A DNA stretch of 64,000 bases from Planococcus donghaensis (GTDB lineage: Bacteria; Bacillota; Bacilli; Bacillales_A; Planococcaceae). The notes below the pieces were generated by a model, which saw only the letters and a list, made by a program, of their open reading frames with translations, was not told the origin of the DNA and did not search any database. Below are positions 1 to 64,000 of this stretch, piece by piece (the stretch's first letter is position 1; each line of letters opens with the position of its first letter). Position numbers and translations under genes: made by a program. The stretch spans positions 558,001 through 622,000 of the forward strand of contig NZ_CP016543.2 of NCBI RefSeq assembly GCF_001687665.2. The letters run 5' to 3'.

Positions 1-385
1 TCAGTTTGGCGATAAACTTTGGGGAAGTCAGCCAGACAAATGCTGTGACATCCGTAAGGTCAAGCCACTAGAACAAGCACTTTCTGGTGCAAAAGCATGG
101 ATTTCCGGCTTGCGAAGAGAGCAATCGGCAAGCCGCAGCCAAACCGATTTTATCAACAAAGACAATCGCTTTAAGTCGATTAAGGTTTGTCCACTGATTC
201 ACTGGACATGGGACGATGTCTGGCAGTATATCCATTTGAATAGCTTAGAATACAATGTTTTGCATGATGAGGGGTATCCGAGTATCGGTTGCAAACATTG
301 TTCGTTCGCAGTTACCACTGAAGGAGACAGTCGTGATGGCAGATGGCAAGGTTTCACAAAAACAGAATGTGGTCTACACACATAA
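1..385 (+). CDS. cysH: Phosphoadenylyl/adenylyl-sulfate reductase, 3' part only
   Basis: The frame is open from base 2, so the gene begins before the window and only about the last 127 codons are present. CysH reduces (P)APS to sulfite with thioredoxin in cytoplasmic assimilatory sulfate reduction. Visible support: a Cys-Cys pair in [10 protein letters not shown], a second pair in GCKHCSF, and the terminal ECGLHT motif that carries the catalytic cysteine in this family. The two Cys pairs are the pattern of [4Fe-4S] reductases, which often prefer APS; substrate choice is inferred. The siroheme and sulfite reductase genes follow on the same strand, which fits a sulfate assimilation operon. Confidence 0.93.
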
Positions 386-471
386 TTCTACCGGAAAAAT
401 ATTATAAACTAACGATCAGAAAATGACGCACTCCTCGTTTCTCTGATTAAAAAAAGGAGTCTAGGAAGCTT

Positions 472-1248
472 ATGAAAAAAGTTTATTTAGTTGGTGCGGG
501 TCCAGGCGACCTTGATTTAATCACAGTGAAAGGCTTGAAGGCGATTCAAAAAGCCGATGTCATTTTATACGATCGCTTAATCAACAACGAGTTGCTAGAC
601 GAGGCGAAAGAACAAGCGCAATTGATTTACTGTGGCAAGAAGCCCGATAACCATTCATTAAAACAAGATGAAATCAACGAGCTGCTGTGCCGTTTTGCAC
701 TCCAAGGAAAAACGGTAACCCGTCTTAAAGGGGGCGACCCATTTGTTTTTGGCAGAGGAGGGGAAGAAGCAGAAGCTCTGGTCAATCACAACATTCCATT
801 TGAAATTGTTCCGGGCATTACAGCAGGAATCGCAGCACCCGCCTATGCAGGGATACCAGTAACTCACCGTGATTATAGTTCGTCAGTAGCTTTTATTTCT
901 GGCGTTAGCAAAGTAGGTATAGATCAAGAAGCGTACTGGGAGCATGTGGTCAAAAGTATGGATACACTGTGCATCTATATGGGTGTCAGCAAACTCCCTG
1001 AAATCTGCAGCCGATTGATGCGCCATGGCTTAAAAGCTACAACGCCAATCGCTTTAATTGAATGGGGAACGACAGAACGCCAGCGAACCGTCACCGGTAC
1101 ATTAGCAGACATTGTCCGACTGGCACAAGATTTCGAAAACCCGTCGATGATTGTGGTGGGAGAAGTGGTTCGTCTGAGAAGTAAATTGCAATGGTATGAG
1201 CAGTTAAAAGATGAAAAACAATTTCAGCTTGCCGCCTATGTAGGATAA
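472..1248 (+). CDS. sumT: Uroporphyrinogen-III C-methyltransferase (SUMT)
   Basis: This enzyme methylates uroporphyrinogen III twice with SAM to give precorrin-2, the first committed step to siroheme, the cofactor of the sulfite reductase encoded downstream. The 258-residue protein has the N-terminal VGAGPGD loop (residues 7-13) and the KGGDPFVFGRGGEE motif (86-99) of tetrapyrrole methylases. It is a stand-alone SUMT, without the dehydrogenase/chelatase domain of fused CysG. An AAGGAG ribosome binding site lies about 12 bases upstream of the ATG. The next gene starts 13 bases after the stop, so co-transcription is likely. Confidence 0.95.
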   Translation: MKKVYLVGAGPGDLDLITVKGLKAIQKADVILYDRLINNELLDEAKEQAQLIYCGKKPDNHSLKQDEINELLCRFALQGKTVTRLKGGDPFVFGRGGEEAEALVNHNIPFEIVPGITAGIAAPAYAGIPVTHRDYSSSVAFISGVSKVGIDQEAYWEHVVKSMDTLCIYMGVSKLPEICSRLMRHGLKATTPIALIEWGTTERQRTVTGTLADIVRLAQDFENPSMIVVGEVVRLRSKLQWYEQLKDEKQFQLAAYVG

Positions 1249-1261
1249 AGGAGTTGAAGAT

Positions 1262-2014
1262 ATGCAGGCTGTATTATACGTAAGTCATGGAAGTCGTGTT
1301 AAAGAAACGCGTCAGGAAGCTCTAGCGTTTATGGAGCAAGTATACAAAAATGTGGATGTGGTTCTTCAAGAAACGTGTTTTTTGGAGTTGGCGAGTCCGG
1401 ATATTGCTACAGGAATTGACAGGCTGGTTCAACAAGGTGCAACGAAAATCGCTGTTGTGCCGGTATTGCTGTTAAGTGCGGGACATTATTACAAAGACAT
1501 TCCAGACGAAGTGAAAAAAGCAATTGTGCATTATCCAATGATTTATTTTACTTATGGCAAACCACTCGGTGTTCAAGATCGCTTAGTTAAGATTTTAGTT
1601 GAGCGTTTAGAGGAAACAGGAGTAGCACGTTTGACAGACGCGAGAATTCTACTAGTCGGAAGAGGGGGCAAGAGTTCTGAAATCACTCATTCGATTGAAA
1701 AAATCGCCACGGAATTGGCTATCAAAATCGACGTGGAAAACGTAGATGTCTGCTATTTAGCAGCGAATACACCAACATTTGATGAAGGGCTACAAGTAGC
1801 TATCCGTTCTGGTAGCAAACAGATTTTTGTGCTCCCTTATTTGTGGTTTACAGGAAAGTTAGTGCAATCTATGGATCAGAAAATTAGCGAGTTATCTTCA
1901 GGAAACCCCGACATCCTGCTTTGTGGGTATTTAGGGAATCACCCAGCTATGGTGACTGCCCTCACTGAACGTGTGCATGAAGCTATACAAAATGAACAGC
2001 AATTAGCAGAGTGA
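1262..2014 (+). CDS. sirB: Sirohydrochlorin ferrochelatase (SirB/CbiX type, two-domain)
   Basis: Predicted to insert Fe2+ into sirohydrochlorin to make siroheme. The protein has 250 residues, the length of two CbiX-like half domains. The N-terminal half keeps the catalytic-type SHGSR (residues 8-12, His9) and a second histidine in GHYYKDIP (His75). In the C-terminal half the equivalent places read VGRGG and LWFTGKL, so that half seems to have lost the metal-inserting histidines. AAGGAG precedes the ATG. No precorrin-2 dehydrogenase (SirC) domain is visible in this protein. A CbiX/CbiK-type chelatase for cobalt is the alternative, less likely beside cysJI. Confidence 0.88.
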   Translation: MQAVLYVSHGSRVKETRQEALAFMEQVYKNVDVVLQETCFLELASPDIATGIDRLVQQGATKIAVVPVLLLSAGHYYKDIPDEVKKAIVHYPMIYFTYGKPLGVQDRLVKILVERLEETGVARLTDARILLVGRGGKSSEITHSIEKIATELAIKIDVENVDVCYLAANTPTFDEGLQVAIRSGSKQIFVLPYLWFTGKLVQSMDQKISELSSGNPDILLCGYLGNHPAMVTALTERVHEAIQNEQQLAE

Positions 2015-2036
2015 ATAAAGAAAGGAGCGACTGCGT

Positions 2037-2846
2037 ATGAATGGATTGGCTGGAAAGAAAATAGGAGTGGCAGCAGTTCGTGCAGCTAAAGAAATCAGCG
2101 TGTTGATTGAAAAACAAGCTGGTACGCCAGTCATTTTCCCAATTCAAGGACGTCAGCGGCTAAACGAAGCCATTAGCGCACAGAATATTACGGATTTTTT
2201 AGGTGAATCTTTTGACTGGGCCATCTTTACGACAGGGATCGGTGCAAGAACATTAACGGATTGCGCAACCACTATGGGCCTTCACTCTCTTTATGTAGAC
2301 AAGCTGAACAACACTAAGCTAGCAGTTCGTGGCAGTAAAACGATGAAGTGGGTCAAAGAAAAGAAGTTAGCCCCAATTTATGTTTCAGAAGATGGCACCA
2401 TGAGTAACTTACTTGCAACTTTAGCACAAGATTTTAAAGATAAAAGCCCGCAACGAATTTTTTTACAAGCCTATAACTTAGATGATCACAAGTTAAAAAA
2501 GATTTTGGAAGAAGAGGGTCACTCTGTTTACTTGTCTCGACCTTATGCTTACGAAAAACCAGATCCCTTGGTCGTGAACGGCTTAAAGCAATCGATTGTT
2601 GAACAGTCTTTAGACGCTATTGTTTTTACGAGTAAAACGCAGGTCAATAACATTTTTGGTGACCAACAACAGCCAAACTTGATCAATGCTTTTAATGACC
2701 GTGTGTTGGCAGTTGCTGTCGGAAAAGTAACTGCCAGTGCACTAGAAAGTCAGGGTATCAAGCAAGTGCTGCAACCAAATCATCAAAAGATGGGCGCCAT
2801 GATCGTAGCGATTGAGCATCATTACAGGCGACTGGCAGAGAATTAA
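2037..2846 (+). CDS. hemD: Uroporphyrinogen-III synthase family protein (HemD-like)
   Basis: The 269-residue protein has the HemD-family two-lobe pattern: an N-terminal AGKKIGVAAVRAAKE segment, a TTGIGARTL loop, a central linker and a second lobe with DAIVFTSKTQVNNIF and VLAVAVGKVTASAL. HemD closes hydroxymethylbilane to uroporphyrinogen III, the substrate of SUMT. Here it occupies the operon position where precorrin-2 dehydrogenase (SirC) stands in B. subtilis. It could be a second copy that boosts flux into siroheme; I cannot see whether a hem-operon copy exists. AAGGAG lies before the ATG, 22 bases after the previous stop. Confidence 0.82.
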   Translation: MNGLAGKKIGVAAVRAAKEISVLIEKQAGTPVIFPIQGRQRLNEAISAQNITDFLGESFDWAIFTTGIGARTLTDCATTMGLHSLYVDKLNNTKLAVRGSKTMKWVKEKKLAPIYVSEDGTMSNLLATLAQDFKDKSPQRIFLQAYNLDDHKLKKILEEEGHSVYLSRPYAYEKPDPLVVNGLKQSIVEQSLDAIVFTSKTQVNNIFGDQQQPNLINAFNDRVLAVAVGKVTASALESQGIKQVLQPNHQKMGAMIVAIEHHYRRLAEN

Positions 2847-2914
2847 CTAAGAGCGCTTTGCAAAAAATCTATTCACAAATTATAGAAAAATAAAACGATT
2901 TCGAGGTGAAGAAT

Positions 2915-4750
2915 GTGCAATTACAAACAATGAACAGTCCGTTTGACCAAGAACAAATAGAGCTTATCAATCGCTTGTTGCCTATGTTAACAAACAACCA
3001 AAAAATTTGGTTGAACGGCTATTTAGCTGGCACCCAGTCAGCTGCTTCAGTAGCTGTGGAAGAACAACCCGGCTTGGAATGGTATGCCGAGCAAGCCGAA
3101 GTTATAGCTACCCGCGAAGTCACTATTTTGGTTGGCTCTCACACGGGCAACTGCCACACCGTTGCCAACGGCATTTCAAAAAAACTGCAAGAAAATGATT
3201 ACCAAGTCACGCTTACGCCAATGGATGAGTTTAAACCAAAAGACTTGAAAAAAGTTGAAGATTTGCTGGTCATTACGAGCACGCATGGCGATGGTCATCC
3301 GCCAGATAATGCGTTAAGTTTCTATGACTTCTTACACAGTAAGCGGGCACCAAAACTTGAGCATGTTCGTTTTTCAGTACTTTCTCTTGGAGACAGCTCC
3401 TATGAATTTTTCTGTCAGACTGGAAAAGATTTTGATCAACGTCTCGAAGAGTTAGGCGCAAACCGCTTCCATTCACGTATCGATGCAGATTTGGATTTTG
3501 AAGAAACAGCAGCAGAGTGGTTTGCAGGTGTATTCAGTATTTTAAACAAAGCAAAAGAAACCGATCGGCCAAGTGCTTTAGCAGATGTTGCTGCACAAAA
3601 TACAGCCTCCATCAGCCAACCAATTTACTCGCGCAACAATCCGTTCCATGCCGAAGTTTTGGAAAACATAAATTTAAATGGTCGTGGCTCGAACAAAGAA
3701 ACCCGTCATTTAGAGCTCAATCTCGAAGGCTCTAGTCTTCAGTATGAACCAGGGGATAGCTTAGGAGTGATTCCAAAAAATGAAGAACAGCTGGTGGATC
3801 AGTTACTTTTGGTAACAGATTGGAATCCGGATGAAGAACTTGTTATTAACACACAAGGCGATACGGCTTCATTGCGCGATGCATTGATTACGACCTTTGA
3901 TATCACGAGTTTGTCGAAACCCTTGCTTAAAAAAGCAGCAGCTTTTGCAAACGGGAATGCGTTAGCAAATTTATTGGCTCCTGAAAACAACGAACAGTTA
4001 CGGACTTATATACATGGCAGAGATTTGATTGATTTGACTCAAGATTTTGGTCCATGGCAAGTGCCGGCTGCTGAATTTATAACCATACTGCGTAAAATAC
4101 CTGTTCGATTGTATTCGATTGCCAGCAGTTTAAAAGCAAATCCAGAGGAAGTTCACCTGACTGTGGGTGCTTTGCGTTATGAAGCAAATGGACGCCAGAG
4201 ATCGGGGGTTTGCTCGATACAATGCGCAGAACGTGCCGACGTTGGAGAAACTTTGCCGGTATTTATCCAAAGTAACAACAGTTTCCGGTTACCTCAAAAT
4301 CCAGATACACCTATTCTCATGATTGGTGCCGGTACCGGTATCGCTCCTTACCGTGCATTTATGGAAGAGCGGGAAGAACTCGATATTCCAGGAGAGGCGT
4401 GGTTGTTTTTTGGAGAACAGCATTTTGTTTCTGATTTTCTTTACCAGACGGAATGGCAGCGGTGGTTAAAAGATGGGGTTCTGACGAAAATGGATGTTGC
4501 TTTTTCTCGTGACACAGCCGAGAAAATTTATGTTCAGCACCGTCTGTTAGAAAAAAGCAAAGAAGTATATCAATGGCTAGAAGCGGGTGCCAATGTTTAT
4601 GTTTGCGGTGATGAAAAATACATGGCGAAAGATGTTCATGCGACGCTTGTAACGATTCTTGAACAACAAGGCAATATGAACGCAGAACAAGCAGAAGCTT
4701 ACTTAACTTCTATGCGTAGCAATAAGCGTTATTTGCGTGATGTTTACTAA
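2915..4750 (+). CDS. cysJ: Sulfite reductase [NADPH] flavoprotein alpha subunit
   Basis: CysJ passes electrons from NADPH through FAD and FMN to the siroheme subunit CysI. An upstream in-frame GTG exists at 2906, but the GAGGTG ribosome binding site at 2903-2908 fits the GTG at 2915 (611 residues). Domain order: flavodoxin-like FMN domain with ILVGSHTGNCHTVA and STHGDGHPPDNA (about 70-210), FAD-binding reductase core with YEPGDSLGV and RLYSIASS (about 240-440), and an NADPH domain with MIGAGTGIAPYRAF and the terminal KRYLRDVY. Length matches the family. A 70-base gap separates it from cysI. Confidence 0.95.
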   Translation: MQLQTMNSPFDQEQIELINRLLPMLTNNQKIWLNGYLAGTQSAASVAVEEQPGLEWYAEQAEVIATREVTILVGSHTGNCHTVANGISKKLQENDYQVTLTPMDEFKPKDLKKVEDLLVITSTHGDGHPPDNALSFYDFLHSKRAPKLEHVRFSVLSLGDSSYEFFCQTGKDFDQRLEELGANRFHSRIDADLDFEETAAEWFAGVFSILNKAKETDRPSALADVAAQNTASISQPIYSRNNPFHAEVLENINLNGRGSNKETRHLELNLEGSSLQYEPGDSLGVIPKNEEQLVDQLLLVTDWNPDEELVINTQGDTASLRDALITTFDITSLSKPLLKKAAAFANGNALANLLAPENNEQLRTYIHGRDLIDLTQDFGPWQVPAAEFITILRKIPVRLYSIASSLKANPEEVHLTVGALRYEANGRQRSGVCSIQCAERADVGETLPVFIQSNNSFRLPQNPDTPILMIGAGTGIAPYRAFMEEREELDIPGEAWLFFGEQHFVSDFLYQTEWQRWLKDGVLTKMDVAFSRDTAEKIYVQHRLLEKSKEVYQWLEAGANVYVCGDEKYMAKDVHATLVTILEQQGNMNAEQAEAYLTSMRSNKRYLRDVY

Positions 4751-4819
4751 GTACATCAGCTATTAACTTCGAATTTGTCTTTATGTGCATGAATTTTTCA
4801 ATAACGAAAGGAGCTTCTT

Positions 4820-6535
4820 ATGAAAATAAAAAAATTGACCGACATTAAAGGCACACCAAGCGAAATGGAAGTCATTAAAAATCAAACCAATTATTTACGG
4901 GGCAACCTAGTAGAGAGTTTTGCAGAACGTTTGACGGCTTCCATCCCGGATGATGATGGCAAGTTGCTGAAGTTTCATGGCAGCTATATGCAAGATGACC
5001 GAGATATTCGCAATGAACGCAATCAGCAAAAATTAGAACCCGCTTATCAATTCATGATTCGAGTTCGCTTGCCATCAGGCATTGCAACGTCCCACCAATG
5101 GCTGACAATGGACAAGCTAGCCAATACTTATGGCAATGGAACGTTAAAATTGACGACACGCCAAACTTTTCAAATGCATGGCATTTTAAAATGGAATATG
5201 AAAAGCACCATTCAAGAAATGAACCATGCGTTGATGGACACTATTGCCGCTTGTGGGGACGTCAATCGAAATGTCATGTCAACATCCAATCCGTATCAAT
5301 CGGATGTTCACAGCGAAGTATACGAAATTTCGCGCCGATTAAGCGAACATCTATTGCCTAAAACAAGAGCCTATCATGAGATTTGGCTAGATGAAGAAAA
5401 AGTGATCGACAGTAATGAAGCTGAAGTGGTTGAGCCAATATACGGTCATTTATATTTGCCGCGAAAATTTAAAATCGGTTTTGCAATTCCGCCTGCTAAT
5501 GATGTGGACATCTATTCTCAAGATCTAGGGTTTATTGCCATTTTAGAAAACGGCAACCTACAAGGCTTTAACGTTACAGTGGGCGGAGGTATGGGCATGA
5601 CGCATGGTGATCCCACGACGTATCCACAATTAGCATGCGTTATTGGATTTTGTCCACCAGAGAAAGTTAACGCAGTTGGAGAGAAAATCCTCACCATTCA
5701 ACGAGATTACGGCAACCGCTCCGAGCGAAAAAATGCACGCTTTAAATATACCGTTGATAGATTAGGGCTAGACTGGATTAAAGAAGAGCTCAATACACGT
5801 CTTGGCTGGGAGTTGGAAGCTGAGCGTCCATTCCACTTTGAACGCAATGGCGATCGTTATGGGTGGATCGAAAGTGATGGCAAGTGGCATTTGACGTTAT
5901 TTATAGAAAACGGCCGCGTTAAAGATTTTGACGGTTATCCATTAATGACAGGACTTCGCGAAATTGCCCATATCCATACGGGTGAATTCCGTTTAACCGC
6001 CAACCAAAACTTAATCATCAGCAATGTTTTGGAAAAGAACAAAAAAAACATTGATGCACTGGTTGAGCAATATGGACTGACCGATGGTAAAGAAAATTCT
6101 GCATTGCGGAGAAATTCAATGGCTTGTGTAGCCCTACCAACTTGTGGACTGGCGATGGCTGAAGCAGAACGGTACTTGCCAGTATTGGTTGATAAAATCG
6201 AAGAAATACTGGAGCAAGCGGGTCTTCGGGATGAGGAAATCATCATTCGCATGTCTGGGTGTCCAAACAGCTGTTCACGTCCAGCTTTAGGTGAAATCGG
6301 TTTTATCGGCAAAGCACCGGGCAAATACAATATGTATTTGGGAGCTGGTTTTGCAGGCGACCGGCTAAATAAACTATACCGTGAGAATATTGGCGAAGAA
6401 GAAATTTTAGCGACATTAAAGCCTATTTTCTTCCGGTATGGGAAAGAGCGATATGACAATGAGCATTTTGGCGATTTCGTCGTTCGCGCGGGTTATGTAG
6501 CACCGGTCACATCGGGACTTCACTTTCACAGCTAG
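4820..6535 (+). CDS. cysI: Sulfite reductase [NADPH] hemoprotein beta subunit
   Basis: CysI reduces sulfite to sulfide on a coupled siroheme-[4Fe-4S] centre. The 571-residue length is normal. The cluster ligands are visible as a C-x5-C pair (Cys436, Cys442 in CVALPTC) and a C-x3-C pair (Cys481, Cys485 in CPNSC). Substrate and siroheme contacts typical of the family include [12 protein letters not shown] near residue 110. AAGGAG precedes the ATG. The gene ends the operon, since a strong terminator follows 35 bases later. Confidence 0.96.
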
Positions 6536-6570
6536 TCAATCGGATCAAGTAATTGGCTAAAACTCATCGC

Positions 6571-6611
6571 AAAAAAAGACGGAGAAATGAACTTTTTCTT
6601 CGTCTTTTTTG
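6571..6611 (+). terminator. Rho-independent terminator after cysI
   Basis: The stem AAAAAAGACG pairs with CGTCTTTTTT around a partly paired AT-rich loop, and the right arm ends in a T-run. It closes the cys/siroheme operon. Confidence 0.75.
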
Positions 6612-6905
6612 TTGTCTTCAGAAATTAGAAAGCGTTAGTGTGGATTGATAGCAGAGTTTTTTGTGTAGAGCTATTGGTTTAGTGCGAGCTTTACAGGCTC
6701 CGAGTTGAGAGAAATTTGAAACGGCATTGATTTTTCGAATGTTACACGGATTATCAGTGTCTTGTGAATGTAGAAATTTCATACTTATGAAAAAAGTGAC
6801 TTCTAAATAGTCTTTTTTTCACGGATAAAAAGAACTATCTCTTTTGCGTAAATATGATTATGATAGAAATAAGTAATCACAGATGGATGCAAAGGGGATA
6901 GCGAG
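6612..6905. other. Intergenic region between cysI terminator and the 6906 gene
   Basis: About 290 bases of AT-rich sequence. I see no open frame with a ribosome binding site, no repeat array and no strong hairpin. It presumably holds the promoter of the next gene, but no convincing -35/-10 pair stands out. Confidence 0.4.
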
Positions 6906-7523
6906 ATGAATTGGTTGCCGAGAAGAAAAAATAAGGTGACAACTTTTTGGGAATGGTTTGTTGTAAACGAGCATGCATACCTTGAACTAGAAGGTACTGG
7001 CAGGATTAAACTATTGAACCAATTGGAAAAGAAGTTGCAAAAAGTAAACAAACATTTGGCTTTTGAAATGGGCGAAATTCGAGAGGATGGCAAGCGAGAG
7101 TTTGTTATTAGTGCGGATGGCATGGTTGAAGCTTTTGACGATGTTATCGAATTAGTAAAGCAAGCTCCTAAACTTAGTGCTTTTGACATTATTGCCTTTC
7201 GCCAGAAACAAATGGAAGAAGTATCGATTGCATATGGTGATATCGAATTGGGGTGGGACGATCTTTTTTGTACATATGAAAAAGAAGACAACAATGGCGA
7301 ACTCAATTTAATCCTTTATGTTAAAGGCTTTAACGAAGAAAATGAAGACGAATTTGTTTCAGCTTCTTTTATTCTACTAGATACGATTATTGGAGAATAC
7401 AATGTAGGAATGCACATTGGAGAAATCGAATTTACCAATTACATGGGTCAACCCAATGCACGACCGGTAAAAGAATTGCAAAATTTGTTTTTAACAAATC
7501 AATTAACACAATGTGGATCATAA
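6906..7523 (+). CDS. Uncharacterised acidic cytoplasmic protein, 205 residues
   Basis: I do not recognise the family. The protein starts with MNWLPRRKNK, then an EFW/WF-rich segment (TTFWEWFVVNEHAYLE), and is acidic with no signal peptide or membrane segment. The central and C-terminal parts look like a mixed alpha/beta domain (FVISADGMVEAFDDVIELV, then GELNLILYVKGFNEENEDEF). A GGGGATAGCGAG ribosome binding site precedes the ATG. It is a single-gene unit with its own terminator, between the cysteine and methionine loci. Coding character looks normal and no frameshift is evident. Confidence 0.8.
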   Translation: MNWLPRRKNKVTTFWEWFVVNEHAYLELEGTGRIKLLNQLEKKLQKVNKHLAFEMGEIREDGKREFVISADGMVEAFDDVIELVKQAPKLSAFDIIAFRQKQMEEVSIAYGDIELGWDDLFCTYEKEDNNGELNLILYVKGFNEENEDEFVSASFILLDTIIGEYNVGMHIGEIEFTNYMGQPNARPVKELQNLFLTNQLTQCGS

Positions 7524-7530
7524 AAAACGA

Positions 7531-7568
7531 AAAGCCCTGTCCAGAACTTTTATTCTAGATGGGGCTTT
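7531..7568 (+). terminator. Rho-independent terminator after the 6906 gene
   Basis: The arms AAAGCCCTGTCCAGAA and TTCTAGATGGGGCTTT pair with a few mismatches, starting a few bases after the TAA. The U-run is short. Confidence 0.6.
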
Positions 7569-7653
7569 ATCTATTGATTAGATCCTGTATGGTTTTGATG
7601 AAATGTATTTTAAGTGATTTCACAGAAAGTTCATTGTTTTTCGATAGATTATC

Positions 7654-7682
7654 TTGACCTGATTGCTATATCCATGTACTAT
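7654..7682 (+). promoter_or_regulatory. Sigma-A type promoter of the S-box methionine operon
   Basis: TTGACC at 7654-7659 and TACTAT at 7677-7682 are separated by 17 bases. They lie about 35 bases upstream of the riboswitch aptamer, the expected distance for a leader transcript. Confidence 0.6.
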
Positions 7683-7712
7683 ACTAAGAATACTTATAAC
7701 TAAATAGTGAAT

Positions 7713-7825
7713 TCTTATCAAGAGAAGTTGAGGGACTGGCCCTACGACACTTCAGCAACCAGCCGCAAGGTAAGGTGCTAAATCCAGCAGGCAAAAGACG
7801 GCCTGACAGATGAAAAGGAACGAGT
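7713..7825 (+). ncRNA. SAM-I (S-box) riboswitch aptamer
   Basis: The leader contains the S-box signature: CTTATCAAGAGAAGTTGAGGGACTGGCCC, then CTTCAGCAACC, then AAGGTGCTAAATCCAGCA, then a closing segment GACAGATGAAAAGGAACGAG. These are the conserved blocks of SAM-I riboswitches, which bind S-adenosylmethionine. A terminator follows directly and the genes after it make methionine, so high SAM should stop transcription. Confidence 0.95.
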
Positions 7826-7835
7826 TTGATATCGT

Positions 7836-7864
7836 AAAGCCTTCTTTTCATGAAGGCTTTTTTT
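7836..7864 (+). terminator. Riboswitch-controlled terminator
   Basis: AAAGCCTTC and GAAGGCTTT form a stem around TTTTCAT and run into a T-tract, 22 bases before the first gene. This is the expression platform of the S-box leader: formed when SAM is bound, disrupted by an anti-terminator otherwise. Confidence 0.85.
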
Positions 7865-7886
7865 GTTTATAAAAGGGGGTTAATAG

Positions 7887-9746
7887 ATGGGGTTAATAGA
7901 TGAGTTAAAGACAAGAATTTTAACAGCAGATGGCGCCATGGGGACCTTGTTGTATTCATATGGCATTGAGTATTGCAATGAAGAGTTGAATTTGCAACGC
8001 CCCGAAATTGTTGAGAAAATCCATCTCGATTATATTAAAGCAGGGGCCGATATTATCCAAACCAATACGTATGGGGCGAACGCACTGAAACTAGCTCGAT
8101 ACGGATTGGAGTCTCAAGTTGCAGAGATCAATAAAGCTGCCATTGAGATTGCCAACCGAGCAGCAGCACCAGGGGGACAATTTGTCTTTGGCACGATTGG
8201 TGGCATTCGTGGTATCCGCAAAAGTGATGCCAGTTTGCAAGAAATTATTGCGATGGTTGATCAGCAAGCCACTCATTTACTCGAAGGAAATCCAGACGGG
8301 TTATTGTTAGAAACTTATTACGATTTTGAAGAACTCGCAGCGACCGTGAAACATTTAAAGAGCATTACCAATACACCGTTAATCGCCCAAGTGTCGATGC
8401 ATGACCCAGGGATTTTGCAAAATGGCATGTCATTAAACGATGCGTTGCATCAATTAGAATCACTCGGGGCCGATGTTGTTGGAGTCAACTGTCGTTTGGG
8501 GCCTCACCATACGATTCAAGCTTTTGAAGAAGTGACATTGCCTGAAAAAGCTTTTCTGTCAGCTTACCCAAATGCCAGCTTGCTGGATGTGGAAGATGGA
8601 CGAATTGTTTATGAATCAGAGGCCGATTATTTTGGACGTGCAGCTTTATTGTTAAGAGAAGAAGGCGTTCGCTTGATTGGTGGCTGTTGTGGGACGACGC
8701 CAAAACATATTGAAGCCGTGAAAAAGCATCTAGGTCAACTAGCGCCGATTGTTCATAAAAAAGTAACCGAAAGAAAACCAATTGTTATTCGTGAAGCAGA
8801 AGCATTAGAAGTAAAGCCGCTTCACGAAAAAGCAAAAACGGAACGAACCATTATTGTGGAACTTGATACACCGCGTCATTTAGACGTTACGAAATTTTTA
8901 GAAGGCTCGGTTGCGTTAAAAGCAGCGGGAGTAGATGCTGTGACGATGGCCGACAATTCACTCGCTTCACCACGCATTAGCAATATGGCGATGGGGTCGA
9001 TTTTAAAACATACAGAAGACATTCGTGCACTTGCTCACATTACATGCCGCGACCGCAATTTGATTGGTTTGCAATCGCATTTGATGGGCCTTGATGCACT
9101 TGGCATACACGATATACTCGCAGTCACAGGTGATCCGACTAAAGTAGGTGATTTCCCAGGAGCGACAAGCGTTTATGATGTGTCGAGTATGGAATTGATT
9201 CAATTAATCAAGAAGTTGAACGAAGGCATTTCATTTTCCGGAAAATCGTTACGGAAAAAAGCCAATTTCTCTGTTGCCGCCGCATTCAATCCGAATGTCC
9301 GCGTGCTTGACCGAGCAGTAGCAAGACTCGAAAAGAAAATTGAAAGTGGCGCGGATTATTTTATTTCGCAACCTGTTTATACGAAAGAAAAAATTACAGA
9401 AATTTACGAAGCGACCAAACATTTAGAAGCGCCAATTTTCATTGGGGTTATGCCGTTGACCAGTATTCGCAGCGCAGAATTCCTGCACAATGAAGTACCG
9501 GGCATAAAGCTGTCAGATGATGCGTTAGCACGCATGCGGGCGTGTGGCGATGACAAAGACCGAGCAACTGAAGAAGGCATTCAAATTGCAAAAGAATTAA
9601 TCGATACCGCAGCCGAATTATTCCATGGAATTTACTTGATCACGCCATTTGTGCGTTACGATATGACCGTAGAACTGATTCACTATATTCGTCAACTAGA
9701 TCAACAGAAAGAGAGCGATCGCAACCATGTCCAAGCATCTTATTGA
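7887..9746 (+). CDS. Bifunctional homocysteine S-methyltransferase / methylenetetrahydrofolate reductase (YitJ-like)
   Basis: The 619-residue protein has two domains. The N-terminal homocysteine methyltransferase domain (about 1-300) starts with ILTADGAMGTLLYSYG and has the zinc-binding cysteines Cys202 (VNCRLG) and Cys267-Cys268 (GGCCGTTPKHI). The C-terminal domain (about 325-605) is a MetF-like reductase, with LDTPRHLDVTKF, AHITCRDRN and ISQPVYTKEKI. It should make 5-methyl-THF, the methyl donor for MetH, and may also methylate homocysteine. GGGGG precedes the ATG. It overlaps metH by 20 bases, so translation is probably coupled. Controlled by the S-box upstream. Confidence 0.93.
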   Translation: MGLIDELKTRILTADGAMGTLLYSYGIEYCNEELNLQRPEIVEKIHLDYIKAGADIIQTNTYGANALKLARYGLESQVAEINKAAIEIANRAAAPGGQFVFGTIGGIRGIRKSDASLQEIIAMVDQQATHLLEGNPDGLLLETYYDFEELAATVKHLKSITNTPLIAQVSMHDPGILQNGMSLNDALHQLESLGADVVGVNCRLGPHHTIQAFEEVTLPEKAFLSAYPNASLLDVEDGRIVYESEADYFGRAALLLREEGVRLIGGCCGTTPKHIEAVKKHLGQLAPIVHKKVTERKPIVIREAEALEVKPLHEKAKTERTIIVELDTPRHLDVTKFLEGSVALKAAGVDAVTMADNSLASPRISNMAMGSILKHTEDIRALAHITCRDRNLIGLQSHLMGLDALGIHDILAVTGDPTKVGDFPGATSVYDVSSMELIQLIKKLNEGISFSGKSLRKKANFSVAAAFNPNVRVLDRAVARLEKKIESGADYFISQPVYTKEKITEIYEATKHLEAPIFIGVMPLTSIRSAEFLHNEVPGIKLSDDALARMRACGDDKDRATEEGIQIAKELIDTAAELFHGIYLITPFVRYDMTVELIHYIRQLDQQKESDRNHVQASY

Positions 9747-12700
9747 ACAACAACTCGAAAAAAGAATATTGATCATCGACGGAGCCATGGGAACGATGAT
9801 TCAAAACGAAGATTTGTCTCCTGAAGATTTTGGCGGAGAGGAATTTGATGGTTGCAATGAATACTTGAACATTGTGCGTCCCGATGTTATCAAAAATGTT
9901 CATACCGCATATCTTGAAGCAGGAGCCGATATTTTGTGTACCAATACGTTTGGTGGAACGCCGATTGTCTTGGACGAATACGGAATTGGCGACCAAGCGG
10001 CGGATATTAATAGACGCGCAGTCGAAATTGCGAAAGATGCGGCTGCTGAATTTTCCACCCCGGAATGGCCGCGTTTTGTGGCAGGTGCGATTGGACCTAC
10101 AACGAAAACCTTGTCTGTTACAGGAGGGGCTACGTTTGATGAAATGCTAGAAAACTTCTATGTGCAGGCAAAAGCATTAGTTGAAGGCGGCGCCGATTTG
10201 ATTTTATTGGAAACTAGTCAAGATATGTTAAATGTTAAAGCTGCAACGATCGGGATTAACCAAGCGTTTGAAGAAACGGGCATCGAATTGCCGATTATGG
10301 TGTCAGGCACCATCGAGCCGATGGGAACGACACTGGCCGGTCAAAGCATTGAAGCATTTTACATTTCGATTGAACATGTCAAACCCCTATCAGTCGGGTT
10401 GAACTGTGCCACGGGTCCAGAGTTTATGACTGATCATATTCGGTCATTGTCCGAGCTGTCGGATGGCTATGTGAGTTGTTACCCGAATGCCGGCTTGCCC
10501 GACGAAGACGGTCATTACCATGAAACGCCAGAATCGCTTGCAAAAAAACTGCGTGGCTTTGCGGATAAAGGCTGGTTGAACGTGGTCGGCGGTTGTTGTG
10601 GGACAACCCCTGCACATATTAAAGCAGTTCGAGAAGCAATGGACGGGTTGCCACCGAGAAAACCAGATCCGATCGAGCATGGTCATGTTGTATCTGGAAT
10701 CGAGCCGTTGCAATACGATGAAACGATGCGTCCTTTGTTTATCGGAGAACGAACCAACGTAATCGGTTCTCGTAAATTCAAACGATTAATCATTGATGGA
10801 CAGTTTGAAGAAGCCGCTGAAATTGCTCGTGCGCAAGTAAAAAATGGGGCACATGTCATTGATATTTGTTTAGCGAATCCTGACCGTGATGAAGTTGAAG
10901 ACATGACTAATTTTATGAAAGAAGTCGTCAAAAAAGTGAAAGTGCCGCTGGTAATTGATTCCACAGACGAAGAAGTCATTGAAGTGGCGCTGAAATTTTC
11001 ACAAGGCAAAGCGATTATCAACTCTATTAACTTAGAAGACGGAGAAGAGCGTTTTGAAGCGGTCATGCCGCTTGTGAAAAAATACGGAGCAGCCGTTGTA
11101 GTGGGGACGATCGATGAAGTAGGAATGGCTGTTACACGCGAACGTAAACTCGAAATCGCAGAACGTTCTTACGATTTGCTAGTTAATAAATGGGGACTAG
11201 CGCCAGAAGATATCATTTTTGATCCACTTGTTTTTCCAGTCGGAACAGGAGACCAACAATACATTGGTTCTGCAGTTGAGACGATTGAAGGCATTCGATT
11301 AATTAAAGAAAAGCTGCCGCGTACGTTAACGATTTTAGGTGTTAGTAACGTATCATTCGGCTTGCCGCCGGTTGGACGTGAAGTGTTGAACGCGGTGTAT
11401 TTGTACCATTGCACACAAGCGGGCTTGGATTATGCCATCGTTAATACAGAAAAACTAGAACGTTATGCATCGATTCCGAAACAAGAAATTGATATGGCCA
11501 ATGAACTGCTGTTTACCACTACAGATGATACGTTAGCTGACTTTACAGCTTTTTACCGCGATAAGAAAAAGGAAAAAACCGAAGACGATATCCCGAAAAC
11601 GGTACCGGACCGGTTAGCTTACTACATTATAGAAGGAACAAAAGAAGGCTTGATTCCAGATTTGGAAAAAGCGTTGGATATGTACGATGAACCGCTTGAT
11701 GTCATCAACGGACCTTTGATGAAAGGGATGGCCGAAGTAGGTCGATTGTTTAATGACAATCAATTAATTGTGGCCGAAGTGCTGCAAAGTGCAGGCGTTA
11801 TGAAAGCAGCAGTTTCATTCCTTGAGCAGTTTATGGAGAAAAAAGAAGACGATTCCGGAAAAGGGAAAATCGTTTTGGCGACTGTAAAAGGTGACGTTCA
11901 TGACATCGGCAAAAACTTAGTGGAAATCATTTTGAGCAATAATGGCTTTAAAGTTATTGACGTCGGCATTAAAGTAACACCGGCTACGTTAATCGAAGTG
12001 ATTCGAAAAGAAAAGCCGGATATGATTGGTTTGTCAGGTCTACTCGTCAAATCAGCAAAACAAATGGTCATCACTGCACAAGATTTTAAAGAAGCGGGCA
12101 TTGATGTACCCATTTTAGTAGGCGGTGCGGCGTTATCAAGACGCTTTACGGAAACGAAAATTTCAGCGGAATACGACGGACCGGTGATTTACGCAAAAGA
12201 CGCGATGCAAGGACTCGACTTGGCGAACCGTTTACAAAGTGGCGCAGGAAAAGCAGAGTTGTTGTTGGAGTTAGATGCGCAGCAAGAAAAACGTCAAGCA
12301 TCTGAAGCTATTCGTGCAGCAAAACCGGCCGTGGCGGTTGCTGAAAAACCAGTGAAAACCGTGCGTGAAGATGTCACAGTTTACGTACCAAACGATTTGC
12401 GTCGTCACGTATTAAAAGATTATTCAGTGGCTCATTTATATCCATATGTTAATATGCGCACATTGATTGGTCATCACCTTGGGTTAAAAGGCTTTAGCGA
12501 GAAAACTTTAGCAAAAGGCGATCCGCGTGCTGTTCAGCTTCATGAACTGGCAACTGAGTTTTTAGGTTCTGGTGTATTAAAGCCGTCCGGGATGTATCAA
12601 TTTTTCCCGGCTCAAAGTGATGGAGACGATGTCATCGTTTATGATCCGAAAGACGGCAAAACGGAAATCGAGCGCTTTACTTTCCCGCGTCAATCGGCTC

Positions 12701-13164
12701 CTCCGTTTTTATGTTTGTCCGATTACTTAAAATCTGTCGACAGTGGCGAAATGGATTACGTCGCCTTTATGCAAGTAACTGCAGGGTTTGGTGTACGCGA
12801 GCAAGCAACACGCTTGAAAGAACAAGGCAAGTTTTTAGAAAGCCATGCACTGCAAGCAACGGCGCTTGAACTAGCAGAAGGCTTTGCCGAACGCATTCAC
12901 CAAGAAATCCGCGACCAATGGGGCTTCCCGGACGCAACAGATTTCTCGATGCGCGACCGCTTTGCTGCTAAATACCAAGGACAACGCTTCTCTTTTGGAT
13001 ACCCCGCGTGTCCGAACTTAGAGGATCAAGCCAAATTATTTAACTTGATCAAACCCGAAGACATCGGTGTTCACTTAACCGAAGAATACATGATGGACCC
13101 TGAAGCATCCGTGTCCGCAATTGTATTTGCGCATCCGGATGCGAGATATTTCATTGTGGATTGA
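9727..13164 (+). CDS. metH: Cobalamin-dependent methionine synthase
   Basis: MetH methylates homocysteine using methylcobalamin and 5-methyl-THF. The 1145 residues cover all four modules: homocysteine domain with Zn ligands Cys227 and Cys290-Cys291; pterin domain (about 340-620, FIGERTNVIGSRKFK); cobalamin cap and binding domain with the D-x-H-x-x-G motif in DVHDIGKNLV (Asp723, His725, Gly728); and the C-terminal AdoMet reactivation domain (about 890-1145, with YPACPNLEDQ). It is slightly shorter than the E. coli enzyme but looks complete. The ATG lies inside the end of the preceding gene. Confidence 0.97.
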   Translation: MSKHLIEQQLEKRILIIDGAMGTMIQNEDLSPEDFGGEEFDGCNEYLNIVRPDVIKNVHTAYLEAGADILCTNTFGGTPIVLDEYGIGDQAADINRRAVEIAKDAAAEFSTPEWPRFVAGAIGPTTKTLSVTGGATFDEMLENFYVQAKALVEGGADLILLETSQDMLNVKAATIGINQAFEETGIELPIMVSGTIEPMGTTLAGQSIEAFYISIEHVKPLSVGLNCATGPEFMTDHIRSLSELSDGYVSCYPNAGLPDEDGHYHETPESLAKKLRGFADKGWLNVVGGCCGTTPAHIKAVREAMDGLPPRKPDPIEHGHVVSGIEPLQYDETMRPLFIGERTNVIGSRKFKRLIIDGQFEEAAEIARAQVKNGAHVIDICLANPDRDEVEDMTNFMKEVVKKVKVPLVIDSTDEEVIEVALKFSQGKAIINSINLEDGEERFEAVMPLVKKYGAAVVVGTIDEVGMAVTRERKLEIAERSYDLLVNKWGLAPEDIIFDPLVFPVGTGDQQYIGSAVETIEGIRLIKEKLPRTLTILGVSNVSFGLPPVGREVLNAVYLYHCTQAGLDYAIVNTEKLERYASIPKQEIDMANELLFTTTDDTLADFTAFYRDKKKEKTEDDIPKTVPDRLAYYIIEGTKEGLIPDLEKALDMYDEPLDVINGPLMKGMAEVGRLFNDNQLIVAEVLQSAGVMKAAVSFLEQFMEKKEDDSGKGKIVLATVKGDVHDIGKNLVEIILSNNGFKVIDVGIKVTPATLIEVIRKEKPDMIGLSGLLVKSAKQMVITAQDFKEAGIDVPILVGGAALSRRFTETKISAEYDGPVIYAKDAMQGLDLANRLQSGAGKAELLLELDAQQEKRQASEAIRAAKPAVAVAEKPVKTVREDVTVYVPNDLRRHVLKDYSVAHLYPYVNMRTLIGHHLGLKGFSEKTLAKGDPRAVQLHELATEFLGSGVLKPSGMYQFFPAQSDGDDVIVYDPKDGKTEIERFTFPRQSAPPFLCLSDYLKSVDSGEMDYVAFMQVTAGFGVREQATRLKEQGKFLESHALQATALELAEGFAERIHQEIRDQWGFPDATDFSMRDRFAAKYQGQRFSFGYPACPNLEDQAKLFNLIKPEDIGVHLTEEYMMDPEASVSAIVFAHPDARYFIVD

Positions 13165-13170
13165 TAGAAG

Positions 13171-13340
13171 AAAAGCGGAAGCAGCCGGGTAGATTCGACG
13201 GGCATAAGACGCACTGGCGAAGCGGCGTTCTTTGCCGCACAGCCAGAGTGGCTTATGACCCAAGAATCTGGCTGCTGGAGTCTGGACAAAGAAAAGCGTA
13301 AGCGCCCGTGCCGGCGGAAAATGCCCGCCTGGAGCAAGCT
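13171..13340. repeat. Bacillales-type hairpin repeat (REP-like) after metH
   Basis: After AAAAGCGGA the arm AGCAGCC..GATTC..CATAAG (13180-13206) pairs with CTTATG..GAATC..GGCTGCT (13252-13276), giving a long imperfect stem-loop. A second truncated copy starts at 13291 with GAAAAGCGTAAGCGCCCG. From memory, GC-rich hairpins beginning AAAGCGNAAGC and containing CATAAGACG..CTTATGAC occur in many copies in Bacillales genomes; function unknown. It lies in a convergent gap, a common site for such elements. Confidence 0.7.
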
Positions 13341-13360
13341 CTTAATTCCTGAAACAGTTA

Positions 13361-13401
13361 AAACCCCGAACACCATTTGAAAAATGGTGTTCGGGGTTTT
13401 A
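13361..13401. terminator. Bidirectional terminator between metH and msrAB
   Basis: AAACCCCGAACACCATTT pairs with AAATGGTGTTCGGGGTTT, a near-perfect 18-bp stem with A/T runs on both sides. It serves the convergent metH and msrAB genes. Confidence 0.9.
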
Positions 13402-13427
13402 TGTTTTCATTTAGTAATGACAGGCAA

Positions 13428-14567
13428 TTAATTTACTTTATCCAACAAGAAGCCATAGCCTTGTGCTTCCATATCTGCTTCAGGAACGAACAGCAACGCT
13501 GCACCGTTCATGCAATAGCGCAAGCCGCCTTTGTCTTCGGGGCCATCGTTAAAGACATGCCCTAAGTGACTGTCTCCTGCGCGACTTCTAATTTCGGTTC
13601 GTTTCATAAAGAACAAACCGTCATCATGTTCAGTCACTACGTCAGGATCAATCGGTTTTGTAAAACTCGGCCATCCGGTTGTGGAATCGTACTTGTCGGC
13701 AGAAGAGAAAAGCGGTTCTCCTGTCGTGATATCCACATAAATGCCCGGTTCATAAAAGTCGTCGTATTCACTTGAAAAAGCGCGTTCCGTATCATCTTCT
13801 TGCGTAACAGCATATTGAATATCTGTTAATGTGGCTTTTAGTTCGTCGTCACTTGGTTTTGGGTAAAGTGCAGGATCGATTAACGACTGCGCATCTTCAC
13901 CTAATTTTTGATCTTCTAACGTATCAAATTCGACGTGACAATAGCCATCTGGATTTTTTTCGAGATAATCTTGATGATACTCTTCAGCTAAATAATAATG
14001 ATCCAGCATTTCAACTTCCGTAACAATTGGATCGTCGTAGCGATCTTCTTGAGCAGTTACCACTTGATCGATCACAGCTCGGTCGTCTTCATTTTCATAA
14101 TAAATACCTGTACGGTACTGTTCGCCGCGGTCATTGCCTTGTTGATTTAAAAGCGTTGGGTCAATGATGAGGAAGTAATGGTTCAATACTTCTTCTAAAT
14201 CCACACGTTCTGGATCATACCGGACATGGACCGTTTCAGCGTGGCCTGTATTTTCGCGAACCACTTCTTCGTAAGTTGGATTTTCCGTGTTGCCATTCGC
14301 ATAACCTGATGTCACATCGTAAACACCGTAAACTCGTGACATATAAGCTTCGACGCCCCAGAAGCAACCGCCAGCTAAGTAAATATCTTGTAAGTTGTCT
14401 GTATCAAACTCGAGGTCTATGTTAGGGTTGTCTGGGAATTTGGAGGTACTTGTCGTTGTCCCTTGTCCAGAATCAGTGCCGCTGGACTCTGAAACATTTG
14501 CTGTTCCACAACCTGAAAGCAACAATAGCAATAAAATCGCAAATCCTGCGAATGTCAGTGTTTTCAT
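13428..14567 (-). CDS. msrAB: Secreted MsrA-MsrB fusion lipoprotein (methionine sulfoxide reductase)
   Basis: Repairs oxidised methionine in envelope proteins; MsrA acts on the S and MsrB on the R sulfoxide. The ATG at 14567 is preferred over 14588 because AGGAG lies just upstream of it (379 residues). There is a lipoprotein signal with lipobox LLSGC (Cys20), so the enzyme should be anchored outside the membrane. The MsrA domain has GGCFWG (Cys68). The C-terminal MsrB domain has [16 protein letters not shown] and the catalytic RYCMN (Cys352). I see no CxxC zinc pairs in the MsrB part. How the extracellular form is re-reduced is not evident here. Confidence 0.93.
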
Positions 14568-14787
14568 AATAAAGCTCCTGCCTTTCATGGTGGAGTAATT
14601 TCGTTACAATTGTTATCTTAATTTTAATCCACTAGCCAATAAAAGAGGTACTGAGTCGATTCGGAAAAAACTGATAATTTGCACGGTCTGTCACAAAATA
14701 GATTTATTCAGTTACAGTAAGTCCGTAAAGTAGAAGCGGATTTGATTGCCGTGCTAAGATTTAAGCATTGTGAAAGGAGGCGGCCCC

Positions 14788-15795
14788 ATGGTTGTATTGA
14801 ACGTCTTAGATTATTCGCCAATTGATGAGGGGCAAACTTCGGTAGTTGCGCTTAAGCAAACGACCGAACTTGCACAGCTAGCAGAAGAGCTTGGGTTCAA
14901 GCGGTTTTGGGTAGCGGAACATCATAAAGTCGAGTCGGTCGCAGGCAGTACTCCCGAAATGTTGATGATGCATTTGGCGACGTCTACGAAAACGATTCGC
15001 ATTGGCTCGGGCGGGGTGATGTTGCCGCATTACAGTGCATATAAAGTAGCGGAAAATTTCCGCATGCTTGAAGCGTTGCATCCGGGCCGCATCGATCTTG
15101 GTATTGGTCGTTCGCGCAGTTACCGCAACGTCAACGCAGCATTAAATGAAAGCAAAACAAAACGGTTGCCGTACGATCAACAAATAACGGATCTTCAAAA
15201 ATATTTTTCGGATGATACGAAAAGTGAGCACCGCTTTCAATCGTTAGTGGCGATGCCAATGATCAATACAGCACCCGAAATGTGGCTACTTGGTACTGGG
15301 CTTGGTAGTGCGAAGCTAGCTGCTGAAAAAGGCATGAGTTACGCGTATGCTCATTTTGCAAAACCGTCAGGACAATCTGTCGATGTGGTGAACGCATATC
15401 GCGCGGAATTTCAGCCGTCGGTATTCTTACAGGAGCCAAAAGTGATTCTAGCTGTATTTGCAGTAGTTGCTGAAACGGCAGAAAAAGCTGAGAAGTTAGC
15501 GACTGCGTTTGATTTGTGGCTATTGTTTATTGAATCTGATTCGCCACCTCCTTATTATCCGTCAGCCGAAACTGCTCGAAAGCGTGGCTTTACTGCGAGT
15601 GAACAAGAAAAAGTGAACCGCAATCGTCGACGCATGTTGATTGGAACTGCAGAGCAAGTAAAAGAGCAGATTGAAGACCTTGCTGAACGATTTAGAGCAG
15701 ATGAAGTCACCGTAATCCCGAATATTTCAGGTGCCGCTAATCGCATGAAAGCCTTGCGTTTATTGACGTCAGTTTTTGATTTGACTGGAAAATGA
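14788..15795 (+). CDS. Luciferase-like (LLM) flavin-dependent oxidoreductase, MsnO8-type
   Basis: Bacterial luciferase superfamily TIM-barrel enzyme; substrate unknown. AAAGGAGGCGG sits 5-14 bases before the ATG at 14788, so that start replaces the longer frame from 14770 (335 residues). Family segments seen: LNVLDYSPIDEGQ at the N terminus, RFWVAEHHK near residue 40, IGSGGVMLPHYS near 77, and GRIDLGIGRSRSY near 105. No partner flavin reductase gene is adjacent; flavin reductases often act in trans with this family. It appears to be a single-gene unit. Confidence 0.85.
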   Translation: MVVLNVLDYSPIDEGQTSVVALKQTTELAQLAEELGFKRFWVAEHHKVESVAGSTPEMLMMHLATSTKTIRIGSGGVMLPHYSAYKVAENFRMLEALHPGRIDLGIGRSRSYRNVNAALNESKTKRLPYDQQITDLQKYFSDDTKSEHRFQSLVAMPMINTAPEMWLLGTGLGSAKLAAEKGMSYAYAHFAKPSGQSVDVVNAYRAEFQPSVFLQEPKVILAVFAVVAETAEKAEKLATAFDLWLLFIESDSPPPYYPSAETARKRGFTASEQEKVNRNRRRMLIGTAEQVKEQIEDLAERFRADEVTVIPNISGAANRMKALRLLTSVFDLTGK

Positions 15796-15851
15796 AACCA
15801 TTTGTATCCTGCTGCGTATTATGTGAAAAAGCAGAAGGGTAGGCGTGGCAA

Positions 15852-15986
15852 ATGGAAATCAAATCGAAAGAGAAAGAAAAGAAAGACCGCTGGTGGATTT
15901 TGGATGTTGTGGAATTTATAGTAGAGGGTTTGGAGCTATTATTTTTCTTGCCGCGCATGGTCTTTCGTTTTCTCAAAGATTTATAA
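15852..15986 (+). CDS. Small amphipathic/membrane-associated protein, 44 residues
   Basis: A short frame starting MEIKSKEKEKKDRWWILD: a very basic head followed by a hydrophobic stretch (IVEGLELLFFLPRMVFRFL) and stop. This is a basic-head/hydrophobic-tail plan often seen in small membrane proteins. GGGTAGGCG lies about 5 bases upstream as a plausible ribosome binding site. I do not recognise the family. It lies 56 bases after the luciferase-like gene and directly before a short repeat array and a terminator, so it may be the last gene of that unit. Confidence 0.5.
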   Translation: MEIKSKEKEKKDRWWILDVVEFIVEGLELLFFLPRMVFRFLKDL

Positions 15987-16004
15987 GGGGTGTTGACGCT
16001 GTTG

Positions 16005-16108
16005 GACAGTATTTCTCGATATTGGACAGTATTCGGCTCGATTTCGACAGTATTTTATCCAATTCGGACAGTATTTCACCCAATCTCGACAGTATCGCCA
16101 TTAAATGG
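16005..16108. repeat. Short tandem array, core GACAGTATTTC, 20-21 bp period
   Basis: GACAGTAT recurs at 16005, 16025, 16046, 16067 and 16088, spacings 20, 21, 21 and 21. Each core is followed by a variable 10-12 bp tail. The array ends directly at a terminator shared with the convergent gene. Period and layout match the other arrays in this window but the core sequence differs. Confidence 0.85.
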
Positions 16109-16110
16109 AA

Positions 16111-16140
16111 AAAAGCCGCCTAGTTTAGGCGGCTTTTCTT
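16111..16140. terminator. Bidirectional terminator
   Basis: AAAAGCCGCC and GGCGGCTTTT form a stem around TAGTTTA. It lies between the array on one side and the 3' end of the minus-strand reductase gene on the other. Confidence 0.85.
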
Positions 16141-16144
16141 CGTT

Positions 16145-17173
16145 TTATAGCTTTGCAAACTCAGGGTCTGCGACTTTTACTAATTGTTTGCCGAGATTCG
16201 TACCTTTGAACAAGCCAAGGAACGCTTCCGGGGTATTTTCAAAGCCTTCAACAATCGTTTCATCGTATTTCAATTTGCCTTCTTGCAGCCATTGCGTAAG
16301 TGCCGCAACACCTGCGGGTAATTCTTTTGCGTAGTCACCAAGCGTAAAGCCTTTCATCATTGTGCTGGTCCGAATAAACTGACCTTGCATGCGTGGACCA
16401 AGGTCTCCCTCTTCATTGTTATAAGAAGAGATAGCGCCGCACAATGAAATGCGTGCATGTTTGTTTAACTGACGAATCACGGCGTCGGAAATGTCGCCAC
16501 CAACATTATCAAAGTACACGTCAACGCCATCAGGAAGTGCGTTGATCAAGTCTTCTTTAAAGCTGTCTTTTTTGTAATTCACAGCAGCGTCGAACCCAAG
16601 TTCATTGATCAAGTAATCGATTTTATCATCAGAACCGGCGATGCCAACAACGCGCGTTCCTTTAATTTTTGCGATTTGGCCGACAATCGAACCGACAGCA
16701 CCGGCTGCGCCTGAAACAACCACCGTTTCGCCTGCTTGTGGATTCGCAATATCAAGCAATCCAAAATAAGCAGTAAGTCCAGTCAATCCTAGAACACTCA
16801 AGTGTGCCGTAATAGATGCAGCGGTTGGGTCAATTTTTTGCAACTTGCTGGCATTTGCTACATTATATTCAGCCCAGCTAAGATTGCTGCTGACAATATC
16901 ACCTTTTTCAAATAAATCCGAGCGCGATTCGACGACTTCAGCTAATAGACCGCCAGTTAAAGCTTGGTTTAATTCGAATGGAGGGATATAAGATTTTACG
17001 TCTCTCATCCGTCCGCGCATATATGGGTCTACGGATAGGTAAAGTGTTTTTAATAGTACTTCATTTTCTGCGGGTATCGGAATTTCTTTTTCGACAAAAT
17101 TAAAATCATCATTAGTTGGCATGCCTTCTGGGCGGTTCGCCAATTGAATTTCTTTATGTAATTGAGCTGTCAT
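16145..17173 (-). CDS. NADP-dependent MDR-family oxidoreductase (YfmJ/CurA-like)
   Basis: Zinc-independent medium-chain dehydrogenase/reductase of the leukotriene B4 dehydrogenase/curcumin reductase group, which reduces alpha,beta-unsaturated carbonyls with NADPH. GAGGAGGAA lies upstream of the ATG at 17173, so the longer frame to 17236 is not used (342 residues). Features: LANRPEGMPTNDDF at the N terminus, SVDPYMRGRM near residue 50, the nucleotide-binding VVSGAAGAVGSIVGQIA in the middle, and VYFDNVGG. The divergent Old Yellow Enzyme gene also reduces enones, so the pair may be detoxification genes; that is inference. Confidence 0.9.
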   Translation of the reverse strand: MTAQLHKEIQLANRPEGMPTNDDFNFVEKEIPIPAENEVLLKTLYLSVDPYMRGRMRDVKSYIPPFELNQALTGGLLAEVVESRSDLFEKGDIVSSNLSWAEYNVANASKLQKIDPTAASITAHLSVLGLTGLTAYFGLLDIANPQAGETVVVSGAAGAVGSIVGQIAKIKGTRVVGIAGSDDKIDYLINELGFDAAVNYKKDSFKEDLINALPDGVDVYFDNVGGDISDAVIRQLNKHARISLCGAISSYNNEEGDLGPRMQGQFIRTSTMMKGFTLGDYAKELPAGVAALTQWLQEGKLKYDETIVEGFENTPEAFLGLFKGTNLGKQLVKVADPEFAKL

Positions 17174-17354
17174 GAAAAATTCCTCCTCTAGATACGAATT
17201 CGAGAAAAGCGTACCACTCAGATAAAGGGCGGTCAAAAATAATGTACCAAAAAAACGATGCGAGCGCGTATTCTTGATTCCTTAAAATCCGTATGCTATT
17301 TTGAAATACCGATACCTTTCGGAAAAGAAGAGCACGAAGAAAAGAGGAACTTCC

Positions 17355-18479
17355 ATGAAGCCATTATATAAAGAATTGTTTAACGAAATCACTTTGCCAA
17401 ATGGCGTGGTGTTAAACGATCGTCTTGGAGTTGCACCCATGACGACGTATTCAGGAAATGAAGACGGTACGGTTTCTAATGAAGAATTGAGCTATTACAA
17501 TCGCCGTGCAGGTCTCGGCAGTTTATATGTTACGGCGTGCATCGCAGTTTCAGAAAACGGCATTGCGTTCCCCAATCAGTTTATTGGATTTGACGATAGT
17601 GCATTGCCGCGCTTGAAACAGTTGGCAAAAGAGATGAAGTCAAAAGGCAGTAAAGCTATACTGCAAATGCAACATGGCGGTCGCCAGAGCAAGCCTGAAT
17701 TGATTAAGGCAAACGAAACGGTAGCGCCAAGTGCTGTTCCAGGTGAAGTTGGAAAACCAACTCCGCGCGAATTGACTGAAGAGGAAATTTACGCGATTAT
17801 CGAAGATTTTGGTGAAACGACAAGAAGAGCGATTGAAGCAGGCTTTGACGGTGTTGAAATTCACGGAGCGAATACGTATTTGCTTCAGCAATTTGTTTCA
17901 TCCGTGACAAACCAGCGTCAAGATCAATGGGGAGGCACGCTTGTAAATCGCATGAGATTCCCTCTTGCCGTTATGAAAAAAGTTCAAGACACGGTAATCG
18001 AATATGCGGATGAGCAATTTATCGTAGGCTACCGCCTATCGCCAGAAGAAAACAATGAAAAAACGACAGGGTATACAATTGAAGAAACAAAAATATTGGT
18101 GGAAGAATTAATCGACCGTGGCATTCATTATATTCACGTGTCGTTGTTTGAATTTAAGAAAACACCAAAAGGCGCTGAACAAGGCGACAGCATCATTCGC
18201 ATTTTAGCCGATCAAATTAAAGGCCGCGTCCCATTTGTAGCTGTTGGTAGTGTGAAAACACCAGAAGACGCTTTATCGGTCATCGCAGAAGGTGCCGACA
18301 TTGTCGTGATGGGTCGCCAAGCATTGATCGATCCTGAGTGGACGGAAAAAATCAAACAAGGCAAAGAACAAGACATCAATCCTGTGATCAAGCCTAACAT
18401 GGTAGGAACATTAGATATTCCACAAAACATGTGGCACTTAATCACGTCGTACGGCATGGTTACCGTTGCGGACAATTGA
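17355..18479 (+). CDS. NADH:flavin oxidoreductase (Old Yellow Enzyme family)
   Basis: FMN-dependent ene-reductase of the OYE family, resembling B. subtilis YqiG. GAAAAGAGGAA precedes the ATG at 17355, giving 374 residues. Family motifs: LNDRLGVAPMTTYS near the N terminus, LQMQHGGRQSKPE, the VEIHGANTYLLQQFVS block that supplies the substrate-binding His/Asn pair, DQWGGTLVNRMRFP, and VAVGSVKTPEDA with ADIVVMGRQALIDPEW at the phosphate site. It is divergent from the MDR reductase, with a shared 180-base promoter region. Confidence 0.92.
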   Translation: MKPLYKELFNEITLPNGVVLNDRLGVAPMTTYSGNEDGTVSNEELSYYNRRAGLGSLYVTACIAVSENGIAFPNQFIGFDDSALPRLKQLAKEMKSKGSKAILQMQHGGRQSKPELIKANETVAPSAVPGEVGKPTPRELTEEEIYAIIEDFGETTRRAIEAGFDGVEIHGANTYLLQQFVSSVTNQRQDQWGGTLVNRMRFPLAVMKKVQDTVIEYADEQFIVGYRLSPEENNEKTTGYTIEETKILVEELIDRGIHYIHVSLFEFKKTPKGAEQGDSIIRILADQIKGRVPFVAVGSVKTPEDALSVIAEGADIVVMGRQALIDPEWTEKIKQGKEQDINPVIKPNMVGTLDIPQNMWHLITSYGMVTVADN

Positions 18480-18502
18480 TTAATAGTTTGTGAAAACATT
18501 TT

Positions 18503-18540
18503 AAAAAACGCAGTTCCGAAACAATCGGAACTGCGTTTTT
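18503..18540. terminator. Bidirectional terminator between OYE and potassium transporter genes
   Basis: AAAAACGCAGTTCCGA pairs with TCGGAACTGCGTTTTT around AACAA, a perfect stem with A and T runs on either side. Confidence 0.9.
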
Positions 18541-18544
18541 GTGT

Positions 18545-19873
18545 TCACCCCGTAAATACCGGGTCATAAGGATAGCGGTAATTTTCTTTGCGCGGTTTCA
18601 TCAAGATAAAGAACAAGGTTAATGGGCCAATGCGGCCTGTGAACATGACGATACTGAGTAAAACTTCGCCAATGCTTGTCATGTCTCCGCTAATGCCCAT
18701 CGACAAGCCGACAGTTCCAAACGCTGAGACGACTTCAAACGCTAAAGGCAAGAACGGAATCTTTTCGGTAACGGTCAATAGGAACAAGAAAAAAACAACG
18801 AGCAAGACGCTAATCGTCGTGATGGCAAGCGACCGGATGACGGTTTCTAGCCGAATAGAACGGCCGAAAATTTCCGGTTCTCTCCGTGACCGCAAAAAAG
18901 AAAGGGTTGCGAGAATAACTACGATAAATGTGGTCAATTTAATACCTGAAGCGGTTGACGCACTGCCGCCGCCAATAAACATCAACAGCATCGTAAACAA
19001 CAAAGTCGGGTCTTCAAGTGCCCCGTAGTCCAACATATTAAATCCAGCAGTTCGCGGCGTCACGGCACTAAAATAAGACGTCACCAATTTATCAAACAAC
19101 GACATATTGCCGAGCGTTCCGGGATTGTTGTATTCCAATAGAAAAAACACCAACATGGCCAAACTATTTAAAATTAGGGTGCCGCCAACCATTAACTTTG
19201 TGTGCAGAGCCCATCGACGAATTGATTTTTTTTGTGAAACGTCCATAACAACAGTAAAACCAATGCCGCCAATGATGAACAATGAGGAGATCAATATCGT
19301 CACCATTGGGTCGCCAGCAAAACTCATCATGTTGTCAGGGAATAAAGAAAACCCTGCATTATTAAAAGCAGAGATGACATGAAAAATGCTGTAGTTGAGT
19401 GCGTCTTCAAAACCAAATTGGGGAATCCAGTAAATGGTTAGAAGGATTGTTGCGACAGCTTCTACGGTTAAAGCAAACGTCAAAATCAATTTGACGAGCT
19501 TCACGATGCCGCCGATTGAACTTTGTGTGAGTGATTCCTGCAGATAGATACGGTTTTGCAGACCAACTTTTTTGCGAAATAAAATAAGAATCGCGACCGC
19601 AAACGTCATCAAGCCGATTCCGCCGCATTGAATGAGGACAAGAAGAACCAACTCGCCAAAAGCAGTCAGCACAGTGCCAGGGTCAAAGACACTTAGCCCA
19701 GTCACAGTAGTAGCGGATGTAGCCGTGAACAAAGCATCCGTCCAAGAAATCGGTTGGGTAGTGGCGAACGGTAGCTTTAAAAGTAAAGTGCCCACTAAAA
19801 TTAAAAACAAAAAGCTTCCAGAAATCACCAATGGTGGAGAAACGGTCATCCGCTTTTTTCCCCAGGAACGCAT
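18545..19873 (-). CDS. TrkH/KtrB-family potassium uptake protein
   Basis: Integral membrane K+ transport subunit, usually driven with a cytoplasmic RCK regulator (KtrA/KtrC), which is not in this window. The protein (442 residues from the ATG at 19873; GAGGAA lies nine bases upstream, so GTG 19882 is less likely) has about eight to ten hydrophobic segments arranged as four M1-P-M2 repeats. Filter-like loops are visible, for example TATSATTVTGLSVFD near residue 55, the VISAFNNAGFSLF loop, and GGSASTASGIKLTT. Length fits KtrB rather than the longer TrkH. Bacillales often carry two Ktr systems with unlinked subunits. Confidence 0.9.
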   Translation of the reverse strand: MRSWGKKRMTVSPPLVISGSFLFLILVGTLLLKLPFATTQPISWTDALFTATSATTVTGLSVFDPGTVLTAFGELVLLVLIQCGGIGLMTFAVAILILFRKKVGLQNRIYLQESLTQSSIGGIVKLVKLILTFALTVEAVATILLTIYWIPQFGFEDALNYSIFHVISAFNNAGFSLFPDNMMSFAGDPMVTILISSLFIIGGIGFTVVMDVSQKKSIRRWALHTKLMVGGTLILNSLAMLVFFLLEYNNPGTLGNMSLFDKLVTSYFSAVTPRTAGFNMLDYGALEDPTLLFTMLLMFIGGGSASTASGIKLTTFIVVILATLSFLRSRREPEIFGRSIRLETVIRSLAITTISVLLVVFFLFLLTVTEKIPFLPLAFEVVSAFGTVGLSMGISGDMTSIGEVLLSIVMFTGRIGPLTLFFILMKPRKENYRYPYDPVFTG

Positions 19874-20018
19874 GCTAGACACTTCCTCATCTTATAGAAG
19901 TAAAATATGAGCCTACTTTATTCCTGTTTAAAGAAACTGTCAACAAAATAAAAAATTTTTAAAAAAACACTCCAATTAATGGTTTAATCGGAAAAAAACA
20001 AATATTCTATCTAATTAA

Positions 20019-20027
20019 TGGTATAAT
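20019..20027 (+). promoter_or_regulatory. Extended -10 promoter of the TAXI-TRAP operon
   Basis: TGGTATAAT is a TGnTATAAT extended -10 element, 35 bases before the binding protein ATG. No good -35 hexamer is visible, which is usual for extended -10 promoters. Confidence 0.6.
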
Positions 20028-20062
20028 CTCGCTATACTGAAAAAAACTTAGGGGGAAGAAAG

Positions 20063-21043
20063 ATGAAAAAAATGAAAGTAAGTGCATTATCTTTAATGGT
20101 CGCTAGCAGTTTAGCATTAGCAGCATGTGGAGAAGACGAGGCAACACCAACTGAAGGCGGCGGAGAAGCTGAAGGATTAGAAGCAAACCTTGTGACAATC
20201 GCAACGGGTGGAGCATCAGGTCCATACAACATTATTGGTTCGACGCTAGCAGAAACTTATAGTTCTACATATGATGTCAATTCAAGAACGCAAACAACAG
20301 GAGCTTCTGTTGAGAACGTTAACTTGATTAAAGAAGACAAAATTGAAATGGCTTTCACGATGAGTGATGTTGTGAGCCAAGCAGTAGAAGGGACTGAAGG
20401 CTTTACGGAGCCAACGGACAAAATTAGCCAAATCGCTGCTTTATATCCGAACTATGTTCAAATTGTAACGACTGCAGATTCAGGAATTGAAACTTTTGAA
20501 GACTTACGTGGCAAACGAATTGCTGTAGGCGATCAAAACTCTGGAGTAGAAGTAAATGCACGTACTCTTCTCGAAGGTTACGGCATTACGTATGACGATA
20601 TCGATGTGGATTATTTAGGTTATGCAGAAGCAGCTGACGGACTACGTGCCGGCCAAATTGATGCTGCCTTCCTGACAAGTGGTTTGCCAAACGCTTCACT
20701 TCTAGAACTATCAGAAACACTAGACATCCGCATGGTTTCTATTGCACCAGAAGACGTTGAACGTGTGGCGGCAGATAAATCTTACTTCTTACCACTAGAA
20801 ATTCCAGCGGGTACTTATGGTAACGATGAAGCTATTCCAACTGCAGCGATTATGAACGCGTTAGTAGTGCACTCGGATATGAGTGAAGACGATGTTTACA
20901 AATTAACGAAAACTTTCTTTGAAAATCTAGATACGTTAGAAAATGCTCACCAAGCAGCTTCAGATATTTCATTAGAAGCGGCACAAGAAGGACTTGTCGC
21001 ACCGTTACATCCAGGAGCACAGCGCTACTACGATGAACAATAA
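20063..21043 (+). CDS. TAXI-family TRAP transporter solute-binding lipoprotein
   Basis: Extracytoplasmic binding protein of a TAXI-type TRAP transporter, which imports small organic acids or amino acids with a cation gradient; the ligand cannot be read from sequence. The 326 residues start with a lipoprotein signal (lipobox LAAC, Cys22), followed by an acidic linker. The family block VTIATGGASGPYNIIGSTLAE begins near residue 45, and LRGKRIAVGDQNSGVEVNARTLL lies near 150. GGGGGAAG precedes the ATG. It overlaps the next gene, so the operon is tightly coupled. Confidence 0.95.
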   Translation: MKKMKVSALSLMVASSLALAACGEDEATPTEGGGEAEGLEANLVTIATGGASGPYNIIGSTLAETYSSTYDVNSRTQTTGASVENVNLIKEDKIEMAFTMSDVVSQAVEGTEGFTEPTDKISQIAALYPNYVQIVTTADSGIETFEDLRGKRIAVGDQNSGVEVNARTLLEGYGITYDDIDVDYLGYAEAADGLRAGQIDAAFLTSGLPNASLLELSETLDIRMVSIAPEDVERVAADKSYFLPLEIPAGTYGNDEAIPTAAIMNALVVHSDMSEDDVYKLTKTFFENLDTLENAHQAASDISLEAAQEGLVAPLHPGAQRYYDEQ

Positions 21044-21497
21044 GTTTTGGGTAGGAGGAGCATGTTTGATTGTGCTCCTCTTTCTTCTGCTATGGCGGAT
21101 ACCCGTTGTGCAATTTGATTTTGCAAACGAGCGTTATTACTTATCGGAAACAGAGTTTCAGTTACAGTGGATTCATTCTGTTGAAAAAGAAGAATGGCTA
21201 GAATTTTATGAACGCAATGGGGACATGCTTCTTCTAACAGAAACAAAGTTTAAAACCTACGGTGCAGGTGTTCCTTCGGATGGTGAAATCATTTCTTCTG
21301 AAGATGGATTTGTTCATATGAAGATCAATCGTCCATATAAGGAAATGAATTTAACTGTATCCCAAAATGCACAAACAACAATAACAACAGCGAAAAAGAA
21401 CATTCCGTTATACACATACACGGAGGATTATGGGTTCGTGACAATTACGGTTGAATATCTCAATCTATGGGAGTATGTAAGGGGGAACAAACTATGA
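21033..21497 (+). CDS. DUF1850 family protein of the TAXI-TRAP operon
   Basis: A 154-residue protein with one N-terminal membrane segment (FWVGGACLIVLLFLLLW) and a small outer domain containing FQLQWIHSVEKEEWLEFYE, the most typical stretch of DUF1850. DUF1850 genes usually sit between the TAXI binding protein and the fused permease; their role is unknown. The ATG at 21033 lies inside the end of the preceding gene, and the stop overlaps the next start as ATGA. The longer frame from 20994 lies within the upstream gene and is unlikely. Confidence 0.85.
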   Translation: MNNKFWVGGACLIVLLFLLLWRIPVVQFDFANERYYLSETEFQLQWIHSVEKEEWLEFYERNGDMLLLTETKFKTYGAGVPSDGEIISSEDGFVHMKINRPYKEMNLTVSQNAQTTITTAKKNIPLYTYTEDYGFVTITVEYLNLWEYVRGNKL

Positions 21498-23521
21498 CAA
21501 AAGACAACCGGGATTTGGACGTTGAAAGCGTATCAGCCCATGAAGAAGACAAAACCCTCAGCCAAGAAGTGCTGGAAAAGTACGATACAGATGCAAAAGT
21601 TCGTAAGCTTAAAAACCGCAAACTGGTTTGGTTGATTGCAGCGATTGCCATCGCTTATTCGGTTTATCATTTATACGTGACGTTCAACCCGCTCCCAGCC
21701 TTGCAAGCACGCTCGATTCACGTAGCGGTCGGGATGGGGTTAGTATTCCTTGTGTATCCAACTTTTAAAAAGCAAGATCGTACAAAAATACCATTTTACG
21801 ATTGGATTTTGTTTATCTTCAGTCTAGGGACAGCCGGGTACTTAATGTATGAATACAACGACATTATGACGACACGCGGTGGAATTCCAAATACATTGGA
21901 TATCATTTTTGCCATTTTGACAGTAGTGCTAGTTCTGGAAGCGGCAAGACGTGTAACGGGTATTATCTTGCCAATTTTGGCTTTGGTGTTTTTAGCTTAT
22001 CCATTCATCAGTCATTTTATTTGGATGCCGGATATGTTAATGACACGCCAGTTTGACCTTGGCGATATTTTTGGTCAATTGTATTTGAAAACAGAAGGTC
22101 TTTATTCTACTGCCATATCTGCTTCTTTGCAGTTTATTTTCCTGTTTATCTTGTTTGGCGCATTTTTAGCCAAATCCGGAATGGGGCAATTGTTTAACGA
22201 TTTAGCAATGGCTTTAGCAGGAAGTAAGCAAGGAGGACCTGCTAAAGTAGCAGTGATCTCTAGTGGATTTATGGGAAGTATCAACGGTTCAGCGATTGCA
22301 AACGTTGTCGGAACCGGTGCTTTCACCATTCCATTAATGAAAAAAATCGGCTACAATAAAAATTTTGCGGGGGCTGTCGAAGCAAGTGCATCCGTAGGGG
22401 GACAAATTTTGCCGCCGATTATGGGTGCGAGTGCGTTTATCATGGCGGAAACGACCGGCATTGCTTACGGTACGATAGCACTCGCTGCTTTATTGCCAGC
22501 CGTTTTGTATTTCCTTGGTGTCATTATGCAAGTGCATTTCCGTGCAGGTAAAGAAAACCTGAAAGGCATTCCAAAAGCAGATTTGCCAAGAACCAAAGAA
22601 GTTCTAAAAGACAAAGGTCATTTACTATTACCGATTGTCGGCTTGATTTTCATGCTTTATACCGGCATGCCAATTGCTTATGCGGCATTTTATACAATCG
22701 TGCTAACGGTTGTCGTGGCAGGACTTAGAAAATCCACACGCATGGGCTTTAAAGATATTCTTGAAGCAATGGAAAATGGTGCACGCCAATCGCTATCGGT
22801 TATGATTGCCTGTGCGGTCGTTGGAATTATTATCGGAGTTGTCAGTCTAACTAGTTTTGGTACAGTCATGACTTCAGCAATTACAAGCTTTGGCGCAGGA
22901 TCTCTATTTTGGACATTGTTCTTGACGATGCTTGCGTCTATTGTGTTGGGAATGGGCTTGCCGTCAATTCCAGCTTACATCATCACTGCGACAATGACGG
23001 CGCCAGCGCTTGCTGAATTTGGCATTCCAGTGCTTGTTGCGCATCTTTTTGTATTTTACTTTGGGATTTTTGCCAATATTACACCTCCAGTCGCACTTGC
23101 TGCATTTGCTGGGGCGGGGATATCTGGTGGCGATCCGATGAGGACCGGATTGAACGCCTTACGTCTATCAATTGCTGGGTTTATTATTCCGTATTTATTT
23201 GTTTACAATCCAGCCATGTTGATGATTGATACGACAGATATTGCGGTCAATGCGACGGAATTTACTTTACCGCCGATATGGGAGATTTTGATGATTACCG
23301 TAACCGCTATTATCGGCATTATCGGATTGAGTTCAGCTGCAGAAGGCTATTTCCAGGCAAAACTTAATGTGTTGTTCCGTATCGTACTGGGAGCGGGTGC
23401 GTTACTGCTCATTGTTCCAGAAACGTATACCGATATCATTGGGCTAACCGTTGTGCTTGGCATATTCTTGATTAATTTCCTGAAAAGCAAAAAAGACAAT
23501 CCGGCAACTGCGACATCTTAA
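21494..23521 (+). CDS. TRAP transporter fused permease (DctQ-DctM type)
   Basis: A 675-residue permease in which the small (DctQ-like) and large (DctM-like) subunits are fused. AAGGGGGAA precedes the ATG at 21494, which overlaps the previous stop (ATGA). The first part has about four hydrophobic segments after a charged N-terminal tail. The large DctM part has family segments such as GQLFNDLAMALAGSKQGGPA, SGFMGSINGSAIANVVGTGA, GASVGGQILPP-like ASASVGGQILPPIMGASAF, and LGMGLPSIPAYIITA. Together with the binding protein and DUF1850 protein it forms a complete three-gene transporter. Confidence 0.95.
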   Translation: MTKDNRDLDVESVSAHEEDKTLSQEVLEKYDTDAKVRKLKNRKLVWLIAAIAIAYSVYHLYVTFNPLPALQARSIHVAVGMGLVFLVYPTFKKQDRTKIPFYDWILFIFSLGTAGYLMYEYNDIMTTRGGIPNTLDIIFAILTVVLVLEAARRVTGIILPILALVFLAYPFISHFIWMPDMLMTRQFDLGDIFGQLYLKTEGLYSTAISASLQFIFLFILFGAFLAKSGMGQLFNDLAMALAGSKQGGPAKVAVISSGFMGSINGSAIANVVGTGAFTIPLMKKIGYNKNFAGAVEASASVGGQILPPIMGASAFIMAETTGIAYGTIALAALLPAVLYFLGVIMQVHFRAGKENLKGIPKADLPRTKEVLKDKGHLLLPIVGLIFMLYTGMPIAYAAFYTIVLTVVVAGLRKSTRMGFKDILEAMENGARQSLSVMIACAVVGIIIGVVSLTSFGTVMTSAITSFGAGSLFWTLFLTMLASIVLGMGLPSIPAYIITATMTAPALAEFGIPVLVAHLFVFYFGIFANITPPVALAAFAGAGISGGDPMRTGLNALRLSIAGFIIPYLFVYNPAMLMIDTTDIAVNATEFTLPPIWEILMITVTAIIGIIGLSSAAEGYFQAKLNVLFRIVLGAGALLLIVPETYTDIIGLTVVLGIFLINFLKSKKDNPATATS

Positions 23522-23720
23522 GTGAATGGACGGGACAGAAAGTTTCTGCTGTCTTATCCATTTGGTTGCTGCGTAGGTGAGTTTCAAATAGAGTAGATTT
23601 GAAGAGGCAATAAATTATTCAAACTGCAGCTACCTCGAACTAGTACGAGGTAGCTGCAGTTTTTTTGTGGGGAAATTTTTCTGGGACTTAGCGGGGGAGG
23701 GGATAGGCGTGTTTGACGTG
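23522..23720. other. Intergenic region after the TRAP operon
   Basis: The stop is followed by a weak hairpin (ATGGA..GGACAG and CTGTC..TCCAT, about 23525-23565) without a T-run, then the strong terminator at 23621. Nothing else is seen until the repeat array begins. Confidence 0.5.
23621..23668 (+). terminator. Rho-independent terminator of the TAXI-TRAP operon
   Basis: AAACTGCAGCTACCTCG pairs with CGAGGTAGCTGCAGTTT around AACTAGTA, and the right arm ends in a seven-base T-run. Confidence 0.9.
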
Positions 23721-24140
23721 GAATACGCGCCGTGAGGTGGAGAATACGCGCGTTCTGGCGAAAATACGCACGGTTGAGGGATGTGTACGCACGCTCCGGC
23801 AGAAATACGCGCGAATTCGAAGAATATGCGCGGTGCGAGGGTGCTTATGCGCGTTCCGGCGAAAATACGCACGGTTGAAGGGTGTTTACGCGCGTTCCGG
23901 CAGAAATACGCACGAACTCGAAGAATACGCGCGGTGCGAGGGTGCTTATGCGCGTTCCGGCGAAAATACGCACGGTTGAGGGGTGTTTAAGCGCGCTCCG
24001 GCAGAAATACGCGCGAACTCGAAGAATACGCACGGTGCGAGGGTGCTTATGCGCGTTCCGGCGAAAATACGCACGGTTGAGGGGTGTTTACGCACGCTCC
24101 GGCAGAAATACGCACGAACTCGAAAAATACGTACGCTCTG
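23721..24140. repeat. Array A: GC-rich array with 101-bp higher-order period
   Basis: The string GAAAATACGCACGGTTGA recurs at 23760, 23861, 23962 and 24063, exactly 101 bases apart. Each 101-bp period consists of five modules of about 19-21 bp with alternating cores (TACGCACG, TACGCGCG, TATGCGCG) and different tails (GTTGAGGG, CTCCGGCA, AACTCGAA, GTGCGAGGG, TTCCGGC). The purine-rich and GC-rich base composition differs strongly from neighbouring genes. Both strands contain long open frames that follow the repeat, with no plausible start signals. Confidence 0.95.
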
Positions 24141-24165
24141 CAAATCCCCCGCAAAAAAACCCACC

Positions 24166-24210
24166 CCCCAATTACACAAAAAAGCACGGCAGAAAAACCT
24201 GCCGTGCGCT
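24166..24210 (-). terminator. Terminator hairpin and leader, inverted copy of 30079-30123
   Basis: On the minus strand this reads AGCGCACGGCAGG-TTTTT-CTGCCGTGC then a T-run and TGTGTAATTGGGG. The 45 bases are identical to 30079-30123 in opposite orientation. In this orientation there is no obvious minus-strand gene for it to terminate, so it looks like part of the array element rather than a gene terminator. Confidence 0.85.
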
Positions 24211-24299
24211 CAAAACCAATCTTTAAGTTCTATAAATTTGCTCGCTGTACGTGTCGATATGTAAAAAGGCCATACTCACTGGAATTTATCAGCATTCAT

Positions 24300-24315
24300 A
24301 AGAAAACGCTTACTT
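24300..24315 (+). promoter_or_regulatory. Possible cre (CcpA) site upstream of nagE
   Basis: AAGAAAACGCTTACTT matches the cre consensus WTGNAANCGNWNNCAW except at the symmetric T and A positions. It lies about 30 bases upstream of the promoter. Catabolite control of a PTS operon would be expected, but the match is imperfect. Confidence 0.35.
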
Positions 24316-24335
24316 TATTTTAAGAAATTCTTAAA

Positions 24336-24357
24336 TTGGTATAGACAACTATACCGA
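24336..24357 (+). promoter_or_regulatory. NagR (YvoA-type) operator overlapping the nagE promoter
   Basis: GGTATAG-ACAA-CTATACC (24338-24355) is a perfect 7+4+7 inverted repeat resembling the dre sites of GntR/HutC regulators such as B. subtilis NagR. It covers the -35 element TAGACA (24342-24347). The matching -10 is TATAGT (24365-24370) with a 17-base spacer. A nagR-like gene lies in the same operon. Confidence 0.8.
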
Positions 24358-24364
24358 TTGTGTT

Positions 24365-24370
24365 TATAGT
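24365..24370 (+). promoter_or_regulatory. -10 element of the nag operon promoter
   Basis: TATAGT, 17 bases downstream of TAGACA (24342-24347) and 34 bases upstream of the nagE ATG. Binding of the repressor at the overlapping palindrome would occlude the -35 element. Confidence 0.65.
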
Positions 24371-24404
24371 GAAAATTAAGAATATATAAAAGGGGTGGAA
24401 ATTT

Positions 24405-26315
24405 ATGTTCAGTTTTCTACAAAAAATAGGGAAATCGTTAATGTTCCCGATCGCTACATTGCCAGCCGCAGCGTTATTGCTGCGTTTTGGACAAGACGAC
24501 ATGCTTGGCATTCCGTTTATGTCAGCTGCCGGTGCCGGAATTATCGATAACTTGGCAATCATTTTTGCAATCGGTATTGCCATGGGTCTCGCTCACGATG
24601 GTAACGGTGGAGCAGCTTTAGCGGGTGCTGTCGCTTATCTTGTTTTAACGTCAGCCATCGTCACGATTAACGACACGATTAATATGGGTGTTTTTTCCGG
24701 TATTATATCCGGTATCGCCGGGGGGCTTTTATACAATAAATTCTACAATGTGAAATTCCCGCAATGGCTCGCGTTCTTCGGGGGGAGGCGATTTGTGCCG
24801 ATCGTTACCGCAGCGACGATGACGATTTTAGCGGGTGTCCTTGGGTACGCATGGCCGCCAATTCAAGAAGGTCTTGACAGTGCGGGAGAATGGATTTTAA
24901 ATGCCGGGATGTTCGGCGTCGGTGCTTACGGATTCTTAAACCGGTTGTTGATCCCAACAGGATTGCACCACGTGATCAACACAGTTGTTTGGTTTGATTT
25001 TGGAACATTCACGGATGCCTCTGGTGAAGTGGTACGCGGAGAAATTAACCGTTTCCTAAAAGGCGATCCAACAGCAGGACCATTTTTATCTGGATTCTTC
25101 CCAATTATGATGTTCGGTTTACCAGCAGCATGTCTCGCGATGTATGCAGCTGCTAAAAAAGAACGTAAAGCAGTTGTTGGAGGAATGCTGTTCAGTATCG
25201 GATTCACTTCATTCTTAACTGGGATTACAGAACCAATTGAATTCACGTTCATGTTCTTGTCTCCTCTATTATATGTCATTCATGCTCTACTCACGGGTGT
25301 GTCAATGATGGTTTCGTATGCATTAGATATTCATCACGGTTTCGGTTTCTCGGCAGGAGCGATTGACTATGTGCTCAATTATGGTCTCGCAACAAATCCG
25401 TTATTGCTACTTGTCGTTGGACTGGGTATAGGAATCATTTACTTTGTGATTTTCTACTTCTTGATTATCAAACTCGACTTGAAAACACCAGGTCGTGAAG
25501 AAGAAGACGAAGAAGGTGCAGAAAATGCAGGGTCTGACAACAAAGCAGTTGACGTTCGCGCATACCACACAATTGAAGGACTTGGCGGCGTTGATAATGT
25601 CGTGGCAGTCGATTATTGCACGACGCGTCTACGTATGACCGTTAAAGATTCAGACCGTGTAAACGAAAAAGAATTAAAACGTCACGGTGCCATGGGCGTT
25701 ATGAAAATAAATAAAACAAACGTTCAAGTGGTAATCGGAACGGCCGTAGAATTTTTAGCTGATGCGATGAAGCCGCGCCTAGCGAATGGCAATCCTGCAC
25801 CTAGCGATTTATCAGTCGTAGAAAAAGAAAAAACAAACGAAGCAGCGGCAGTACAAGCGATTGCTGCAAAAGATTTTGAAATGCCGATTCAAGGGGACAT
25901 CATTCCATTGTCTGAAGTGCCGGATGAAGTATTCGCAAAAGGAATGATGGGGCAAGGGTTTGCGATTGTGCCGACTGGCAACATTCTTTATTCACCAGTA
26001 GACGGTCGTGTTGTTAGTGTGTTCCCAACAAAACACGCTATTGGTATCAAAACAGATACAGGAGTCGACTTGTTAATCCATGTTGGGTTGGACACGGTCA
26101 AATTAAAAGGACAAGGTTTTGAAGCCTTAGTAGAACAAGACACGTTGGTGCAACGTGGAGATGCTTTGTTGAAACTGGATTTGGAATTCTTAAAAGCAAA
26201 TGCACCTTCGATTGCGACACCGGTCATTTTTACAAACTTAACGGAACAAAAAGTGACGATGATAAAAGACGGCTTCCAAGAACAAGGAACAGCTTCCATT
26301 TTGAAAGTCGACTAA
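24405..26315 (+). CDS. nagE: PTS N-acetylglucosamine transporter, subunits IICBA
   Basis: Imports and phosphorylates GlcNAc to GlcNAc-6-P. The 636-residue single chain has the IIC membrane domain (about 1-365, beginning KIGKSLMFPIATLPAAALL, with TEPIEFTFMFLSPLLY), a IIB domain with the phosphorylated Cys405 in VDYCTTRLRMTV, and a IIA domain with the phosphorylated His559 in LIHVGLDTVKLKGQGF. This order fits the glucose/GlcNAc PTS family; GlcNAc is preferred because nagA and nagB follow. AAAGGGGTGG precedes the ATG. First gene behind the palindromic operator. Confidence 0.93.
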   Translation: MFSFLQKIGKSLMFPIATLPAAALLLRFGQDDMLGIPFMSAAGAGIIDNLAIIFAIGIAMGLAHDGNGGAALAGAVAYLVLTSAIVTINDTINMGVFSGIISGIAGGLLYNKFYNVKFPQWLAFFGGRRFVPIVTAATMTILAGVLGYAWPPIQEGLDSAGEWILNAGMFGVGAYGFLNRLLIPTGLHHVINTVVWFDFGTFTDASGEVVRGEINRFLKGDPTAGPFLSGFFPIMMFGLPAACLAMYAAAKKERKAVVGGMLFSIGFTSFLTGITEPIEFTFMFLSPLLYVIHALLTGVSMMVSYALDIHHGFGFSAGAIDYVLNYGLATNPLLLLVVGLGIGIIYFVIFYFLIIKLDLKTPGREEEDEEGAENAGSDNKAVDVRAYHTIEGLGGVDNVVAVDYCTTRLRMTVKDSDRVNEKELKRHGAMGVMKINKTNVQVVIGTAVEFLADAMKPRLANGNPAPSDLSVVEKEKTNEAAAVQAIAAKDFEMPIQGDIIPLSEVPDEVFAKGMMGQGFAIVPTGNILYSPVDGRVVSVFPTKHAIGIKTDTGVDLLIHVGLDTVKLKGQGFEALVEQDTLVQRGDALLKLDLEFLKANAPSIATPVIFTNLTEQKVTMIKDGFQEQGTASILKVD

Positions 26316-26324
26316 CTAAAGCTG

Positions 26325-26362
26325 AAAACCAGGGACATCCATCGAGATTTTCCTGGTTTTTC
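26325..26362 (+). terminator. Hairpin between nagE and nagA
   Basis: AAAACCAGG and CCTGGTTTTT form a short stem around an 18-base loop, followed by CGCAAGGAG. It could act as a partial terminator or processing site that sets the ratio between the transporter and the enzymes. Confidence 0.5.
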
Positions 26363-26378
26363 GCAAGGAGTGGTCCAA

Positions 26379-27548
26379 ATGAAGAAAAGTTTATTGATTT
26401 CAGGCATCACCATTGCGGATGCTAACGAAGAAAGCTTTGTAGGAGATATCTTAATAGAAGACGGACAAATCACACGCGTTGCTGAAAAGCTTGAGGTACA
26501 AGCAGATAGCTATGTCGATGCAACCGGTAAAAAGTGGACGGCGTTGCCAGGGTTTATTGACATCCATATTCACGGAGCTGCTGGACATGATGTGATGGAC
26601 AGTACACCTGAAGCACTGAACGGCTTAGCCGCTGCGTTGCCAAAAGAAGGCACGACAAGTTTTTTAGCGACGACGATGACGCAAACAGATGAAGAAATCT
26701 CTGCAGCGCTGCAAAACATTCAAGTGTTTAACGCACAAGAAGGTCAGGCAGAAATGCTAGGTGTTCACTTGGAAGGTCCGTTTATTTCCGACAAACGCGC
26801 AGGCGCACAACCGATTGAACATATTATCACGCCGTCTTTGCCACTATTTAATAAATGGCAAAAGCTGAGCGGCGGTCAAATTCGTATCGTGACCATGGCT
26901 CCTGAAACTGCAACGGACGCAACGTTTATTCAAAGTTTAGCAGATGAGGGAGTAACGGTATCGATCGGACATTCAGATGCTACATTTGAAGAAGTGCAAC
27001 AGGCTGTGCATAGCGGAGCAAAACATGTAACGCATCTTTACAACCAAATGAGTCCGCTTCACCACCGCAATCCTGGCGTAGTAGGCGCGGCATTGGTAGA
27101 AGACGCTTTGTCAGTAGAAGTGATTGCAGATTTTATTCACAGTCATCCGTCTGCTGTTGAACTGGCTTTCCGTCAAAAAGGGGCAAAGCGCTTAATCCTA
27201 ATTACGGATGCGATGCGTGCGAAAGGGTTGTCTGCAGGCGTTTACGATTTGGGCGGTCAAGATGTGCAAGTGACCGAAAAAGATGCGCGACTTGCTGATG
27301 GCACATTGGCGGGCAGTATTTTAACGATGGAAAAAGCGGTTCAAAATGTTCAGTCGATTACGCGTTGCGGTTTGAATGAGCTAGTGGCGATGTCTTCTGC
27401 TAACGCAGCGGCGGCACTCGGGCTTTCAAACAAAGGCAAGCTTCAAGCTGGGATGGATGCAGATATAGCGATTGTCGATGACAGCTTTACTGTTCAACTG
27501 ACGATTTGCAGAGGTGCGATTGCTTATACGAAGGAGAATCGAGTATGA
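26379..27548 (+). CDS. nagA: N-acetylglucosamine-6-phosphate deacetylase
   Basis: NagA deacetylates GlcNAc-6-P to glucosamine-6-P in the cytoplasm. AAGGAGTGG lies about eight bases before the ATG at 26379, so the GTG at 26370 is not preferred (389 residues). Amidohydrolase features: the GFIDIHIHGAAG metal-site strand (His63, His65), HLEGPFI, SIGHSDATFEE, HLYNQMSPLHHRNPG and ITDAMRAKG with the catalytic Asp. It ends in an ATGA overlap with nagB. Confidence 0.95.
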   Translation: MKKSLLISGITIADANEESFVGDILIEDGQITRVAEKLEVQADSYVDATGKKWTALPGFIDIHIHGAAGHDVMDSTPEALNGLAAALPKEGTTSFLATTMTQTDEEISAALQNIQVFNAQEGQAEMLGVHLEGPFISDKRAGAQPIEHIITPSLPLFNKWQKLSGGQIRIVTMAPETATDATFIQSLADEGVTVSIGHSDATFEEVQQAVHSGAKHVTHLYNQMSPLHHRNPGVVGAALVEDALSVEVIADFIHSHPSAVELAFRQKGAKRLILITDAMRAKGLSAGVYDLGGQDVQVTEKDARLADGTLAGSILTMEKAVQNVQSITRCGLNELVAMSSANAAAALGLSNKGKLQAGMDADIAIVDDSFTVQLTICRGAIAYTKENRV

Positions 27549-28285
27549 AACTAATATGTGTCGAAAACTACGAAGAGATGAGCAGCAAGGCGGCAGAGTT
27601 AGTGGAACAACAAATTTTAGAAAATGATCATTCGGTGCTCGGACTTGCGACTGGTTCGACGCCGCTTGGCCTTTATGAAAACCTTATTCGCGGTTTTAAA
27701 GAACGCGGGATTTCTTATCAAAACGTTCATACTGTAAACTTGGACGAATACAGAGGGTTAGCAGGAACTCATCCAAACAGCTACCGCTATTTTATGAATA
27801 AGAAACTGTTTGGTCATATTGATATAAAGTTAGAAAATACGCATATTCCAAATGGCAAAGCAAAGTCAGTTGAAGCAGAATGCGCACGTTACGAAGCATT
27901 GATTCATGAAATTGGGCCCCCCGATTTGCAAATTCTCGGCATGGGAATGAACGGACATATCGGCTTTAATGAACCCGGCACACCGGAGAAAAGTGTGACA
28001 CATTGTGTATCGCTTGATCCCTCCACACGAAACAGCAATGCCCGTTTTTTCAGTGACCGCGATGAAGTGCCGACCCATGCAATTACGATGGGGATTGAAT
28101 CGATTTTAAAAAGCAAACAAATTCTCGTTTTGGTTTCTGGGAAAAACAAAGCGCAAGCAGTCAAGCGGTTGTTGGCCGGACGGATTAGTGAACAGTTTCC
28201 AGCGTCGTTTTTATGGAAACACAATCATGTTACACTAATTGTGGATAAGGAAGCATATAGCTTGGTAGCGGCAAACGAGGAGTGA
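27545..28285 (+). CDS. nagB: Glucosamine-6-phosphate deaminase
   Basis: NagB converts glucosamine-6-P to fructose-6-P and ammonia, feeding glycolysis. The ATG at 27545 overlaps the nagA stop and is preceded by GAAGGAGAA (246 residues). Motifs: GLATGSTPLGLYENL, VNLDEYRGL with the catalytic Asp, and LGMGMNGHIGFNEPG with the ring-opening His. It has the short C terminus typical of Bacillus-type enzymes without the E. coli allosteric extension. Confidence 0.96.
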   Translation: MKLICVENYEEMSSKAAELVEQQILENDHSVLGLATGSTPLGLYENLIRGFKERGISYQNVHTVNLDEYRGLAGTHPNSYRYFMNKKLFGHIDIKLENTHIPNGKAKSVEAECARYEALIHEIGPPDLQILGMGMNGHIGFNEPGTPEKSVTHCVSLDPSTRNSNARFFSDRDEVPTHAITMGIESILKSKQILVLVSGKNKAQAVKRLLAGRISEQFPASFLWKHNHVTLIVDKEAYSLVAANEE

Positions 28286-28290
28286 TCACA

Positions 28291-29013
28291 GTGCTGGACA
28301 AACAATCGCCAATTCCGATTTACATTCAAATAGAAGAACAGCTAAAACAGCAAATTCAGCAAGGAGATTTTTTAGTAGGGACGGCGATTCCATCTGAGCG
28401 GGAGTTGACCGAGTATTTTGGCGTCAGCCGGATGACGGTGCGCCAATCGGTTACGAATTTGGTCAATGAAGGTTTGCTATATCGAGAAAAAGGTCGGGGC
28501 ACATTTGTTGCGTCTCCAAAAGTGGAACAGCCGTTAAACGGTTTGACGAGTTTCACAGAAGACATGTTAGCCCGCGGCATGGCGCCAAGCAATAAAATCA
28601 TCGGCTTTGAAATAGTAAAACCTGACGCTGACGTTGTAACGGCTTTGCAATTAGTTGACGGAGAAAAAGTTTACTTTATCGAACGGATTCGCTTTGCCGA
28701 TGACAAGACCATGGCCATCGAACGGACCTATTTGCCAGTCGCGCGTTTCCCAGGCTTACACCGGGATTTGCTACAAGGATCGCTGTATGCGATGATAGAA
28801 AACAATCAGCAGCTGAAAATCAGTCATGCCACCCAGCGGATGGAAGCTGGACTGGTGAAAAAAGAAGATGCCGAACTGTTGCAAATTGATGTGCCAGCCG
28901 CTATCTTAATGATTGAACGCATCAGCTATTTAGATGGCGATGTGCCATTTGAATTGGTACGCAGTACGTACCGAGCAGATCGCTACAAATTCACCACCGA
29001 AATTAAACGGTAA
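28291..29013 (+). CDS. nagR: GntR/HutC-family regulator of GlcNAc utilisation
   Basis: A winged-helix repressor (240 residues) like B. subtilis NagR/YvoA, which releases its operators on binding glucosamine-6-P or GlcNAc-6-P. The N terminus reads QSPIPIYIQIEEQLKQQI, followed by the recognition-helix region SERELTEYFGVSRMTVRQSV, and a UTRA ligand domain (about 85-235) with LNGLTSFTEDMLARGM. GAGGAGTGA precedes the GTG at 28291; GTG 28282 overlaps the site itself and is less likely. Its probable operator is the palindrome at 24338-24355. Confidence 0.92.
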   Translation: MLDKQSPIPIYIQIEEQLKQQIQQGDFLVGTAIPSERELTEYFGVSRMTVRQSVTNLVNEGLLYREKGRGTFVASPKVEQPLNGLTSFTEDMLARGMAPSNKIIGFEIVKPDADVVTALQLVDGEKVYFIERIRFADDKTMAIERTYLPVARFPGLHRDLLQGSLYAMIENNQQLKISHATQRMEAGLVKKEDAELLQIDVPAAILMIERISYLDGDVPFELVRSTYRADRYKFTTEIKR

Positions 29014-29032
29014 TCAAAAAGGAGAAATGGAC

Positions 29033-29302
29033 ATGATTGAAAAAAGTTATACAATTACAAGCGACGAAGGACTTCACGCACGTCCGGCATCAAAATTAGT
29101 GGGCGCAGTATCACCGTTTGCGGCTGAAGTAAAAATGCTTTATAAAGAAAAAGAAGTAAACTTAAAATCAATTATGGGCGTTATGTCACTTGGCGTTTCA
29201 AAAGGCAACACAGTTAAAATTACAGCTGACGGCAGCGATGAAGAATCACTGATGGCGAAAGTAGACGAACTCATTATCGCTGAAGGCCTTGGAGAAGCAT
29301 AA
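29033..29302 (+). CDS. ptsH: Phosphocarrier protein HPr
   Basis: HPr relays phosphate from enzyme I to PTS permeases and, as Ser-P, is a CcpA corepressor in Firmicutes. AAAGGAG lies about eight bases before the ATG at 29033 (89 residues). The active-site His15 is in GLHARPA and the regulatory Ser46 is in LKSIMGVMSLG, so it looks fully functional, not a Crh-like form. It is embedded in the nag operon, without an adjacent ptsI. Confidence 0.95.
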   Translation: MIEKSYTITSDEGLHARPASKLVGAVSPFAAEVKMLYKEKEVNLKSIMGVMSLGVSKGNTVKITADGSDEESLMAKVDELIIAEGLGEA

Positions 29303-29331
29303 GAACCTGTCTGATGTGGAGTTGAGTCACG

Positions 29332-30066
29332 ATGATAAAAAGCTACTTCCAGCAAGCACATGAACGTCTAGAGCTTGTCGAAAAAAATGAAACCGAAGCG
29401 ATGCTGTCCGCTGCTAAAAAAGTAGCGACTGCTATCCAATCGGGTGGCATCATCCAATTATTTGGTTGTGGGCACTCGCATATTTTAACGGAAGAAGTAT
29501 TTTACCGTGCCGGTGGATTGGTTCCGATTAAGCCGATTTTCGTGGAACCGTTAATGTTACACGAAGGAGCTGTCCAGTCATCTCAGCTCGAGCGTCAAAA
29601 TGACTATGCAGCAAGTTTCTTGAAAGACCAGGATTTTCAAAAAGACGACGTCGTGTTTGTCATTTCAACATCTGGCCGAAACCCGGTGCCGGTAGACGTA
29701 GCTTTAGCGGCGCGTGAAAAAGGCGCATATGTGATTGGCATTACCTCGCTTTCGTATTCTGGCAGTCAAACTTCGCGACACAGTAGTGGTAACCATCTTT
29801 TCAATTCAGTAGATTTGGTAATCGACAATCATTCGGTTGCTGGTGACGCAGTTTTATCATATGAAGGTGTAGACGTTCCATTTGGTCCCACTTCTACAGT
29901 TGTTGGCGCCACAATTTTAAACGCCATTTTTGCACAAGCGATTCGGGAAATGGCTGATGCGGGATTTGCGCCACCGGTATTTTTGAGCGGCAATATTGAT
30001 GGCTCAGACGAACACAATCAAAACTTGATCGACACGTACAGTGAGCGAATTTCGTTGCTGTCGTAA
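29332..30066 (+). CDS. SIS-domain protein, UPF0309 family
   Basis: A 244-residue single SIS (sugar isomerase) domain protein. SIS folds bind phosphosugars; the exact reaction of this family is not established to my knowledge. Features: GGIIQLFGCGHSHILTEEVFYRAGG (about 38-62, a phosphosugar loop), VFVISTSGRNPVPVDVA near 110, and the C-terminal SGNIDGSDEHNQ. Its place at the end of the nag operon suggests an amino-sugar-phosphate substrate, perhaps an isomerase or etherase-like step for cell wall sugars. The start may be ATG 29332, preceded by GAGTTGAG, a weak ribosome binding site. Confidence 0.85.
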   Translation: MIKSYFQQAHERLELVEKNETEAMLSAAKKVATAIQSGGIIQLFGCGHSHILTEEVFYRAGGLVPIKPIFVEPLMLHEGAVQSSQLERQNDYAASFLKDQDFQKDDVVFVISTSGRNPVPVDVALAAREKGAYVIGITSLSYSGSQTSRHSSGNHLFNSVDLVIDNHSVAGDAVLSYEGVDVPFGPTSTVVGATILNAIFAQAIREMADAGFAPPVFLSGNIDGSDEHNQNLIDTYSERISLLS

Positions 30067-30078
30067 GGGTTAGGATTT

Positions 30079-30123
30079 AGCGCACGGCAGGTTTTTCTGC
30101 CGTGCTTTTTTGTGTAATTGGGG
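30079..30123 (+). terminator. Terminator of the nag operon plus conserved leader
   Basis: GCACGGCAG-GTTTTT-CTGCCGTGC followed by TTTTTT terminates the nag operon 13 bases after the last stop. The 45 bases, including TGTGTAATTGGGG after the hairpin, are perfectly repeated in inverted orientation at 24166-24210. Confidence 0.92.
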
Positions 30124-30383
30124 TGTTGGGTTTTGCGGGATTTTTTTGGGACGCGCGTATTTTTGCCGGAGCGCGCGTAAGTTTCGCGGACCGTGCGTAT
30201 TTTTGCAGGAGCGCGCATAAGTTTCGCGGCGCGTGCGTAAGCTCACCGCGCGTGCATATTTCGCCGGGAGCGCGCATAAGTTTCGCAGACCGTGCGTATT
30301 TTCCCGGGAGCGCGCATAAGTTTCGCGGACCGCGCGTATTTTCCCAGAACCGCGCATAACCCTTAACGCATCGTGCATATCAT
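30124..30383. repeat. Array B: GC-rich array related to array A
   Basis: Starts with a G-run leader (TGTTGGGTTTTGCGGG) and continues as alternating half units GCGCGTATTTTTGCCGGA and GCGCATAAGTTTCGCGGACC, about 20 bp each. GTTTCGCGG recurs at 30181, 30221 and 30320, with a GTTTCGCAG variant at 30280. The half units correspond to the reverse complement of array A modules (GTGCGTATTTTCGCCGG, GCGCATAAGC). No 101-bp period is clear here. Confidence 0.88.
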
Positions 30384-30390
30384 CCCCCAT

Positions 30391-30420
30391 AAAAACCCCC
30401 CTGCAACAATGCAGGGGGGT
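30391..30420 (-). terminator. Rho-independent terminator of the DUF1541 lipoprotein gene
   Basis: On the minus strand ACCCCCCTGC and GCAGGGGGGT form a stem around ATTGTT and are followed by TTTTTATG. It begins 8 bases after the stop of the minus-strand gene. Confidence 0.85.
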
Positions 30421-30427
30421 TCATCAT

Positions 30428-31018
30428 TTATTCAGCAGATAACTCACTCTCAGTTACCCATTTATGATTCTTTATCTCTTCACCGTTCTCAGTATCCGTA
30501 TAGTCGACCATATAAACCGTTGTTTCTTCAGCAGTATCGATCGTTGCAGTAGCACCATCCATGCCTTCCATGTGATCTACAGCAATTACTGCTTCGTCTC
30601 CAGCTGAAAGTGGCATGTCGCCAGCATCTTCTAACTCTTCGTGGATGACCCACTTGTGATTTTCGACGGGTTCGCCGCCTGTAGTTGGTGTATAACTCAA
30701 TGCGTACACGGTTGTATCAAAGGCGCCAACAATCGTGGCCTCAGCACCGTCCATTCCTGGCATATGCTCAGCGGTAATCTTTGCTTGGCTACCAATTTCA
30801 AATGTTGGATTATCTGATACTGCCAGCCCCTCAGGAACTTCATCAGAGCCGGAATGATCCATATCGCCGTGTCCCGCATCTTCATCCGCTTCTTCATTCA
30901 TTTCTACGTGCGTATCAGGGTCTGCTGGGTTCATATCTTCTTCTGTATCACCGCAAGCAGCTAATGTAAGTGCTGTTAAAGTCGACATTGTTAGTAGCAA
31001 TAGTTTCTTGTGAATCAT
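30428..31018 (-). CDS. YdhK-like lipoprotein with two DUF1541 repeats
   Basis: A 196-residue lipoprotein (lipobox LAAC, Cys22), then an acidic His/Met-containing linker (GHGDMDHSG), then two copies of DUF1541: about 70-128 with AKITAEHMPGMDGAEATI and 135-193 with AVIAVDHMEGMDGATATI. Each repeat ends in NHKWV. His- and Met-rich linkers and DUF1541 proteins often accompany copper genes, so an envelope metal-binding role is possible; no function is proven. A GAGGGATAT ribosome binding site lies upstream. Divergent from the next gene. Confidence 0.88.
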   Translation of the reverse strand: MIHKKLLLLTMSTLTALTLAACGDTEEDMNPADPDTHVEMNEEADEDAGHGDMDHSGSDEVPEGLAVSDNPTFEIGSQAKITAEHMPGMDGAEATIVGAFDTTVYALSYTPTTGGEPVENHKWVIHEELEDAGDMPLSAGDEAVIAVDHMEGMDGATATIDTAEETTVYMVDYTDTENGEEIKNHKWVTESELSAE

Positions 31019-31152
31019 CTATATCCCTCTTCCATTCTTGTAGTAAATGTACTGTACCCGCTAATTGTGCATTTGCTGTGCAGAATCTGCACCAAAACTC
31101 AAAACTTTTCCTGTACAATGAAACCTAACTAACGAATCGGAGGATGAAAATA

Positions 31153-32091
31153 ATGAAAGCAAAATGGATGTTAACCCCTTTAATGACAGGATTGCTGCTA
31201 GTCGGATGCTCACCAAGCGAAGAGTCAGATACATCAACTACTGAAACGAATGAAAGTTCGGAAGAAGTGGAAGTGGCATTTGATGGTCAATTAGACCATG
31301 TTCACGGCATGGGCTATATCGAAAATGAAGAAGGCTTGTACTTTGCCTCGCATCACGGCTTGCGAATTTACCGCGACGGCCAATGGTTGGAAGCAACTGA
31401 ACACGCGAATGATTATATGGGGTTTAACGCAGTAGCCGAGGGCTTTTATACATCAGGTCATCCAGGGCCAGATTCAATGATGCAAAATCCGATTGGAATT
31501 CAAAGAAGTATAGACGGTGGTCGTTCGCTCGATCACATGGGCTTTGAGGGCGAAACGGATTTTCACCATATGGCGGTTGGTTACCGCAGTCATCATCTGT
31601 TCGTGATGAATCCTCAAGAAAATTCGGAGCTAAGCGCAGGATATTTCCGTAGTGAAAACGATGGAGAAGAATGGCAGCAAGTCAGTGGATCTGGACTAGC
31701 AGGCGAAGTGTCAGCTTTTGCCATGCACCCGAGTGATTCGCAACTAATTGCTGCAGCTTCAACAGAAGGCGTATTTTTATCAGAAGATGGAGGAGATAAT
31801 TTTTCGCCATTAACAGGGAATGTGGTTTTCGGTACAGCTGTGTTTTTTAACGAAGAGTCGCTGTATTATGCAACGTACGACGCACAAGCAGAACTGATCA
31901 ACTACACGTTAGAAACAGCCAATAAGCAGTCAATCGAGTTACCTGATTTACCGGAAGATGGAGTTATATTCATCGCTCAAAATCCACTCCAAGAAGAACA
32001 GCTCGCCATATACACAGCAGCGGGTCACGCTTTTGTTTTTGAGGATGATAGCTGGAACCAAATTTTAAACGCTGGACAAGTAGAGAAATAA
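31153..32091 (+). CDS. F510_1955-type lipoprotein with BNR/sortilin-like beta-propeller repeats
   Basis: A secreted lipoprotein (lipobox LLVGC, Cys19) of 312 residues. CGGAGG lies nine bases before the ATG at 31153; ATG 31144 directly abuts the site. After an acidic linker come HVHGMGYIENEEGLYFASHHGLRIYRDGQW and repeated bladed segments (QRSIDGGRSLDHMGF, FRSENDGEEWQQVSG, FLSEDGGDNFSPL) with the S/D-x-DGG-x-x-W/F sequence of BNR (Asp-box) repeats. The family name suggests a glycosyl hydrolase but I see no proven catalytic set. It lies directly upstream of a two-component system. Confidence 0.82.
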   Translation: MKAKWMLTPLMTGLLLVGCSPSEESDTSTTETNESSEEVEVAFDGQLDHVHGMGYIENEEGLYFASHHGLRIYRDGQWLEATEHANDYMGFNAVAEGFYTSGHPGPDSMMQNPIGIQRSIDGGRSLDHMGFEGETDFHHMAVGYRSHHLFVMNPQENSELSAGYFRSENDGEEWQQVSGSGLAGEVSAFAMHPSDSQLIAAASTEGVFLSEDGGDNFSPLTGNVVFGTAVFFNEESLYYATYDAQAELINYTLETANKQSIELPDLPEDGVIFIAQNPLQEEQLAIYTAAGHAFVFEDDSWNQILNAGQVEK

Positions 32092-32118
32092 AAAAGCTAG
32101 AAAACAGCGGAGGTCCTT

Positions 32119-33507
32119 ATGTTTAATAAACTTTCTTTGAAAATCGGTATGTTGTTTTTTGTCTTTATCTTAATTATTCAAGCGTTCTTGTTTGCGACGT
32201 TGTATGTGACACTGGTCAATGAACGAGTCGACAGAGTATTGGATAGTTTGTTGGCAAGAGGTGAAACGCATAGCGAAGTGTTGGCTGATAGTTTTGAGGA
32301 AGTTACGTTGAAACACGTAGGCATGATGGAAGCGGCCACTAACTTTATCGTCGTGATTACAGATGCGACAGGAGAGATTTTGGTGAATTCAGATGCGCTA
32401 GAGCCGGAAATGCTGGAGGTTCTTGAACATACAGACTTTAAAAAGGCACCTACCAAAGGTGAAATTATCGAAGAAGATTGGAAAGTAAAACGTTATATTG
32501 CAACCGATAGTCCAATTACGATTGATGGACAACATGCAGGACATGTCTTTATGTTTGCGCCAACCGGTAATATTGATCGCATTGTTGCCCATTTAAAAAA
32601 TCAATTTTTGTTAGTAGCGCTGGTCGCCTTAGTATTAACAATTATTACGATTTTATTGTTGTCACGTTTTATTACTTTGCCGCTAATTCGCATGAAAGAA
32701 GCGACAGAGCAGTTAAGCCAAGGCAACAATCAAGTCGATTTATCAAATGAACGAAATGATGAGCTTGGTGAACTCGCCAATGCAATTACGAAGTTATCGA
32801 CAGATCTCGATCGGCTGAAAAAGGCGCGCAATGAATTTTTAGCGAGCATTTCACATGAATTGCGAACACCGTTAACCTATATTAAAGGTTACGCCGATAT
32901 TTTGGGGCGCGGAGATACGACAGAGGGAGAGCGCGAAGAATACTTGAACATTATTCGGGAAGAAACGGCTCACTTAACGTTGTTAATTAAAAATTTATTT
33001 GATTTGGCGGAATTGGATCGCAATCAATTCACGATTGAACAAAGAGACGTCTCAATTTCGGAATTATTAAACTCAGTTGCAGTTTTAGTGAAACCAGCAT
33101 TTGCAGATAAGCAACTTACTTTGTCTGTTCAATGCAGTGAAAATTTTCAGGTGTTTATCGATTCAAAACGTATTCAACAAGTATTGCTCAATATTTTAGA
33201 TAATGCCCGGAAACACTCGGTTGCAGGCGGAAGCGTAGTGATTATGTGCGCAGAAGAAGAAGGTGAAATTGTCATTCGGATTCGTGACGAAGGGCAAGGA
33301 ATACCTGAAGGCGAACTGCCATTTGTTTTTGACCGACTTTACCGAGTCGAAAAATCGAGGTCACGAGAACGAGGCGGTTCAGGGCTAGGGCTGGCAATTG
33401 CTAAAGAAATTGTAGAATCACATGGTGGACAGATCAACATCGACAGCCAAGCTGGCAAAGGAACGACGGTGACGATTCGTTTGAAAAGAGGTGGAGACCA
33501 TTCCTAA
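32119..33507 (+). CDS. Sensor histidine kinase with HAMP domain
   Basis: A 462-residue membrane kinase. Order: membrane segment 1 (about 8-30), an outer sensor domain (31-165), membrane segment 2 (about 166-187), HAMP (188-240, with ITLPLIRMKEATEQLSQG), HisKA with the phosphorylated His246 in SISHELRTPLTY, and the ATPase domain with NILDNARKH, RDEGQGIP and GGSGLGLAIAKEIVESHGG. GGAGGTCC precedes the ATG. It overlaps the response regulator by 17 bases. The ligand is unknown; the neighbouring lipoproteins may be its targets. Confidence 0.94.
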   Translation: MFNKLSLKIGMLFFVFILIIQAFLFATLYVTLVNERVDRVLDSLLARGETHSEVLADSFEEVTLKHVGMMEAATNFIVVITDATGEILVNSDALEPEMLEVLEHTDFKKAPTKGEIIEEDWKVKRYIATDSPITIDGQHAGHVFMFAPTGNIDRIVAHLKNQFLLVALVALVLTIITILLLSRFITLPLIRMKEATEQLSQGNNQVDLSNERNDELGELANAITKLSTDLDRLKKARNEFLASISHELRTPLTYIKGYADILGRGDTTEGEREEYLNIIREETAHLTLLIKNLFDLAELDRNQFTIEQRDVSISELLNSVAVLVKPAFADKQLTLSVQCSENFQVFIDSKRIQQVLLNILDNARKHSVAGGSVVIMCAEEEGEIVIRIRDEGQGIPEGELPFVFDRLYRVEKSRSRERGGSGLGLAIAKEIVESHGGQINIDSQAGKGTTVTIRLKRGGDHS

Positions 33508-34168
33508 AGTATTGTTGGTAGATGACGAAAAACGAATGCTTGATTTAGTTGCCCTTTATTTGCGGCCACATCACTACGTTTGCACAAAAGCAGCTAATGG
33601 CCATCAAGCTTTGGAATTAGTGAAAAAAGAATCTTTTGATTTGGTGTTACTAGATATTATGATGCCTGATATGGATGGCTGGGAAGTGTGCCGAGACATC
33701 CGCAAATTTTCGGATATCCCAATCATTATGTTGACAGCTCGCGAACAACAAGAAGACGTGGTCAAAGGGTTACGTCTCGGAGCAGACGATTACATGACTA
33801 AGCCTTTCGGCGAAGAAGAATTGCTTGCACGCATGGAAGCTTTGCTGCGCCGAAGCGCACCTACAAGACGAATCGAGTTTAAAGGGCTGCTTTGGGACGA
33901 AGAAGGTTTCGAATTAAGTTATGAACAAAAATCAATTCGCCTCACCCCGAAAGAATTTTCTATGCTCGGCTTGTTGATGAAAAATCCAAATAAAGTATTT
34001 GAACGCGATCGGCTATTAGAATTAATTTGGGGCTTTGACTCGGAAACAGAAGGACGAACCGTCGATTCGCATGTCCGCAATATTCGAGAAAAAGTTCGTC
34101 AAGCAGGTTTTCCCGTTGACGAGCATTTCTTAACGGTATGGGGAATCGGTTATAAATGGGTTCATTAA
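33491..34168 (+). CDS. OmpR-family response regulator
   Basis: A 225-residue response regulator: receiver domain with acidic pair Asp11-Asp12, phospho-acceptor Asp55 (LVLLDIMMPDMDG) and the conserved Lys in MTKPFGEEEL, then a winged-helix DNA-binding domain (about 128-223, with RLTPKEFSMLGLLMKNPNKVF and GRTVDSHVRNIREK). The start is taken as GTG 33491 inside the kinase gene, with AAAGAG upstream; an ATT three codons later has a better-placed GGTGGAG, so the exact start is open. Partner of the kinase above. Confidence 0.94.
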   Translation: METIPKVLLVDDEKRMLDLVALYLRPHHYVCTKAANGHQALELVKKESFDLVLLDIMMPDMDGWEVCRDIRKFSDIPIIMLTAREQQEDVVKGLRLGADDYMTKPFGEEELLARMEALLRRSAPTRRIEFKGLLWDEEGFELSYEQKSIRLTPKEFSMLGLLMKNPNKVFERDRLLELIWGFDSETEGRTVDSHVRNIREKVRQAGFPVDEHFLTVWGIGYKWVH

Positions 34169-34203
34169 AAAACCACTGCAGAAAAATCTGCAGTGGTTTT
34201 TTC
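34167..34203. terminator. Bidirectional terminator
   Basis: AAAAAACCACTGCAGA pairs with TCTGCAGTGGTTTTTT around AAAA. It serves the response regulator and the convergent flavoprotein gene. Confidence 0.92.
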
Positions 34204-35681
34204 TAAACTAATCGTTTGCCAGAAACCGAGCGTGCCGCATGAATACCGCTTGCAGCAGCGCCAATAGTGCCGCCTCCTGGGAAGATATGATCGCCACAAA
34301 CATATAAATTAGATAAACCAGAATGATGCGAAATCGAATAGAACAAAGCTGCATCTAAAGTTTGAGGAAATCCCCCGACAAAACCGTTAACACGACCCGC
34401 AAAACGTTCCCAAGCTTTAGGGGCGCCACTCTCCATATGAACAATTGCCTCACGAAACCCAGGGATTACATGTTGAATCGCTTGCAGCATACGCTCGGTT
34501 AAGACTTCGCGTGTTTTTTCATATTTAGCTGGGCTATCCCATTCTGCAACACGTGAATGGGTGGAAATCGTCACCGTTTGAAAGCCTTCAGGCGCACGTA
34601 ACTCGTCGCCTAGTAGAGAAGAGGACATAAAGAAATGACCGCCTTCAGCAAGTCCATCACCGGTTGAAATTTGTCTGAATGCCGGTAAAGGTTCGTCGAG
34701 TTTGGTCGAATCAATGGCTAGATAAAGCGTTAACGTTGCCCATGTCTCTCCGGCAATGCCGTCGCGTAAAGGCACTTTCAGTTTGGTGACAAGTTCCGGG
34801 GCTAGTATTTTCGGCAATTGCTGAATGGGGACGTTTAAAATAATATCGGTTGCGCTATAGGTGTTGCCGCGATGATCGGTCGCCATCCAGCCATCGTCTT
34901 GTTGTTCTAATTTTTCAATCGTTCGTCGTTTTTTCAACAAGCCACCATTTTCTATTAAACTGTCACCCATCAGTTCAGCAAAACGATACAAGCCGCCGGG
35001 TACATAATAGGCTCCCTCGTGGTAAATATCTAGCGCGACTGCAGCCAATAAATAAGCGACATCGTCACTCCCTGTTTGCATACTATCTATTAACAATCCA
35101 TCAAGCATATGCCGGAATTCATGCAATTCACTTAGCCCATGTTTTTTTAAACGTTGACTTAAAGTTTGATTGAGAAAAGGAAGCAGTTTCATGTGTTGGG
35201 GACGCACTGATTTAACCAAATAAGCCCACTCGTTTGCATTTACAGGAGGTAAGGCAGGTAGAGGGTCCATCAAGGTACGGACAGTTGTGGCTACTGCAAA
35301 AATTTCTTTATAGAAAGCACGAATGTTTTCGCTGTAAGATGGAAAGTGAGAGACAATGCCATCAACGTGTTGCGTACGGTCTTTATGAAAGACGAAAGTC
35401 GCATCCGGGTGAACCATTTCCATTACACGCTCGAGCGGTTCGATGGGCATTGGTTTACCGAGGTTGCGAAAAACACGCTCATGAATACCACCTGGTTCAA
35501 GTCCCATCCCGAGCGTTGCCCCAACGGGAAATAAATACTTGTGGCGCTTAAATTTACTAGCACAGCCACCTAGTTCTGAAGACGCTTCGAGCAAGGTCAC
35601 GGCCCATCCGTCTTTTGCGAGCAGCGAACCCGCTGTTAAACCGCCAATCCCTGCGCCGATAACCAATACGTGTCGAGTCAT
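34203..35681 (-). CDS. Phytoene desaturase-family FAD oxidoreductase (carotenoid-type)
   Basis: FAD-dependent amine oxidase/CrtI-fold protein of 492 residues from the ATG at 35681, which has AAAGGAGTGG upstream. The dinucleotide motif is VLVIGAGIGGLTAGSLLAKDGW at the N terminus (residues 5-26). A C-terminal FAD-contact segment reads NLYVCGDHIFPGGGTIGAAASGIHAAR. This group includes carotenoid desaturases, oxygenases and CrtISO-like isomerases; the orange pigments of Planococcaceae make a carotenoid role attractive. No crtM or other crt gene is adjacent, so the substrate is open. Confidence 0.85.
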   Translation of the reverse strand: MTRHVLVIGAGIGGLTAGSLLAKDGWAVTLLEASSELGGCASKFKRHKYLFPVGATLGMGLEPGGIHERVFRNLGKPMPIEPLERVMEMVHPDATFVFHKDRTQHVDGIVSHFPSYSENIRAFYKEIFAVATTVRTLMDPLPALPPVNANEWAYLVKSVRPQHMKLLPFLNQTLSQRLKKHGLSELHEFRHMLDGLLIDSMQTGSDDVAYLLAAVALDIYHEGAYYVPGGLYRFAELMGDSLIENGGLLKKRRTIEKLEQQDDGWMATDHRGNTYSATDIILNVPIQQLPKILAPELVTKLKVPLRDGIAGETWATLTLYLAIDSTKLDEPLPAFRQISTGDGLAEGGHFFMSSSLLGDELRAPEGFQTVTISTHSRVAEWDSPAKYEKTREVLTERMLQAIQHVIPGFREAIVHMESGAPKAWERFAGRVNGFVGGFPQTLDAALFYSISHHSGLSNLYVCGDHIFPGGGTIGAAASGIHAARSVSGKRLV

Positions 35682-35736
35682 CCGAATCCACTCCTTTGAG
35701 TTTATTATGGCGAAAAGCGAGCATTCCTGCCAATAC

Positions 35737-35776
35737 AAAAGCCCGGTCGCAGGAAATTTCCTGCGACCGGGCTTTT
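35737..35776 (-). terminator. Terminator of the Cys-rich four-helix protein gene
   Basis: AAAAGCCCGGTCGCAGGAAA pairs with TTTCCTGCGACCGGGCTTTT, a nearly perfect stem with a T-run on the minus strand, 12 bases after the minus-strand stop at 35788. Confidence 0.9.
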
Positions 35777-35787
35777 ACTGAAAAGAA

Positions 35788-36114
35788 TTACGCTACGTTA
35801 CGGCAAGCGTCTGCACATTTTGCACAAGCGTCTGCACATTTTTGGCAATGATCGTGTTCGTGTTTTGAACATTCTTCTGCACAGGCTTCACAAATCGCTG
35901 CACAAGCTTTTGCTAGCTCTGCTACGAACGGTGAATTGCGTGTAATGGCGTGCTCCAGATAAGCGCAAATGTCCGCACACTCTCGGTCTAGACGAATGCA
36001 TTGCGCCATCATTTTGACGTCATCTTCTTGTAAGCACGCGTCAAAACAGTGGTTGCACGCTGCTGCGCAATCGTGCAAGGTTTTAATCAGTTCTGCATGT
36101 TGTTCAGTTGCCAT
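35788..36114 (-). CDS. Cys-rich four-helix-bundle copper-binding protein (YhjQ/Csp-like)
   Basis: A 108-residue protein with 16 cysteines, mostly in CxxC or CxxxC spacing along predicted helices (for example CAAACNHCFDAC and CQKCADACAKCADAC), plus a HEHDHC segment. This is the layout of cytosolic copper storage proteins (Csp3-like, DUF326), which line a helical bundle with thiols and hold many Cu(I) ions. No signal peptide is seen. GGAGG lies upstream of the ATG at 36114; the longer frame from 36129 starts before the site. Confidence 0.9.
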   Translation of the reverse strand: MATEQHAELIKTLHDCAAACNHCFDACLQEDDVKMMAQCIRLDRECADICAYLEHAITRNSPFVAELAKACAAICEACAEECSKHEHDHCQKCADACAKCADACRNVA

Positions 36115-36200
36115 CAATAAAACCTCCAATTTCAGATTTTGTTGCTTCTCTTTTTAAGTTCCCTTTCATTTGGAAATTAAACTGAATAAAGAAGCTGAAA

Positions 36201-36455
36201 TTAGTTTTTTGACGACTCTTTTAACAAACGCAATTGCTCATCGTATTGTTCTTTCGTAATTTCACCTGCTACATATCGTTGGCGTAATGCTTCAATTGCT
36301 TGATCGGATTCACGTGGTTCCGTACTCGCTGCTTTTTTGCGGGCTTTGATCAACGTAAACCATAACGCGCCCCCAATTAACGTCAACACGATAATAAAGC
36401 CAACAGCAATTGTGACACCAAGCGCCTGGTTCCCAGGTGTGAAAAACTCGCTCAT
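36201..36455 (-). CDS. Small membrane protein with SHOCT domain
   Basis: An 84-residue protein with one membrane segment (about residues 13-36, LGVTIAVGFIIVLTLIGGALWF), a basic stretch, then a C-terminal SHOCT motif (IEALRQRYVAGEITKEQYDEQLRLLKE). SHOCT is a short oligomerisation-type domain of unclear function, common in membrane proteins. GAAAGTGAG lies about ten bases before the ATG at 36455, better spaced than for the TTG at 36464. Likely co-regulated with the copper-type protein to its left. Confidence 0.85.
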   Translation of the reverse strand: MSEFFTPGNQALGVTIAVGFIIVLTLIGGALWFTLIKARKKAASTEPRESDQAIEALRQRYVAGEITKEQYDEQLRLLKESSKN

Positions 36456-36635
36456 TGTTTTCAACTCACTTTCTTTAGTGAAATTTTTATAAAAATGACT
36501 ATCTCCATACCTTACGGTTAGTGTAGTTCACCCTTTAGATAAATGCAATGAACCGAAATAATTGGTGGCAAATATAGTAATTAGTAGGTAAAAGTTATGC
36601 TACGATAGATGCATACAATAAAAGGGGTGATTTCC

Positions 36636-37175
36636 ATGTTCATACATAAAATTGATGAAGACTTATCGCTGAAAGTTTTAGAAGTGCGTGATGCAGATCG
36701 GATTTTTGAATTGACTGAAGGATCGAGAACATATTTAAGAGAATGGTTGCCTTGGCTCGATTTCACAACAAAAGTAGAAGACACGAGAGATTTTATTAAA
36801 TCCGGCAGCAGTAATTTTGTTGAAGGCAAATCTCTAGGCGCTGCTATTTTATACAAAGGAGAGATTGTGGGAGTTGGAGGCTTTAATAGTATCAATGCAG
36901 CCAACAAAACTGCCTATATTGGCTATTGGCTCGGACAGGAATATCAAGGAAAAGGCATCATGACGCGTGTGTCAAAAGCTTTAACGGATTATGCACTGAC
37001 TGAACTCAAGTTAAACAAAGTTGAGATTCGTGCAGCCGCAGAAAATCACAAAAGCCGCAGCATCCCTGAGCGTCTAGGGTATAAAGAAGAAGGCACCATT
37101 CGCCAAGCGGAATGGCTATACAACCATTACGTCGATCACGTAGTTTATGGCATGCTGGCTGAAGAGTGGAAATAA
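36636..37175 (+). CDS. GNAT N-acetyltransferase, RimL/YdaF-like
   Basis: A 179-residue acetyltransferase of the RimJ/RimL group, which acetylates N termini of ribosomal proteins or other amines with acetyl-CoA. AAAGGGGTGA precedes the ATG at 36636. Visible features: LKVLEVRDADRIFELTE at the N terminus, the acetyl-CoA loop IGYWLGQEYQGKGIMTRVSKAL (about residues 99-120), and NHKSRSIPERLGYKEEG toward the end. The fold is clear; the substrate is not. Confidence 0.9.
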   Translation: MFIHKIDEDLSLKVLEVRDADRIFELTEGSRTYLREWLPWLDFTTKVEDTRDFIKSGSSNFVEGKSLGAAILYKGEIVGVGGFNSINAANKTAYIGYWLGQEYQGKGIMTRVSKALTDYALTELKLNKVEIRAAAENHKSRSIPERLGYKEEGTIRQAEWLYNHYVDHVVYGMLAEEWK

Positions 37176-37186
37176 GAAAAAATTCG

Positions 37187-37220
37187 AACAAAGCAGCAAA
37201 CTTGCTGCTTTGTTTTTTTT
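37187..37220 (+). terminator. Terminator after the acetyltransferase gene
   Basis: AACAAAGCAGCA pairs with TGCTGCTTTGTT around AACT, followed by a run of T. Confidence 0.88.
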
Positions 37221-37278
37221 AGAATGAGCGTACAATACAAAGTAACACGAAGATTTTATTCGACTGGAGGGAATGCCC

Positions 37279-38004
37279 ATGAAGAATAGCATCTCCATCA
37301 ATAACCTTAGTAAAGCGTATGGCAAAGCGGGCGTACTGAAAGAAGTAGACTTGCAAATTGCAGCAGGTGAAATTTTCGGCTTGATCGGACCATCGGGGTC
37401 AGGAAAAACAACCTTAGTTAAAATGATTGTCGGAATTGAATCTGCGACGAATGGGACAGTAGAAGTGTTGGGCAAACAAGTCCCTAATTTAAAGTTGCTC
37501 GAAAACATTGGTTACATGGCTCAAGAAGATGCCTTATACCCTGAATTGACAGGCAAAGAAAATTTAAGCTTTTTCGCATCATTATACAAAATGAAGAAGG
37601 CGGACTTGAAAGACCGAATTGCTTATGCTGCAGATCTGGTCGAGTTAACCGACGAGTTAGGAAAAAAAGTTGTGGCCTATTCAGGTGGTATGAAACGGCG
37701 CTTGTCTTTAGCGATTGCGCTTGTTCACGATCCGCAAATTCTAATTCTTGATGAGCCAACTGTCGGCATCGACCCAGAACTTCGTATATCCATCTGGCGG
37801 GAATTGATGACATTAAAAAAAGAGCAAGGAAAGACGATTATTGTAACCACTCACGTAATGGACGAGGCAGAAAAATGTGACCGCATTGCCATGGTGCGTG
37901 AAGGTGGAATTTTAGCAGCTGGAACACCGGCTGAACTGAAAACGACATATGGTGCAGCTGATTTAGAAGAAGTCTTTTTGCAAGCAGGGAGGGATGCACG
38001 ATGA
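37279..38004 (+). CDS. ABC transporter ATP-binding protein (exporter type)
   Basis: A 241-residue ATPase of the ABC-2 exporter class. Walker A GPSGSGKTTL, Q-loop YMAQEDALYP, signature YSGGMKRRLSLA, Walker B ILILDEPTVGIDP and the H-loop VTTHVMDEAEKCDR are all present. GGAGGG lies eight bases before the ATG at 37279; ATG 37273 is too close. It overlaps the permease gene by four bases (ATGA). It resembles ATPases of drug or bacteriocin-type export systems; the substrate is unknown. Confidence 0.93.
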   Translation: MKNSISINNLSKAYGKAGVLKEVDLQIAAGEIFGLIGPSGSGKTTLVKMIVGIESATNGTVEVLGKQVPNLKLLENIGYMAQEDALYPELTGKENLSFFASLYKMKKADLKDRIAYAADLVELTDELGKKVVAYSGGMKRRLSLAIALVHDPQILILDEPTVGIDPELRISIWRELMTLKKEQGKTIIVTTHVMDEAEKCDRIAMVREGGILAAGTPAELKTTYGAADLEEVFLQAGRDAR

Positions 38005-39020
38005 GAACGCTAGCCCTAATTCGACGCATCATGCTGCAATTACTTCGCGACAAACGGACAATGGCTTTGCTGTTTTTTGCTCCACTAATTGTGCTGACTT
38101 TAATGTATTTTTTCTTTAATGGCGAATCAGAAGACCCGAGACTCGCAGTGGTCGGAGGCAGTGAACCGCTCCTTACGGCGATGGAAAACGCATCGATTGA
38201 TGTGATTTCTTACGAGGAAGCTGACAATCAAACCATCATTTCAGATAATCTCGCAGGATTATTGGAAATAAAAGACGGCAGTTTCCAAGTAGTTTTGGAA
38301 AACAATGACCCAAGCACATCCCGTGGATTGCTCATGAAAATTACGCAAATCGCAGCAATGCAAGGGGGAGGAAATGCGCCGAGTATAGAAACCGAATACA
38401 TTTTTGGGGATGAAGATACCGCATTTTTTGATGTACTCGGACCAATACTAGTCGGCTTTTTCGTGTTCTTTTTTGTATTTCTTATTTCAGGCATCGGCTT
38501 GTTAAAAGAACGCGTATCGGGAACGTTGGAACGCTTATTAGCAACACCAATCCGTCGTTGGGAAATTGTTGCGGCTTATTTAACAGGCTTCGGCATTTTT
38601 GCGATTATCCAAACCATTATCGTCGTATTTTACTCGATCCAAGTATTGGATATGATTATGATCGGTCAAGTATGGCACGTTATACTTGTCAATTTAATGC
38701 TGGCATTAGTAGCGCTGTCGCTTGGAATTTTGTTATCCACATTCGCATCGTCTGAATTTCAAATGGTTCAATTTATCCCGATTGTCGTTATTCCACAAAT
38801 CTTTTTTGCCGGTATTATCCCACTCGAAGGCATGGCCGACTGGCTGCAAAACCTCAGCCGCATCATGCCGCTATATTACGCAGCCGATGCCTTAAAAGCG
38901 ATTATGTACCGAGGAGAAGGATTAGCCGATATTTCAAGCAACCTACTAGCACTCGCTGCTTTTGCGATAGTGTTTATCTTTATGAACATCTTCGCTTTAA
39001 AACGCTACCGAAAATTATAA
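38001..39020 (+). CDS. ABC-2 type permease
   Basis: A 339-residue permease: one N-terminal membrane segment (about 20-40), a large extracytoplasmic part with a GSEDPRLAVVGGSE-like stretch, then five hydrophobic segments from about 155 (FFVFFFVFLISGIGLL) to the C terminus, with LPLYYAADAL-type IMPLYYAADALKAIM between the last two. It is the YhaP/YhgE-like export permease layout. It works with the ATPase just upstream. Substrate unknown. Confidence 0.9.
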   Translation: MRTLALIRRIMLQLLRDKRTMALLFFAPLIVLTLMYFFFNGESEDPRLAVVGGSEPLLTAMENASIDVISYEEADNQTIISDNLAGLLEIKDGSFQVVLENNDPSTSRGLLMKITQIAAMQGGGNAPSIETEYIFGDEDTAFFDVLGPILVGFFVFFFVFLISGIGLLKERVSGTLERLLATPIRRWEIVAAYLTGFGIFAIIQTIIVVFYSIQVLDMIMIGQVWHVILVNLMLALVALSLGILLSTFASSEFQMVQFIPIVVIPQIFFAGIIPLEGMADWLQNLSRIMPLYYAADALKAIMYRGEGLADISSNLLALAAFAIVFIFMNIFALKRYRKL

Positions 39021-39029
39021 AAGTATTTC

Positions 39030-39058
39030 AGCTGTCTACTTTTGTGGACAGCTTTTTT
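39030..39058 (+). terminator. Terminator after the ABC permease gene
   Basis: AGCTGTC and GACAGCT form a stem around TACTTTTGTG, followed by a T-run. Confidence 0.85.
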
Positions 39059-39077
39059 ATAGGTGAATGGAGTAACG

Positions 39078-39150
39078 CAGTTCGCCTAAGCGAACTGCTA
39101 GGCATTATAAGGGTTTGGGTTTTGGGTAAGGGGTTTTGGGTAAGGGGTTG
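39078..39150. other. Hairpin plus G-run leader before a repeat array
   Basis: CAGTTCG-CCTAAG-CGAACTG (39078-39097) forms a hairpin without a T-run. It is followed by six G-runs (GGG at 39111, 39117, 39124, GGGG at 39130, GGG at 39138, GGGG at 39144) with loops of 3-4 bases, which fits a G-quadruplex motif on the plus strand. Confidence 0.7.
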
Positions 39151-39165
39151 TGGAGTTTGAGGTGC

Positions 39166-39450
39166 GTGTAAAGAGCGGAAAAGTTCATGTAAAGAGATCA
39201 AAAGTTCATGTAAGAGCCGCAAAAGTTAGTGTATAAATCGTGATGTGTGTAAAGAGTGGAAAAGTTCATGTAAAGAGATCAAAAGTTCGTGTAAGAGCGC
39301 AAAAAATTCATGTAAGAGCCGCAAAAGTTAGTGTATAAATCGCGATGTGTGTAAAGAGTGGAAAAGTTCATATAAAGAGATCAAAAGTTCATGTAAGAGC
39401 GCGAAAAATTCATGTAAGAGCCGAAAAAGTTGCTGTATAAATCACAACCC
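39166..39450. repeat. Array with core AAAAGTTCATGTAAAG, 102-bp higher-order period
   Basis: The marker GTGTAAAGAG recurs at 39166, 39247 and 39349 (spacings 81 and 102). A full period has four 21-23 bp modules ending in GTTCAT or GTTAGT plus one 16-base module GTATAAATCGCGATGT. The 81-base period lacks one core module. The core is the reverse complement of CTTTACATGAACTTTT found in the 41.5, 54.7, 55.6 and 63.3 kb arrays. Confidence 0.93.
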
Positions 39451-39584
39451 ACCCAAAGGTTCGAAACCACACATAATAAGAAAACAAATTTCCAACTCTC
39501 CGACTACCTCAATCGGGTGACATTTGATAAAATTAACGAGCAGGCGAATTTTAGCCACATACAGTATCCAAAGGAGAGAACATA

Positions 39585-39869
39585 ATGAAATACTTTTTAG
39601 CTGGAACAGCGATTGCTTTAATTGGCGTGCTGATTGCGTATTTGCTAAATGATTGGTCATTCATTTACATGATTAGCGGCATTGTTGCTGGCGTTGCATT
39701 GATATGGGGCGTTTTGGCATTGGGCACTGGTAAAAACAAGTCAACAAGAACAACAAGTTCAGAAAAACGTCGCGAAAAGCAGCAGCGCGTGACAAAAATG
39801 AAAAACGCAGTGATGGTGGCTGTGCCGAATATAATTGCCGTAATCGTCAACTTAGCGATGATTTCGTAA
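39585..39869 (+). CDS. Small membrane protein, DUF5316-like
   Basis: A 94-residue protein with three hydrophobic segments: about 3-20 (FLAGTAIALIGVLIAYLL), 27-47 (FIYMISGIVAGVALIWGVL) and 75-92 at the C terminus, joined by a basic loop (STRTTSSEKRREKQQRVTKMK). It resembles DUF5316 proteins, which have no known function. AAAGGAGAG precedes the ATG. The methyltransferase gene starts 16 bases after its stop, so the two may be co-transcribed. Confidence 0.8.
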   Translation: MKYFLAGTAIALIGVLIAYLLNDWSFIYMISGIVAGVALIWGVLALGTGKNKSTRTTSSEKRREKQQRVTKMKNAVMVAVPNIIAVIVNLAMIS

Positions 39870-39884
39870 AAAGGATGGGGTGAG

Positions 39885-40640
39885 GTGTTGTTAGGGTATT
39901 ACAGCAAGTTGTCGTCAGAAGTGTACGATCTCGACAAGCCGATTGGCAGTTCGTTCGGGGATATTGAATATTACTTGGAACGACTCGGTTCGTGTAAAGG
40001 CCGCATTTTAGAACCAGCTACGGGAACTGGGCGCATGCTTGTACCGTTGCTTGAAAAAGGGTTCGAAGTAGATGGATTTGATGTATCCGAAGAAATGCTG
40101 ACAGTATGTCGAGCCAATTGTGAAAAACATGGCTTCCATCCGAATTTATTTCGTGCAAAAATGGAGTCGTTTTCGGTTGACCAAAAATATGCAGCCGTTG
40201 TGATTCCAACTGGAACATTCCTATTGCTCGATGAACGAAAAAAATCGCTAAAAGCGCTTCAAAACTTCTACAATCACTTAGAAGCAGGCGGACGATTAAT
40301 TGTCGACTTGGACGTGCCAGCAGGCGTCGAACTGGAGAAAACGTCGACTCGAACGTGGCAAGCGCTCAATGGCGATACACTAACCGTCGAAAGCAAGAAA
40401 ATCAAAGTGGATTGGATTCAACAAACTTTTGTTTCACAGGGGCGTTACGAGCGCTGGCGCGAAGGGAAGTTGATGGAAACCGAACTCGAACGCTATCCAA
40501 TGCGCTGGTACGGCGTTGAAGAATTCCGGACCCTTTTAGAAAACATTGGTTTTAAAGAGATTTCGATTTCATCGGGCTATCAGTTTGGCCACTACCCACC
40601 AAACGCAAATGCCATCATCACATACGAAGCGACAAAATAA
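39885..40640 (+). CDS. Class I SAM-dependent methyltransferase
   Basis: A 251-residue Rossmann methyltransferase with the SAM motif I ILEPATGTGRMLVPLLEKG (about residues 45-63) and the following acidic VDGFDVSEEML. The C-terminal part has MRWYGVEEFRTLLENIGF, common in methyltransferase_25-type enzymes. Substrate unknown. The start is either GTG 39885 with AAGGATGGGG upstream or TTG 39888 with GAGGTG; I cannot decide. Confidence 0.88.
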   Translation: MLLGYYSKLSSEVYDLDKPIGSSFGDIEYYLERLGSCKGRILEPATGTGRMLVPLLEKGFEVDGFDVSEEMLTVCRANCEKHGFHPNLFRAKMESFSVDQKYAAVVIPTGTFLLLDERKKSLKALQNFYNHLEAGGRLIVDLDVPAGVELEKTSTRTWQALNGDTLTVESKKIKVDWIQQTFVSQGRYERWREGKLMETELERYPMRWYGVEEFRTLLENIGFKEISISSGYQFGHYPPNANAIITYEATK

Positions 40641-40678
40641 GAAAACCGAGGTGCACTTGCACCTCGGTTTTCTTATTT
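40637..40678. terminator. Bidirectional terminator
   Basis: AATAAGAAAACCGAGGTGC pairs with GCACCTCGGTTTTCTTATT around ACTT. It serves the methyltransferase and the convergent DUF1801 gene. Confidence 0.93.
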
Positions 40679-41029
40679 TCGGTTTAATTCTACTGCATCC
40701 CAAATTAATAGTTTCAGTTCATCGCTTTGAATTTCATCGGTCCGGTTCAAGCGGACGTGCCGCATTTTTTTGCCATCGCCTTCGAGCAGATTGGATTCAT
40801 CACGGAGTTCCGCGCCGCGGTAAAAGCCGAAATTGACATGACCTTTTGCCGTTTGCATATAACACACGAGGCCTTCTTTAGCATAACTCGGCTTTGACCA
40901 TTTAAAACCTTCGTCCATCTCTGGGTAAGCTTCGAATACCAATGTGCGGAGTTCAGAAACAATGTCTTGTACCGGATTTTCTAGTCCTTCGATAAATTTA
41001 TCTACTTGCGGATCTTTGACTGGATGCAT
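40673..41029 (-). CDS. DUF1801 family protein (YdhG/YdeI-like, frataxin-like fold)
   Basis: A 118-residue protein with VDKFIEGLENPVQDIVSELRTLVFEAYPEMDEGFKWSKPSYA, typical of DUF1801, and a C-terminal segment with GKKMRHVRLNRTDEI. Members such as YdhG have been linked to intracellular iron handling, but function here is not shown. AAGGGGAG precedes the ATG at 41029; the longer frame to 41080 overlaps the neighbouring gene. It starts 14 bases after the cupin frame ends, so both may share a transcript. Confidence 0.82.
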   Translation of the reverse strand: MHPVKDPQVDKFIEGLENPVQDIVSELRTLVFEAYPEMDEGFKWSKPSYAKEGLVCYMQTAKGHVNFGFYRGAELRDESNLLEGDGKKMRHVRLNRTDEIQSDELKLLIWDAVELNRK

Positions 41030-41042
41030 AGACGGACTCCCC

Positions 41043-41366
41043 TTAATTCGTTTTGGATGATACGAGTAAAAATTGTACATCGTGTTCCGTTAAGTTAAAC
41101 CAATAATGTCGTTTCCGTGCATCAAACAGGATGGATTGTCGCTCGGCAAGTTCGGTGCGTTCGCCGTCCACTTCAACAGTTAACACCCCATCCAATACGA
41201 ATAAAAACTCATAACCGCTATGGGCAAATGGATTGCCTTCGGATTGATTGGTGAAAAGAGGGGGCGATATTAAAAGCATCTGCTATTTTGCACTGCGATT
41301 CTCATGTGGCGCTCGACTTACAACATCCTTTTTTACTAAATGTTCTGTCTCTATCATACCGCACAT
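41043..41366 (-). pseudogene. Cupin-domain gene interrupted by an in-frame TAG
   Basis: Codons from 41279 to 41043 encode a cupin_2-like C-terminal domain (GYEFLFVLDGVLTVEVDGERTEL, then DARKRHYWFNLTEHDVQFLLVSS). Reading upstream in the same frame, a TAG at 41283-41285 is preceded by 27 open codons from ATG 41366 (MCGMIETEHLVKKDVVSRAP). These 27 codons resemble the strand before cupin domains of small regulators, so the intact protein would have about 107 residues. No strong ribosome binding site is seen for either start. It could instead be a remnant of an XRE-cupin regulator. Confidence 0.5.
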
Positions 41367-41474
41367 AAGCTGAAAATAAAATTTAAGAAGTTCGTGTACA
41401 GAAGATTACGAACTAAACTGTTGAAAAGGAGTGATTAGAGTAACAACTTAATTTAATACATGAAGAAGAAATTA
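41367..41474. other. Short AT-rich intergenic stretch
   Basis: Nothing recognisable between the cupin frame and the array. A GAAAAGGAG sequence near 41423 on the plus strand resembles a ribosome binding site but no open frame follows. Confidence 0.3.
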
Positions 41475-42005
41475 AGGTAGGCCTCTTTATATGAAGTTTG
41501 CCGTCTCTTACACGATGTTTTGAGGCTTATACCTGAACTTTTCGCATCTTTACCGGAATAGCAGGTTATACGTGAACTCTTGGGTTCTTTACATGAATTT
41601 TTCGGGTTTATACCTGAACTTTTAAAGTTTATACCTGAAACTTTTCGCATCTTTACCGGAATAGCAGGTTATACATGAACTTTTGGATTCTTTACATGAA
41701 TTTTTCGGGTTTATACCTGAACTTTTAGCATCTTTACCGGAATAGCAGGTTATACATGAACTTTTGGGTTCTTTACATGAATTTTTCGGGTTTATACACG
41801 AACTTTTAAAGCTTATACCTGAACTTTTAGCATCTTTACCGGAATAGCAGGTTATACCTGAACTCTTGGGTTCTTTACCTGAAATTTTCGGATCTTTACC
41901 AGAACTTTTGGAGCTTATACCTGAACTTTTAGCATCTTTACCGGGATAGCAATTTATACATGAATTTTCGAACTCTTTACCAGAACTTTTAAAGCCTTTA
42001 AAGAA
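41475..42005. repeat. Array with core TATACCTGAACTTTT, 102-bp higher-order period
   Basis: The short odd module TTTACCGGAATAGCAGGT marks the period: TACCGG occurs at 41551, 41654, 41735, 41837 and 41939, spacings 103, 81, 102 and 102. Between markers lie 20-22 bp modules of the type TATACMTGAACTTTTNNNNCT. The 103 results from one extra A and the 81 from one missing module. A minus-strand frame of 137 codons runs through it with a seven-residue periodicity (SGKDAKS-like), a consequence of the 21-bp unit. Confidence 0.94.
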
Positions 42006-42086
42006 ATCAAAATCGCTACACCAACTTTCCAACATATTTTTTACAAAAAATTCGCTTTTTCATAATTTATTTGTATAATGATGGAA

Positions 42087-42121
42087 AGCAAAAAAGCAAC
42101 GCGCCGGAGCGCATTGCTTTT
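42087..42121 (-). terminator. Terminator of the acetyltransferase gene maa
   Basis: On the minus strand AAAGCAATGCGC and GCGCGTTGCTTT pair around TCCG and run into TTTTTGC. It begins at the stop codon of the gene. Confidence 0.85.
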
Positions 42122-42680
42122 ATTCCTCAATTTGTTTAATGATTCGTGCGGGGTTGCCACCTACCAATGTATTCGCAGGCACGTCTTGTGTAACGACAGC
42201 GCCAGCTGCGATGATTGCATTGTCGCCAATGGTAATGCCTGGATTAATAATGGCCCGGCCGCCGATCCAAACATTGTCACCGATTGTGACAGGTTTACCA
42301 AATTCTTTGCCGGAGTTTCGCGCAGCCGCATTTAGCGGATGAGTGGCTGTGTATATATGGACGCCCGGGGCAATCATGCAGTTATCGCCAATTCGAATTT
42401 CGCAAACATCGAGAAACACGCAGTCGAAATTGGCATAAAAATTATTGCCGACGTGAATGTTGTATCCGTAATCACACCGAATGGTAGGTTCGACGTGAAT
42501 CATGTCGCCGGTCGTACCAAGTAATTTTTTAAGTAAATCGGTTCGATCTTGGCCATCCATCTCAGTTGTTTCATTGAACAGTCGGCTAAGTCGGCGAGCA
42601 TTCATGCGATTTTGGCGCAACGCCGAATCAGTCGGATCGTACATTTCCCCAGCGAGCATTTTGTCTTTTTCCGTTAACAT
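42120..42680 (-). CDS. maa: Maltose/galactoside O-acetyltransferase-like hexapeptide protein
   Basis: A 186-residue left-handed beta-helix acetyltransferase. Begins [31 protein letters not shown], typical of Maa/LacA proteins, and has hexapeptide repeats from about 60 ([18 protein letters not shown]) with the catalytic His in [10 protein letters not shown] and [28 protein letters not shown]. Uses acetyl-CoA to acetylate sugars; exact sugar unknown. GGGGAGG precedes the ATG. The maltose locus begins about 0.9 kb to the right but is not contiguous. Confidence 0.92.
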
Positions 42681-42795
42681 GTGTTAGCCTCCCCGAAAAA
42701 TTAATGGTAAATCGATTGTATCATAGCTAATTTCAAAAATATTTAGTAAACTTATGGAATATTCTTTATAATAGAGAGAGACAGGAGTGAATTTT

Positions 42796-43437
42796 ATGAA
42801 AGCAATAAACAACAAAGTCGTAGGTTACAAGGGGATCGAAGTTCCTTATACCGTGATGCTCACAGAAGACTACACAAAAAAATTGGCTATTTTCTTGCCA
42901 GGTGCTGGTTATACAACAAAAAGTCCGCTGTTCCATTTCGCAGAAGAAATTTTCTTGAATGCACATTACGACGTGTTGCGAGTGAACTACCAATACACAG
43001 ACAAAGCATATGATGAGTTCACAATGACGGAATTGAACGAAGCGATTGTTCATGATGTCCGTTTAGTCATTAGCCAAGTACTCAAAGGAAGAAACTATCA
43101 AGACTTTTACTTGGTCGGCAAATCGCTTGGCACGATTGCGATGGGCTCTGAAATGCTGCGCCCAGAATTCAGCGATGCAAAAGCTGTATGGGTAACGCCA
43201 TTACTAAATCAAGAACAAGTTCTCAACACCATGGTTAACAGCAAAAATGAAGCATTGTGCTTTATTGGCGACAAAGACCGCTACTACTCAGCAGGTGCGT
43301 TCGAGCTGTTAAAAGCAAATCCAAATTTAAAATCAACACTATTGCCAGACATTAATCATCGCTTGGATTGCCAAAACGATCCACTAAAATCGATCGATGC
43401 TTTAAAACAAATCATTGCTGGCATTAAAGAGTTTTAA
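42796..43437 (+). CDS. Alpha/beta-hydrolase-like protein
   Basis: A 213-residue protein with a predicted alpha/beta hydrolase fold: strand and oxyanion region LAIFLPGAGYTTKSPLFHF, the nucleophile elbow VGKSLGTIAMGSE (Gly-Lys-Ser-Leu-Gly, Ser near residue 112), FIGDKDRYY for the acid and INHRLD for the His. No signal peptide. AGGAG precedes the ATG at 42796; GTG 42787 overlaps the site. Substrate unknown. Confidence 0.83.
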   Translation: MKAINNKVVGYKGIEVPYTVMLTEDYTKKLAIFLPGAGYTTKSPLFHFAEEIFLNAHYDVLRVNYQYTDKAYDEFTMTELNEAIVHDVRLVISQVLKGRNYQDFYLVGKSLGTIAMGSEMLRPEFSDAKAVWVTPLLNQEQVLNTMVNSKNEALCFIGDKDRYYSAGAFELLKANPNLKSTLLPDINHRLDCQNDPLKSIDALKQIIAGIKEF

Positions 43438-43442
43438 CAACT

Positions 43443-43469
43443 AGCTGCCCTTTTGGGTGGCTTTTTTTA
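43443..43469 (+). terminator. Terminator after the alpha/beta-hydrolase gene
   Basis: AGCTGCCC and GGGTGGCT pair around TTTT, followed by a T-run a few bases after the TAA. Confidence 0.8.
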
Positions 43470-43518
43470 TGGAGTATTTATAGACACTAGATGATCCAGT
43501 AAAACTTCTGCTGCATAC

Positions 43519-43547
43519 AAAAAACCACCGAGAAATACTCGGTGGTT
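43519..43547 (-). terminator. Terminator of the msmX-like gene
   Basis: On the minus strand AACCACCGAG and CTCGGTGGTT pair around TATTT and run into TTTTGT, 13 bases after the gene's stop. Confidence 0.85.
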
Positions 43548-43559
43548 AAAAACGCTCGA

Positions 43560-44657
43560 TTAACGAATGCGCAATTCAGAGTCGCCATCAAAGAAATGGG
43601 CTTTGTTCATATCAAACGCAAGGTCCACTGTAGATTCAGCTTCAACGCTAAAGCGAGAATCAACGCGTGCGACGAAATCTTGGTCGTCAATTTTTGAGTA
43701 AAGGATGATTTCTGCACCCATTAATTCAGCAACATCGATATAAGCTTGGATCTTTGTATGTGGTGAATGTTCCAAGAATAGCGGCTCATCGTGAATATCT
43801 TCAGGACGGATGCCAAGAACAAGGTTCTTGCTTTCATAGCCTTGATCTTGAAGCATTTTTAGCTTGCCATCTGGAATAAGAACTTTAGAATTACCTATTA
43901 CAAAATGGTCACCCACTAATTTACCACGTAGGAAGTTCATAGATGGAGATCCGATAAATCCGCCAACAAACATGTTTTCCGGTAAGTCGTATACTTCTTT
44001 TGGCGTTCCGACTTGTTGAACAAAGCCGTCTTTCATAACGACTAAACGAGTCGCCATTGTCATCGCTTCTGTTTGATCGTGCGTTACGTAAACAGTTGTT
44101 GTTTGCAAGCGACGGTGCAATTTTTGGATTTCTGCGCGCATTTGCACACGCAATTTTGCATCAAGGTTGGATAAAGGCTCATCCATCAAAAAGACTTTAG
44201 CGTCACGGACAATCGCACGGCCTAAAGCGACACGTTGGCGTTGACCGCCTGATAGCGCTTTCGGTTTGCGGTTTAAGTAATCATCGAGTCCTAAGATTTT
44301 TGAAGCGTTAGCAACACGCGCTTTAATCTCGTCTTTTTTCATTTTGCGTAATTTCAAGCTAAATGCCATGTTTTCATATACTGTCATATGCGGGTACAAA
44401 GCGTAGTTTTGGAAAACCATCGCGATGTCGCGGTCTTTTGGTGACACGTCGTTAACGCGTTTGTCGCCGATATACAAATCACCGTCTGTAATATCTTCTA
44501 ATCCAGCGATCATGCGAAGTGTTGTTGATTTCCCACAACCTGAAGGTCCGACGAGTACCAAAAATTCTTTATCGCGAATTTCTAAGTTAAAGTCTTGTAC
44601 AGAAACTACACCTTTTTCATATTCTTTTTTAATATTTACTAAAGTTAAGCCCGTCAT
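43560..44657 (-). CDS. msmX: Carbohydrate ABC transporter ATPase (MsmX/MalK-like)
   Basis: A 365-residue CUT1-type ATPase that energises sugar importers. Motifs: Walker A GPSGCGKSTTLRM, Q-loop MVFQNYALYPHMTV, signature LSGGQRQRVALGRA, Walker B VFLMDEPLSNLDAKLR, H-loop VTHDQTEAMTMA, and a C-terminal MOP-type regulatory domain (about 240-365, with GIRPEDIHDEPLF). In Bacillus one such ATPase serves several sugar importers. Here it probably powers the maltose-type permeases at 50.3-52.0 kb, which lack their own ATPase. A GGGGGAAACC sequence lies upstream of the ATG. Confidence 0.93.
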   Translation of the reverse strand: MTGLTLVNIKKEYEKGVVSVQDFNLEIRDKEFLVLVGPSGCGKSTTLRMIAGLEDITDGDLYIGDKRVNDVSPKDRDIAMVFQNYALYPHMTVYENMAFSLKLRKMKKDEIKARVANASKILGLDDYLNRKPKALSGGQRQRVALGRAIVRDAKVFLMDEPLSNLDAKLRVQMRAEIQKLHRRLQTTTVYVTHDQTEAMTMATRLVVMKDGFVQQVGTPKEVYDLPENMFVGGFIGSPSMNFLRGKLVGDHFVIGNSKVLIPDGKLKMLQDQGYESKNLVLGIRPEDIHDEPLFLEHSPHTKIQAYIDVAELMGAEIILYSKIDDQDFVARVDSRFSVEAESTVDLAFDMNKAHFFDGDSELRIR

Positions 44658-44764
44658 TTGGTTTCCCCCAATAATCTGTTTGTCATTGGTAACAGCTTAA
44701 CCGATAGAGAATTTAGAAGAAATATCAAAATTGCCTAAAAATTCATATGCGTTTTTGTGCACAT

Positions 44765-45655
44765 TTACTTTTCAATGAGAATTGCTAAGTAAACAGCCAT
44801 CGCGTCATGAAATTTTCGCACATCAATGCCGGTATTCTCGTAAAAACGGTCAAAACGGTATTGTAAGCTATTGCGATGCATATGCAGTGCCTTTGCTGTT
44901 TCAGAGATATTTAAGTTATTGCGTACAAACACCTCTATCATCTTCATCGTTTCTTCGTCACCTTGATAATCTTGCAAAACGGATTGTCTTATTTCATTCT
45001 GGAGGGGTTCTGGTATTTGATCGATCACTAAATACGGAACCGCATCCGTATAACTGATAACGGGTTTGGTTGAATAAAGGCTAACGGTCTTTGCGCCATT
45101 TACCATCGCGCGGTAATGAGGGGCAGCACCATCTAAAATCGTCCGGAGCGGGCCCACAAAAAAGTGGATTTTAATATACAAATCGCTCATCAACACATCG
45201 ATGATTTCTTCGTATGAGATTGGACCGTCTTCTTTTGTTACGTATTCGACCAAAATTCCTTGATGATCGTTTTCCCATAAAATCGGTACGTGTTGCGCAT
45301 AAAAGTCTTGAACGGCTTGTTTAAAAGCATTAGGACTAATTTGTTTTTCTTGGATGGAAAAATGCACAAAGCGATACGGAGAATTTAATGTGATTTTATT
45401 CTCCTCAGTCAGTAGAGCAGGATTAACCACATCGGACCACTTTTTTTCTTCCTCCGTCAGTGTTGGGAAAAGTGGATTGTAAGGCGTCAAAAAGGTTGCG
45501 AGCAAAGACAAATCTCTTGGCTCAAGTTCTGTTTCATGTATGCCTACAATGACGCCGTCTGAAAGTGAAAACCATTTATAGGCTGAATCTGATGAAAGTG
45601 TGCTTTGGTCGAGTAGTTGAAGCGAAGGATAGAGTTCTTTTAATTGATGGATCAT
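44765..45655 (-). CDS. PucR/CdaR-like transcriptional regulator
   Basis: A 296-residue protein whose C terminus carries a PucR-type helix-turn-helix (VFVRNNLNISETAKALHMHRNSLQYRFDRFYENTGIDVR). The N-terminal two thirds show no recognised sensor domain but include EEIIDVLMSDLYIKIHFFVG, as in CdaR-like regulators. These usually activate carbohydrate or purine genes in response to a metabolite. Its position between msmX and the divergent glucosidase gene suggests control of the maltose locus; this is inference. Confidence 0.88.
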   Translation of the reverse strand: MIHQLKELYPSLQLLDQSTLSSDSAYKWFSLSDGVIVGIHETELEPRDLSLLATFLTPYNPLFPTLTEEEKKWSDVVNPALLTEENKITLNSPYRFVHFSIQEKQISPNAFKQAVQDFYAQHVPILWENDHQGILVEYVTKEDGPISYEEIIDVLMSDLYIKIHFFVGPLRTILDGAAPHYRAMVNGAKTVSLYSTKPVISYTDAVPYLVIDQIPEPLQNEIRQSVLQDYQGDEETMKMIEVFVRNNLNISETAKALHMHRNSLQYRFDRFYENTGIDVRKFHDAMAVYLAILIEK

Positions 45656-45740
45656 CGAATACCTCTTTTCGCAATTTATCGTTTTGAAGAGTTGCGTAAT
45701 TTATTCATTATACAATAAAACCTTAGATTAAATTAAGTAG

Positions 45741-45768
45741 TTGGCAAAACAGCGGATTCATGTATGAT
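45741..45768 (+). promoter_or_regulatory. Promoter of the malL-glucokinase unit
   Basis: TTGGCA (45741-45746) and TATGAT (45763-45768) with a 16-base spacer, 40 bases before the ATG at 45809. No clear operator palindrome overlaps it. Confidence 0.55.
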
Positions 45769-45808
45769 GTTAGAATAGTATTCACTTTATGAGAAAAGGA
45801 GCATCTTA

Positions 45809-47398
45809 ATGACTGACTGGTGGAAAAAATCGACTGTGTATCAAATTTATCCGCGAAGTTTTATGGATTCAAATGGTGACGGAATCGGTGATATTCGTGG
45901 CATTATCCAGAAACTCGACTACTTGCATGAACTCGGTGTAGATATTCTTTGGCTATCACCAGTGTATGATTCGCCGAACGACGATAACGGCTATGACATC
46001 CGTGATTATTATGAAATCATGCAAGAATTTGGCACAATGGCAGATTTTGACGAGCTATTGGAACAAGTACACGTGCGTGACATGAAATTGGTTATGGATC
46101 TTGTTGTCAATCATACGTCTGATGAGCATGCGTGGTTTAAAGACCATCCCGATTTTTACATATGGCGCGATCAGCCAACCAATTGGCGTTCATTTTTTGG
46201 TGGGTCTACGTGGGAGTACCAAAAAGAACGCAACCAATATTACTTGCACTTGTTTTCCAAAAAGCAACCAGACTTGAACTGGGAAAACCCAGAGATGCGA
46301 AGCGCCGTTTATGAAATGATGCGCTGGTGGTTGGATAAAGGGATAGACGGTTTCCGAATGGACGTCATCAACATGATTTCCAAAGTTCCGGATATGCAAG
46401 ACGCACCAGATGGCGATGCGAGTAGCCAATTTATGAACGGACCTAACGTTCACACTTACTTAAAAGAAATGAACAAACAAGTGCTGTCCCACTACGATAT
46501 TGTGACAGTCGGTGAATCCCCAGGAACAACGCCTAAAGAAGCACGCGATTATACAGCTGCACAAAATCAGGAACTCAACATGATTTTCACGTTCGAGCAC
46601 ATGGATCTCGACAAAGCCTCAGGAGAAAAGTGGGATTTAAAGCCGCTCGATTTGACCGATTTAAAAGAGAATCTGGAAAAATGGCAGCACGGTCTTCACG
46701 ACGAAGGTTGGAACAGTTTGTATTGGAACAACCACGACCAGCCGCGCATAGTCTCGCGATTTGGTGACGATCAACAATGGCGTGTGGAATCTGCTAAAAT
46801 GCTTGCGACATGTCTCCACTTTATGCAAGGCACACCGTATATTTATCAAGGTGAAGAACTAGGTATGACCAATGTCCGTTTTGATACGATTGAAGAATAC
46901 AAAGACATTGAAACCATCAATATGTATCAAGAAAAGCGCGCAGCGGGAATTTCGCATGACGACATCATGACAAAGATTCATGTCAAAGGTCGAGACAATG
47001 CACGAACACCGATGCAATGGTCGGCCGAGACAAATGGTGGCTTTACGACAGGGACCCCTTGGATAAAAGTAAATCCGAATTATACAGACATTAATGCTTC
47101 AGATCATCAAGATCCGGATTCGGTTTACCAATACTACAAAAAGCTCATCGCGTTCCGGAAAAACATGGACATTATTACGCATGGTGATTTCCAGTTATTG
47201 CACCGCGAAGACAAAGAATTATTCGCATATACGCGTACGTGGAACAAAGAAAGTTTGACCGTTTATTGCAATTTTTCAAATCAGCCAAAGACAGTAGAAC
47301 GTCCACAAGGCGATAAGTTGATCGGCAATTATGCTCATCACAATGACGAAGACAATCTCGTACTCGAACCATACGAAGCCGTTGTTTATTACAACTAA
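45809..47398 (+). CDS. malL: GH13 oligo-1,6-glucosidase (predicted alpha-1,6 preference)
   Basis: A 529-residue cytoplasmic GH13 glucosidase that removes glucose from the non-reducing end of isomalto-oligosaccharides. The catalytic set is Asp185 (nucleophile, GFRMDVINMI), Glu236 (VGESPG) and Asp310 (NNHDQPR). The QPDLNWENPEMR motif is present. The residue after the nucleophile is Val, which in this family is associated with alpha-1,6 specificity; the homologue at 53013 has Ala, associated with alpha-1,4. AAAGGAGCA precedes the ATG. The kinase gene follows 25 bases later. Confidence 0.93.
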   Translation: MTDWWKKSTVYQIYPRSFMDSNGDGIGDIRGIIQKLDYLHELGVDILWLSPVYDSPNDDNGYDIRDYYEIMQEFGTMADFDELLEQVHVRDMKLVMDLVVNHTSDEHAWFKDHPDFYIWRDQPTNWRSFFGGSTWEYQKERNQYYLHLFSKKQPDLNWENPEMRSAVYEMMRWWLDKGIDGFRMDVINMISKVPDMQDAPDGDASSQFMNGPNVHTYLKEMNKQVLSHYDIVTVGESPGTTPKEARDYTAAQNQELNMIFTFEHMDLDKASGEKWDLKPLDLTDLKENLEKWQHGLHDEGWNSLYWNNHDQPRIVSRFGDDQQWRVESAKMLATCLHFMQGTPYIYQGEELGMTNVRFDTIEEYKDIETINMYQEKRAAGISHDDIMTKIHVKGRDNARTPMQWSAETNGGFTTGTPWIKVNPNYTDINASDHQDPDSVYQYYKKLIAFRKNMDIITHGDFQLLHREDKELFAYTRTWNKESLTVYCNFSNQPKTVERPQGDKLIGNYAHHNDEDNLVLEPYEAVVYYN

Positions 47399-47422
47399 AA
47401 ACGAAGACCATAAGGAGGAGCC

Positions 47423-48295
47423 ATGGAAAAAGTATTAGGAGTCGACATAGGTGGCACAAAAATCCGCATGGGCATTATTGATGCTAGCGGTCAAATTATA
47501 TACGAGGAAAAAATTCCAACGATTATTCCGCTTTATCCGTATCTTGAAGAAAACATTTTACGTATATTAGCGGAGCAGCCAGAAGTTCAAGCAATTGGCA
47601 TTGGCACGCACGGCTTTGTCGATCCGAAACAAGGAAAAGTGATTTACGCGGCAGAAACTTTGCCAGGCTGGACGGATACACCGGTTAAAGAATGGCTTCA
47701 AAAAGCAACAGGCAAGCGCGTTGAAGTCGAAAATGATGCCAACGTAGTAGCACTTGCAGAAGCGAAGTTTGGTGCCGCGCAAGGCCTAGATCGCGTTGTA
47801 GTGTTAACACTTGGTACGGGCCTTGGTGGTGGCGTATTATGGGACGGCAAACTATTAAGTGGTGGGCCTCACGGGGGTGCGGCAGAACTTGGCCACATGA
47901 TTCTTTACCCAAACGGTGTTAAATGTGCGTGCGGGCGTTTAGGGTGCAGTGAAATGTATGTGTCCGGAACTGCACTGAAGCGCCGCATCAAAGAAGCAGG
48001 GCTACCAGTAACGCCACCTGAACTGTTTGAAAATGCCCAAACCGATCCCGCTGCTAAAAAAGTTGTAGAAGAATTTACAGCTGACTTAGCACTTGTTATC
48101 AGCAGTTTGCAAGCAGTCTTTGATATGGAAATGGTCATTATCGGTGGCGGTGTATCAGAAGCGGCAGGCTTATGGATGGCTTCACTGCAGGAAAAGATGG
48201 ATACCGTTTTATTAAATCCGGTACCGGTGGAAGTCGCACAGTTTGAAAACGATGCCGGCATTTTAGGTGCAGCATTATTAGTTCTTGAAAATTAA
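47423..48295 (+). CDS. ROK-family glucokinase
   Basis: A 290-residue ROK kinase. Features: DIGGTKIRMGII ATP loop at the N terminus (residues 6-17), VENDANVVALAEAKFGAAQG with the catalytic Asp, GTGLGGGVL, and the zinc-binding CACGRLGCSE with its upstream His (ELGHM). It should phosphorylate the free glucose released by the neighbouring glucosidases. AGGAGG precedes the ATG. Fructokinase or another ROK sugar kinase is possible but less likely in this context. Confidence 0.92.
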   Translation: MEKVLGVDIGGTKIRMGIIDASGQIIYEEKIPTIIPLYPYLEENILRILAEQPEVQAIGIGTHGFVDPKQGKVIYAAETLPGWTDTPVKEWLQKATGKRVEVENDANVVALAEAKFGAAQGLDRVVVLTLGTGLGGGVLWDGKLLSGGPHGGAAELGHMILYPNGVKCACGRLGCSEMYVSGTALKRRIKEAGLPVTPPELFENAQTDPAAKKVVEEFTADLALVISSLQAVFDMEMVIIGGGVSEAAGLWMASLQEKMDTVLLNPVPVEVAQFENDAGILGAALLVLEN

Positions 48296-48309
48296 ACCGG
48301 TAGAGTGAG

Positions 48310-48344
48310 ATAGGAGCGGAGAAAGAAACCGCTCCTATTTTTTT
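48310..48344 (+). terminator. Terminator after the glucokinase gene
   Basis: ATAGGAGCGG and CCGCTCCTAT form a perfect stem around AGAAAGAAA, followed by seven T. Confidence 0.92.
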
Positions 48345-48390
48345 GCATTTAAGTCCTAAAAAAGTTTTTGAATTATTTTAAAAAGACATC

Positions 48391-48419
48391 TTGTGCAAAC
48401 GTTTTCATAATGATATGAT
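48391..48419 (+). promoter_or_regulatory. Promoter of the maltose binding protein gene with LacI/cre-type operator
   Basis: TTGTGC (48391-48396) and TATGAT (48414-48419) are 17 bases apart. Between them lies TGCAAACGTTTTCATAA (48394-48410), which fits the TGnAAnCGnTnnCA operator of LacI-family regulators and of CcpA. A repressor bound there would block polymerase. A LacI-family gene lies 3.6 kb downstream in the locus. Confidence 0.75.
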
Positions 48420-48476
48420 ACAGATAATTAATTTGTGGGAACACGCTCCAGTCCGTTCTCATTTTTTATTTGAAGC

Positions 48477-48498
48477 TTTGTGCAAACGATTTCACAAA
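48477..48498 (+). promoter_or_regulatory. Second LacI/cre-type operator
   Basis: TTTGTGCAAACGATTTCACAAA is a near-perfect 22-bp palindrome containing TGCAAACGATTTCA. It lies 86 bases downstream of the first operator and just upstream of the binding protein gene's ribosome binding site. Two sites allow looping by a LacI-type tetramer or separate control by MalR and CcpA. Confidence 0.75.
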
Positions 48499-48520
48499 CA
48501 TTCTAAAGGGGGATTTACTG

Positions 48521-49828
48521 ATGAAAGAATTAAAGTTTAGCAAGGGGCTTGTAGCATCATTGATGTTATCAGCAGCAGTTTTAGCAGGATGTAGCAGTGA
48601 TGGAGAAGAAGCTGGTTCAGGATCTGAAGGCGAAGAGCAAGTAACCGTTGATATTTTCCAATTCAAAGTGGAATTCAAAGAACAATTTGAAGACGTAGTA
48701 GCACTTTACGAAGAAGAAAACCCGAACGTTAATATTGAAATCACAACAGTTGGTGGCGGCGAAGATTACGGCGCAGCACTTCGTTCACGTTTTGCATCTG
48801 GCAACGAACCCGCAATCTTTAACATCGGTGGACCTCAAGATGTAGCGGACTGGAAAGACAGCTTAGCAGATTTAACAGACACAGCAGCATCAGGTGCAGC
48901 TCTTGAAGGCACACTTGACGGCGTAACAGTTGAGTCTGAAGTACTTGGACTTCCTTATAACCAAGAAGGTTATGGCTTTATCTACAACACACGTCTATTC
49001 GAAGAAGCAGGAATTGATCCTGCATCAATCACGGATTACGCATCACTTGAAGAAGCTGTGAAAACATTGGATTCGAAAAAAGACGAACTTGGTCTTGAAT
49101 CGGTATTCGCTTTCCCAGGTAAAGAAACGTGGGTAACTGGACTTCACTTGTCGAATACATTTTTAGCACCTGAATTCGATAACAACGTATTAACTGCATT
49201 TGACGCAGAAACAGTTGACTTCAAATACGGAGAAGGCTTTAAGAAAATCGTTGATTTGCAAAACGAATACTCGAAACAACCAACAGTTAGCCTTGATTAC
49301 TCGCAACAAGTAGAAGAATTGTTCTCACTTGAGCGCGTAGCGATTATCCAACAAGGAAACTGGGCTTACGGCTCAATCGCTGGCATTGACCAAGAACTTG
49401 CGGACAGCGGTGTTGGCCTTATGCCGATTCCTGTAGAAGGCATGGATAATGCTGGACTACCAGTTGGCGTACCAATGTATTGGGGCGTAAACAAAAAAGC
49501 TGACGAAGCAGTTATCAAAGAATCAAAAGAATTCTTAGACTGGTTGTACACATCTGATGCAGGTAAAACAGCTGTATTAGAAGACTTTAAATTCATTCCA
49601 GCTTATGAAGGTTACGATACATCAAAAATCTCTGATCCAATGTCGAAAGCTATTTACGACGCTTCTGAGTCAGGTAACACAATCGGATGGGTATTCATGG
49701 GTTACCCAACTGGATGGGGACAAGACGAGCTTGGCGCGAACATTCAAAAATACCTAAGCGACGAAGCAAGCTGGGATGAAGTTATTGACTCAGCAAAAGA
49801 AGCTTGGAAAACAGACAGAGCTAAATAA
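48521..49828 (+). CDS. Maltose/oligosaccharide ABC transporter binding lipoprotein
   Basis: A 435-residue family 1 extracellular binding protein. AAAGGGGGA lies just upstream of the ATG at 48521; the frame from 48470 includes the operator and is rejected. Lipobox LAGC (Cys24), then an acidic linker and the bilobed binding domain starting QVTVDIFQFKVEFKEQFEDVVALYEEENPNV. Length and context fit a MalE/GanO-like oligosaccharide binder. The permease genes follow only after a 463-base gap with a terminator and repeats, so the binding protein can be made in excess. Confidence 0.92.
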   Translation: MKELKFSKGLVASLMLSAAVLAGCSSDGEEAGSGSEGEEQVTVDIFQFKVEFKEQFEDVVALYEEENPNVNIEITTVGGGEDYGAALRSRFASGNEPAIFNIGGPQDVADWKDSLADLTDTAASGAALEGTLDGVTVESEVLGLPYNQEGYGFIYNTRLFEEAGIDPASITDYASLEEAVKTLDSKKDELGLESVFAFPGKETWVTGLHLSNTFLAPEFDNNVLTAFDAETVDFKYGEGFKKIVDLQNEYSKQPTVSLDYSQQVEELFSLERVAIIQQGNWAYGSIAGIDQELADSGVGLMPIPVEGMDNAGLPVGVPMYWGVNKKADEAVIKESKEFLDWLYTSDAGKTAVLEDFKFIPAYEGYDTSKISDPMSKAIYDASESGNTIGWVFMGYPTGWGQDELGANIQKYLSDEASWDEVIDSAKEAWKTDRAK

Positions 49829-49863
49829 GCAACTCGCAAGTTAATGATCATTATGAGCGTTTC

Positions 49864-49895
49864 AAACAAAGTAGCCTCTGTGCTACTTTGTTTTG
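49864..49895 (+). terminator. Hairpin terminator/attenuator after the binding protein gene
   Basis: AAACAAAGTAGC pairs with GCTACTTTGTTT around CTCTGT, followed by TGTTA. The short T-run suggests partial termination, which would make more binding protein than permease. Confidence 0.75.
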
Positions 49896-49919
49896 TTACT
49901 AGGGTAAATTGAGAAGTTT

Positions 49920-50012
49920 AAACCGCGCCGCGCTTTGGGCATGGCTCACACAATAAGCCGAAAAGAGCACTCGTCTTATTGTTCCGCCTAGCCCGTGGAC
50001 GCGCCGGCGCTA
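49920..50012. repeat. GC-rich hairpin repeat (REP-like)
   Basis: GCGCCGCGC..GGGC..ACAATAAG on the left pairs with CTTATTGT..GCCC..GCGCCGGCGC on the right. It has the same CATAAG/CTTATG-type inner stem layout as the element at 13180-13276. Confidence 0.65.
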
Positions 50013-50084
50013 AGAGATTTGCTAGATACAAAGTGAGAGCAGTTAGTATTGCTACTCGAAAATAAAAGATAGGTAGCAAAACGG

Positions 50085-50190
50085 CGGAGACGCCTGCGGG
50101 AAAGCGAGACAGCCGAGACCCTGCAGGAGCAGAGCGACGAAGCGGCTTGGCGCTCGCCCGCGGCAAGCGCAGCTGTTTTGCGGACTATCG
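50085..50190. repeat. Bacillales-type GCGGAGACGCCTGCGGGA repeat
   Basis: Reads GGCGGAGACGCCTGCGGGA, then GCGAGACAGCCGAGACCCTGCAGGAG, then CGACGAAGCGGCTTGGCGCTCGCCCGCGG. I recall this sequence type as a multi-copy intergenic element in many Bacillales genomes. Complementary blocks (CCTGCGGG/CCCGCGG, CCTGCAGG) allow a folded RNA or DNA structure. Function unknown. Confidence 0.6.
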
Positions 50191-50291
50191 CTAACCAAAT
50201 CAAAATTAAAAGAGGAAAAGCGTCGGTCTGGAGCGATTTCTCAACCGAATTTTAATTTCACCGATCAAAACAAGAAAGGAATGATGCCCGT

Positions 50292-51152
50292 ATGCGTACA
50301 AAAGATTTATCTTATTGGTTGTTTCTAGCCCCTGTCTTACTGGCACTTACGCTAGTTGTCATCGTTCCGATGCTACTTGGTGTCTATTACTCCTTCACTA
50401 CCTGGAACGGCATTAACACAGGTGAGTTTGTCGGATTCCAAAACTACATCGACTTATTCCACGATCAGCGTTTCTTGGATTCGCTTTGGTTCACTACGAA
50501 ATTCTCAGTAGTCTCTGTTATTTTAATTAACGTAATTGGGCTATCACTTGCACTTCTTGTGACAGGTCGCGTTCGTTCAAGTAAATTATTGCGTACAACA
50601 TTCTTTATGCCAAACTTGATCGGTGGATTAATTTTAGGATTTATTTGGCAGTTTATTTTCATTAAAGTATTTGCAAGTGTCGGTGAAATTATCGGCATGG
50701 AAAGCTTGCAAGGCTGGTTGTCTACAACAGACACTGGTTTCTGGGGATTGGTTATCTTAATGAGCTGGCAAATGGCTGGTTACATCATGGTTATCTATAT
50801 TGCTTATTTGGAAGGGATGCCAAAAGAATTGCTAGAGGCATCTGAAATCGACGGAGCTTCTTCATTCCAACGTTTCCGTTTTGTCGTATTTCCACTTGTG
50901 GCACCTGCGTTTACGGTCAGCATGTTCTTAACGCTGTCGAATACGTTTAAATTGTACGACCAAAACTTGTCGCTAACAGGCGGCGGACCTTATAACTCTA
51001 CAGAAATGGTTGCGATGGAAATCTTCAAGACAGCGTTTATGCAAAATGCCTTTGCTTATGCGCAAGCGAAAGCCGTCATTTTCTTCATCATCGTAGCGAT
51101 CATCGCTCTTGTCCAGGTGTATCTGAACAAACGTAAGGAGGTCGAAATGTAA
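50292..51152 (+). CDS. Sugar ABC transporter permease (MalF-like)
   Basis: A 286-residue CUT1 permease with six predicted membrane segments, the first at about 9-31 (WLFLAPVLLALTLVVIVPMLL). The EAA loop that contacts the ATPase is LLEASEIDGASSFQRFRFVVF. It works with the next permease, the binding protein at 48521 and probably the MsmX-like ATPase at 43560. AGAAAGGAATG lies upstream of the ATG. Its stop and the next start share a base (TAATG). Confidence 0.93.
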   Translation: MRTKDLSYWLFLAPVLLALTLVVIVPMLLGVYYSFTTWNGINTGEFVGFQNYIDLFHDQRFLDSLWFTTKFSVVSVILINVIGLSLALLVTGRVRSSKLLRTTFFMPNLIGGLILGFIWQFIFIKVFASVGEIIGMESLQGWLSTTDTGFWGLVILMSWQMAGYIMVIYIAYLEGMPKELLEASEIDGASSFQRFRFVVFPLVAPAFTVSMFLTLSNTFKLYDQNLSLTGGGPYNSTEMVAMEIFKTAFMQNAFAYAQAKAVIFFIIVAIIALVQVYLNKRKEVEM

Positions 51153-51967
51153 TGAAGAAAAAGTGGAATATTAAGCTAGAAGTTCTCGGCGTGTTGTTAG
51201 CGATTTTATGGCTAGCCCCGTTTTATCTGATGTTCGTGAACTCGTTTAAATCAAAAAAAGAAATTTTTATGGATACGATTAGTCCTCCAGAAAGCTGGAG
51301 TTTTGATAACTACATTAAAGCATTTGAAGAACTTGATTTTATGCAAACCTTATTTAACTCATTGTTAATTACCGTTATTAGTGTAGTGCTGATTATTCTC
51401 TTTTCGGCAATGGCAGCTTACGCCTTATCGCGTGCTAAAAGTAAGCTTAGTACGGTATTTTTTTTCACATTCGTAGCAGCGATGTTAATCCCGTTTCAAT
51501 CAGTAATGATTCCGCTTGTGACTGTGTTTGGTAAGTTTGACATGTTGAATCGCGGCGGGTTGATCTTTATGTATATCGGATTTGGTGCAAGTCTTTCGAT
51601 TTTCTTGTATCACGGTGCATTAAACAATATCCCGCGCTCACTTGATGAAGCGGCGACCATTGATGGTGCCAATCGTTGGCAAGTGTTCTGGCATATTATC
51701 TTCCCAATCCTTAAACCAATTACCGTGACAGTGGCGATTCTGAACATCATTTGGATTTGGAACGATTATTTATTGCCATCACTTGTTATTAATACACCAG
51801 GAAGTGAAACGATTCCATTGAAAATGTTCTTCTTCTTTGGCGAATACACGAAACAATGGCATTTAGCGCTTGCCGGATTGACACTGGCTATCGTCCCAGT
51901 TATCATTTTCTACTTCTTTGCACAGCGCGAAATCATCAAAGGGGTATCAGATGGAGCAGTAAAATAA
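51152..51967 (+). CDS. Sugar ABC transporter permease (MalG-like)
   Basis: A 271-residue CUT1 permease with six predicted membrane segments and an EAA loop LDEAATIDGANRWQVFWHIIF. It ends in the typical short cytoplasmic tail FAQREIIKGVSDGAVK. TAAGGAGGT precedes the start within the end of the upstream gene, and translation is probably coupled by the TAATG junction. Confidence 0.93.
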   Translation: MKKKWNIKLEVLGVLLAILWLAPFYLMFVNSFKSKKEIFMDTISPPESWSFDNYIKAFEELDFMQTLFNSLLITVISVVLIILFSAMAAYALSRAKSKLSTVFFFTFVAAMLIPFQSVMIPLVTVFGKFDMLNRGGLIFMYIGFGASLSIFLYHGALNNIPRSLDEAATIDGANRWQVFWHIIFPILKPITVTVAILNIIWIWNDYLLPSLVINTPGSETIPLKMFFFFGEYTKQWHLALAGLTLAIVPVIIFYFFAQREIIKGVSDGAVK

Positions 51968-51980
51968 GGGAGACGGTTAA

Positions 51981-53000
51981 ATGGCAATCACGATTAAAGA
52001 TGTTGCGAAAAAAGCGGGTGTCTCACCAGCCACCGTGTCCCGCGTAATCGCAGATAATCCGAGAATCAGTGTGAAAACGAAAGTGAAAGTGCGGAAAGTC
52101 ATGGAGGATATGGGATATTACCCAAACTTCCAAGCCCGCAATTTGGTGGCAAATAAAAGCCGGACACTCGGCATCATTATGGAAAATTCAGCGGCATTGG
52201 CTTTTCAAAACCCCTTTTTTCCTGAAGTATTGCGCGGCATTTCAACACAAGCTCATGACAGTAAGTATGGCTTGTATTTGTCAACAGGTGCTACTCAAGA
52301 AGAGATTTATCAGGAAGTAGTTGAAATGGTACAAGGTCGACGAGTTGACGGCATTGTCTTGTTGTACTCGAAAATTGACGATCCAGTGTTGGAGTTTTTA
52401 AGAAAAAGCGAGTTGCCATTCGCAGTTGTGGGACGTCCCCATCAAGACCCGTGTTCGGTAACATATGTGAATAACGATAATATCAATACCGCGAAAGACA
52501 CGGTGGAATACTTGATTGGTTTGGGGCATCGCCATATTGCATTTGTAGGAGGAGCGACAGATTTTGTCGTATCCATTGACCGAATGCAAGGGTATCAACA
52601 AGCACTTGCTAAACACGACATCCCATTTGATGTAAACTATACGGTGAACCAAGATTTTATCCAAGGCAAAGAGCGCGATTCGATTCGTCGTCTAATGGGA
52701 CTTCCGGTTCCACCAACAGCAATCGTTACACATGATGATATGGTGGCGTACGAAGTAATCGGCTATCTTGAAGATTTGGAAATTAGAGTGCCAGATGATG
52801 TTTCCATCATTGGGTTTAACAACCACACCATTTCAAGATATTTAAAACCGCCACTAAGCACGGTGGACATCTCGATTTATGAGCTTGGATTGCGTGCCGC
52901 AGAATTGGTATTAGAGAAAATAACAGACGCATCGATACCTCCAAAACAAGTCGCGGTTCCTTCCCGACTAATTGAAAGAGGTTCGTGCCGACGTCTTTGA
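51981..53000 (+). CDS. LacI-family transcriptional regulator of the maltose locus (MalR-like)
   Basis: A 339-residue LacI/GalR protein: helix-turn-helix with VAKKAGVSPATVSRVIADN (residues 8-26), hinge near 50-60, then a periplasmic-binding-type sugar domain with VEYLIGLGHRHIAFVGG and ISIIGFNN-like VSIIGFNNHTISRYLKPPLSTVDI. Its N-terminal residues V-S-R pattern fits recognition of nnAAnCGnTTnn operators, as seen at 48394-48410 and 48481-48494. Gene order (permease-regulator-glucosidase) supports a MalR role. Confidence 0.92.
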   Translation: MAITIKDVAKKAGVSPATVSRVIADNPRISVKTKVKVRKVMEDMGYYPNFQARNLVANKSRTLGIIMENSAALAFQNPFFPEVLRGISTQAHDSKYGLYLSTGATQEEIYQEVVEMVQGRRVDGIVLLYSKIDDPVLEFLRKSELPFAVVGRPHQDPCSVTYVNNDNINTAKDTVEYLIGLGHRHIAFVGGATDFVVSIDRMQGYQQALAKHDIPFDVNYTVNQDFIQGKERDSIRRLMGLPVPPTAIVTHDDMVAYEVIGYLEDLEIRVPDDVSIIGFNNHTISRYLKPPLSTVDISIYELGLRAAELVLEKITDASIPPKQVAVPSRLIERGSCRRL

Positions 53001-53012
53001 GAGGGATCGAAT

Positions 53013-54650
53013 ATGACTAAAAAATGGTGGAAAGAAGCAATCGTATATCAAGTTTACCCACGGAGCTTTATGGATTCGAACGGTGATGGAGTAGGGGATA
53101 TTAACGGAGTCACAAGTAAATTGGACTACTTAAAAGACTTGGGTATCGATGTGATTTGGATTTGCCCAATGTATAAGTCGCCAAATGACGACAATGGCTA
53201 TGACATCAGTGATTACCAAGCCATTTTAGAAGAGTTTGGCACAATGAACGATTTTGAGCAGCTGATGGAAGAAGTACATGCTCGTGGCATGAAGTTGATT
53301 ATCGATTTGGTTATCAACCACACGAGTGATGAACATCCATGGTTTTTGGAGTCTAGTTCATCACGCGATAATCCAAAGCGCGACTGGTATGTGTGGCGCG
53401 ACGAACCGTTAAATTGGGAAAGCATATTCGGCGGACCTGCATGGGAATTTGATGAAAAAACACAACAATATTATTTGCACATCTTCTCGAAAAAACAACC
53501 CGATTTAAACTGGGAAAATCCAGAAGTGCGCAACGAACTTTATAAAATGATCAATTGGTGGATCGATAAAGGAATTGATGGTTTCCGCGTCGATGCGATT
53601 AGTCACATCAAAAAAGAGTACGCCAATACAGTAGGGGCAGGTGACCATTTATTTGTTCCTTCATGGGACAAATTCATGAATGTCGATGGCATCCAGCCGT
53701 TACTGAAAGAACTGCACGAAGAAACGTTCAGCAAGTACGACATCATGACAGTCGGTGAAGCGAACGGCGTTTCAGCAGATGAAATCGATGAATGGGTCAG
53801 CGAAGAAAGCGGCAAATTCAATATGATCTTCCAATTTGAAGACATCGATTTATGGAATACGGAAATAAGCAACGGCGTCAATGTGCCAGAACTTAAAAAA
53901 GTATTGAGCAAATGGCAAGACAAAGTAAACGGTGTCGGTTGGAATGCGCTATTCATCGAAAACCACGACAAGCCGCGTGTGGTCTCGACGTGGGGCGACG
54001 ATCAATACTACTGGCGTGAAAGTGCGACCGCTTTAGCATGTATGTACTTCTTCATGCAAGGTACGCCGTTCATTTACCAAGGACAAGAAATCGGCATGTC
54101 GAACGCACCGTTTGAAGAACTTGATCATTTTGATGACGTTCACACGCACAATTTGTATTTCCATAAAAAAGAATCCGGTATGGACCATGAAACCATTATG
54201 ACGCTCTTGCGCGCAACAAGCCGCGACCATTCGCGAACGCCTATGCAATGGGACAACACATTGCATGCGGGCTTTTCAGAAGGAATGCCGTGGATCAACG
54301 TCAATCCCAATTACGAGTGGCTAAACGTTGAAGCACAAGAAAACAATCCACATTCAGTATTAGCCTTCTATAAACAAATGATTTGGCTACGCAAAAATAT
54401 GGAAGTCTTTGTCTACGGCGAATACAAGCTAATTGAAATGAATCATGATTCGGTATTTGCCTATACACGCGAATCGGCCGACGACAAAGTGCTTATTGTC
54501 ACAAACCTCGGTCAGCACGCGTGCTTATGCGCCGTGCACCCAGAAGAATCCACATTGCTATTAGCCAATTACAAAAACATCGACCCTGAACAATTGCTTC
54601 CATATGAAGCGCGTGTTTACAAAATTCCAAAAGACGCAGTTGTTGGGTAA
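53013..54650 (+). CDS. GH13 alpha-glucosidase (predicted alpha-1,4 preference)
   Basis: A 545-residue cytoplasmic glucosidase related to the enzyme at 45809. Catalytic residues: Asp194 (GFRVDAISHIKK), Glu249 (VGEANG) and Asp319 (IENHDKPR). The residue after the nucleophile is Ala, which in Bacillus/Geobacillus enzymes goes with alpha-1,4 (maltose) specificity. QPDLNWENPEVR is present. It starts 12 bases after the regulator gene's stop, so it is probably the last gene of the transport/regulator operon. It should split imported maltose and maltodextrins to glucose. Confidence 0.93.
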   Translation: MTKKWWKEAIVYQVYPRSFMDSNGDGVGDINGVTSKLDYLKDLGIDVIWICPMYKSPNDDNGYDISDYQAILEEFGTMNDFEQLMEEVHARGMKLIIDLVINHTSDEHPWFLESSSSRDNPKRDWYVWRDEPLNWESIFGGPAWEFDEKTQQYYLHIFSKKQPDLNWENPEVRNELYKMINWWIDKGIDGFRVDAISHIKKEYANTVGAGDHLFVPSWDKFMNVDGIQPLLKELHEETFSKYDIMTVGEANGVSADEIDEWVSEESGKFNMIFQFEDIDLWNTEISNGVNVPELKKVLSKWQDKVNGVGWNALFIENHDKPRVVSTWGDDQYYWRESATALACMYFFMQGTPFIYQGQEIGMSNAPFEELDHFDDVHTHNLYFHKKESGMDHETIMTLLRATSRDHSRTPMQWDNTLHAGFSEGMPWINVNPNYEWLNVEAQENNPHSVLAFYKQMIWLRKNMEVFVYGEYKLIEMNHDSVFAYTRESADDKVLIVTNLGQHACLCAVHPEESTLLLANYKNIDPEQLLPYEARVYKIPKDAVVG

Positions 54651-54652
54651 GT

Positions 54653-54690
54653 AGAAGCCGAAGAGAGGTTAACTTTCTTCGACTTTTATT
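54653..54690 (+). terminator. Weak terminator-like hairpin after the glucosidase gene
   Basis: AGAAGCCGAAGA and TCTTCGACTTT pair imperfectly around GAGGTTAACT, with a short T-rich tail (TTTTATTT). Confidence 0.5.
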
Positions 54691-54720
54691 TGTGTAAAGG
54701 TGGAGTTTTTAAAATCGGTC

Positions 54721-54820
54721 TTTACATGAATTTTCGAGTGCTTTACATGAACTTTTGAAGTCTTTACATGAAGTTTCCAAGCCCTTATACGCATCGGAAC
54801 TTTTACCAGAAATTTGAGTA
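54721..54820. repeat. Short array, core TTTACATGAACTTTT, 21-bp period
   Basis: TTACATGAA occurs at 54722, 54743 and 54764, exactly 21 bases apart, followed by one short module (TTATACGCATCGGAACTT) and a degenerate TTACCAGAAATTTGAG. This is about one higher-order period of the type expanded at 55.6 and 63.3 kb. Confidence 0.85.
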
Positions 54821-54986
54821 TTTTTATCTTTTTGTTTTGAGTTTTCACGTGAAGTTTGATGTTCTATCCACAAGCTATCCAATGCGCGCGTTTATTAACT
54901 CCCAATCAAATCGGGGGACAAGTGTTCTTTTATTGTGTATACTTAGTCTAGTAAATAGCCATATTGAATTTCCAAGGGGTGACTGA
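54821..54986. other. Intergenic region before the MEDS gene
   Basis: AT-rich. A candidate -10 TATACT (about 54939) precedes the MEDS gene, whose ribosome binding site is AAGGGGTGA at 54974-54982. Nothing else was recognised. Confidence 0.35.
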
Positions 54987-55553
54987 ATGAACAAAGACAT
55001 GCTGCAATTATTTGACGCTCGGCGCGATGTCCACGTGCTCTATGCGTATGATGAGATTCGGAAATACATCGAACACGTCGTCGCTTATGCCAAGCATGGC
55101 GTAGAAGCAGGAGATCACATCATCTTGATCGAGAACCCTCGCTTATCACCAGAAATCCATGCTGAATTGAAGAGCCAGCTAACAACAGAACAGATGGAAT
55201 TCGTTCATTTTGTAAAAAGCTTAGATTTTTATTTTTCGAGCGGCAGTTACCATCCGCCCGCGATTCAAGCTTATTTTGAAAAAATGCTCGAACCGCTTTT
55301 GGAAGAACAAGCCACTTTCAGAGCGTGGGCACACGTAGAATGGACATCGGGAGAAGTACCTATACACTTAATAGAAGAGTTAGAAAAAATTATAGATGTG
55401 TCAGTCAAGAATTATCAATTTCCATTGATATGCGCTTATGACAATGCGTTATTACAAGACGACATCAGAAACATGTTACTAGAAACGCATCCCTATATAT
55501 TGGCAGAAGACGATATTGTCGTCTCTGATCTATACGTAACCAGCGAAGCTTAA
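54987..55553 (+). CDS. MEDS-domain (DcmR-like) putative sensory protein
   Basis: A 188-residue protein matching the MEDS domain: N-terminal HVLYAYDEIRKYIEHVVAYAKHGVEAGDHIILIEN, then a mixed alpha/beta domain ending PLICAYDNALLQDDIRNMLLETHPYIL, close to the C-x-Y-D...T-H-P ending of this family. MEDS domains occur in DcmR-type regulators and histidine kinases, but here the domain stands alone with no DNA-binding or kinase part. It may act as a soluble sensor or partner of another regulator. AAGGGGTGA precedes the ATG. Repeat arrays lie on both sides of the gene. Confidence 0.82.
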   Translation: MNKDMLQLFDARRDVHVLYAYDEIRKYIEHVVAYAKHGVEAGDHIILIENPRLSPEIHAELKSQLTTEQMEFVHFVKSLDFYFSSGSYHPPAIQAYFEKMLEPLLEEQATFRAWAHVEWTSGEVPIHLIEELEKIIDVSVKNYQFPLICAYDNALLQDDIRNMLLETHPYILAEDDIVVSDLYVTSEA

Positions 55554-55588
55554 AACCACCGCCGAGACCTCTCGGCGGTGTTTTTTTG
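55552..55588 (+). terminator. Terminator after the MEDS gene
   Basis: ACCACCGCCGAG and CTCGGCGGTG pair around ACCT, followed by TTTTTTT. Confidence 0.93.
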
Positions 55589-55599
55589 TATAGGAGAAC

Positions 55600-56020
55600 C
55601 TTTACATGAATAAAATCATCTTATACCCGCACATTTCGAGCTGTTACCTGAACTCTTGGTGCTCTTACATGAACTTTTCACGTCTTAACACGAATCCAAG
55701 CCTTACCAGAAGTATTCGCGTTGTTACCTGCACATTTCGAGCTGTTACCTGAACTTTTGATGCTCTTACCTGAACTTTTCAAGTCTTTACACGAATCAAA
55801 GCTTTTACCAGAAGTTTTCGCATTGTTACCCGCACATTTCGAGCTGTAACCTGAACTTTTGGTGCTCTTACATGAACTTTTAATCTCTTAACACGAATCA
55901 AAGCTTTTACCAGAAGTATTCGCGTTGTTACCCGCATTTTTTGAGCTGTTACCTGAACTTTTGGTGCTCTTACATGAACTTTTCAAGTCTTTACATCAAT
56001 CAAAACATCCTACCAATCTC
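55600..56020. repeat. Array with core TTACCTGAACTTTT, 101-102-bp higher-order period
   Basis: The short odd module (ACACGAATCAAAGCTT) marks the period: its CGAAT lies at 55691, 55792 and 55894, and a TCAAT variant at 55996 (spacings 101, 102, 102). Between markers lie TTACCAGAAGTTTTCGCATTG, TTACCCGCACATTTCGAGCTG, TTACCTGAACTTTTGATGCTCT and TTACMTGAACTTTTCAAGTCT. Each position in the period keeps its own tail, so whole periods have been duplicated. Confidence 0.94.
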
Positions 56021-56102
56021 CCGCCAACCGCATAAAAAAGATTCAGCTCTCGACATCCAGGGTATATTGCTAACAAAGCACAGCACAAAGGAGTCGATCA
56101 CG

Positions 56103-56549
56103 ATGGCATTTGATTATGATCTTGATTATGAAAATCTTGATTTACGTAAAAATCCGGAATTGTACCGCGTGGGCAAAGGCGAGCAAGGCGTACTTTTAGT
56201 AGAGCCGTATAAAAGTGAGATTTTGCCACATTGGCGATTTAAAACACCGGAAATTGCACAAGAGTCGTGCGATAAAATTTCAGAGATGTTTGAGGAGTAT
56301 CGCAAGCAAGATGATTTTGTCGGCATGGATATGGCGCGGAAGTTTATACAGATGGGCTATACGCGTGCACGGCGTTATACCAATTACAAAGGTGGCCGCA
56401 AATACAATGAAGATGGCAGCATTAAAGAGCGAGACATTGATCCGGTCAAAGCAGAATCGGCCGCAATTTTTAAAAAACGGTGGGATGAAATTCGAGAAGA
56501 TGAAGATTATTTGAAACGCAAAAAGAAACATCAAAAAGAATTCGGCTGA
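56103..56549 (+). CDS. DUF4385 family protein
   Basis: A 148-residue charged cytoplasmic protein: FDYDLDYENLDLRKNPELYRVGKGEQGVLLVEPYKSEILPHWRFKTP at the N terminus and a KGGRKYNEDGSI stretch followed by a Lys/Glu-rich C terminus. This matches DUF4385 proteins, whose function is unknown. AAAGGAGTCG precedes the ATG at 56103; the longer frame to 55941 runs into the array and is rejected. Confidence 0.85.
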   Translation: MAFDYDLDYENLDLRKNPELYRVGKGEQGVLLVEPYKSEILPHWRFKTPEIAQESCDKISEMFEEYRKQDDFVGMDMARKFIQMGYTRARRYTNYKGGRKYNEDGSIKERDIDPVKAESAAIFKKRWDEIREDEDYLKRKKKHQKEFG

Positions 56550-56613
56550 GGTGCATCTTTTGTTCAAGCCACGCGTCAACTACTATAACAACTTACAGAA
56601 AATAGGTGGCTAA

Positions 56614-57501
56614 ATGAAAAAGATCGTATTAGCTGGAGGCACAGGTTTTGTTGGACAATACTTAGAACAAAAGTTCACAGATCAAGGCTACAAAGTGATT
56701 ATCATATCTCGACAATCAGGACATTTGAATTGGTCAAATCATACGGGCATTGTCCACGCTTTGGAAGGCGCAGAAATGGTGGTCAATTTAGCTGGGAAAT
56801 CAGTGAACTGTCGGTATACTGAAGCCAATAAACGCGAAATTTTTGATTCGCGAATGGAAACTACTGAAGCGCTTGGCACAGCGATTTTAAATTGCGACAA
56901 CCCGCCACCGTTATGGATCAACTCCAGCACAGCGACGATTTACCGTCATGCGGAAGATCGTCCAATGACAGAGGCAAGCGGTGAATTTGGCAGTGGATTT
57001 TCGGTAGAAGTCGGCAAAGCGTGGGAACAAGCGCTGTTTTCGTTCAACTTACCTACTACGCGACAAGTGGCGCTACGGTTATCCATCGTACTTGGCAAAG
57101 GTGGCGGGGTCATGACACCTTATGAAAACATGGTGCGTTTCGGCCTAGGCGGCAAACAAGGAAACGGCAAGCAAATGTTTAGTTGGATTCACTTGGAAGA
57201 TGTCTACAGAATTATCTTATTCGTGCGGGACCATAACCAAATTAGCGGTGTGCTCAATACCACTTCCCCTGAACCTGTTACCAATCGCGAATTGATGAAG
57301 CAATTGCGAATGGCAATGAACCGAAAAGTGGGATTGCCTGCAAGCAAATGGATGTTGAATATGGGGGCGGTCATGATTGGGACCGAACCCGAACTGATTT
57401 TGAAAAGTCGCTGGATTTTACCTGAACGGTTAGAGCAATTCGATTTTCACTTTAATTATCCAACTCTTGACAAAGCACTTGAAAATATTCTCAACCAATA
57501 G
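56614..57501 (+). CDS. TIGR01777-family NAD(P)-dependent epimerase-like protein
   Basis: A 295-residue extended-SDR protein with the Rossmann motif VLAGGTGFVGQYLEQKF (residues 5-21), then VNLAGKSVNCRYTEANKREIFDSRM and WINSSTATIYRHAEDRPMTE. The C-terminal DUF1731-like segment reads KWMLNMGAVMIGTEPELILKSRWILPERLEQFDF. This family (YfhF-like in B. subtilis) is conserved but its substrate is unknown. Start ATG 56614 with AATAGGTGG upstream. Confidence 0.9.
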   Translation: MKKIVLAGGTGFVGQYLEQKFTDQGYKVIIISRQSGHLNWSNHTGIVHALEGAEMVVNLAGKSVNCRYTEANKREIFDSRMETTEALGTAILNCDNPPPLWINSSTATIYRHAEDRPMTEASGEFGSGFSVEVGKAWEQALFSFNLPTTRQVALRLSIVLGKGGGVMTPYENMVRFGLGGKQGNGKQMFSWIHLEDVYRIILFVRDHNQISGVLNTTSPEPVTNRELMKQLRMAMNRKVGLPASKWMLNMGAVMIGTEPELILKSRWILPERLEQFDFHFNYPTLDKALENILNQ

Positions 57502-57517
57502 AATAAATAGACCTATA

Positions 57518-57570
57518 GCACTAATAAGTTCTTCAAGTGAGGAACTTTACTAGTGTTATTTTTTTTATTT
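57518..57570 (+). terminator. Terminator after the epimerase gene
   Basis: GCACTAATAAGTTC pairs imperfectly with GAACTTTACTAGTG around TTCAAGTGAG, followed by TTATTTTTTTT. Confidence 0.8.
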
Positions 57571-57650
57571 AGAATAAATGCCTTTATTTTGAGATAATTA
57601 GGTTTAAGACAATCGCTTAGCGGAAATGACACAGGTAGGGGGGTGACGAA

Positions 57651-57914
57651 TTGACCATAGACGAAAAGTTGATGACTGGAATTCTTAACCGAGAAGAACA
57701 AGCTTTATCCGAATTGTATGACCGTTACCACCGCATACTGTGGAACATTGCACGTCAAAATAATCCAGATCAATCTGTCTGTGAGCAACTCGTCACTCAT
57801 GTGTTTCGAACGGTTTGGACAAAACCTCAAGACTTTATGCAAAATCGCAAACTACTAGCGATGCTGATCGAATGTTGTCAGTCACAAAACATGATTTCAA
57901 CCAATAAAATATAA
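57651..57914 (+). CDS. Orphan sigma-70 region 2 protein (ECF-like), 87 residues
   Basis: The sequence EEQALSELYDRYHRILWNIARQ, followed by CEQLVTHVFRTVWTKPQDF, matches region 2 of ECF sigma factors (the segment that binds core polymerase and the -10 element). The protein stops soon after, with no region 4 in any frame downstream before the MarR gene. The start is TTG 57651 with a strong GGGGGTG seven bases upstream. It could be a decayed ECF sigma factor or a small protein that binds core RNA polymerase. A terminator follows at once. Confidence 0.72.
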   Translation: MTIDEKLMTGILNREEQALSELYDRYHRILWNIARQNNPDQSVCEQLVTHVFRTVWTKPQDFMQNRKLLAMLIECCQSQNMISTNKI

Positions 57915-57920
57915 CCACTC

Positions 57921-57957
57921 AAAACGATTCTTGTAGCTCAAGAGTTGTTTTTTTTTG
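57921..57957 (+). terminator. Terminator after the sigma-like gene
   Basis: AAACGATTCTTG and CAAGAGTTGTTT pair with one mismatch around TAGCT, followed by a long T-run. Confidence 0.85.
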
Positions 57958-57975
57958 TGAATCAACACTTCCAAG

Positions 57976-58004
57976 TTGACCACCCGCCATAAAGAGAGTA
58001 GCTT
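57976..58004 (+). promoter_or_regulatory. Promoter of the MarR-ABC operon
   Basis: TTGACC (57976-57981) with TAGCTT 17 bases later (57999-58004). The -10 is weak; TATAGT at 58004-58009 is better but 22 bases away. Confidence 0.4.
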
Positions 58005-58010
58005 ATAGTC

Positions 58011-58032
58011 AACAGTTCCATTTGGAACAGTT
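58011..58032 (+). promoter_or_regulatory. Palindromic operator, probably for the MarR-family regulator
   Basis: AACAGTTCCATTTGGAACAGTT contains the perfect palindrome GTTCCA-TT-TGGAAC (58015-58028). It lies directly downstream of the promoter and 25 bases before the MarR start, the usual place for autoregulation. Confidence 0.7.
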
Positions 58033-58056
58033 CAGAAACGAAAGATGGTGAAGTAC

Positions 58057-58521
58057 ATGAAAGAACAAGAAACGTATATGCAATTAATGATGTCTTTTGC
58101 CAATGTGCAAAAAAATATGGTGCGTTTTATTCAAAAATCGGCTATGGATAAAGGCTTGTCGATTCCGCAATATTCGATTTTGATGACCATTTCTCATTGC
58201 AGCGAAATGACGCAAAAGACGGTTGGAGAAAAAACCTTTTTACCGAAAAGTACATTGAGCCAAGCGGTAGATGGGCTAGTGAAAGAAGGCTATTTAAATC
58301 GCCAACAAGTGGTATGCAACCGACGGGAAATGATGTTGTCATTGAGTGAAAAAGGACAACAGTTAGTGGATAACTTCCATTCGCAAGAAGACGGGTTGTA
58401 CCAAGTGTTTAAGGCGGCGAGTGAACAATTTACCGCTGAACAAATTAAAGAACTTTTAGACGCTCACCAAAAAATTTCAACCTACTTAACAAGAGTAGAA
58501 TTAGAGGTGACGAACAAATGA
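58057..58521 (+). CDS. MarR-family transcriptional regulator
   Basis: A 154-residue MarR protein with the winged helix segment SQAVDGLVKEGYLNRQQVVCNRREMMLSLSEKG and recognition-helix region TQKTVGEKTFLPKSTL. GGTGAAG lies five bases before the ATG at 58057, so ATG 58045 is less likely. It overlaps the first ABC gene by four bases (ATGA), so it probably represses its own operon and the exporter, and is released by an exported compound. Confidence 0.92.
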   Translation: MKEQETYMQLMMSFANVQKNMVRFIQKSAMDKGLSIPQYSILMTISHCSEMTQKTVGEKTFLPKSTLSQAVDGLVKEGYLNRQQVVCNRREMMLSLSEKGQQLVDNFHSQEDGLYQVFKAASEQFTAEQIKELLDAHQKISTYLTRVELEVTNK

Positions 58522-60242
58522 TCAAAGTGCTAAAAAACTTAAGTCCATATAAATGGATTGTCTGGGGCGTTGTGGCCTTAGTGTTTGCTCAATCGATGGC
58601 AGAACTGTTTTTGCCGACCTTGATGGCGGACATTATTGACAACGGCGTAGTAAAAGGCAATATTCCGTACATTTGGGAAATCGGTGGCTGGATGTTACTC
58701 GTTTCCGCAATCGGTGCTGTGGCATCTGTTTTTGCTAGTTTTTATTCATCAAAAGCAGCGATGGGGCTAGGTCGTGATTTGCGGCAAAAAGTGTTTAAAC
58801 ACGTCGGGCAATTTTCACTTCAAGAATTTGATGAAGTGGGAACGGCCTCGCTCATTACCCGTACTACAAACGATATCAATCAAATTCAGCAAGTTACCAT
58901 TATGATGTTGCGAATGGTGATTAGTGCACCCATTATGTTAGTCGGCGGGATTATTATGGCCGTATCAAAAGATGCGAAACTGTCACTCGTTATTATTGGC
59001 GCGATGCCGGTTTTGGTTATTGCGGTCATGCTGATTTTGAAATACGGGATTCCGTTGTTCCAACAAGTTCAAAAACGGTTAGACGGATTGAACTTGGTCG
59101 TGCGAGAAAACTTAACGGGCATTCGCGTGATTCGCGCGTTTAACCGCGAAACCGAAGAAAAAGCGCGTCTTCAAAAAGCCAATCGGGAATTGGCAGATGT
59201 GTCGATTCGCGTCAACAAAGTTATGGCGTTTATGATGCCGACGATGATGCTAGTGATGAACATGACGGTGGTTGCCGTTATTTGGTTTGGTGGCATTCGG
59301 ATTAGCAATGGTGCGATGCAAATTGGGGACTTGATGGCGTTTATTCAATACGTCATGATGATTATGTTTGCGTTACTGATGGCGTCATTCATGTTTGTGA
59401 TGATTCCACGTGCAGCTGTATCAGCCAAACGTATTAACGAAGTATTGGAAATGCAGCCAGCTTTTAAAGACGATGGCACAGCTAAAGCAGACCGCAATCG
59501 CGGCACGTTGGAGTTTGACAACGTGACGTTTCATTATCCGGGAGCGGAAGAACCGGCATTGTCGAATATTAGCTTTACCGCAAAACCAGGTGAAATCACT
59601 GCGTTGATCGGAGGAACGGGTTCTGGTAAAACAACACTCGTCAATCTCGTGCCGCGTTTTTACGAAGCAACTAGTGGGACTATCCGTGTAAACGGTGTCG
59701 ATATACGCGAAGCTTCGCAACAAGAAATTCGTTCGAAAATTGGTTTTGTGCCACAAAAATCCATCTTGTTTACTGGAACTATCGCAGAAAACATTCGTTT
59801 TGGTAAGCAAGATGCTAGCGACGAAGAAATGAAAAGAGCTGCAAGTACCGCGCAAGCTACGGAGTTTATTGATCAAATCAAAGGCGGCTATGCAGCGCCA
59901 ATCGAACAAGGTGGTTCCAATTTATCGGGCGGTCAGAAACAACGTTTATCAATTGCCCGCGCCTTGATTCGCAAACCAGATTTGTATATTTTTGATGACA
60001 GTTTCTCGGCCTTGGATTTTAAAACAGATGCCAAACTGCGTAAAGCGTTAAAGGATGAGACAAAAAATGCGACGGTGCTTCTAGTTGCACAGCGCGTCAG
60101 TACAGTAGTCGATGCAGATCGCATCATCGTATTAGAAAAAGGCAAAATGGTCGGTATGGGGACGCATAAAGAATTGTTGGAATCCAACAACGTTTATCGT
60201 GAAATTGCCTTATCGCAGCTGTCAGAGGAGGAAATCGCATGA
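58518..60242 (+). CDS. Heterodimeric multidrug ABC exporter, subunit with degenerate site (BmrC/YheI-like)
   Basis: A 574-residue half transporter: six membrane segments (about 1-320) and one ATPase domain. Walker A GGTGSGKTTL and signature LSGGQKQRLSIARAL are canonical, but the Walker B catalytic Glu is Asp494 (YIFDDSF) and the H-loop His is Gln525 (VAQRVST). These changes are typical of one subunit of asymmetric exporters such as BmrCD and TM287/288. The partner follows with an ATGA overlap. Confidence 0.93.
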   Translation: MIKVLKNLSPYKWIVWGVVALVFAQSMAELFLPTLMADIIDNGVVKGNIPYIWEIGGWMLLVSAIGAVASVFASFYSSKAAMGLGRDLRQKVFKHVGQFSLQEFDEVGTASLITRTTNDINQIQQVTIMMLRMVISAPIMLVGGIIMAVSKDAKLSLVIIGAMPVLVIAVMLILKYGIPLFQQVQKRLDGLNLVVRENLTGIRVIRAFNRETEEKARLQKANRELADVSIRVNKVMAFMMPTMMLVMNMTVVAVIWFGGIRISNGAMQIGDLMAFIQYVMMIMFALLMASFMFVMIPRAAVSAKRINEVLEMQPAFKDDGTAKADRNRGTLEFDNVTFHYPGAEEPALSNISFTAKPGEITALIGGTGSGKTTLVNLVPRFYEATSGTIRVNGVDIREASQQEIRSKIGFVPQKSILFTGTIAENIRFGKQDASDEEMKRAASTAQATEFIDQIKGGYAAPIEQGGSNLSGGQKQRLSIARALIRKPDLYIFDDSFSALDFKTDAKLRKALKDETKNATVLLVAQRVSTVVDADRIIVLEKGKMVGMGTHKELLESNNVYREIALSQLSEEEIA

Positions 60243-62065
60243 GCCAAATGGGACCTCCACATGGCGGGGCAAGCATGCCGCCACAAAAAGCAAAAGATTT
60301 TAAAGGCACATTCCGACGCCTGGTTTCGTATTTAAAGCCACGTCGTAAAAAACTGGCAGCCGTCTTTTTAGTTGCCATTCTTAGTACAGTCTTTACGATT
60401 ATCGGCCCGAAAATCATGGGGATGGCCATTACCGAATTGTTTGAAGGAGCTTATGGTCAATTACAAGGTGTACCGGGTGGTGGCATCGATTTTGGAGTTA
60501 TTGGTCAGTTGCTCGCACTTCTTGCCGGATTGTACGTATTTAGTAGTTTGTTTAGTTATATTCAGCAATACATGATGTCGACAGTCGCGCAAGACACCGT
60601 CTACGATTTGCGCCAAGACGTCAATAAAAAACTAGAGAAATTACCACTCAAGTATTTTGACGGACGAGCAAACGGCGAAACGCTAAGTCGTATGACAAAT
60701 GACATTGATACAATCGGCAGCACGTTGCAACAAAGTTTGACGCAATTTATTACGTCGATTGTCACGATTCTCGGGATTTTCGTTATGATGTTAACGATTA
60801 GTCCGCTCCTAACGTTGATTGCCGTTGTCACGCTGCCATTGTCGTTATTTGTTATCGGACCGATTTTGAAAAAATCTCAAAAGTACTTTGCGAGCCAACA
60901 AAAAAACCTTGGCCATCTAAATGGTCACGTAGAAGAAATGTACACCGGTCACCAAGTCGTCAAAGCGTTTGGACATGAAGCAAAATCGAACGAACAATTT
61001 GATGCAGTCAATGAAGAACTATACAACGCCGGGCGTAAAGCTCAGTTTATCTCTGGGATCATTATGCCGATGATGACGTTGATCGGGAACTTGAGTTATG
61101 TCTTGATTAGTATCGTCGGGGGTATTTTAGTTACGCAACGCGCGATTTCGATCGGGGACATTCAAGCGTTTATCACGTATTCCAAACAGTTTACGCAGCC
61201 GATTACGCAAACGGCGAACATCGCCAATATCGTTCAATCAACCATTGCCGCTGCAGAGCGCGTGTTTGAATTGCTGGATGAGGAAGAAGAAGTAAAAGAA
61301 GTGTCCACTTCTGTTCTCGAACGTGCAAAAGGTTCGGTTGTATTTGAAAATGTGAATTTTGGGTATAGCAGTGAGTTGTTGATCGAGAACATGAATATTG
61401 ATGTGTCACCAGGACAAACGGTCGCCATAGTTGGGCCGACCGGTGCTGGGAAAACCACTTTGATCAATTTACTGATGCGTTTTTACGAATTAAATGCCGG
61501 ACGCATTTTAATCGATGGTCTCGATTCGCGTGACATGTCGAGACACGAATTGCGTCAAAACTTTGGCATGGTGTTGCAAGACACATGGCTCTTTAACGGC
61601 ACCATTCGCGACAATATTGCGTACGGCAAAACGGGTGCGACCAAAGAACAAGTGTGCGAGGCGGCAAAAGCAGCACATGCCGATCACTTTATCCGCACGT
61701 TGCCGGACGGCTACGATACGATTTTAAATCAAGAAGTATCGAATATTTCACAAGGACAAAAGCAGTTATTGACCATTGCGCGTGCGATTCTCGCCGATCC
61801 GCCAATTATGATTTTGGACGAGGCAACATCGAGCGTCGATACGCGGACGGAAATCTTTATCCAAAAAGCGATGAACCAATTGATGGACGGCCGCACAAGC
61901 TTTGTTATTGCGCACCGTTTGTCGACCATTAAAGACGCTGACCTGATCCTCGTCATGGATCAAGGGAAAGTTATCGAACAAGGCACACATCAACAATTGC
62001 TAGATAAAGACGGCTTTTACGCCGATTTGTATCAAAGTCAATTTACAGCGAAATTGGCTGTTTAA
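60239..62065 (+). CDS. Heterodimeric multidrug ABC exporter, catalytic subunit (BmrD/YheH-like)
   Basis: A 608-residue half transporter with a Pro/Gly-rich N-terminal tail (PPHGGASMPPQKAKDFKG), six membrane segments and an ATPase domain. Walker A GPTGAGKTTL, Walker B MILDEATSS with Glu528, and H-loop IAHRLST are intact, but its signature reads SQGQ (504-507) instead of SGGQ. So one composite ATP site (from this Walker motifs and the partner's signature) is active and the other degenerate. Probably exports drugs or lipids under MarR control. Confidence 0.94.
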   Translation: MSQMGPPHGGASMPPQKAKDFKGTFRRLVSYLKPRRKKLAAVFLVAILSTVFTIIGPKIMGMAITELFEGAYGQLQGVPGGGIDFGVIGQLLALLAGLYVFSSLFSYIQQYMMSTVAQDTVYDLRQDVNKKLEKLPLKYFDGRANGETLSRMTNDIDTIGSTLQQSLTQFITSIVTILGIFVMMLTISPLLTLIAVVTLPLSLFVIGPILKKSQKYFASQQKNLGHLNGHVEEMYTGHQVVKAFGHEAKSNEQFDAVNEELYNAGRKAQFISGIIMPMMTLIGNLSYVLISIVGGILVTQRAISIGDIQAFITYSKQFTQPITQTANIANIVQSTIAAAERVFELLDEEEEVKEVSTSVLERAKGSVVFENVNFGYSSELLIENMNIDVSPGQTVAIVGPTGAGKTTLINLLMRFYELNAGRILIDGLDSRDMSRHELRQNFGMVLQDTWLFNGTIRDNIAYGKTGATKEQVCEAAKAAHADHFIRTLPDGYDTILNQEVSNISQGQKQLLTIARAILADPPIMILDEATSSVDTRTEIFIQKAMNQLMDGRTSFVIAHRLSTIKDADLILVMDQGKVIEQGTHQQLLDKDGFYADLYQSQFTAKLAV

Positions 62066-62068
62066 CGT

Positions 62069-62099
62069 AAAAAAGGTCCACTTTGGTGGACCTTTTTTA
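62069..62099. terminator. Bidirectional terminator
   Basis: AAAAAAGGTCCAC and GTGGACCTTTTTT pair around TTTG. It closes the ABC operon and the convergent CPBP gene. Confidence 0.93.
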
Positions 62100-62101
62100 T
62101 T

Positions 62102-62908
62102 CTATAATAGAGTTTTTTGCGTTGGCAGCCCGCGCGCAAGCCAATAAATCGCAGCGATCATGAACACGGCACTAACAACTAACATGATGGTATTCGGCAT
62201 GGCTTTCGTATAGATGTCTGTAAAGTTGAATATGGCAACAGATGCAGGCCACTTTGGTGCTAAAAACAGGGAAGCGGCCGCAAGTGAATTATTGATGATG
62301 TGCAAAAAAATCGGGACCAGTAAATTATTGGTGCGCAAATACAAGAGCGAGGCTATCACACCGAACAAAAATGCGCCAATCACATCAAGATGCAACACAC
62401 CAAAAACCAAGCTAGAAAATAAAATACCGCCCCACACCGAAGTTTTACCGATCAAGCGTTTTAACAACACGCCGCGGAACATAAATTCCTCGACCACTGG
62501 CGCTAAAACGGCGATGGTAAAAATCGTAAACGCAATATACCAAGGCGACTCGGGCAGCGGGATTTCTTCTAGCAAAAAGTCAACAAGCCACGGCGCAAAC
62601 GGTGCCAACACATACAGCTGTAGCCAAAACATGCTAAGCGAAAAAGCAATCGACACAGCCACTAACGCAAATAAAAGCGGCAACCATTTCTTGGTGCCAG
62701 TAAGCGATAAAACGTTCCAAACTGAGGCATTGTGTTTTTTGAAATAATAACCAAAATAAAGTCCAGGTACGATAACATACATCACCAACTGGCTGACAAC
62801 GTCAAACGTGATGACGCTGACATTTAGCAACACTAACGTCACCATACTGATTATGGTTCCGATCACCGAATACAAAATCAAATACCGCGCTTTCATTTCT
62901 TCAAACAT
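62102..62908 (-). CDS. CPBP-family intramembrane metalloprotease
   Basis: A 268-residue polytopic membrane protein of the CPBP (CAAX protease/bacteriocin-processing, Abi) family. Motif 1 is the EExxxR-type PVVEEFMFRGVLLKRL; motif 2 is FGVLHLD and motif 3 HIINNSL, supplying the metal-type His. About seven to eight hydrophobic segments. The family includes bacteriocin immunity proteins and intramembrane proteases; substrate unknown. GGCGGTG lies five bases before the ATG at 62908. Confidence 0.92.
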   Translation of the reverse strand: MFEEMKARYLILYSVIGTIISMVTLVLLNVSVITFDVVSQLVMYVIVPGLYFGYYFKKHNASVWNVLSLTGTKKWLPLLFALVAVSIAFSLSMFWLQLYVLAPFAPWLVDFLLEEIPLPESPWYIAFTIFTIAVLAPVVEEFMFRGVLLKRLIGKTSVWGGILFSSLVFGVLHLDVIGAFLFGVIASLLYLRTNNLLVPIFLHIINNSLAAASLFLAPKWPASVAIFNFTDIYTKAMPNTIMLVVSAVFMIAAIYWLARGLPTQKTLL

Positions 62909-63018
62909 GGAGCACCGCCTTTTTAGGTGTCGTAGTAGATTATACGAACGTGAGCGCAGTAAGTTCCAAAAGACGCTATTTTTCGACAGCGGACCTAAAA
63001 CAGCGTATGCTTAAGGTA

Positions 63019-63042
63019 GTTTACCTGACTCCTTTAGGGCAG
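63019..63042 (+). promoter_or_regulatory. Possible sigma-B type promoter of the small charged protein gene
   Basis: GTTTAC (63019-63024) and GGGCAG (63037-63042) are 12 bases apart, close to the sigma-B consensus GTTTAA-N12-15-GGGTAT. It lies 22 bases before the ATG at 63065. The -10 match is partial. Confidence 0.35.
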
Positions 63043-63064
63043 GCAGAACGGAAGGATGATTCAC

Positions 63065-63238
63065 ATGGCATTTCTAGACAAACTCACCCAACTCAAAGAC
63101 AAGTCGATCGAAAAAGGCAGAGCCCATTGGGAAGAAAACAAAGACGACTACAAAGAAAAAGCCACCAACTACAAAGACAAAGCGATGGTCATGAAAGACG
63201 ACGTTGCCAATAAAATAAAAGAAAAAACGAAAAAATGA
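63065..63238 (+). CDS. Small Lys/Asp-rich helical protein, 57 residues
   Basis: MAFLDKLTQLKDKSIEKGRAHWEENKDDYKEKATNYKDKAMVMKDDVANKIKEKTKK-type sequence (start MAFLDKL, then repeated YKEKATNYKDKA blocks), almost entirely charged and predicted helical. It recalls CsbD/YtxH-like or LEA-like stress proteins, but I cannot assign a family. GGAAGGATG lies upstream of the ATG at 63065. A possible sigma-B promoter and its own terminator support a monocistronic stress gene. Confidence 0.7.
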   Translation: MAFLDKLTQLKDKSIEKGRAHWEENKDDYKEKATNYKDKAMVMKDDVANKIKEKTKK

Positions 63239-63246
63239 TGGATCGA

Positions 63247-63280
63247 GTAGCCAAGCTGGTAAAGCTTGGCTGCTTTTTTT
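63247..63280 (+). terminator. Terminator after the small charged protein gene
   Basis: AGCCAAGCT and AGCTTGGCT pair around GGTAA, followed by GCTTTTTTT. Confidence 0.9.
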
Positions 63281-63288
63281 GTGGGGTT

Positions 63289-63900
63289 GTTTTACATGAA
63301 GTTTTGGGGTCTATACGTGAACTTTTGAGAGTTATACACGAACTTTTCAGCTCTTTACCTGAAGTTTTGGAGTTTTAACAGTGATGCCTTCTTTTACATG
63401 AAGTTTTCGAGTCTTTACCTGAACTTTTAGCGTTTTAATAAGGATGCCTACTTTTACATGAATATTTGAAGTCTTTACCCGAACTTTTAAGAGTTATACC
63501 TGAACTTTTGAGATCTTTACCTGAAGTTTTGGAGTTTTAACAAGGATGCGAGTTTTTACAAGAACTTTTGAAGTCTTTACCTGAACTTTTAAGAGTTATA
63601 CCTGAACTTTTGAAATCTTTACCTGAAGTTTTGGAGTTTTAACAAGGATGCGAGTTTTTACAAGAACTTTTGAAGTCTTTACCTGAACATTTGAGAGTTA
63701 TACCTGAACTTTTCAGCTCTTTACCTGAAGTTTTAGCGTTTTAACAAGGATGCCTTCTTTTACCTGAATTTTTGAAGTCTTTACCTGAACATTTGAGCTC
63801 TTTACCTGAACTTTTGGAACTTTAACAGGGATGCGAGTTTTTACCTGAACTTTTCAGCTCTTTACTTAAACTTTTAGCGTTTTAACAGGGATGCCTATTT
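63289..63900. repeat. Long array, core TTTACCTGAACTTTT, n x 21 + 18 bp spacing of odd modules
   Basis: About two dozen 20-22 bp modules (TTACCTGAACTTTTGAAGTCT type) are interrupted by a short odd module ACARGGATGC. The odd module (aligned at the C of CAAGG) occurs at 63379, 63439, 63541, 63643, 63745, 63826 and 63886: spacings 60, 102, 102, 102, 81, 60. All equal 18 plus a multiple of 21. Adjacent modules keep position-specific tails (GGAGTTTTA always precedes the odd module). No gene is visible in the 750 bases after 63238. Confidence 0.95.
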
Positions 63901-63987
63901 CCACACAATAATAAAAACAGAATACTCAGACTTTAATTCTCGCGTCATTCAAGCGATAATAGAAGAAAGGAAAAGAGTGGAGGTCAT

Positions 63988-64000
63988 ATGATGGAGAAGA
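63988..64000 (+). CDS. Start of a gene that continues beyond the window
   Basis: GAGTGGAGGTCAT is followed by ATG ATG GAG AAG at 63988. The strong GGAGG six to ten bases upstream and the AT-rich promoter-like stretch before it suggest a real start, but only four codons are visible. Confidence 0.45.

What the first reader, a model, noticed from the sequence alone, without database searches (positions are those of the whole stretch)
15990..63900. Intergenic arrays of at least three core families scattered through one 64-kb window
Eight arrays (16.0, 23.7, 30.2, 39.2, 41.5, 54.7, 55.6, 63.3 kb) occupy about 3 kb, all in intergenic DNA and mostly just after a terminator. Cores: GACAGTATTTC, TACGCRCG/GCGCATAAG, and ACMTGAACTTTT. 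They contain no cas, transposase or integrase genes and do not interrupt operons. If this density holds genome-wide there would be hundreds of arrays. They may be a new class of chromosomal repeat: nucleoid-protein or domain-boundary sites, transcription-fork barriers, or a self-propagating element.
Basis: partly seen in the sequence, partly recalled or inferred. Interest (0 to 1): 0.85.

Follow-up and report, generated by a model that had tools for sequence, protein, structure and literature searches.

The report
Five-site DNA arrays between bacterial genes
In a Planococcus-type bacterium, many gaps between genes hold rows of short DNA sites spaced two helix turns apart, often in sets of five; in the family tested, evolution keeps the sites and their spacing but not the letters in between, which suggests that an unknown protein reads them.

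Summary
In detail: eight intergenic arrays with the described cores. All three families recur elsewhere on the chromosome, and many arrays recur at the same place in relatives. 'Hundreds' is not supported: an even sample suggests about 58 array-bearing gaps per genome (23-119). The kind is published: non-coding 20-21 nt tandem repeats, several families per species, function unknown (PMC8161180). Added here: (1) in one family, between two close species, cores differ at 2% of sites and linkers at 33%, like 4-fold sites (34%), and unit length is kept in 41 of 41 units; cores and spacing look selected, linkers neutral. (2) Five-unit modules: 36 of 49 capped GGACAGTATT elements have five cores; long arrays repeat best at 100-103 bp in 22 of 40, mostly the TACMTGAACTTTT family, less so TACGCRCG. 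(3) Arrays favour 3' ends of transcription units. (4) One gap can hold a different core in a sister species. RNA structure, REP/BIME, mobile-element and Lrp readings failed or gained no support. Best reading: phased docking sites for a sequence-specific DNA-binding factor, perhaps a boundary or nucleoid complex. The factor is unknown.

The parts
16002..16111 (+). GGACAGTATT array: five cores 20-21 bp apart, the last in the capped form CGACAGTATCGCCATTAAATGGAAA, between convergent genes
23724..24138 (+). TACGCRCG array, units 19-21 bp, higher-order repeat of 101 bp (five units), 3.8 copies
30152..30380 (-). TACGCRCG array in opposite orientation (CGCGCGTATTTT on + strand), unit 20, between convergent genes; TRF gives a 99-bp higher-order repeat, but the best long lag is 40 bp
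39167..39443 (-). TACMTGAACTTTT array (AAAAGTTCATGTA on + strand), unit 21, higher-order 102 bp
41488..42001 (+). TACMTGAACTTTT array, unit 21 with one 18-bp unit per module, higher-order 81/102 bp
54718..54857 (+). short, degenerate TACMTGAACTTTT array; by eye the G008 and G027 orthologous gaps hold only one or a few degenerate units
55602..56004 (+). TACMTGAACTTTT array just after a terminator, higher-order 102 bp (4 x 21 + 18); the corresponding gap holds TACCCGTGTGTT units in G027 and AACCCGGGTGTTCG units in G010
63290..63896 (+). TACMTGAACTTTT array after a terminator, higher-order 102 bp, same place in G007 and G008

Best explanation
Each array is a phased row of DNA binding sites for a sequence-specific DNA-binding factor. 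A site is a conserved core of about 13-16 bp; sites repeat every 20-21 bp (two helix turns), so all face the same side; in two families the usual module is five sites (about 100-105 bp). Shown: core and spacing conservation with neutral linkers (one family, one species pair), the five-unit module and its 3' cap in the GGACAGTATT family, 102-bp higher-order repeats in the TACMTGAACTTTT family, preference for 3' ends of transcription units, persistence at the same loci in relatives, and gain, loss or core change in one gap. Inferred: that a protein binds (rather than RNA acting), that adjacent sites assemble one nucleoprotein complex, helped by T-tracts repeating every 10-11 bp in two families, and that this complex marks or insulates the boundary between transcription units (stopping read-through or holding the nucleoid). 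The factor, and whether each core family has its own, is unknown.
For: Core v linker: 12 orthologous GGACAGTATT arrays of G000 and G007: core positions 8/360 differ, shoulders 28/180, linker 71/216, unit length same in 41/41; 4-fold sites of 35 genes 1481/4326. Array-free gaps show 0.060 gap events per substitution (14 gaps), which predicts about 6 small length changes for the 107 substitutions in the units; none was seen. Per-position information: about 13-16 informative and 4-8 near-zero positions in three families, with 56/56, 140/147 and 14/14 units distinct (units were picked by their core, so only the shoulder-linker contrast is free of that choice). Five units: 36 of 49 capped elements (11 of 14 in G000, 12 of 14 in G007); best long lag 100-103 bp in 22 of 40 long arrays. 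The cap occurs without mismatch in 5 of 7 relatives searched for it. Position: arrays per gap, convergent v divergent: G000 9/107 v 5/118, G007 6/25 v 5/24 (hardly different), others 16/55 v 1/54; in codirectional gaps nearer the upstream stop in 20/23, 11/13 and 11/16 (stretches partly chosen for arrays). TT steps recur at 10-11, 21 and 31-32 bp in two families. RNA folding is near background on average.
Against: No factor was identified. AsnC/Lrp regulators gave no match in G000 or in carriers G003, G021, G027, G033 and G039, and HU occurs in all 46 genomes, including the 16 without GGACAGTATT pairs. The five-unit module is not general: TACGCRCG arrays have best long lags of 40, 80-82, 100-101 and 120-121 bp, and that family lacks the 10-11 bp T-tract pattern. 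Linkers of capped elements are not wholly free: two positions show a weak preference that depends on the unit's place (about 0.5-0.9 bit). A few arrays fold better than shuffles (z below -3 on one strand or both). Orientation follows no single rule relative to genes. Arrays occur in divergent gaps too, and 32 of 77 had no terminator-like hairpin pointing in. The selection test covers one family and one species pair, and orthologues were located through their cores, so decayed arrays would be missed.
Confidence: 0.6

Rival explanations
1. Selfish or mutational satellites: slippage, unequal crossing-over and gene conversion make and spread arrays with a preferred 20-21 bp step; the host gains nothing, and arrays collect in 3' gaps because they are harmless there.
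For: Higher-order repeats show local amplification; array size and unit number differ between species; a 186-bp array segment occurs three times in tandem in G007; presence is patchy, 16 of 46 genus genomes have no GGACAGTATT pair.
Against: Duplication and conversion copy core and linker alike, yet cores are kept and linkers drift at the 4-fold rate with fixed length.
Confidence: 0.17
2. Arrays are transcribed and act as RNA: a sponge or guide with a repeated single-stranded motif.
For: Bacterial satellites have been reported as transcribed: the 52-nt repeats of B. coagulans (PMC8161180; PMC8625621, passages). A few arrays fold with z below -3.
Against: On average little structure: 46 capped elements, mean z -0.50 and -0.66 on the two strands (below -2 in 6 and 5); 48 array rows of G000, mean -0.76 and -0.73. 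No Rfam match in the arrays. Orientation does not follow the genes. A fixed 20/21 step is not expected of an unstructured RNA.
Confidence: 0.1
3. BIME-like supercoil relief: arrays at 3' ends recruit gyrase or topoisomerase to absorb the supercoils that transcription leaves behind.
For: Position at transcription-unit 3' ends; phased T-tracts; module length near the DNA length that gyrase wraps (recalled).
Against: Gyrase has little sequence specificity (recalled), which does not explain a nearly invariant 10-bp core or several core families; 16 of 46 genus genomes have no GGACAGTATT pair.
Confidence: 0.08
4. Mobile element (MITE or terminator-targeting insertion) whose ends are the array and the cap.
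For: GGACAGTATT arrays have a recurrent start and 3' cap and occur at many loci.
Against: No inverted repeats of 10 bp or more in the eight window arrays; no Y1 transposase match in G000 (other transposase families were not searched genome-wide); no match in plasmids, phages or viral contigs for the queries used; linkers differ between loci; the one gap compared shows erosion by units, not a clean empty site.
Confidence: 0.05

Closest known systems
Non-coding 20-21 nt tandem repeats ('satellites') of Bacillus and other bacteria (Subirana and Messeguer, PMC8161180; their J Bacteriol 2020 paper is not held)
   Same: Unit of 20-21 nt, several families per genome, restricted to a species or genus, a characteristic short motif in the repeats, non-coding, function unknown
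   Different: Here: core v linker contrast pointing to selection on core and spacing, five-unit modules in two families, a conserved 3' cap, 3'-end preference, a different core in the same gap of sister species; none of these is mentioned in the parts of that paper that I read (1-4 of 5)
BIME/REP elements of enterobacteria
   Same: Intergenic, at 3' ends of transcription units, many per genome, arrays of short units (general features recalled)
   Different: Head-to-tail direct repeats, no inverted repeats of 10 bp or more, no Y1 (RAYT-type) transposase match in this genome
Iteron arrays and phased multi-site operators (recalled)
   Same: Direct repeats of about 21 bp with conserved core and free linker on one helix face
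   Different: Dispersed at tens of chromosomal gaps; no replication initiator among the 17 neighbouring proteins scanned
CRISPR arrays
   Same: Conserved repeat plus variable spacer of fixed length
   Different: Unit of 20-21 bp with a variable part of only 4-8 bp, no cas domain among the 17 neighbouring proteins scanned, dispersed

Membership tests
Non-coding 20-21 nt bacterial tandem repeats (Subirana and Messeguer) | Repeat unit of constant size, 20-21 nt | tested here: met
   lag 21: 108 segments, lag 20: 12, lags 19, 23, 25: 0; small peaks at some multiples of three (7 or fewer each up to lag 36). A separate class of about 120-bp repeats also exists in the genome.
Non-coding 20-21 nt bacterial tandem repeats (Subirana and Messeguer) | Non-coding, intergenic | tested here: met
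   120 of 156 periodic segments lie under 40% in predicted genes, 36 do not; most of these I take for codon repeats, but a few are arrays overlapped by a predicted gene, not checked one by one; overlapping loci count one array twice
Non-coding 20-21 nt bacterial tandem repeats (Subirana and Messeguer) | Several families per genome, same size, different sequence, each with a characteristic short motif | tested here: met
REP/BIME | Palindromic units in alternating orientation | tested here: not met
   0 inverted-repeat pairs of 10 bp or more in the eight window arrays
REP/BIME | RAYT (Y1) transposase in the genome | tested here: not met
   0 PF01797 matches in G000; 29 of 46 genus genomes have one
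CRISPR | cas genes beside the array and spacers long enough to target | tested here: not met
   no cas domain in 17 neighbouring proteins scanned; variable part 4-8 bp. The whole genome was not scanned for cas genes.
MITE/insertion sequence | Terminal inverted repeats and target-site duplication | tested here: inconclusive
   no inverted repeats of 10 bp or more; I found no clean empty site, so no duplication could be scored
Sites of an Lrp/AsnC-type wrapping protein | An Lrp/AsnC protein in the carrier genome | tested here: not met
   0 PF01037 matches in G000 and in carriers G003, G021, G027, G033 and G039
Sites read by a sequence-specific DNA-binding protein | Direct binding to the core | not testable with these tools
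   needs pull-down, EMSA or footprint

The most novel reading that the evidence does not exclude
The arrays are a bacterial boundary system with a common chassis (sites 20-21 bp apart, usually five to a module) and interchangeable core 'codes', each read by its own member of an unrecognised family of DNA-binding factors. Such complexes would insulate neighbouring transcription units, as insulators do in eukaryotes, and a gap could change code between species while keeping the chassis.
Probability: 0.17. Interest if true: 0.85.

Novelty: new variant of a known kind. Interest (0 to 1): 0.6.

Why it matters
Non-coding bacterial tandem repeats of constant size have been an unexplained observation. 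Here one family shows conserved cores, neutral linkers, fixed spacing and a capped, usually five-site module, which turns 'function unknown' into a concrete experiment: a DNA bait with five GGACAGTATT sites against the same bait with scrambled cores or a 16-bp step, in extracts of a Planococcus that carries the arrays and of one that lacks them. The 30 carriers and 16 non-carriers of this family among 46 genus genomes also allow a search for the factor by gene presence and absence.

Tried and rejected
Literature, listings only: 0 papers; 2 papers, neither about this; 380 papers, 20 listed; 944 papers, 15 listed; 25 papers on REP/BIME and gyrase, 10 listed; none opened. A search for core letters (48 papers hold at least one of three strings, 15 listed) showed no listed title about such arrays. 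The published class was found. RNA structure: not supported on average; a hairpin at the cap looks good in single elements (about 3145.6 kb) but is not general. Lrp/AsnC wrapping protein: rejected by gene absence. HU alone: one or two copies in all 46 genomes, so it does not explain who carries arrays. REP/RAYT: rejected. Plasmid, phage or virus origin: no match (one array and two patterns as queries). Rfam at gathering threshold: only a SAM riboswitch in the window. Symmetric placement about the origin: the listed TACMTGAACTTTT hits lie at about 597-624 kb and 2524-2622 kb (683-781 kb from the origin on the other arm; the lists are capped), suggestive, not tested. Rheinheimera (2) and a marine MAG (1) among the 7 stretches: two-copy matches, dropped. 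Strand rule: none seen.

Rows dropped before counts. Core/linker test: 12 pairs; one search printed 14. Left out: 463590 (double array) and 2440420 v 2386450 (judged not orthologous); for 1794080 v 1549860 I replaced the G000 member by 1495080, whose flanks match better. Capped elements: of 56 rows, 49 passed the filter; two loci are counted twice there (3142293/3142272 and 3194394/3194373), 3145618 is called one unit early, degenerate first cores count as cores, and orthologues in different species count apart. In G000, 14 capped elements stand against roughly 23 GGACAGTATT places; the rest lack a cap that my filter accepts.

Full report
What was checked. The window is bases 558001-622000 of a 3,305,371-base contig whose first gene looks like dnaA; GC skew changes sign between the stretches at 1.66 and 1.744 Mb, so the terminus is near there. 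The genus is probably Planococcus: relative G008 has a contig of 158,296 bases, the same length as a Planococcus halocryophilus HM12 record that carries the arrays.

More than chance. Over 1.64 Mb (window plus 80 fetched loci, partly chosen for arrays), segments with at least 60% self-match over 63 bp number 108 at lag 21, 12 at lag 20, 3 at lag 22 and 0 at lags 19, 23 and 25; further peaks are at 42 (73), 60 (29), 40 (17) and 41 (16), and a few (7 or fewer each up to lag 36) at some multiples of three. With a looser threshold there are 156 periodic segments, 120 mostly intergenic and 36 overlapping predicted genes (genes by a home-made caller; one array is counted twice through overlapping loci).

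How many. The even sample of twenty 20-kb stretches has arrays in 7 gaps, one of them overlapping a predicted gene by 55%; this gives about 58 per genome, 95% 23-119. The window, with 8 arrays in 64 kb, is a dense patch. The listed TACMTGAACTTTT hits lie at about 597-624 kb and 2524-2622 kb (lists capped); GGACAGTATT arrays are spread over the chromosome.

Relatives. TACMTGAACTTTT sites (up to 1 mismatch) occur in 14 of 46 genus genomes; more than 12 only in G007 (119), G000 (102), G008 (45) and G027 (24). GGACAGTATT pairs 21 bp apart (up to 2 mismatches) occur in 30 of 46 genus genomes with 0 control hits in all 46, and in 4 of 204 sampled genomes of other genera of the family, with 1-2 hits each. 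G007, a close relative, has arrays of the same family at closely similar coordinates on the right arm.

The unit. In G000 the GGACAGTATT family (56 units, all distinct, 11 five-kb bins) has about 15 informative positions and six linker positions at 0.05-0.2 bit. TACMTGAACTTTT (147 units, 140 distinct, 10 bins) has about 16 informative positions and four at 0.03-0.31 bit. TTGTTTGCGGGAT (14 units, 4 bins) has about 13 and eight at 0.08-0.28. Units were picked by their core, so the core's own height is partly built in; shoulders and linkers are not. In capped elements two linker positions show a weak preference that depends on the unit's place in the module, about 0.5-0.9 bit.

Selection. In 12 orthologous GGACAGTATT arrays of G000 and G007, core positions differ in 8/360, shoulders in 28/180 and linker positions in 71/216; unit length is the same in 41 of 41. 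Four-fold degenerate sites of 35 genes differ in 1481/4326, 34%, so linkers drift like neutral sites; array-free gaps differ at 12% of sites (14 gaps). Those gaps show 0.060 gap events per substitution, which predicts about six small length changes among the 107 substitutions seen in the units; none was seen. Four of the 12 pairs differ in the number of recognised cores. Limits: one family, one species pair, orthologues located through their cores; the core letters that my finder left free (positions 3, 8 and 9) differ in 3/108.

The five-unit module. Capped GGACAGTATT elements end in GGACAGTATaTCCAaaTAActGGaAA. Of 49, 36 have five cores, 7 four, 4 three and 2 six; spacings are 21 (149), 20 (33) and 19 (1) (two loci are counted twice, orthologues count apart). 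Per genome: 11 of 14 in G000 and 12 of 14 in G007. The cap pattern is matched exactly in 5 of 7 relatives searched for it (G008, G009, G010, G027, G033); G023 and G045 match only with 1-2 mismatches, where ordinary units match too, and four of the seven had 1-3 control matches. In 40 arrays of at least 230 bp the best long lag is 100-103 bp in 22, 204-206 in 3, 80-82 in 5, 40-42 in 4, and others in 6. In the window this is 4 x 21 + 18 = 102 for TACMTGAACTTTT and 21+20+19+21+20 = 101 for the TACGCRCG array at 23.7 kb, read. TACGCRCG arrays elsewhere have best lags of 40, 80-82, 100 or 120-121, so five units is the rule in two families and only one option in the third.

Where they sit. Arrays per gap, convergent v divergent: G000 9/107 v 5/118; G007 6/25 v 5/24, hardly different; other genomes 16/55 v 1/54. 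In codirectional gaps arrays lie nearer the upstream stop in 20/23, 11/13 and 11/16 (stretches partly chosen for arrays). A terminator-like hairpin points into the array in 45 of 77 cases, against 79 of 379 random intergenic points. Neighbouring genes have unrelated functions: luciferase-like monooxygenase, dehydrogenase, TRAP transporter, PTS, SIS domain, ABC-2 permease, amylase and others.

Turnover in place. The gap after the amylase gene (window 54650) holds two arrays around a small gene in G000 and G007; the first is nearly gone in G008 and G027; G027 carries a TACCCGTGTGTT array, G010 AACCCGGGTGTTCG units, G037 and G016 CTACATGAC-type arrays, and G044 none (read by eye). So a gap can keep an array while the core changes.

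What it probably is. Conserved cores, neutral linkers and a fixed two-turn step are what rows of protein-binding sites on one face of DNA would look like. Two families also place TT steps every 10-11 bp, which may help bending; TACGCRCG does not. RNA structure is near background on average (46 capped elements, mean z -0.50 and -0.66; a few arrays below -3), and no array matches Rfam at gathering threshold. The factor is unknown: AsnC/Lrp proteins gave no match in this genome, and HU is in all 46.

What is known. Subirana and Messeguer describe non-coding 20-21 nt and 52 nt tandem repeats in 176 Bacillus genomes, with several families per species, constant size, a characteristic short motif, unknown function, and nucleoid-protein or small-RNA ideas (PMC8161180, parts 1-4 of 5 read). 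Their 2019 overview was seen as abstract and outline only, their 2021 transcription paper as passages, their 2020 J Bacteriol paper not at all. The kind is therefore known; the core/linker contrast, five-unit modules, cap and core change are not mentioned in what I read.

Noticed in passing
window:7712-7816 (+): SAM riboswitch (RF00162, 86.3 bits), the only Rfam match in the window at gathering threshold.
   Followed up: no
G000:C1:1504507-1504801, 1512678-1513052 (L014), 2337458-2337832 (L019), 2747735-2748026 (L042): A different tandem repeat class of about 120-126 bp; the first three share a segment like GCTCCGAC.GGCATAAGAC.
   Followed up: no
L016 (1835-1837 kb), L028 (627.9, 629.1 kb), L029 (759 kb), L035 (1751 kb), L039 (2413 kb): Further 21-bp core families in the same genome: TTGTTTGCGGGAT / CGCAAACAA and CGCACCTCAAC.
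   Followed up: partly
G000 near 463.7, 2440.5 and 2490 kb; G007 near 2602 kb: A recurring palindrome of the type GGAAAGCGC..GCGCTTTCC sits between or beside GGACAGTATT arrays.
   Followed up: no
G000 at about 558-638 and 2490-2725 kb: These array-rich stretches are slightly GC-richer (about 0.42-0.43) than most others (about 0.38-0.41); but the stretches at 0 and 166 kb are as GC-rich and have no array.
   Followed up: no
G007:C1:2602123-2602633 (L080): Three very similar capped GGACAGTATT arrays in tandem with their flank, 186 bp apart: a local duplication.
   Followed up: partly
G000 whole genome: No AsnC/Lrp-type regulator match, unlike 37 of 46 genus genomes.
   Followed up: no
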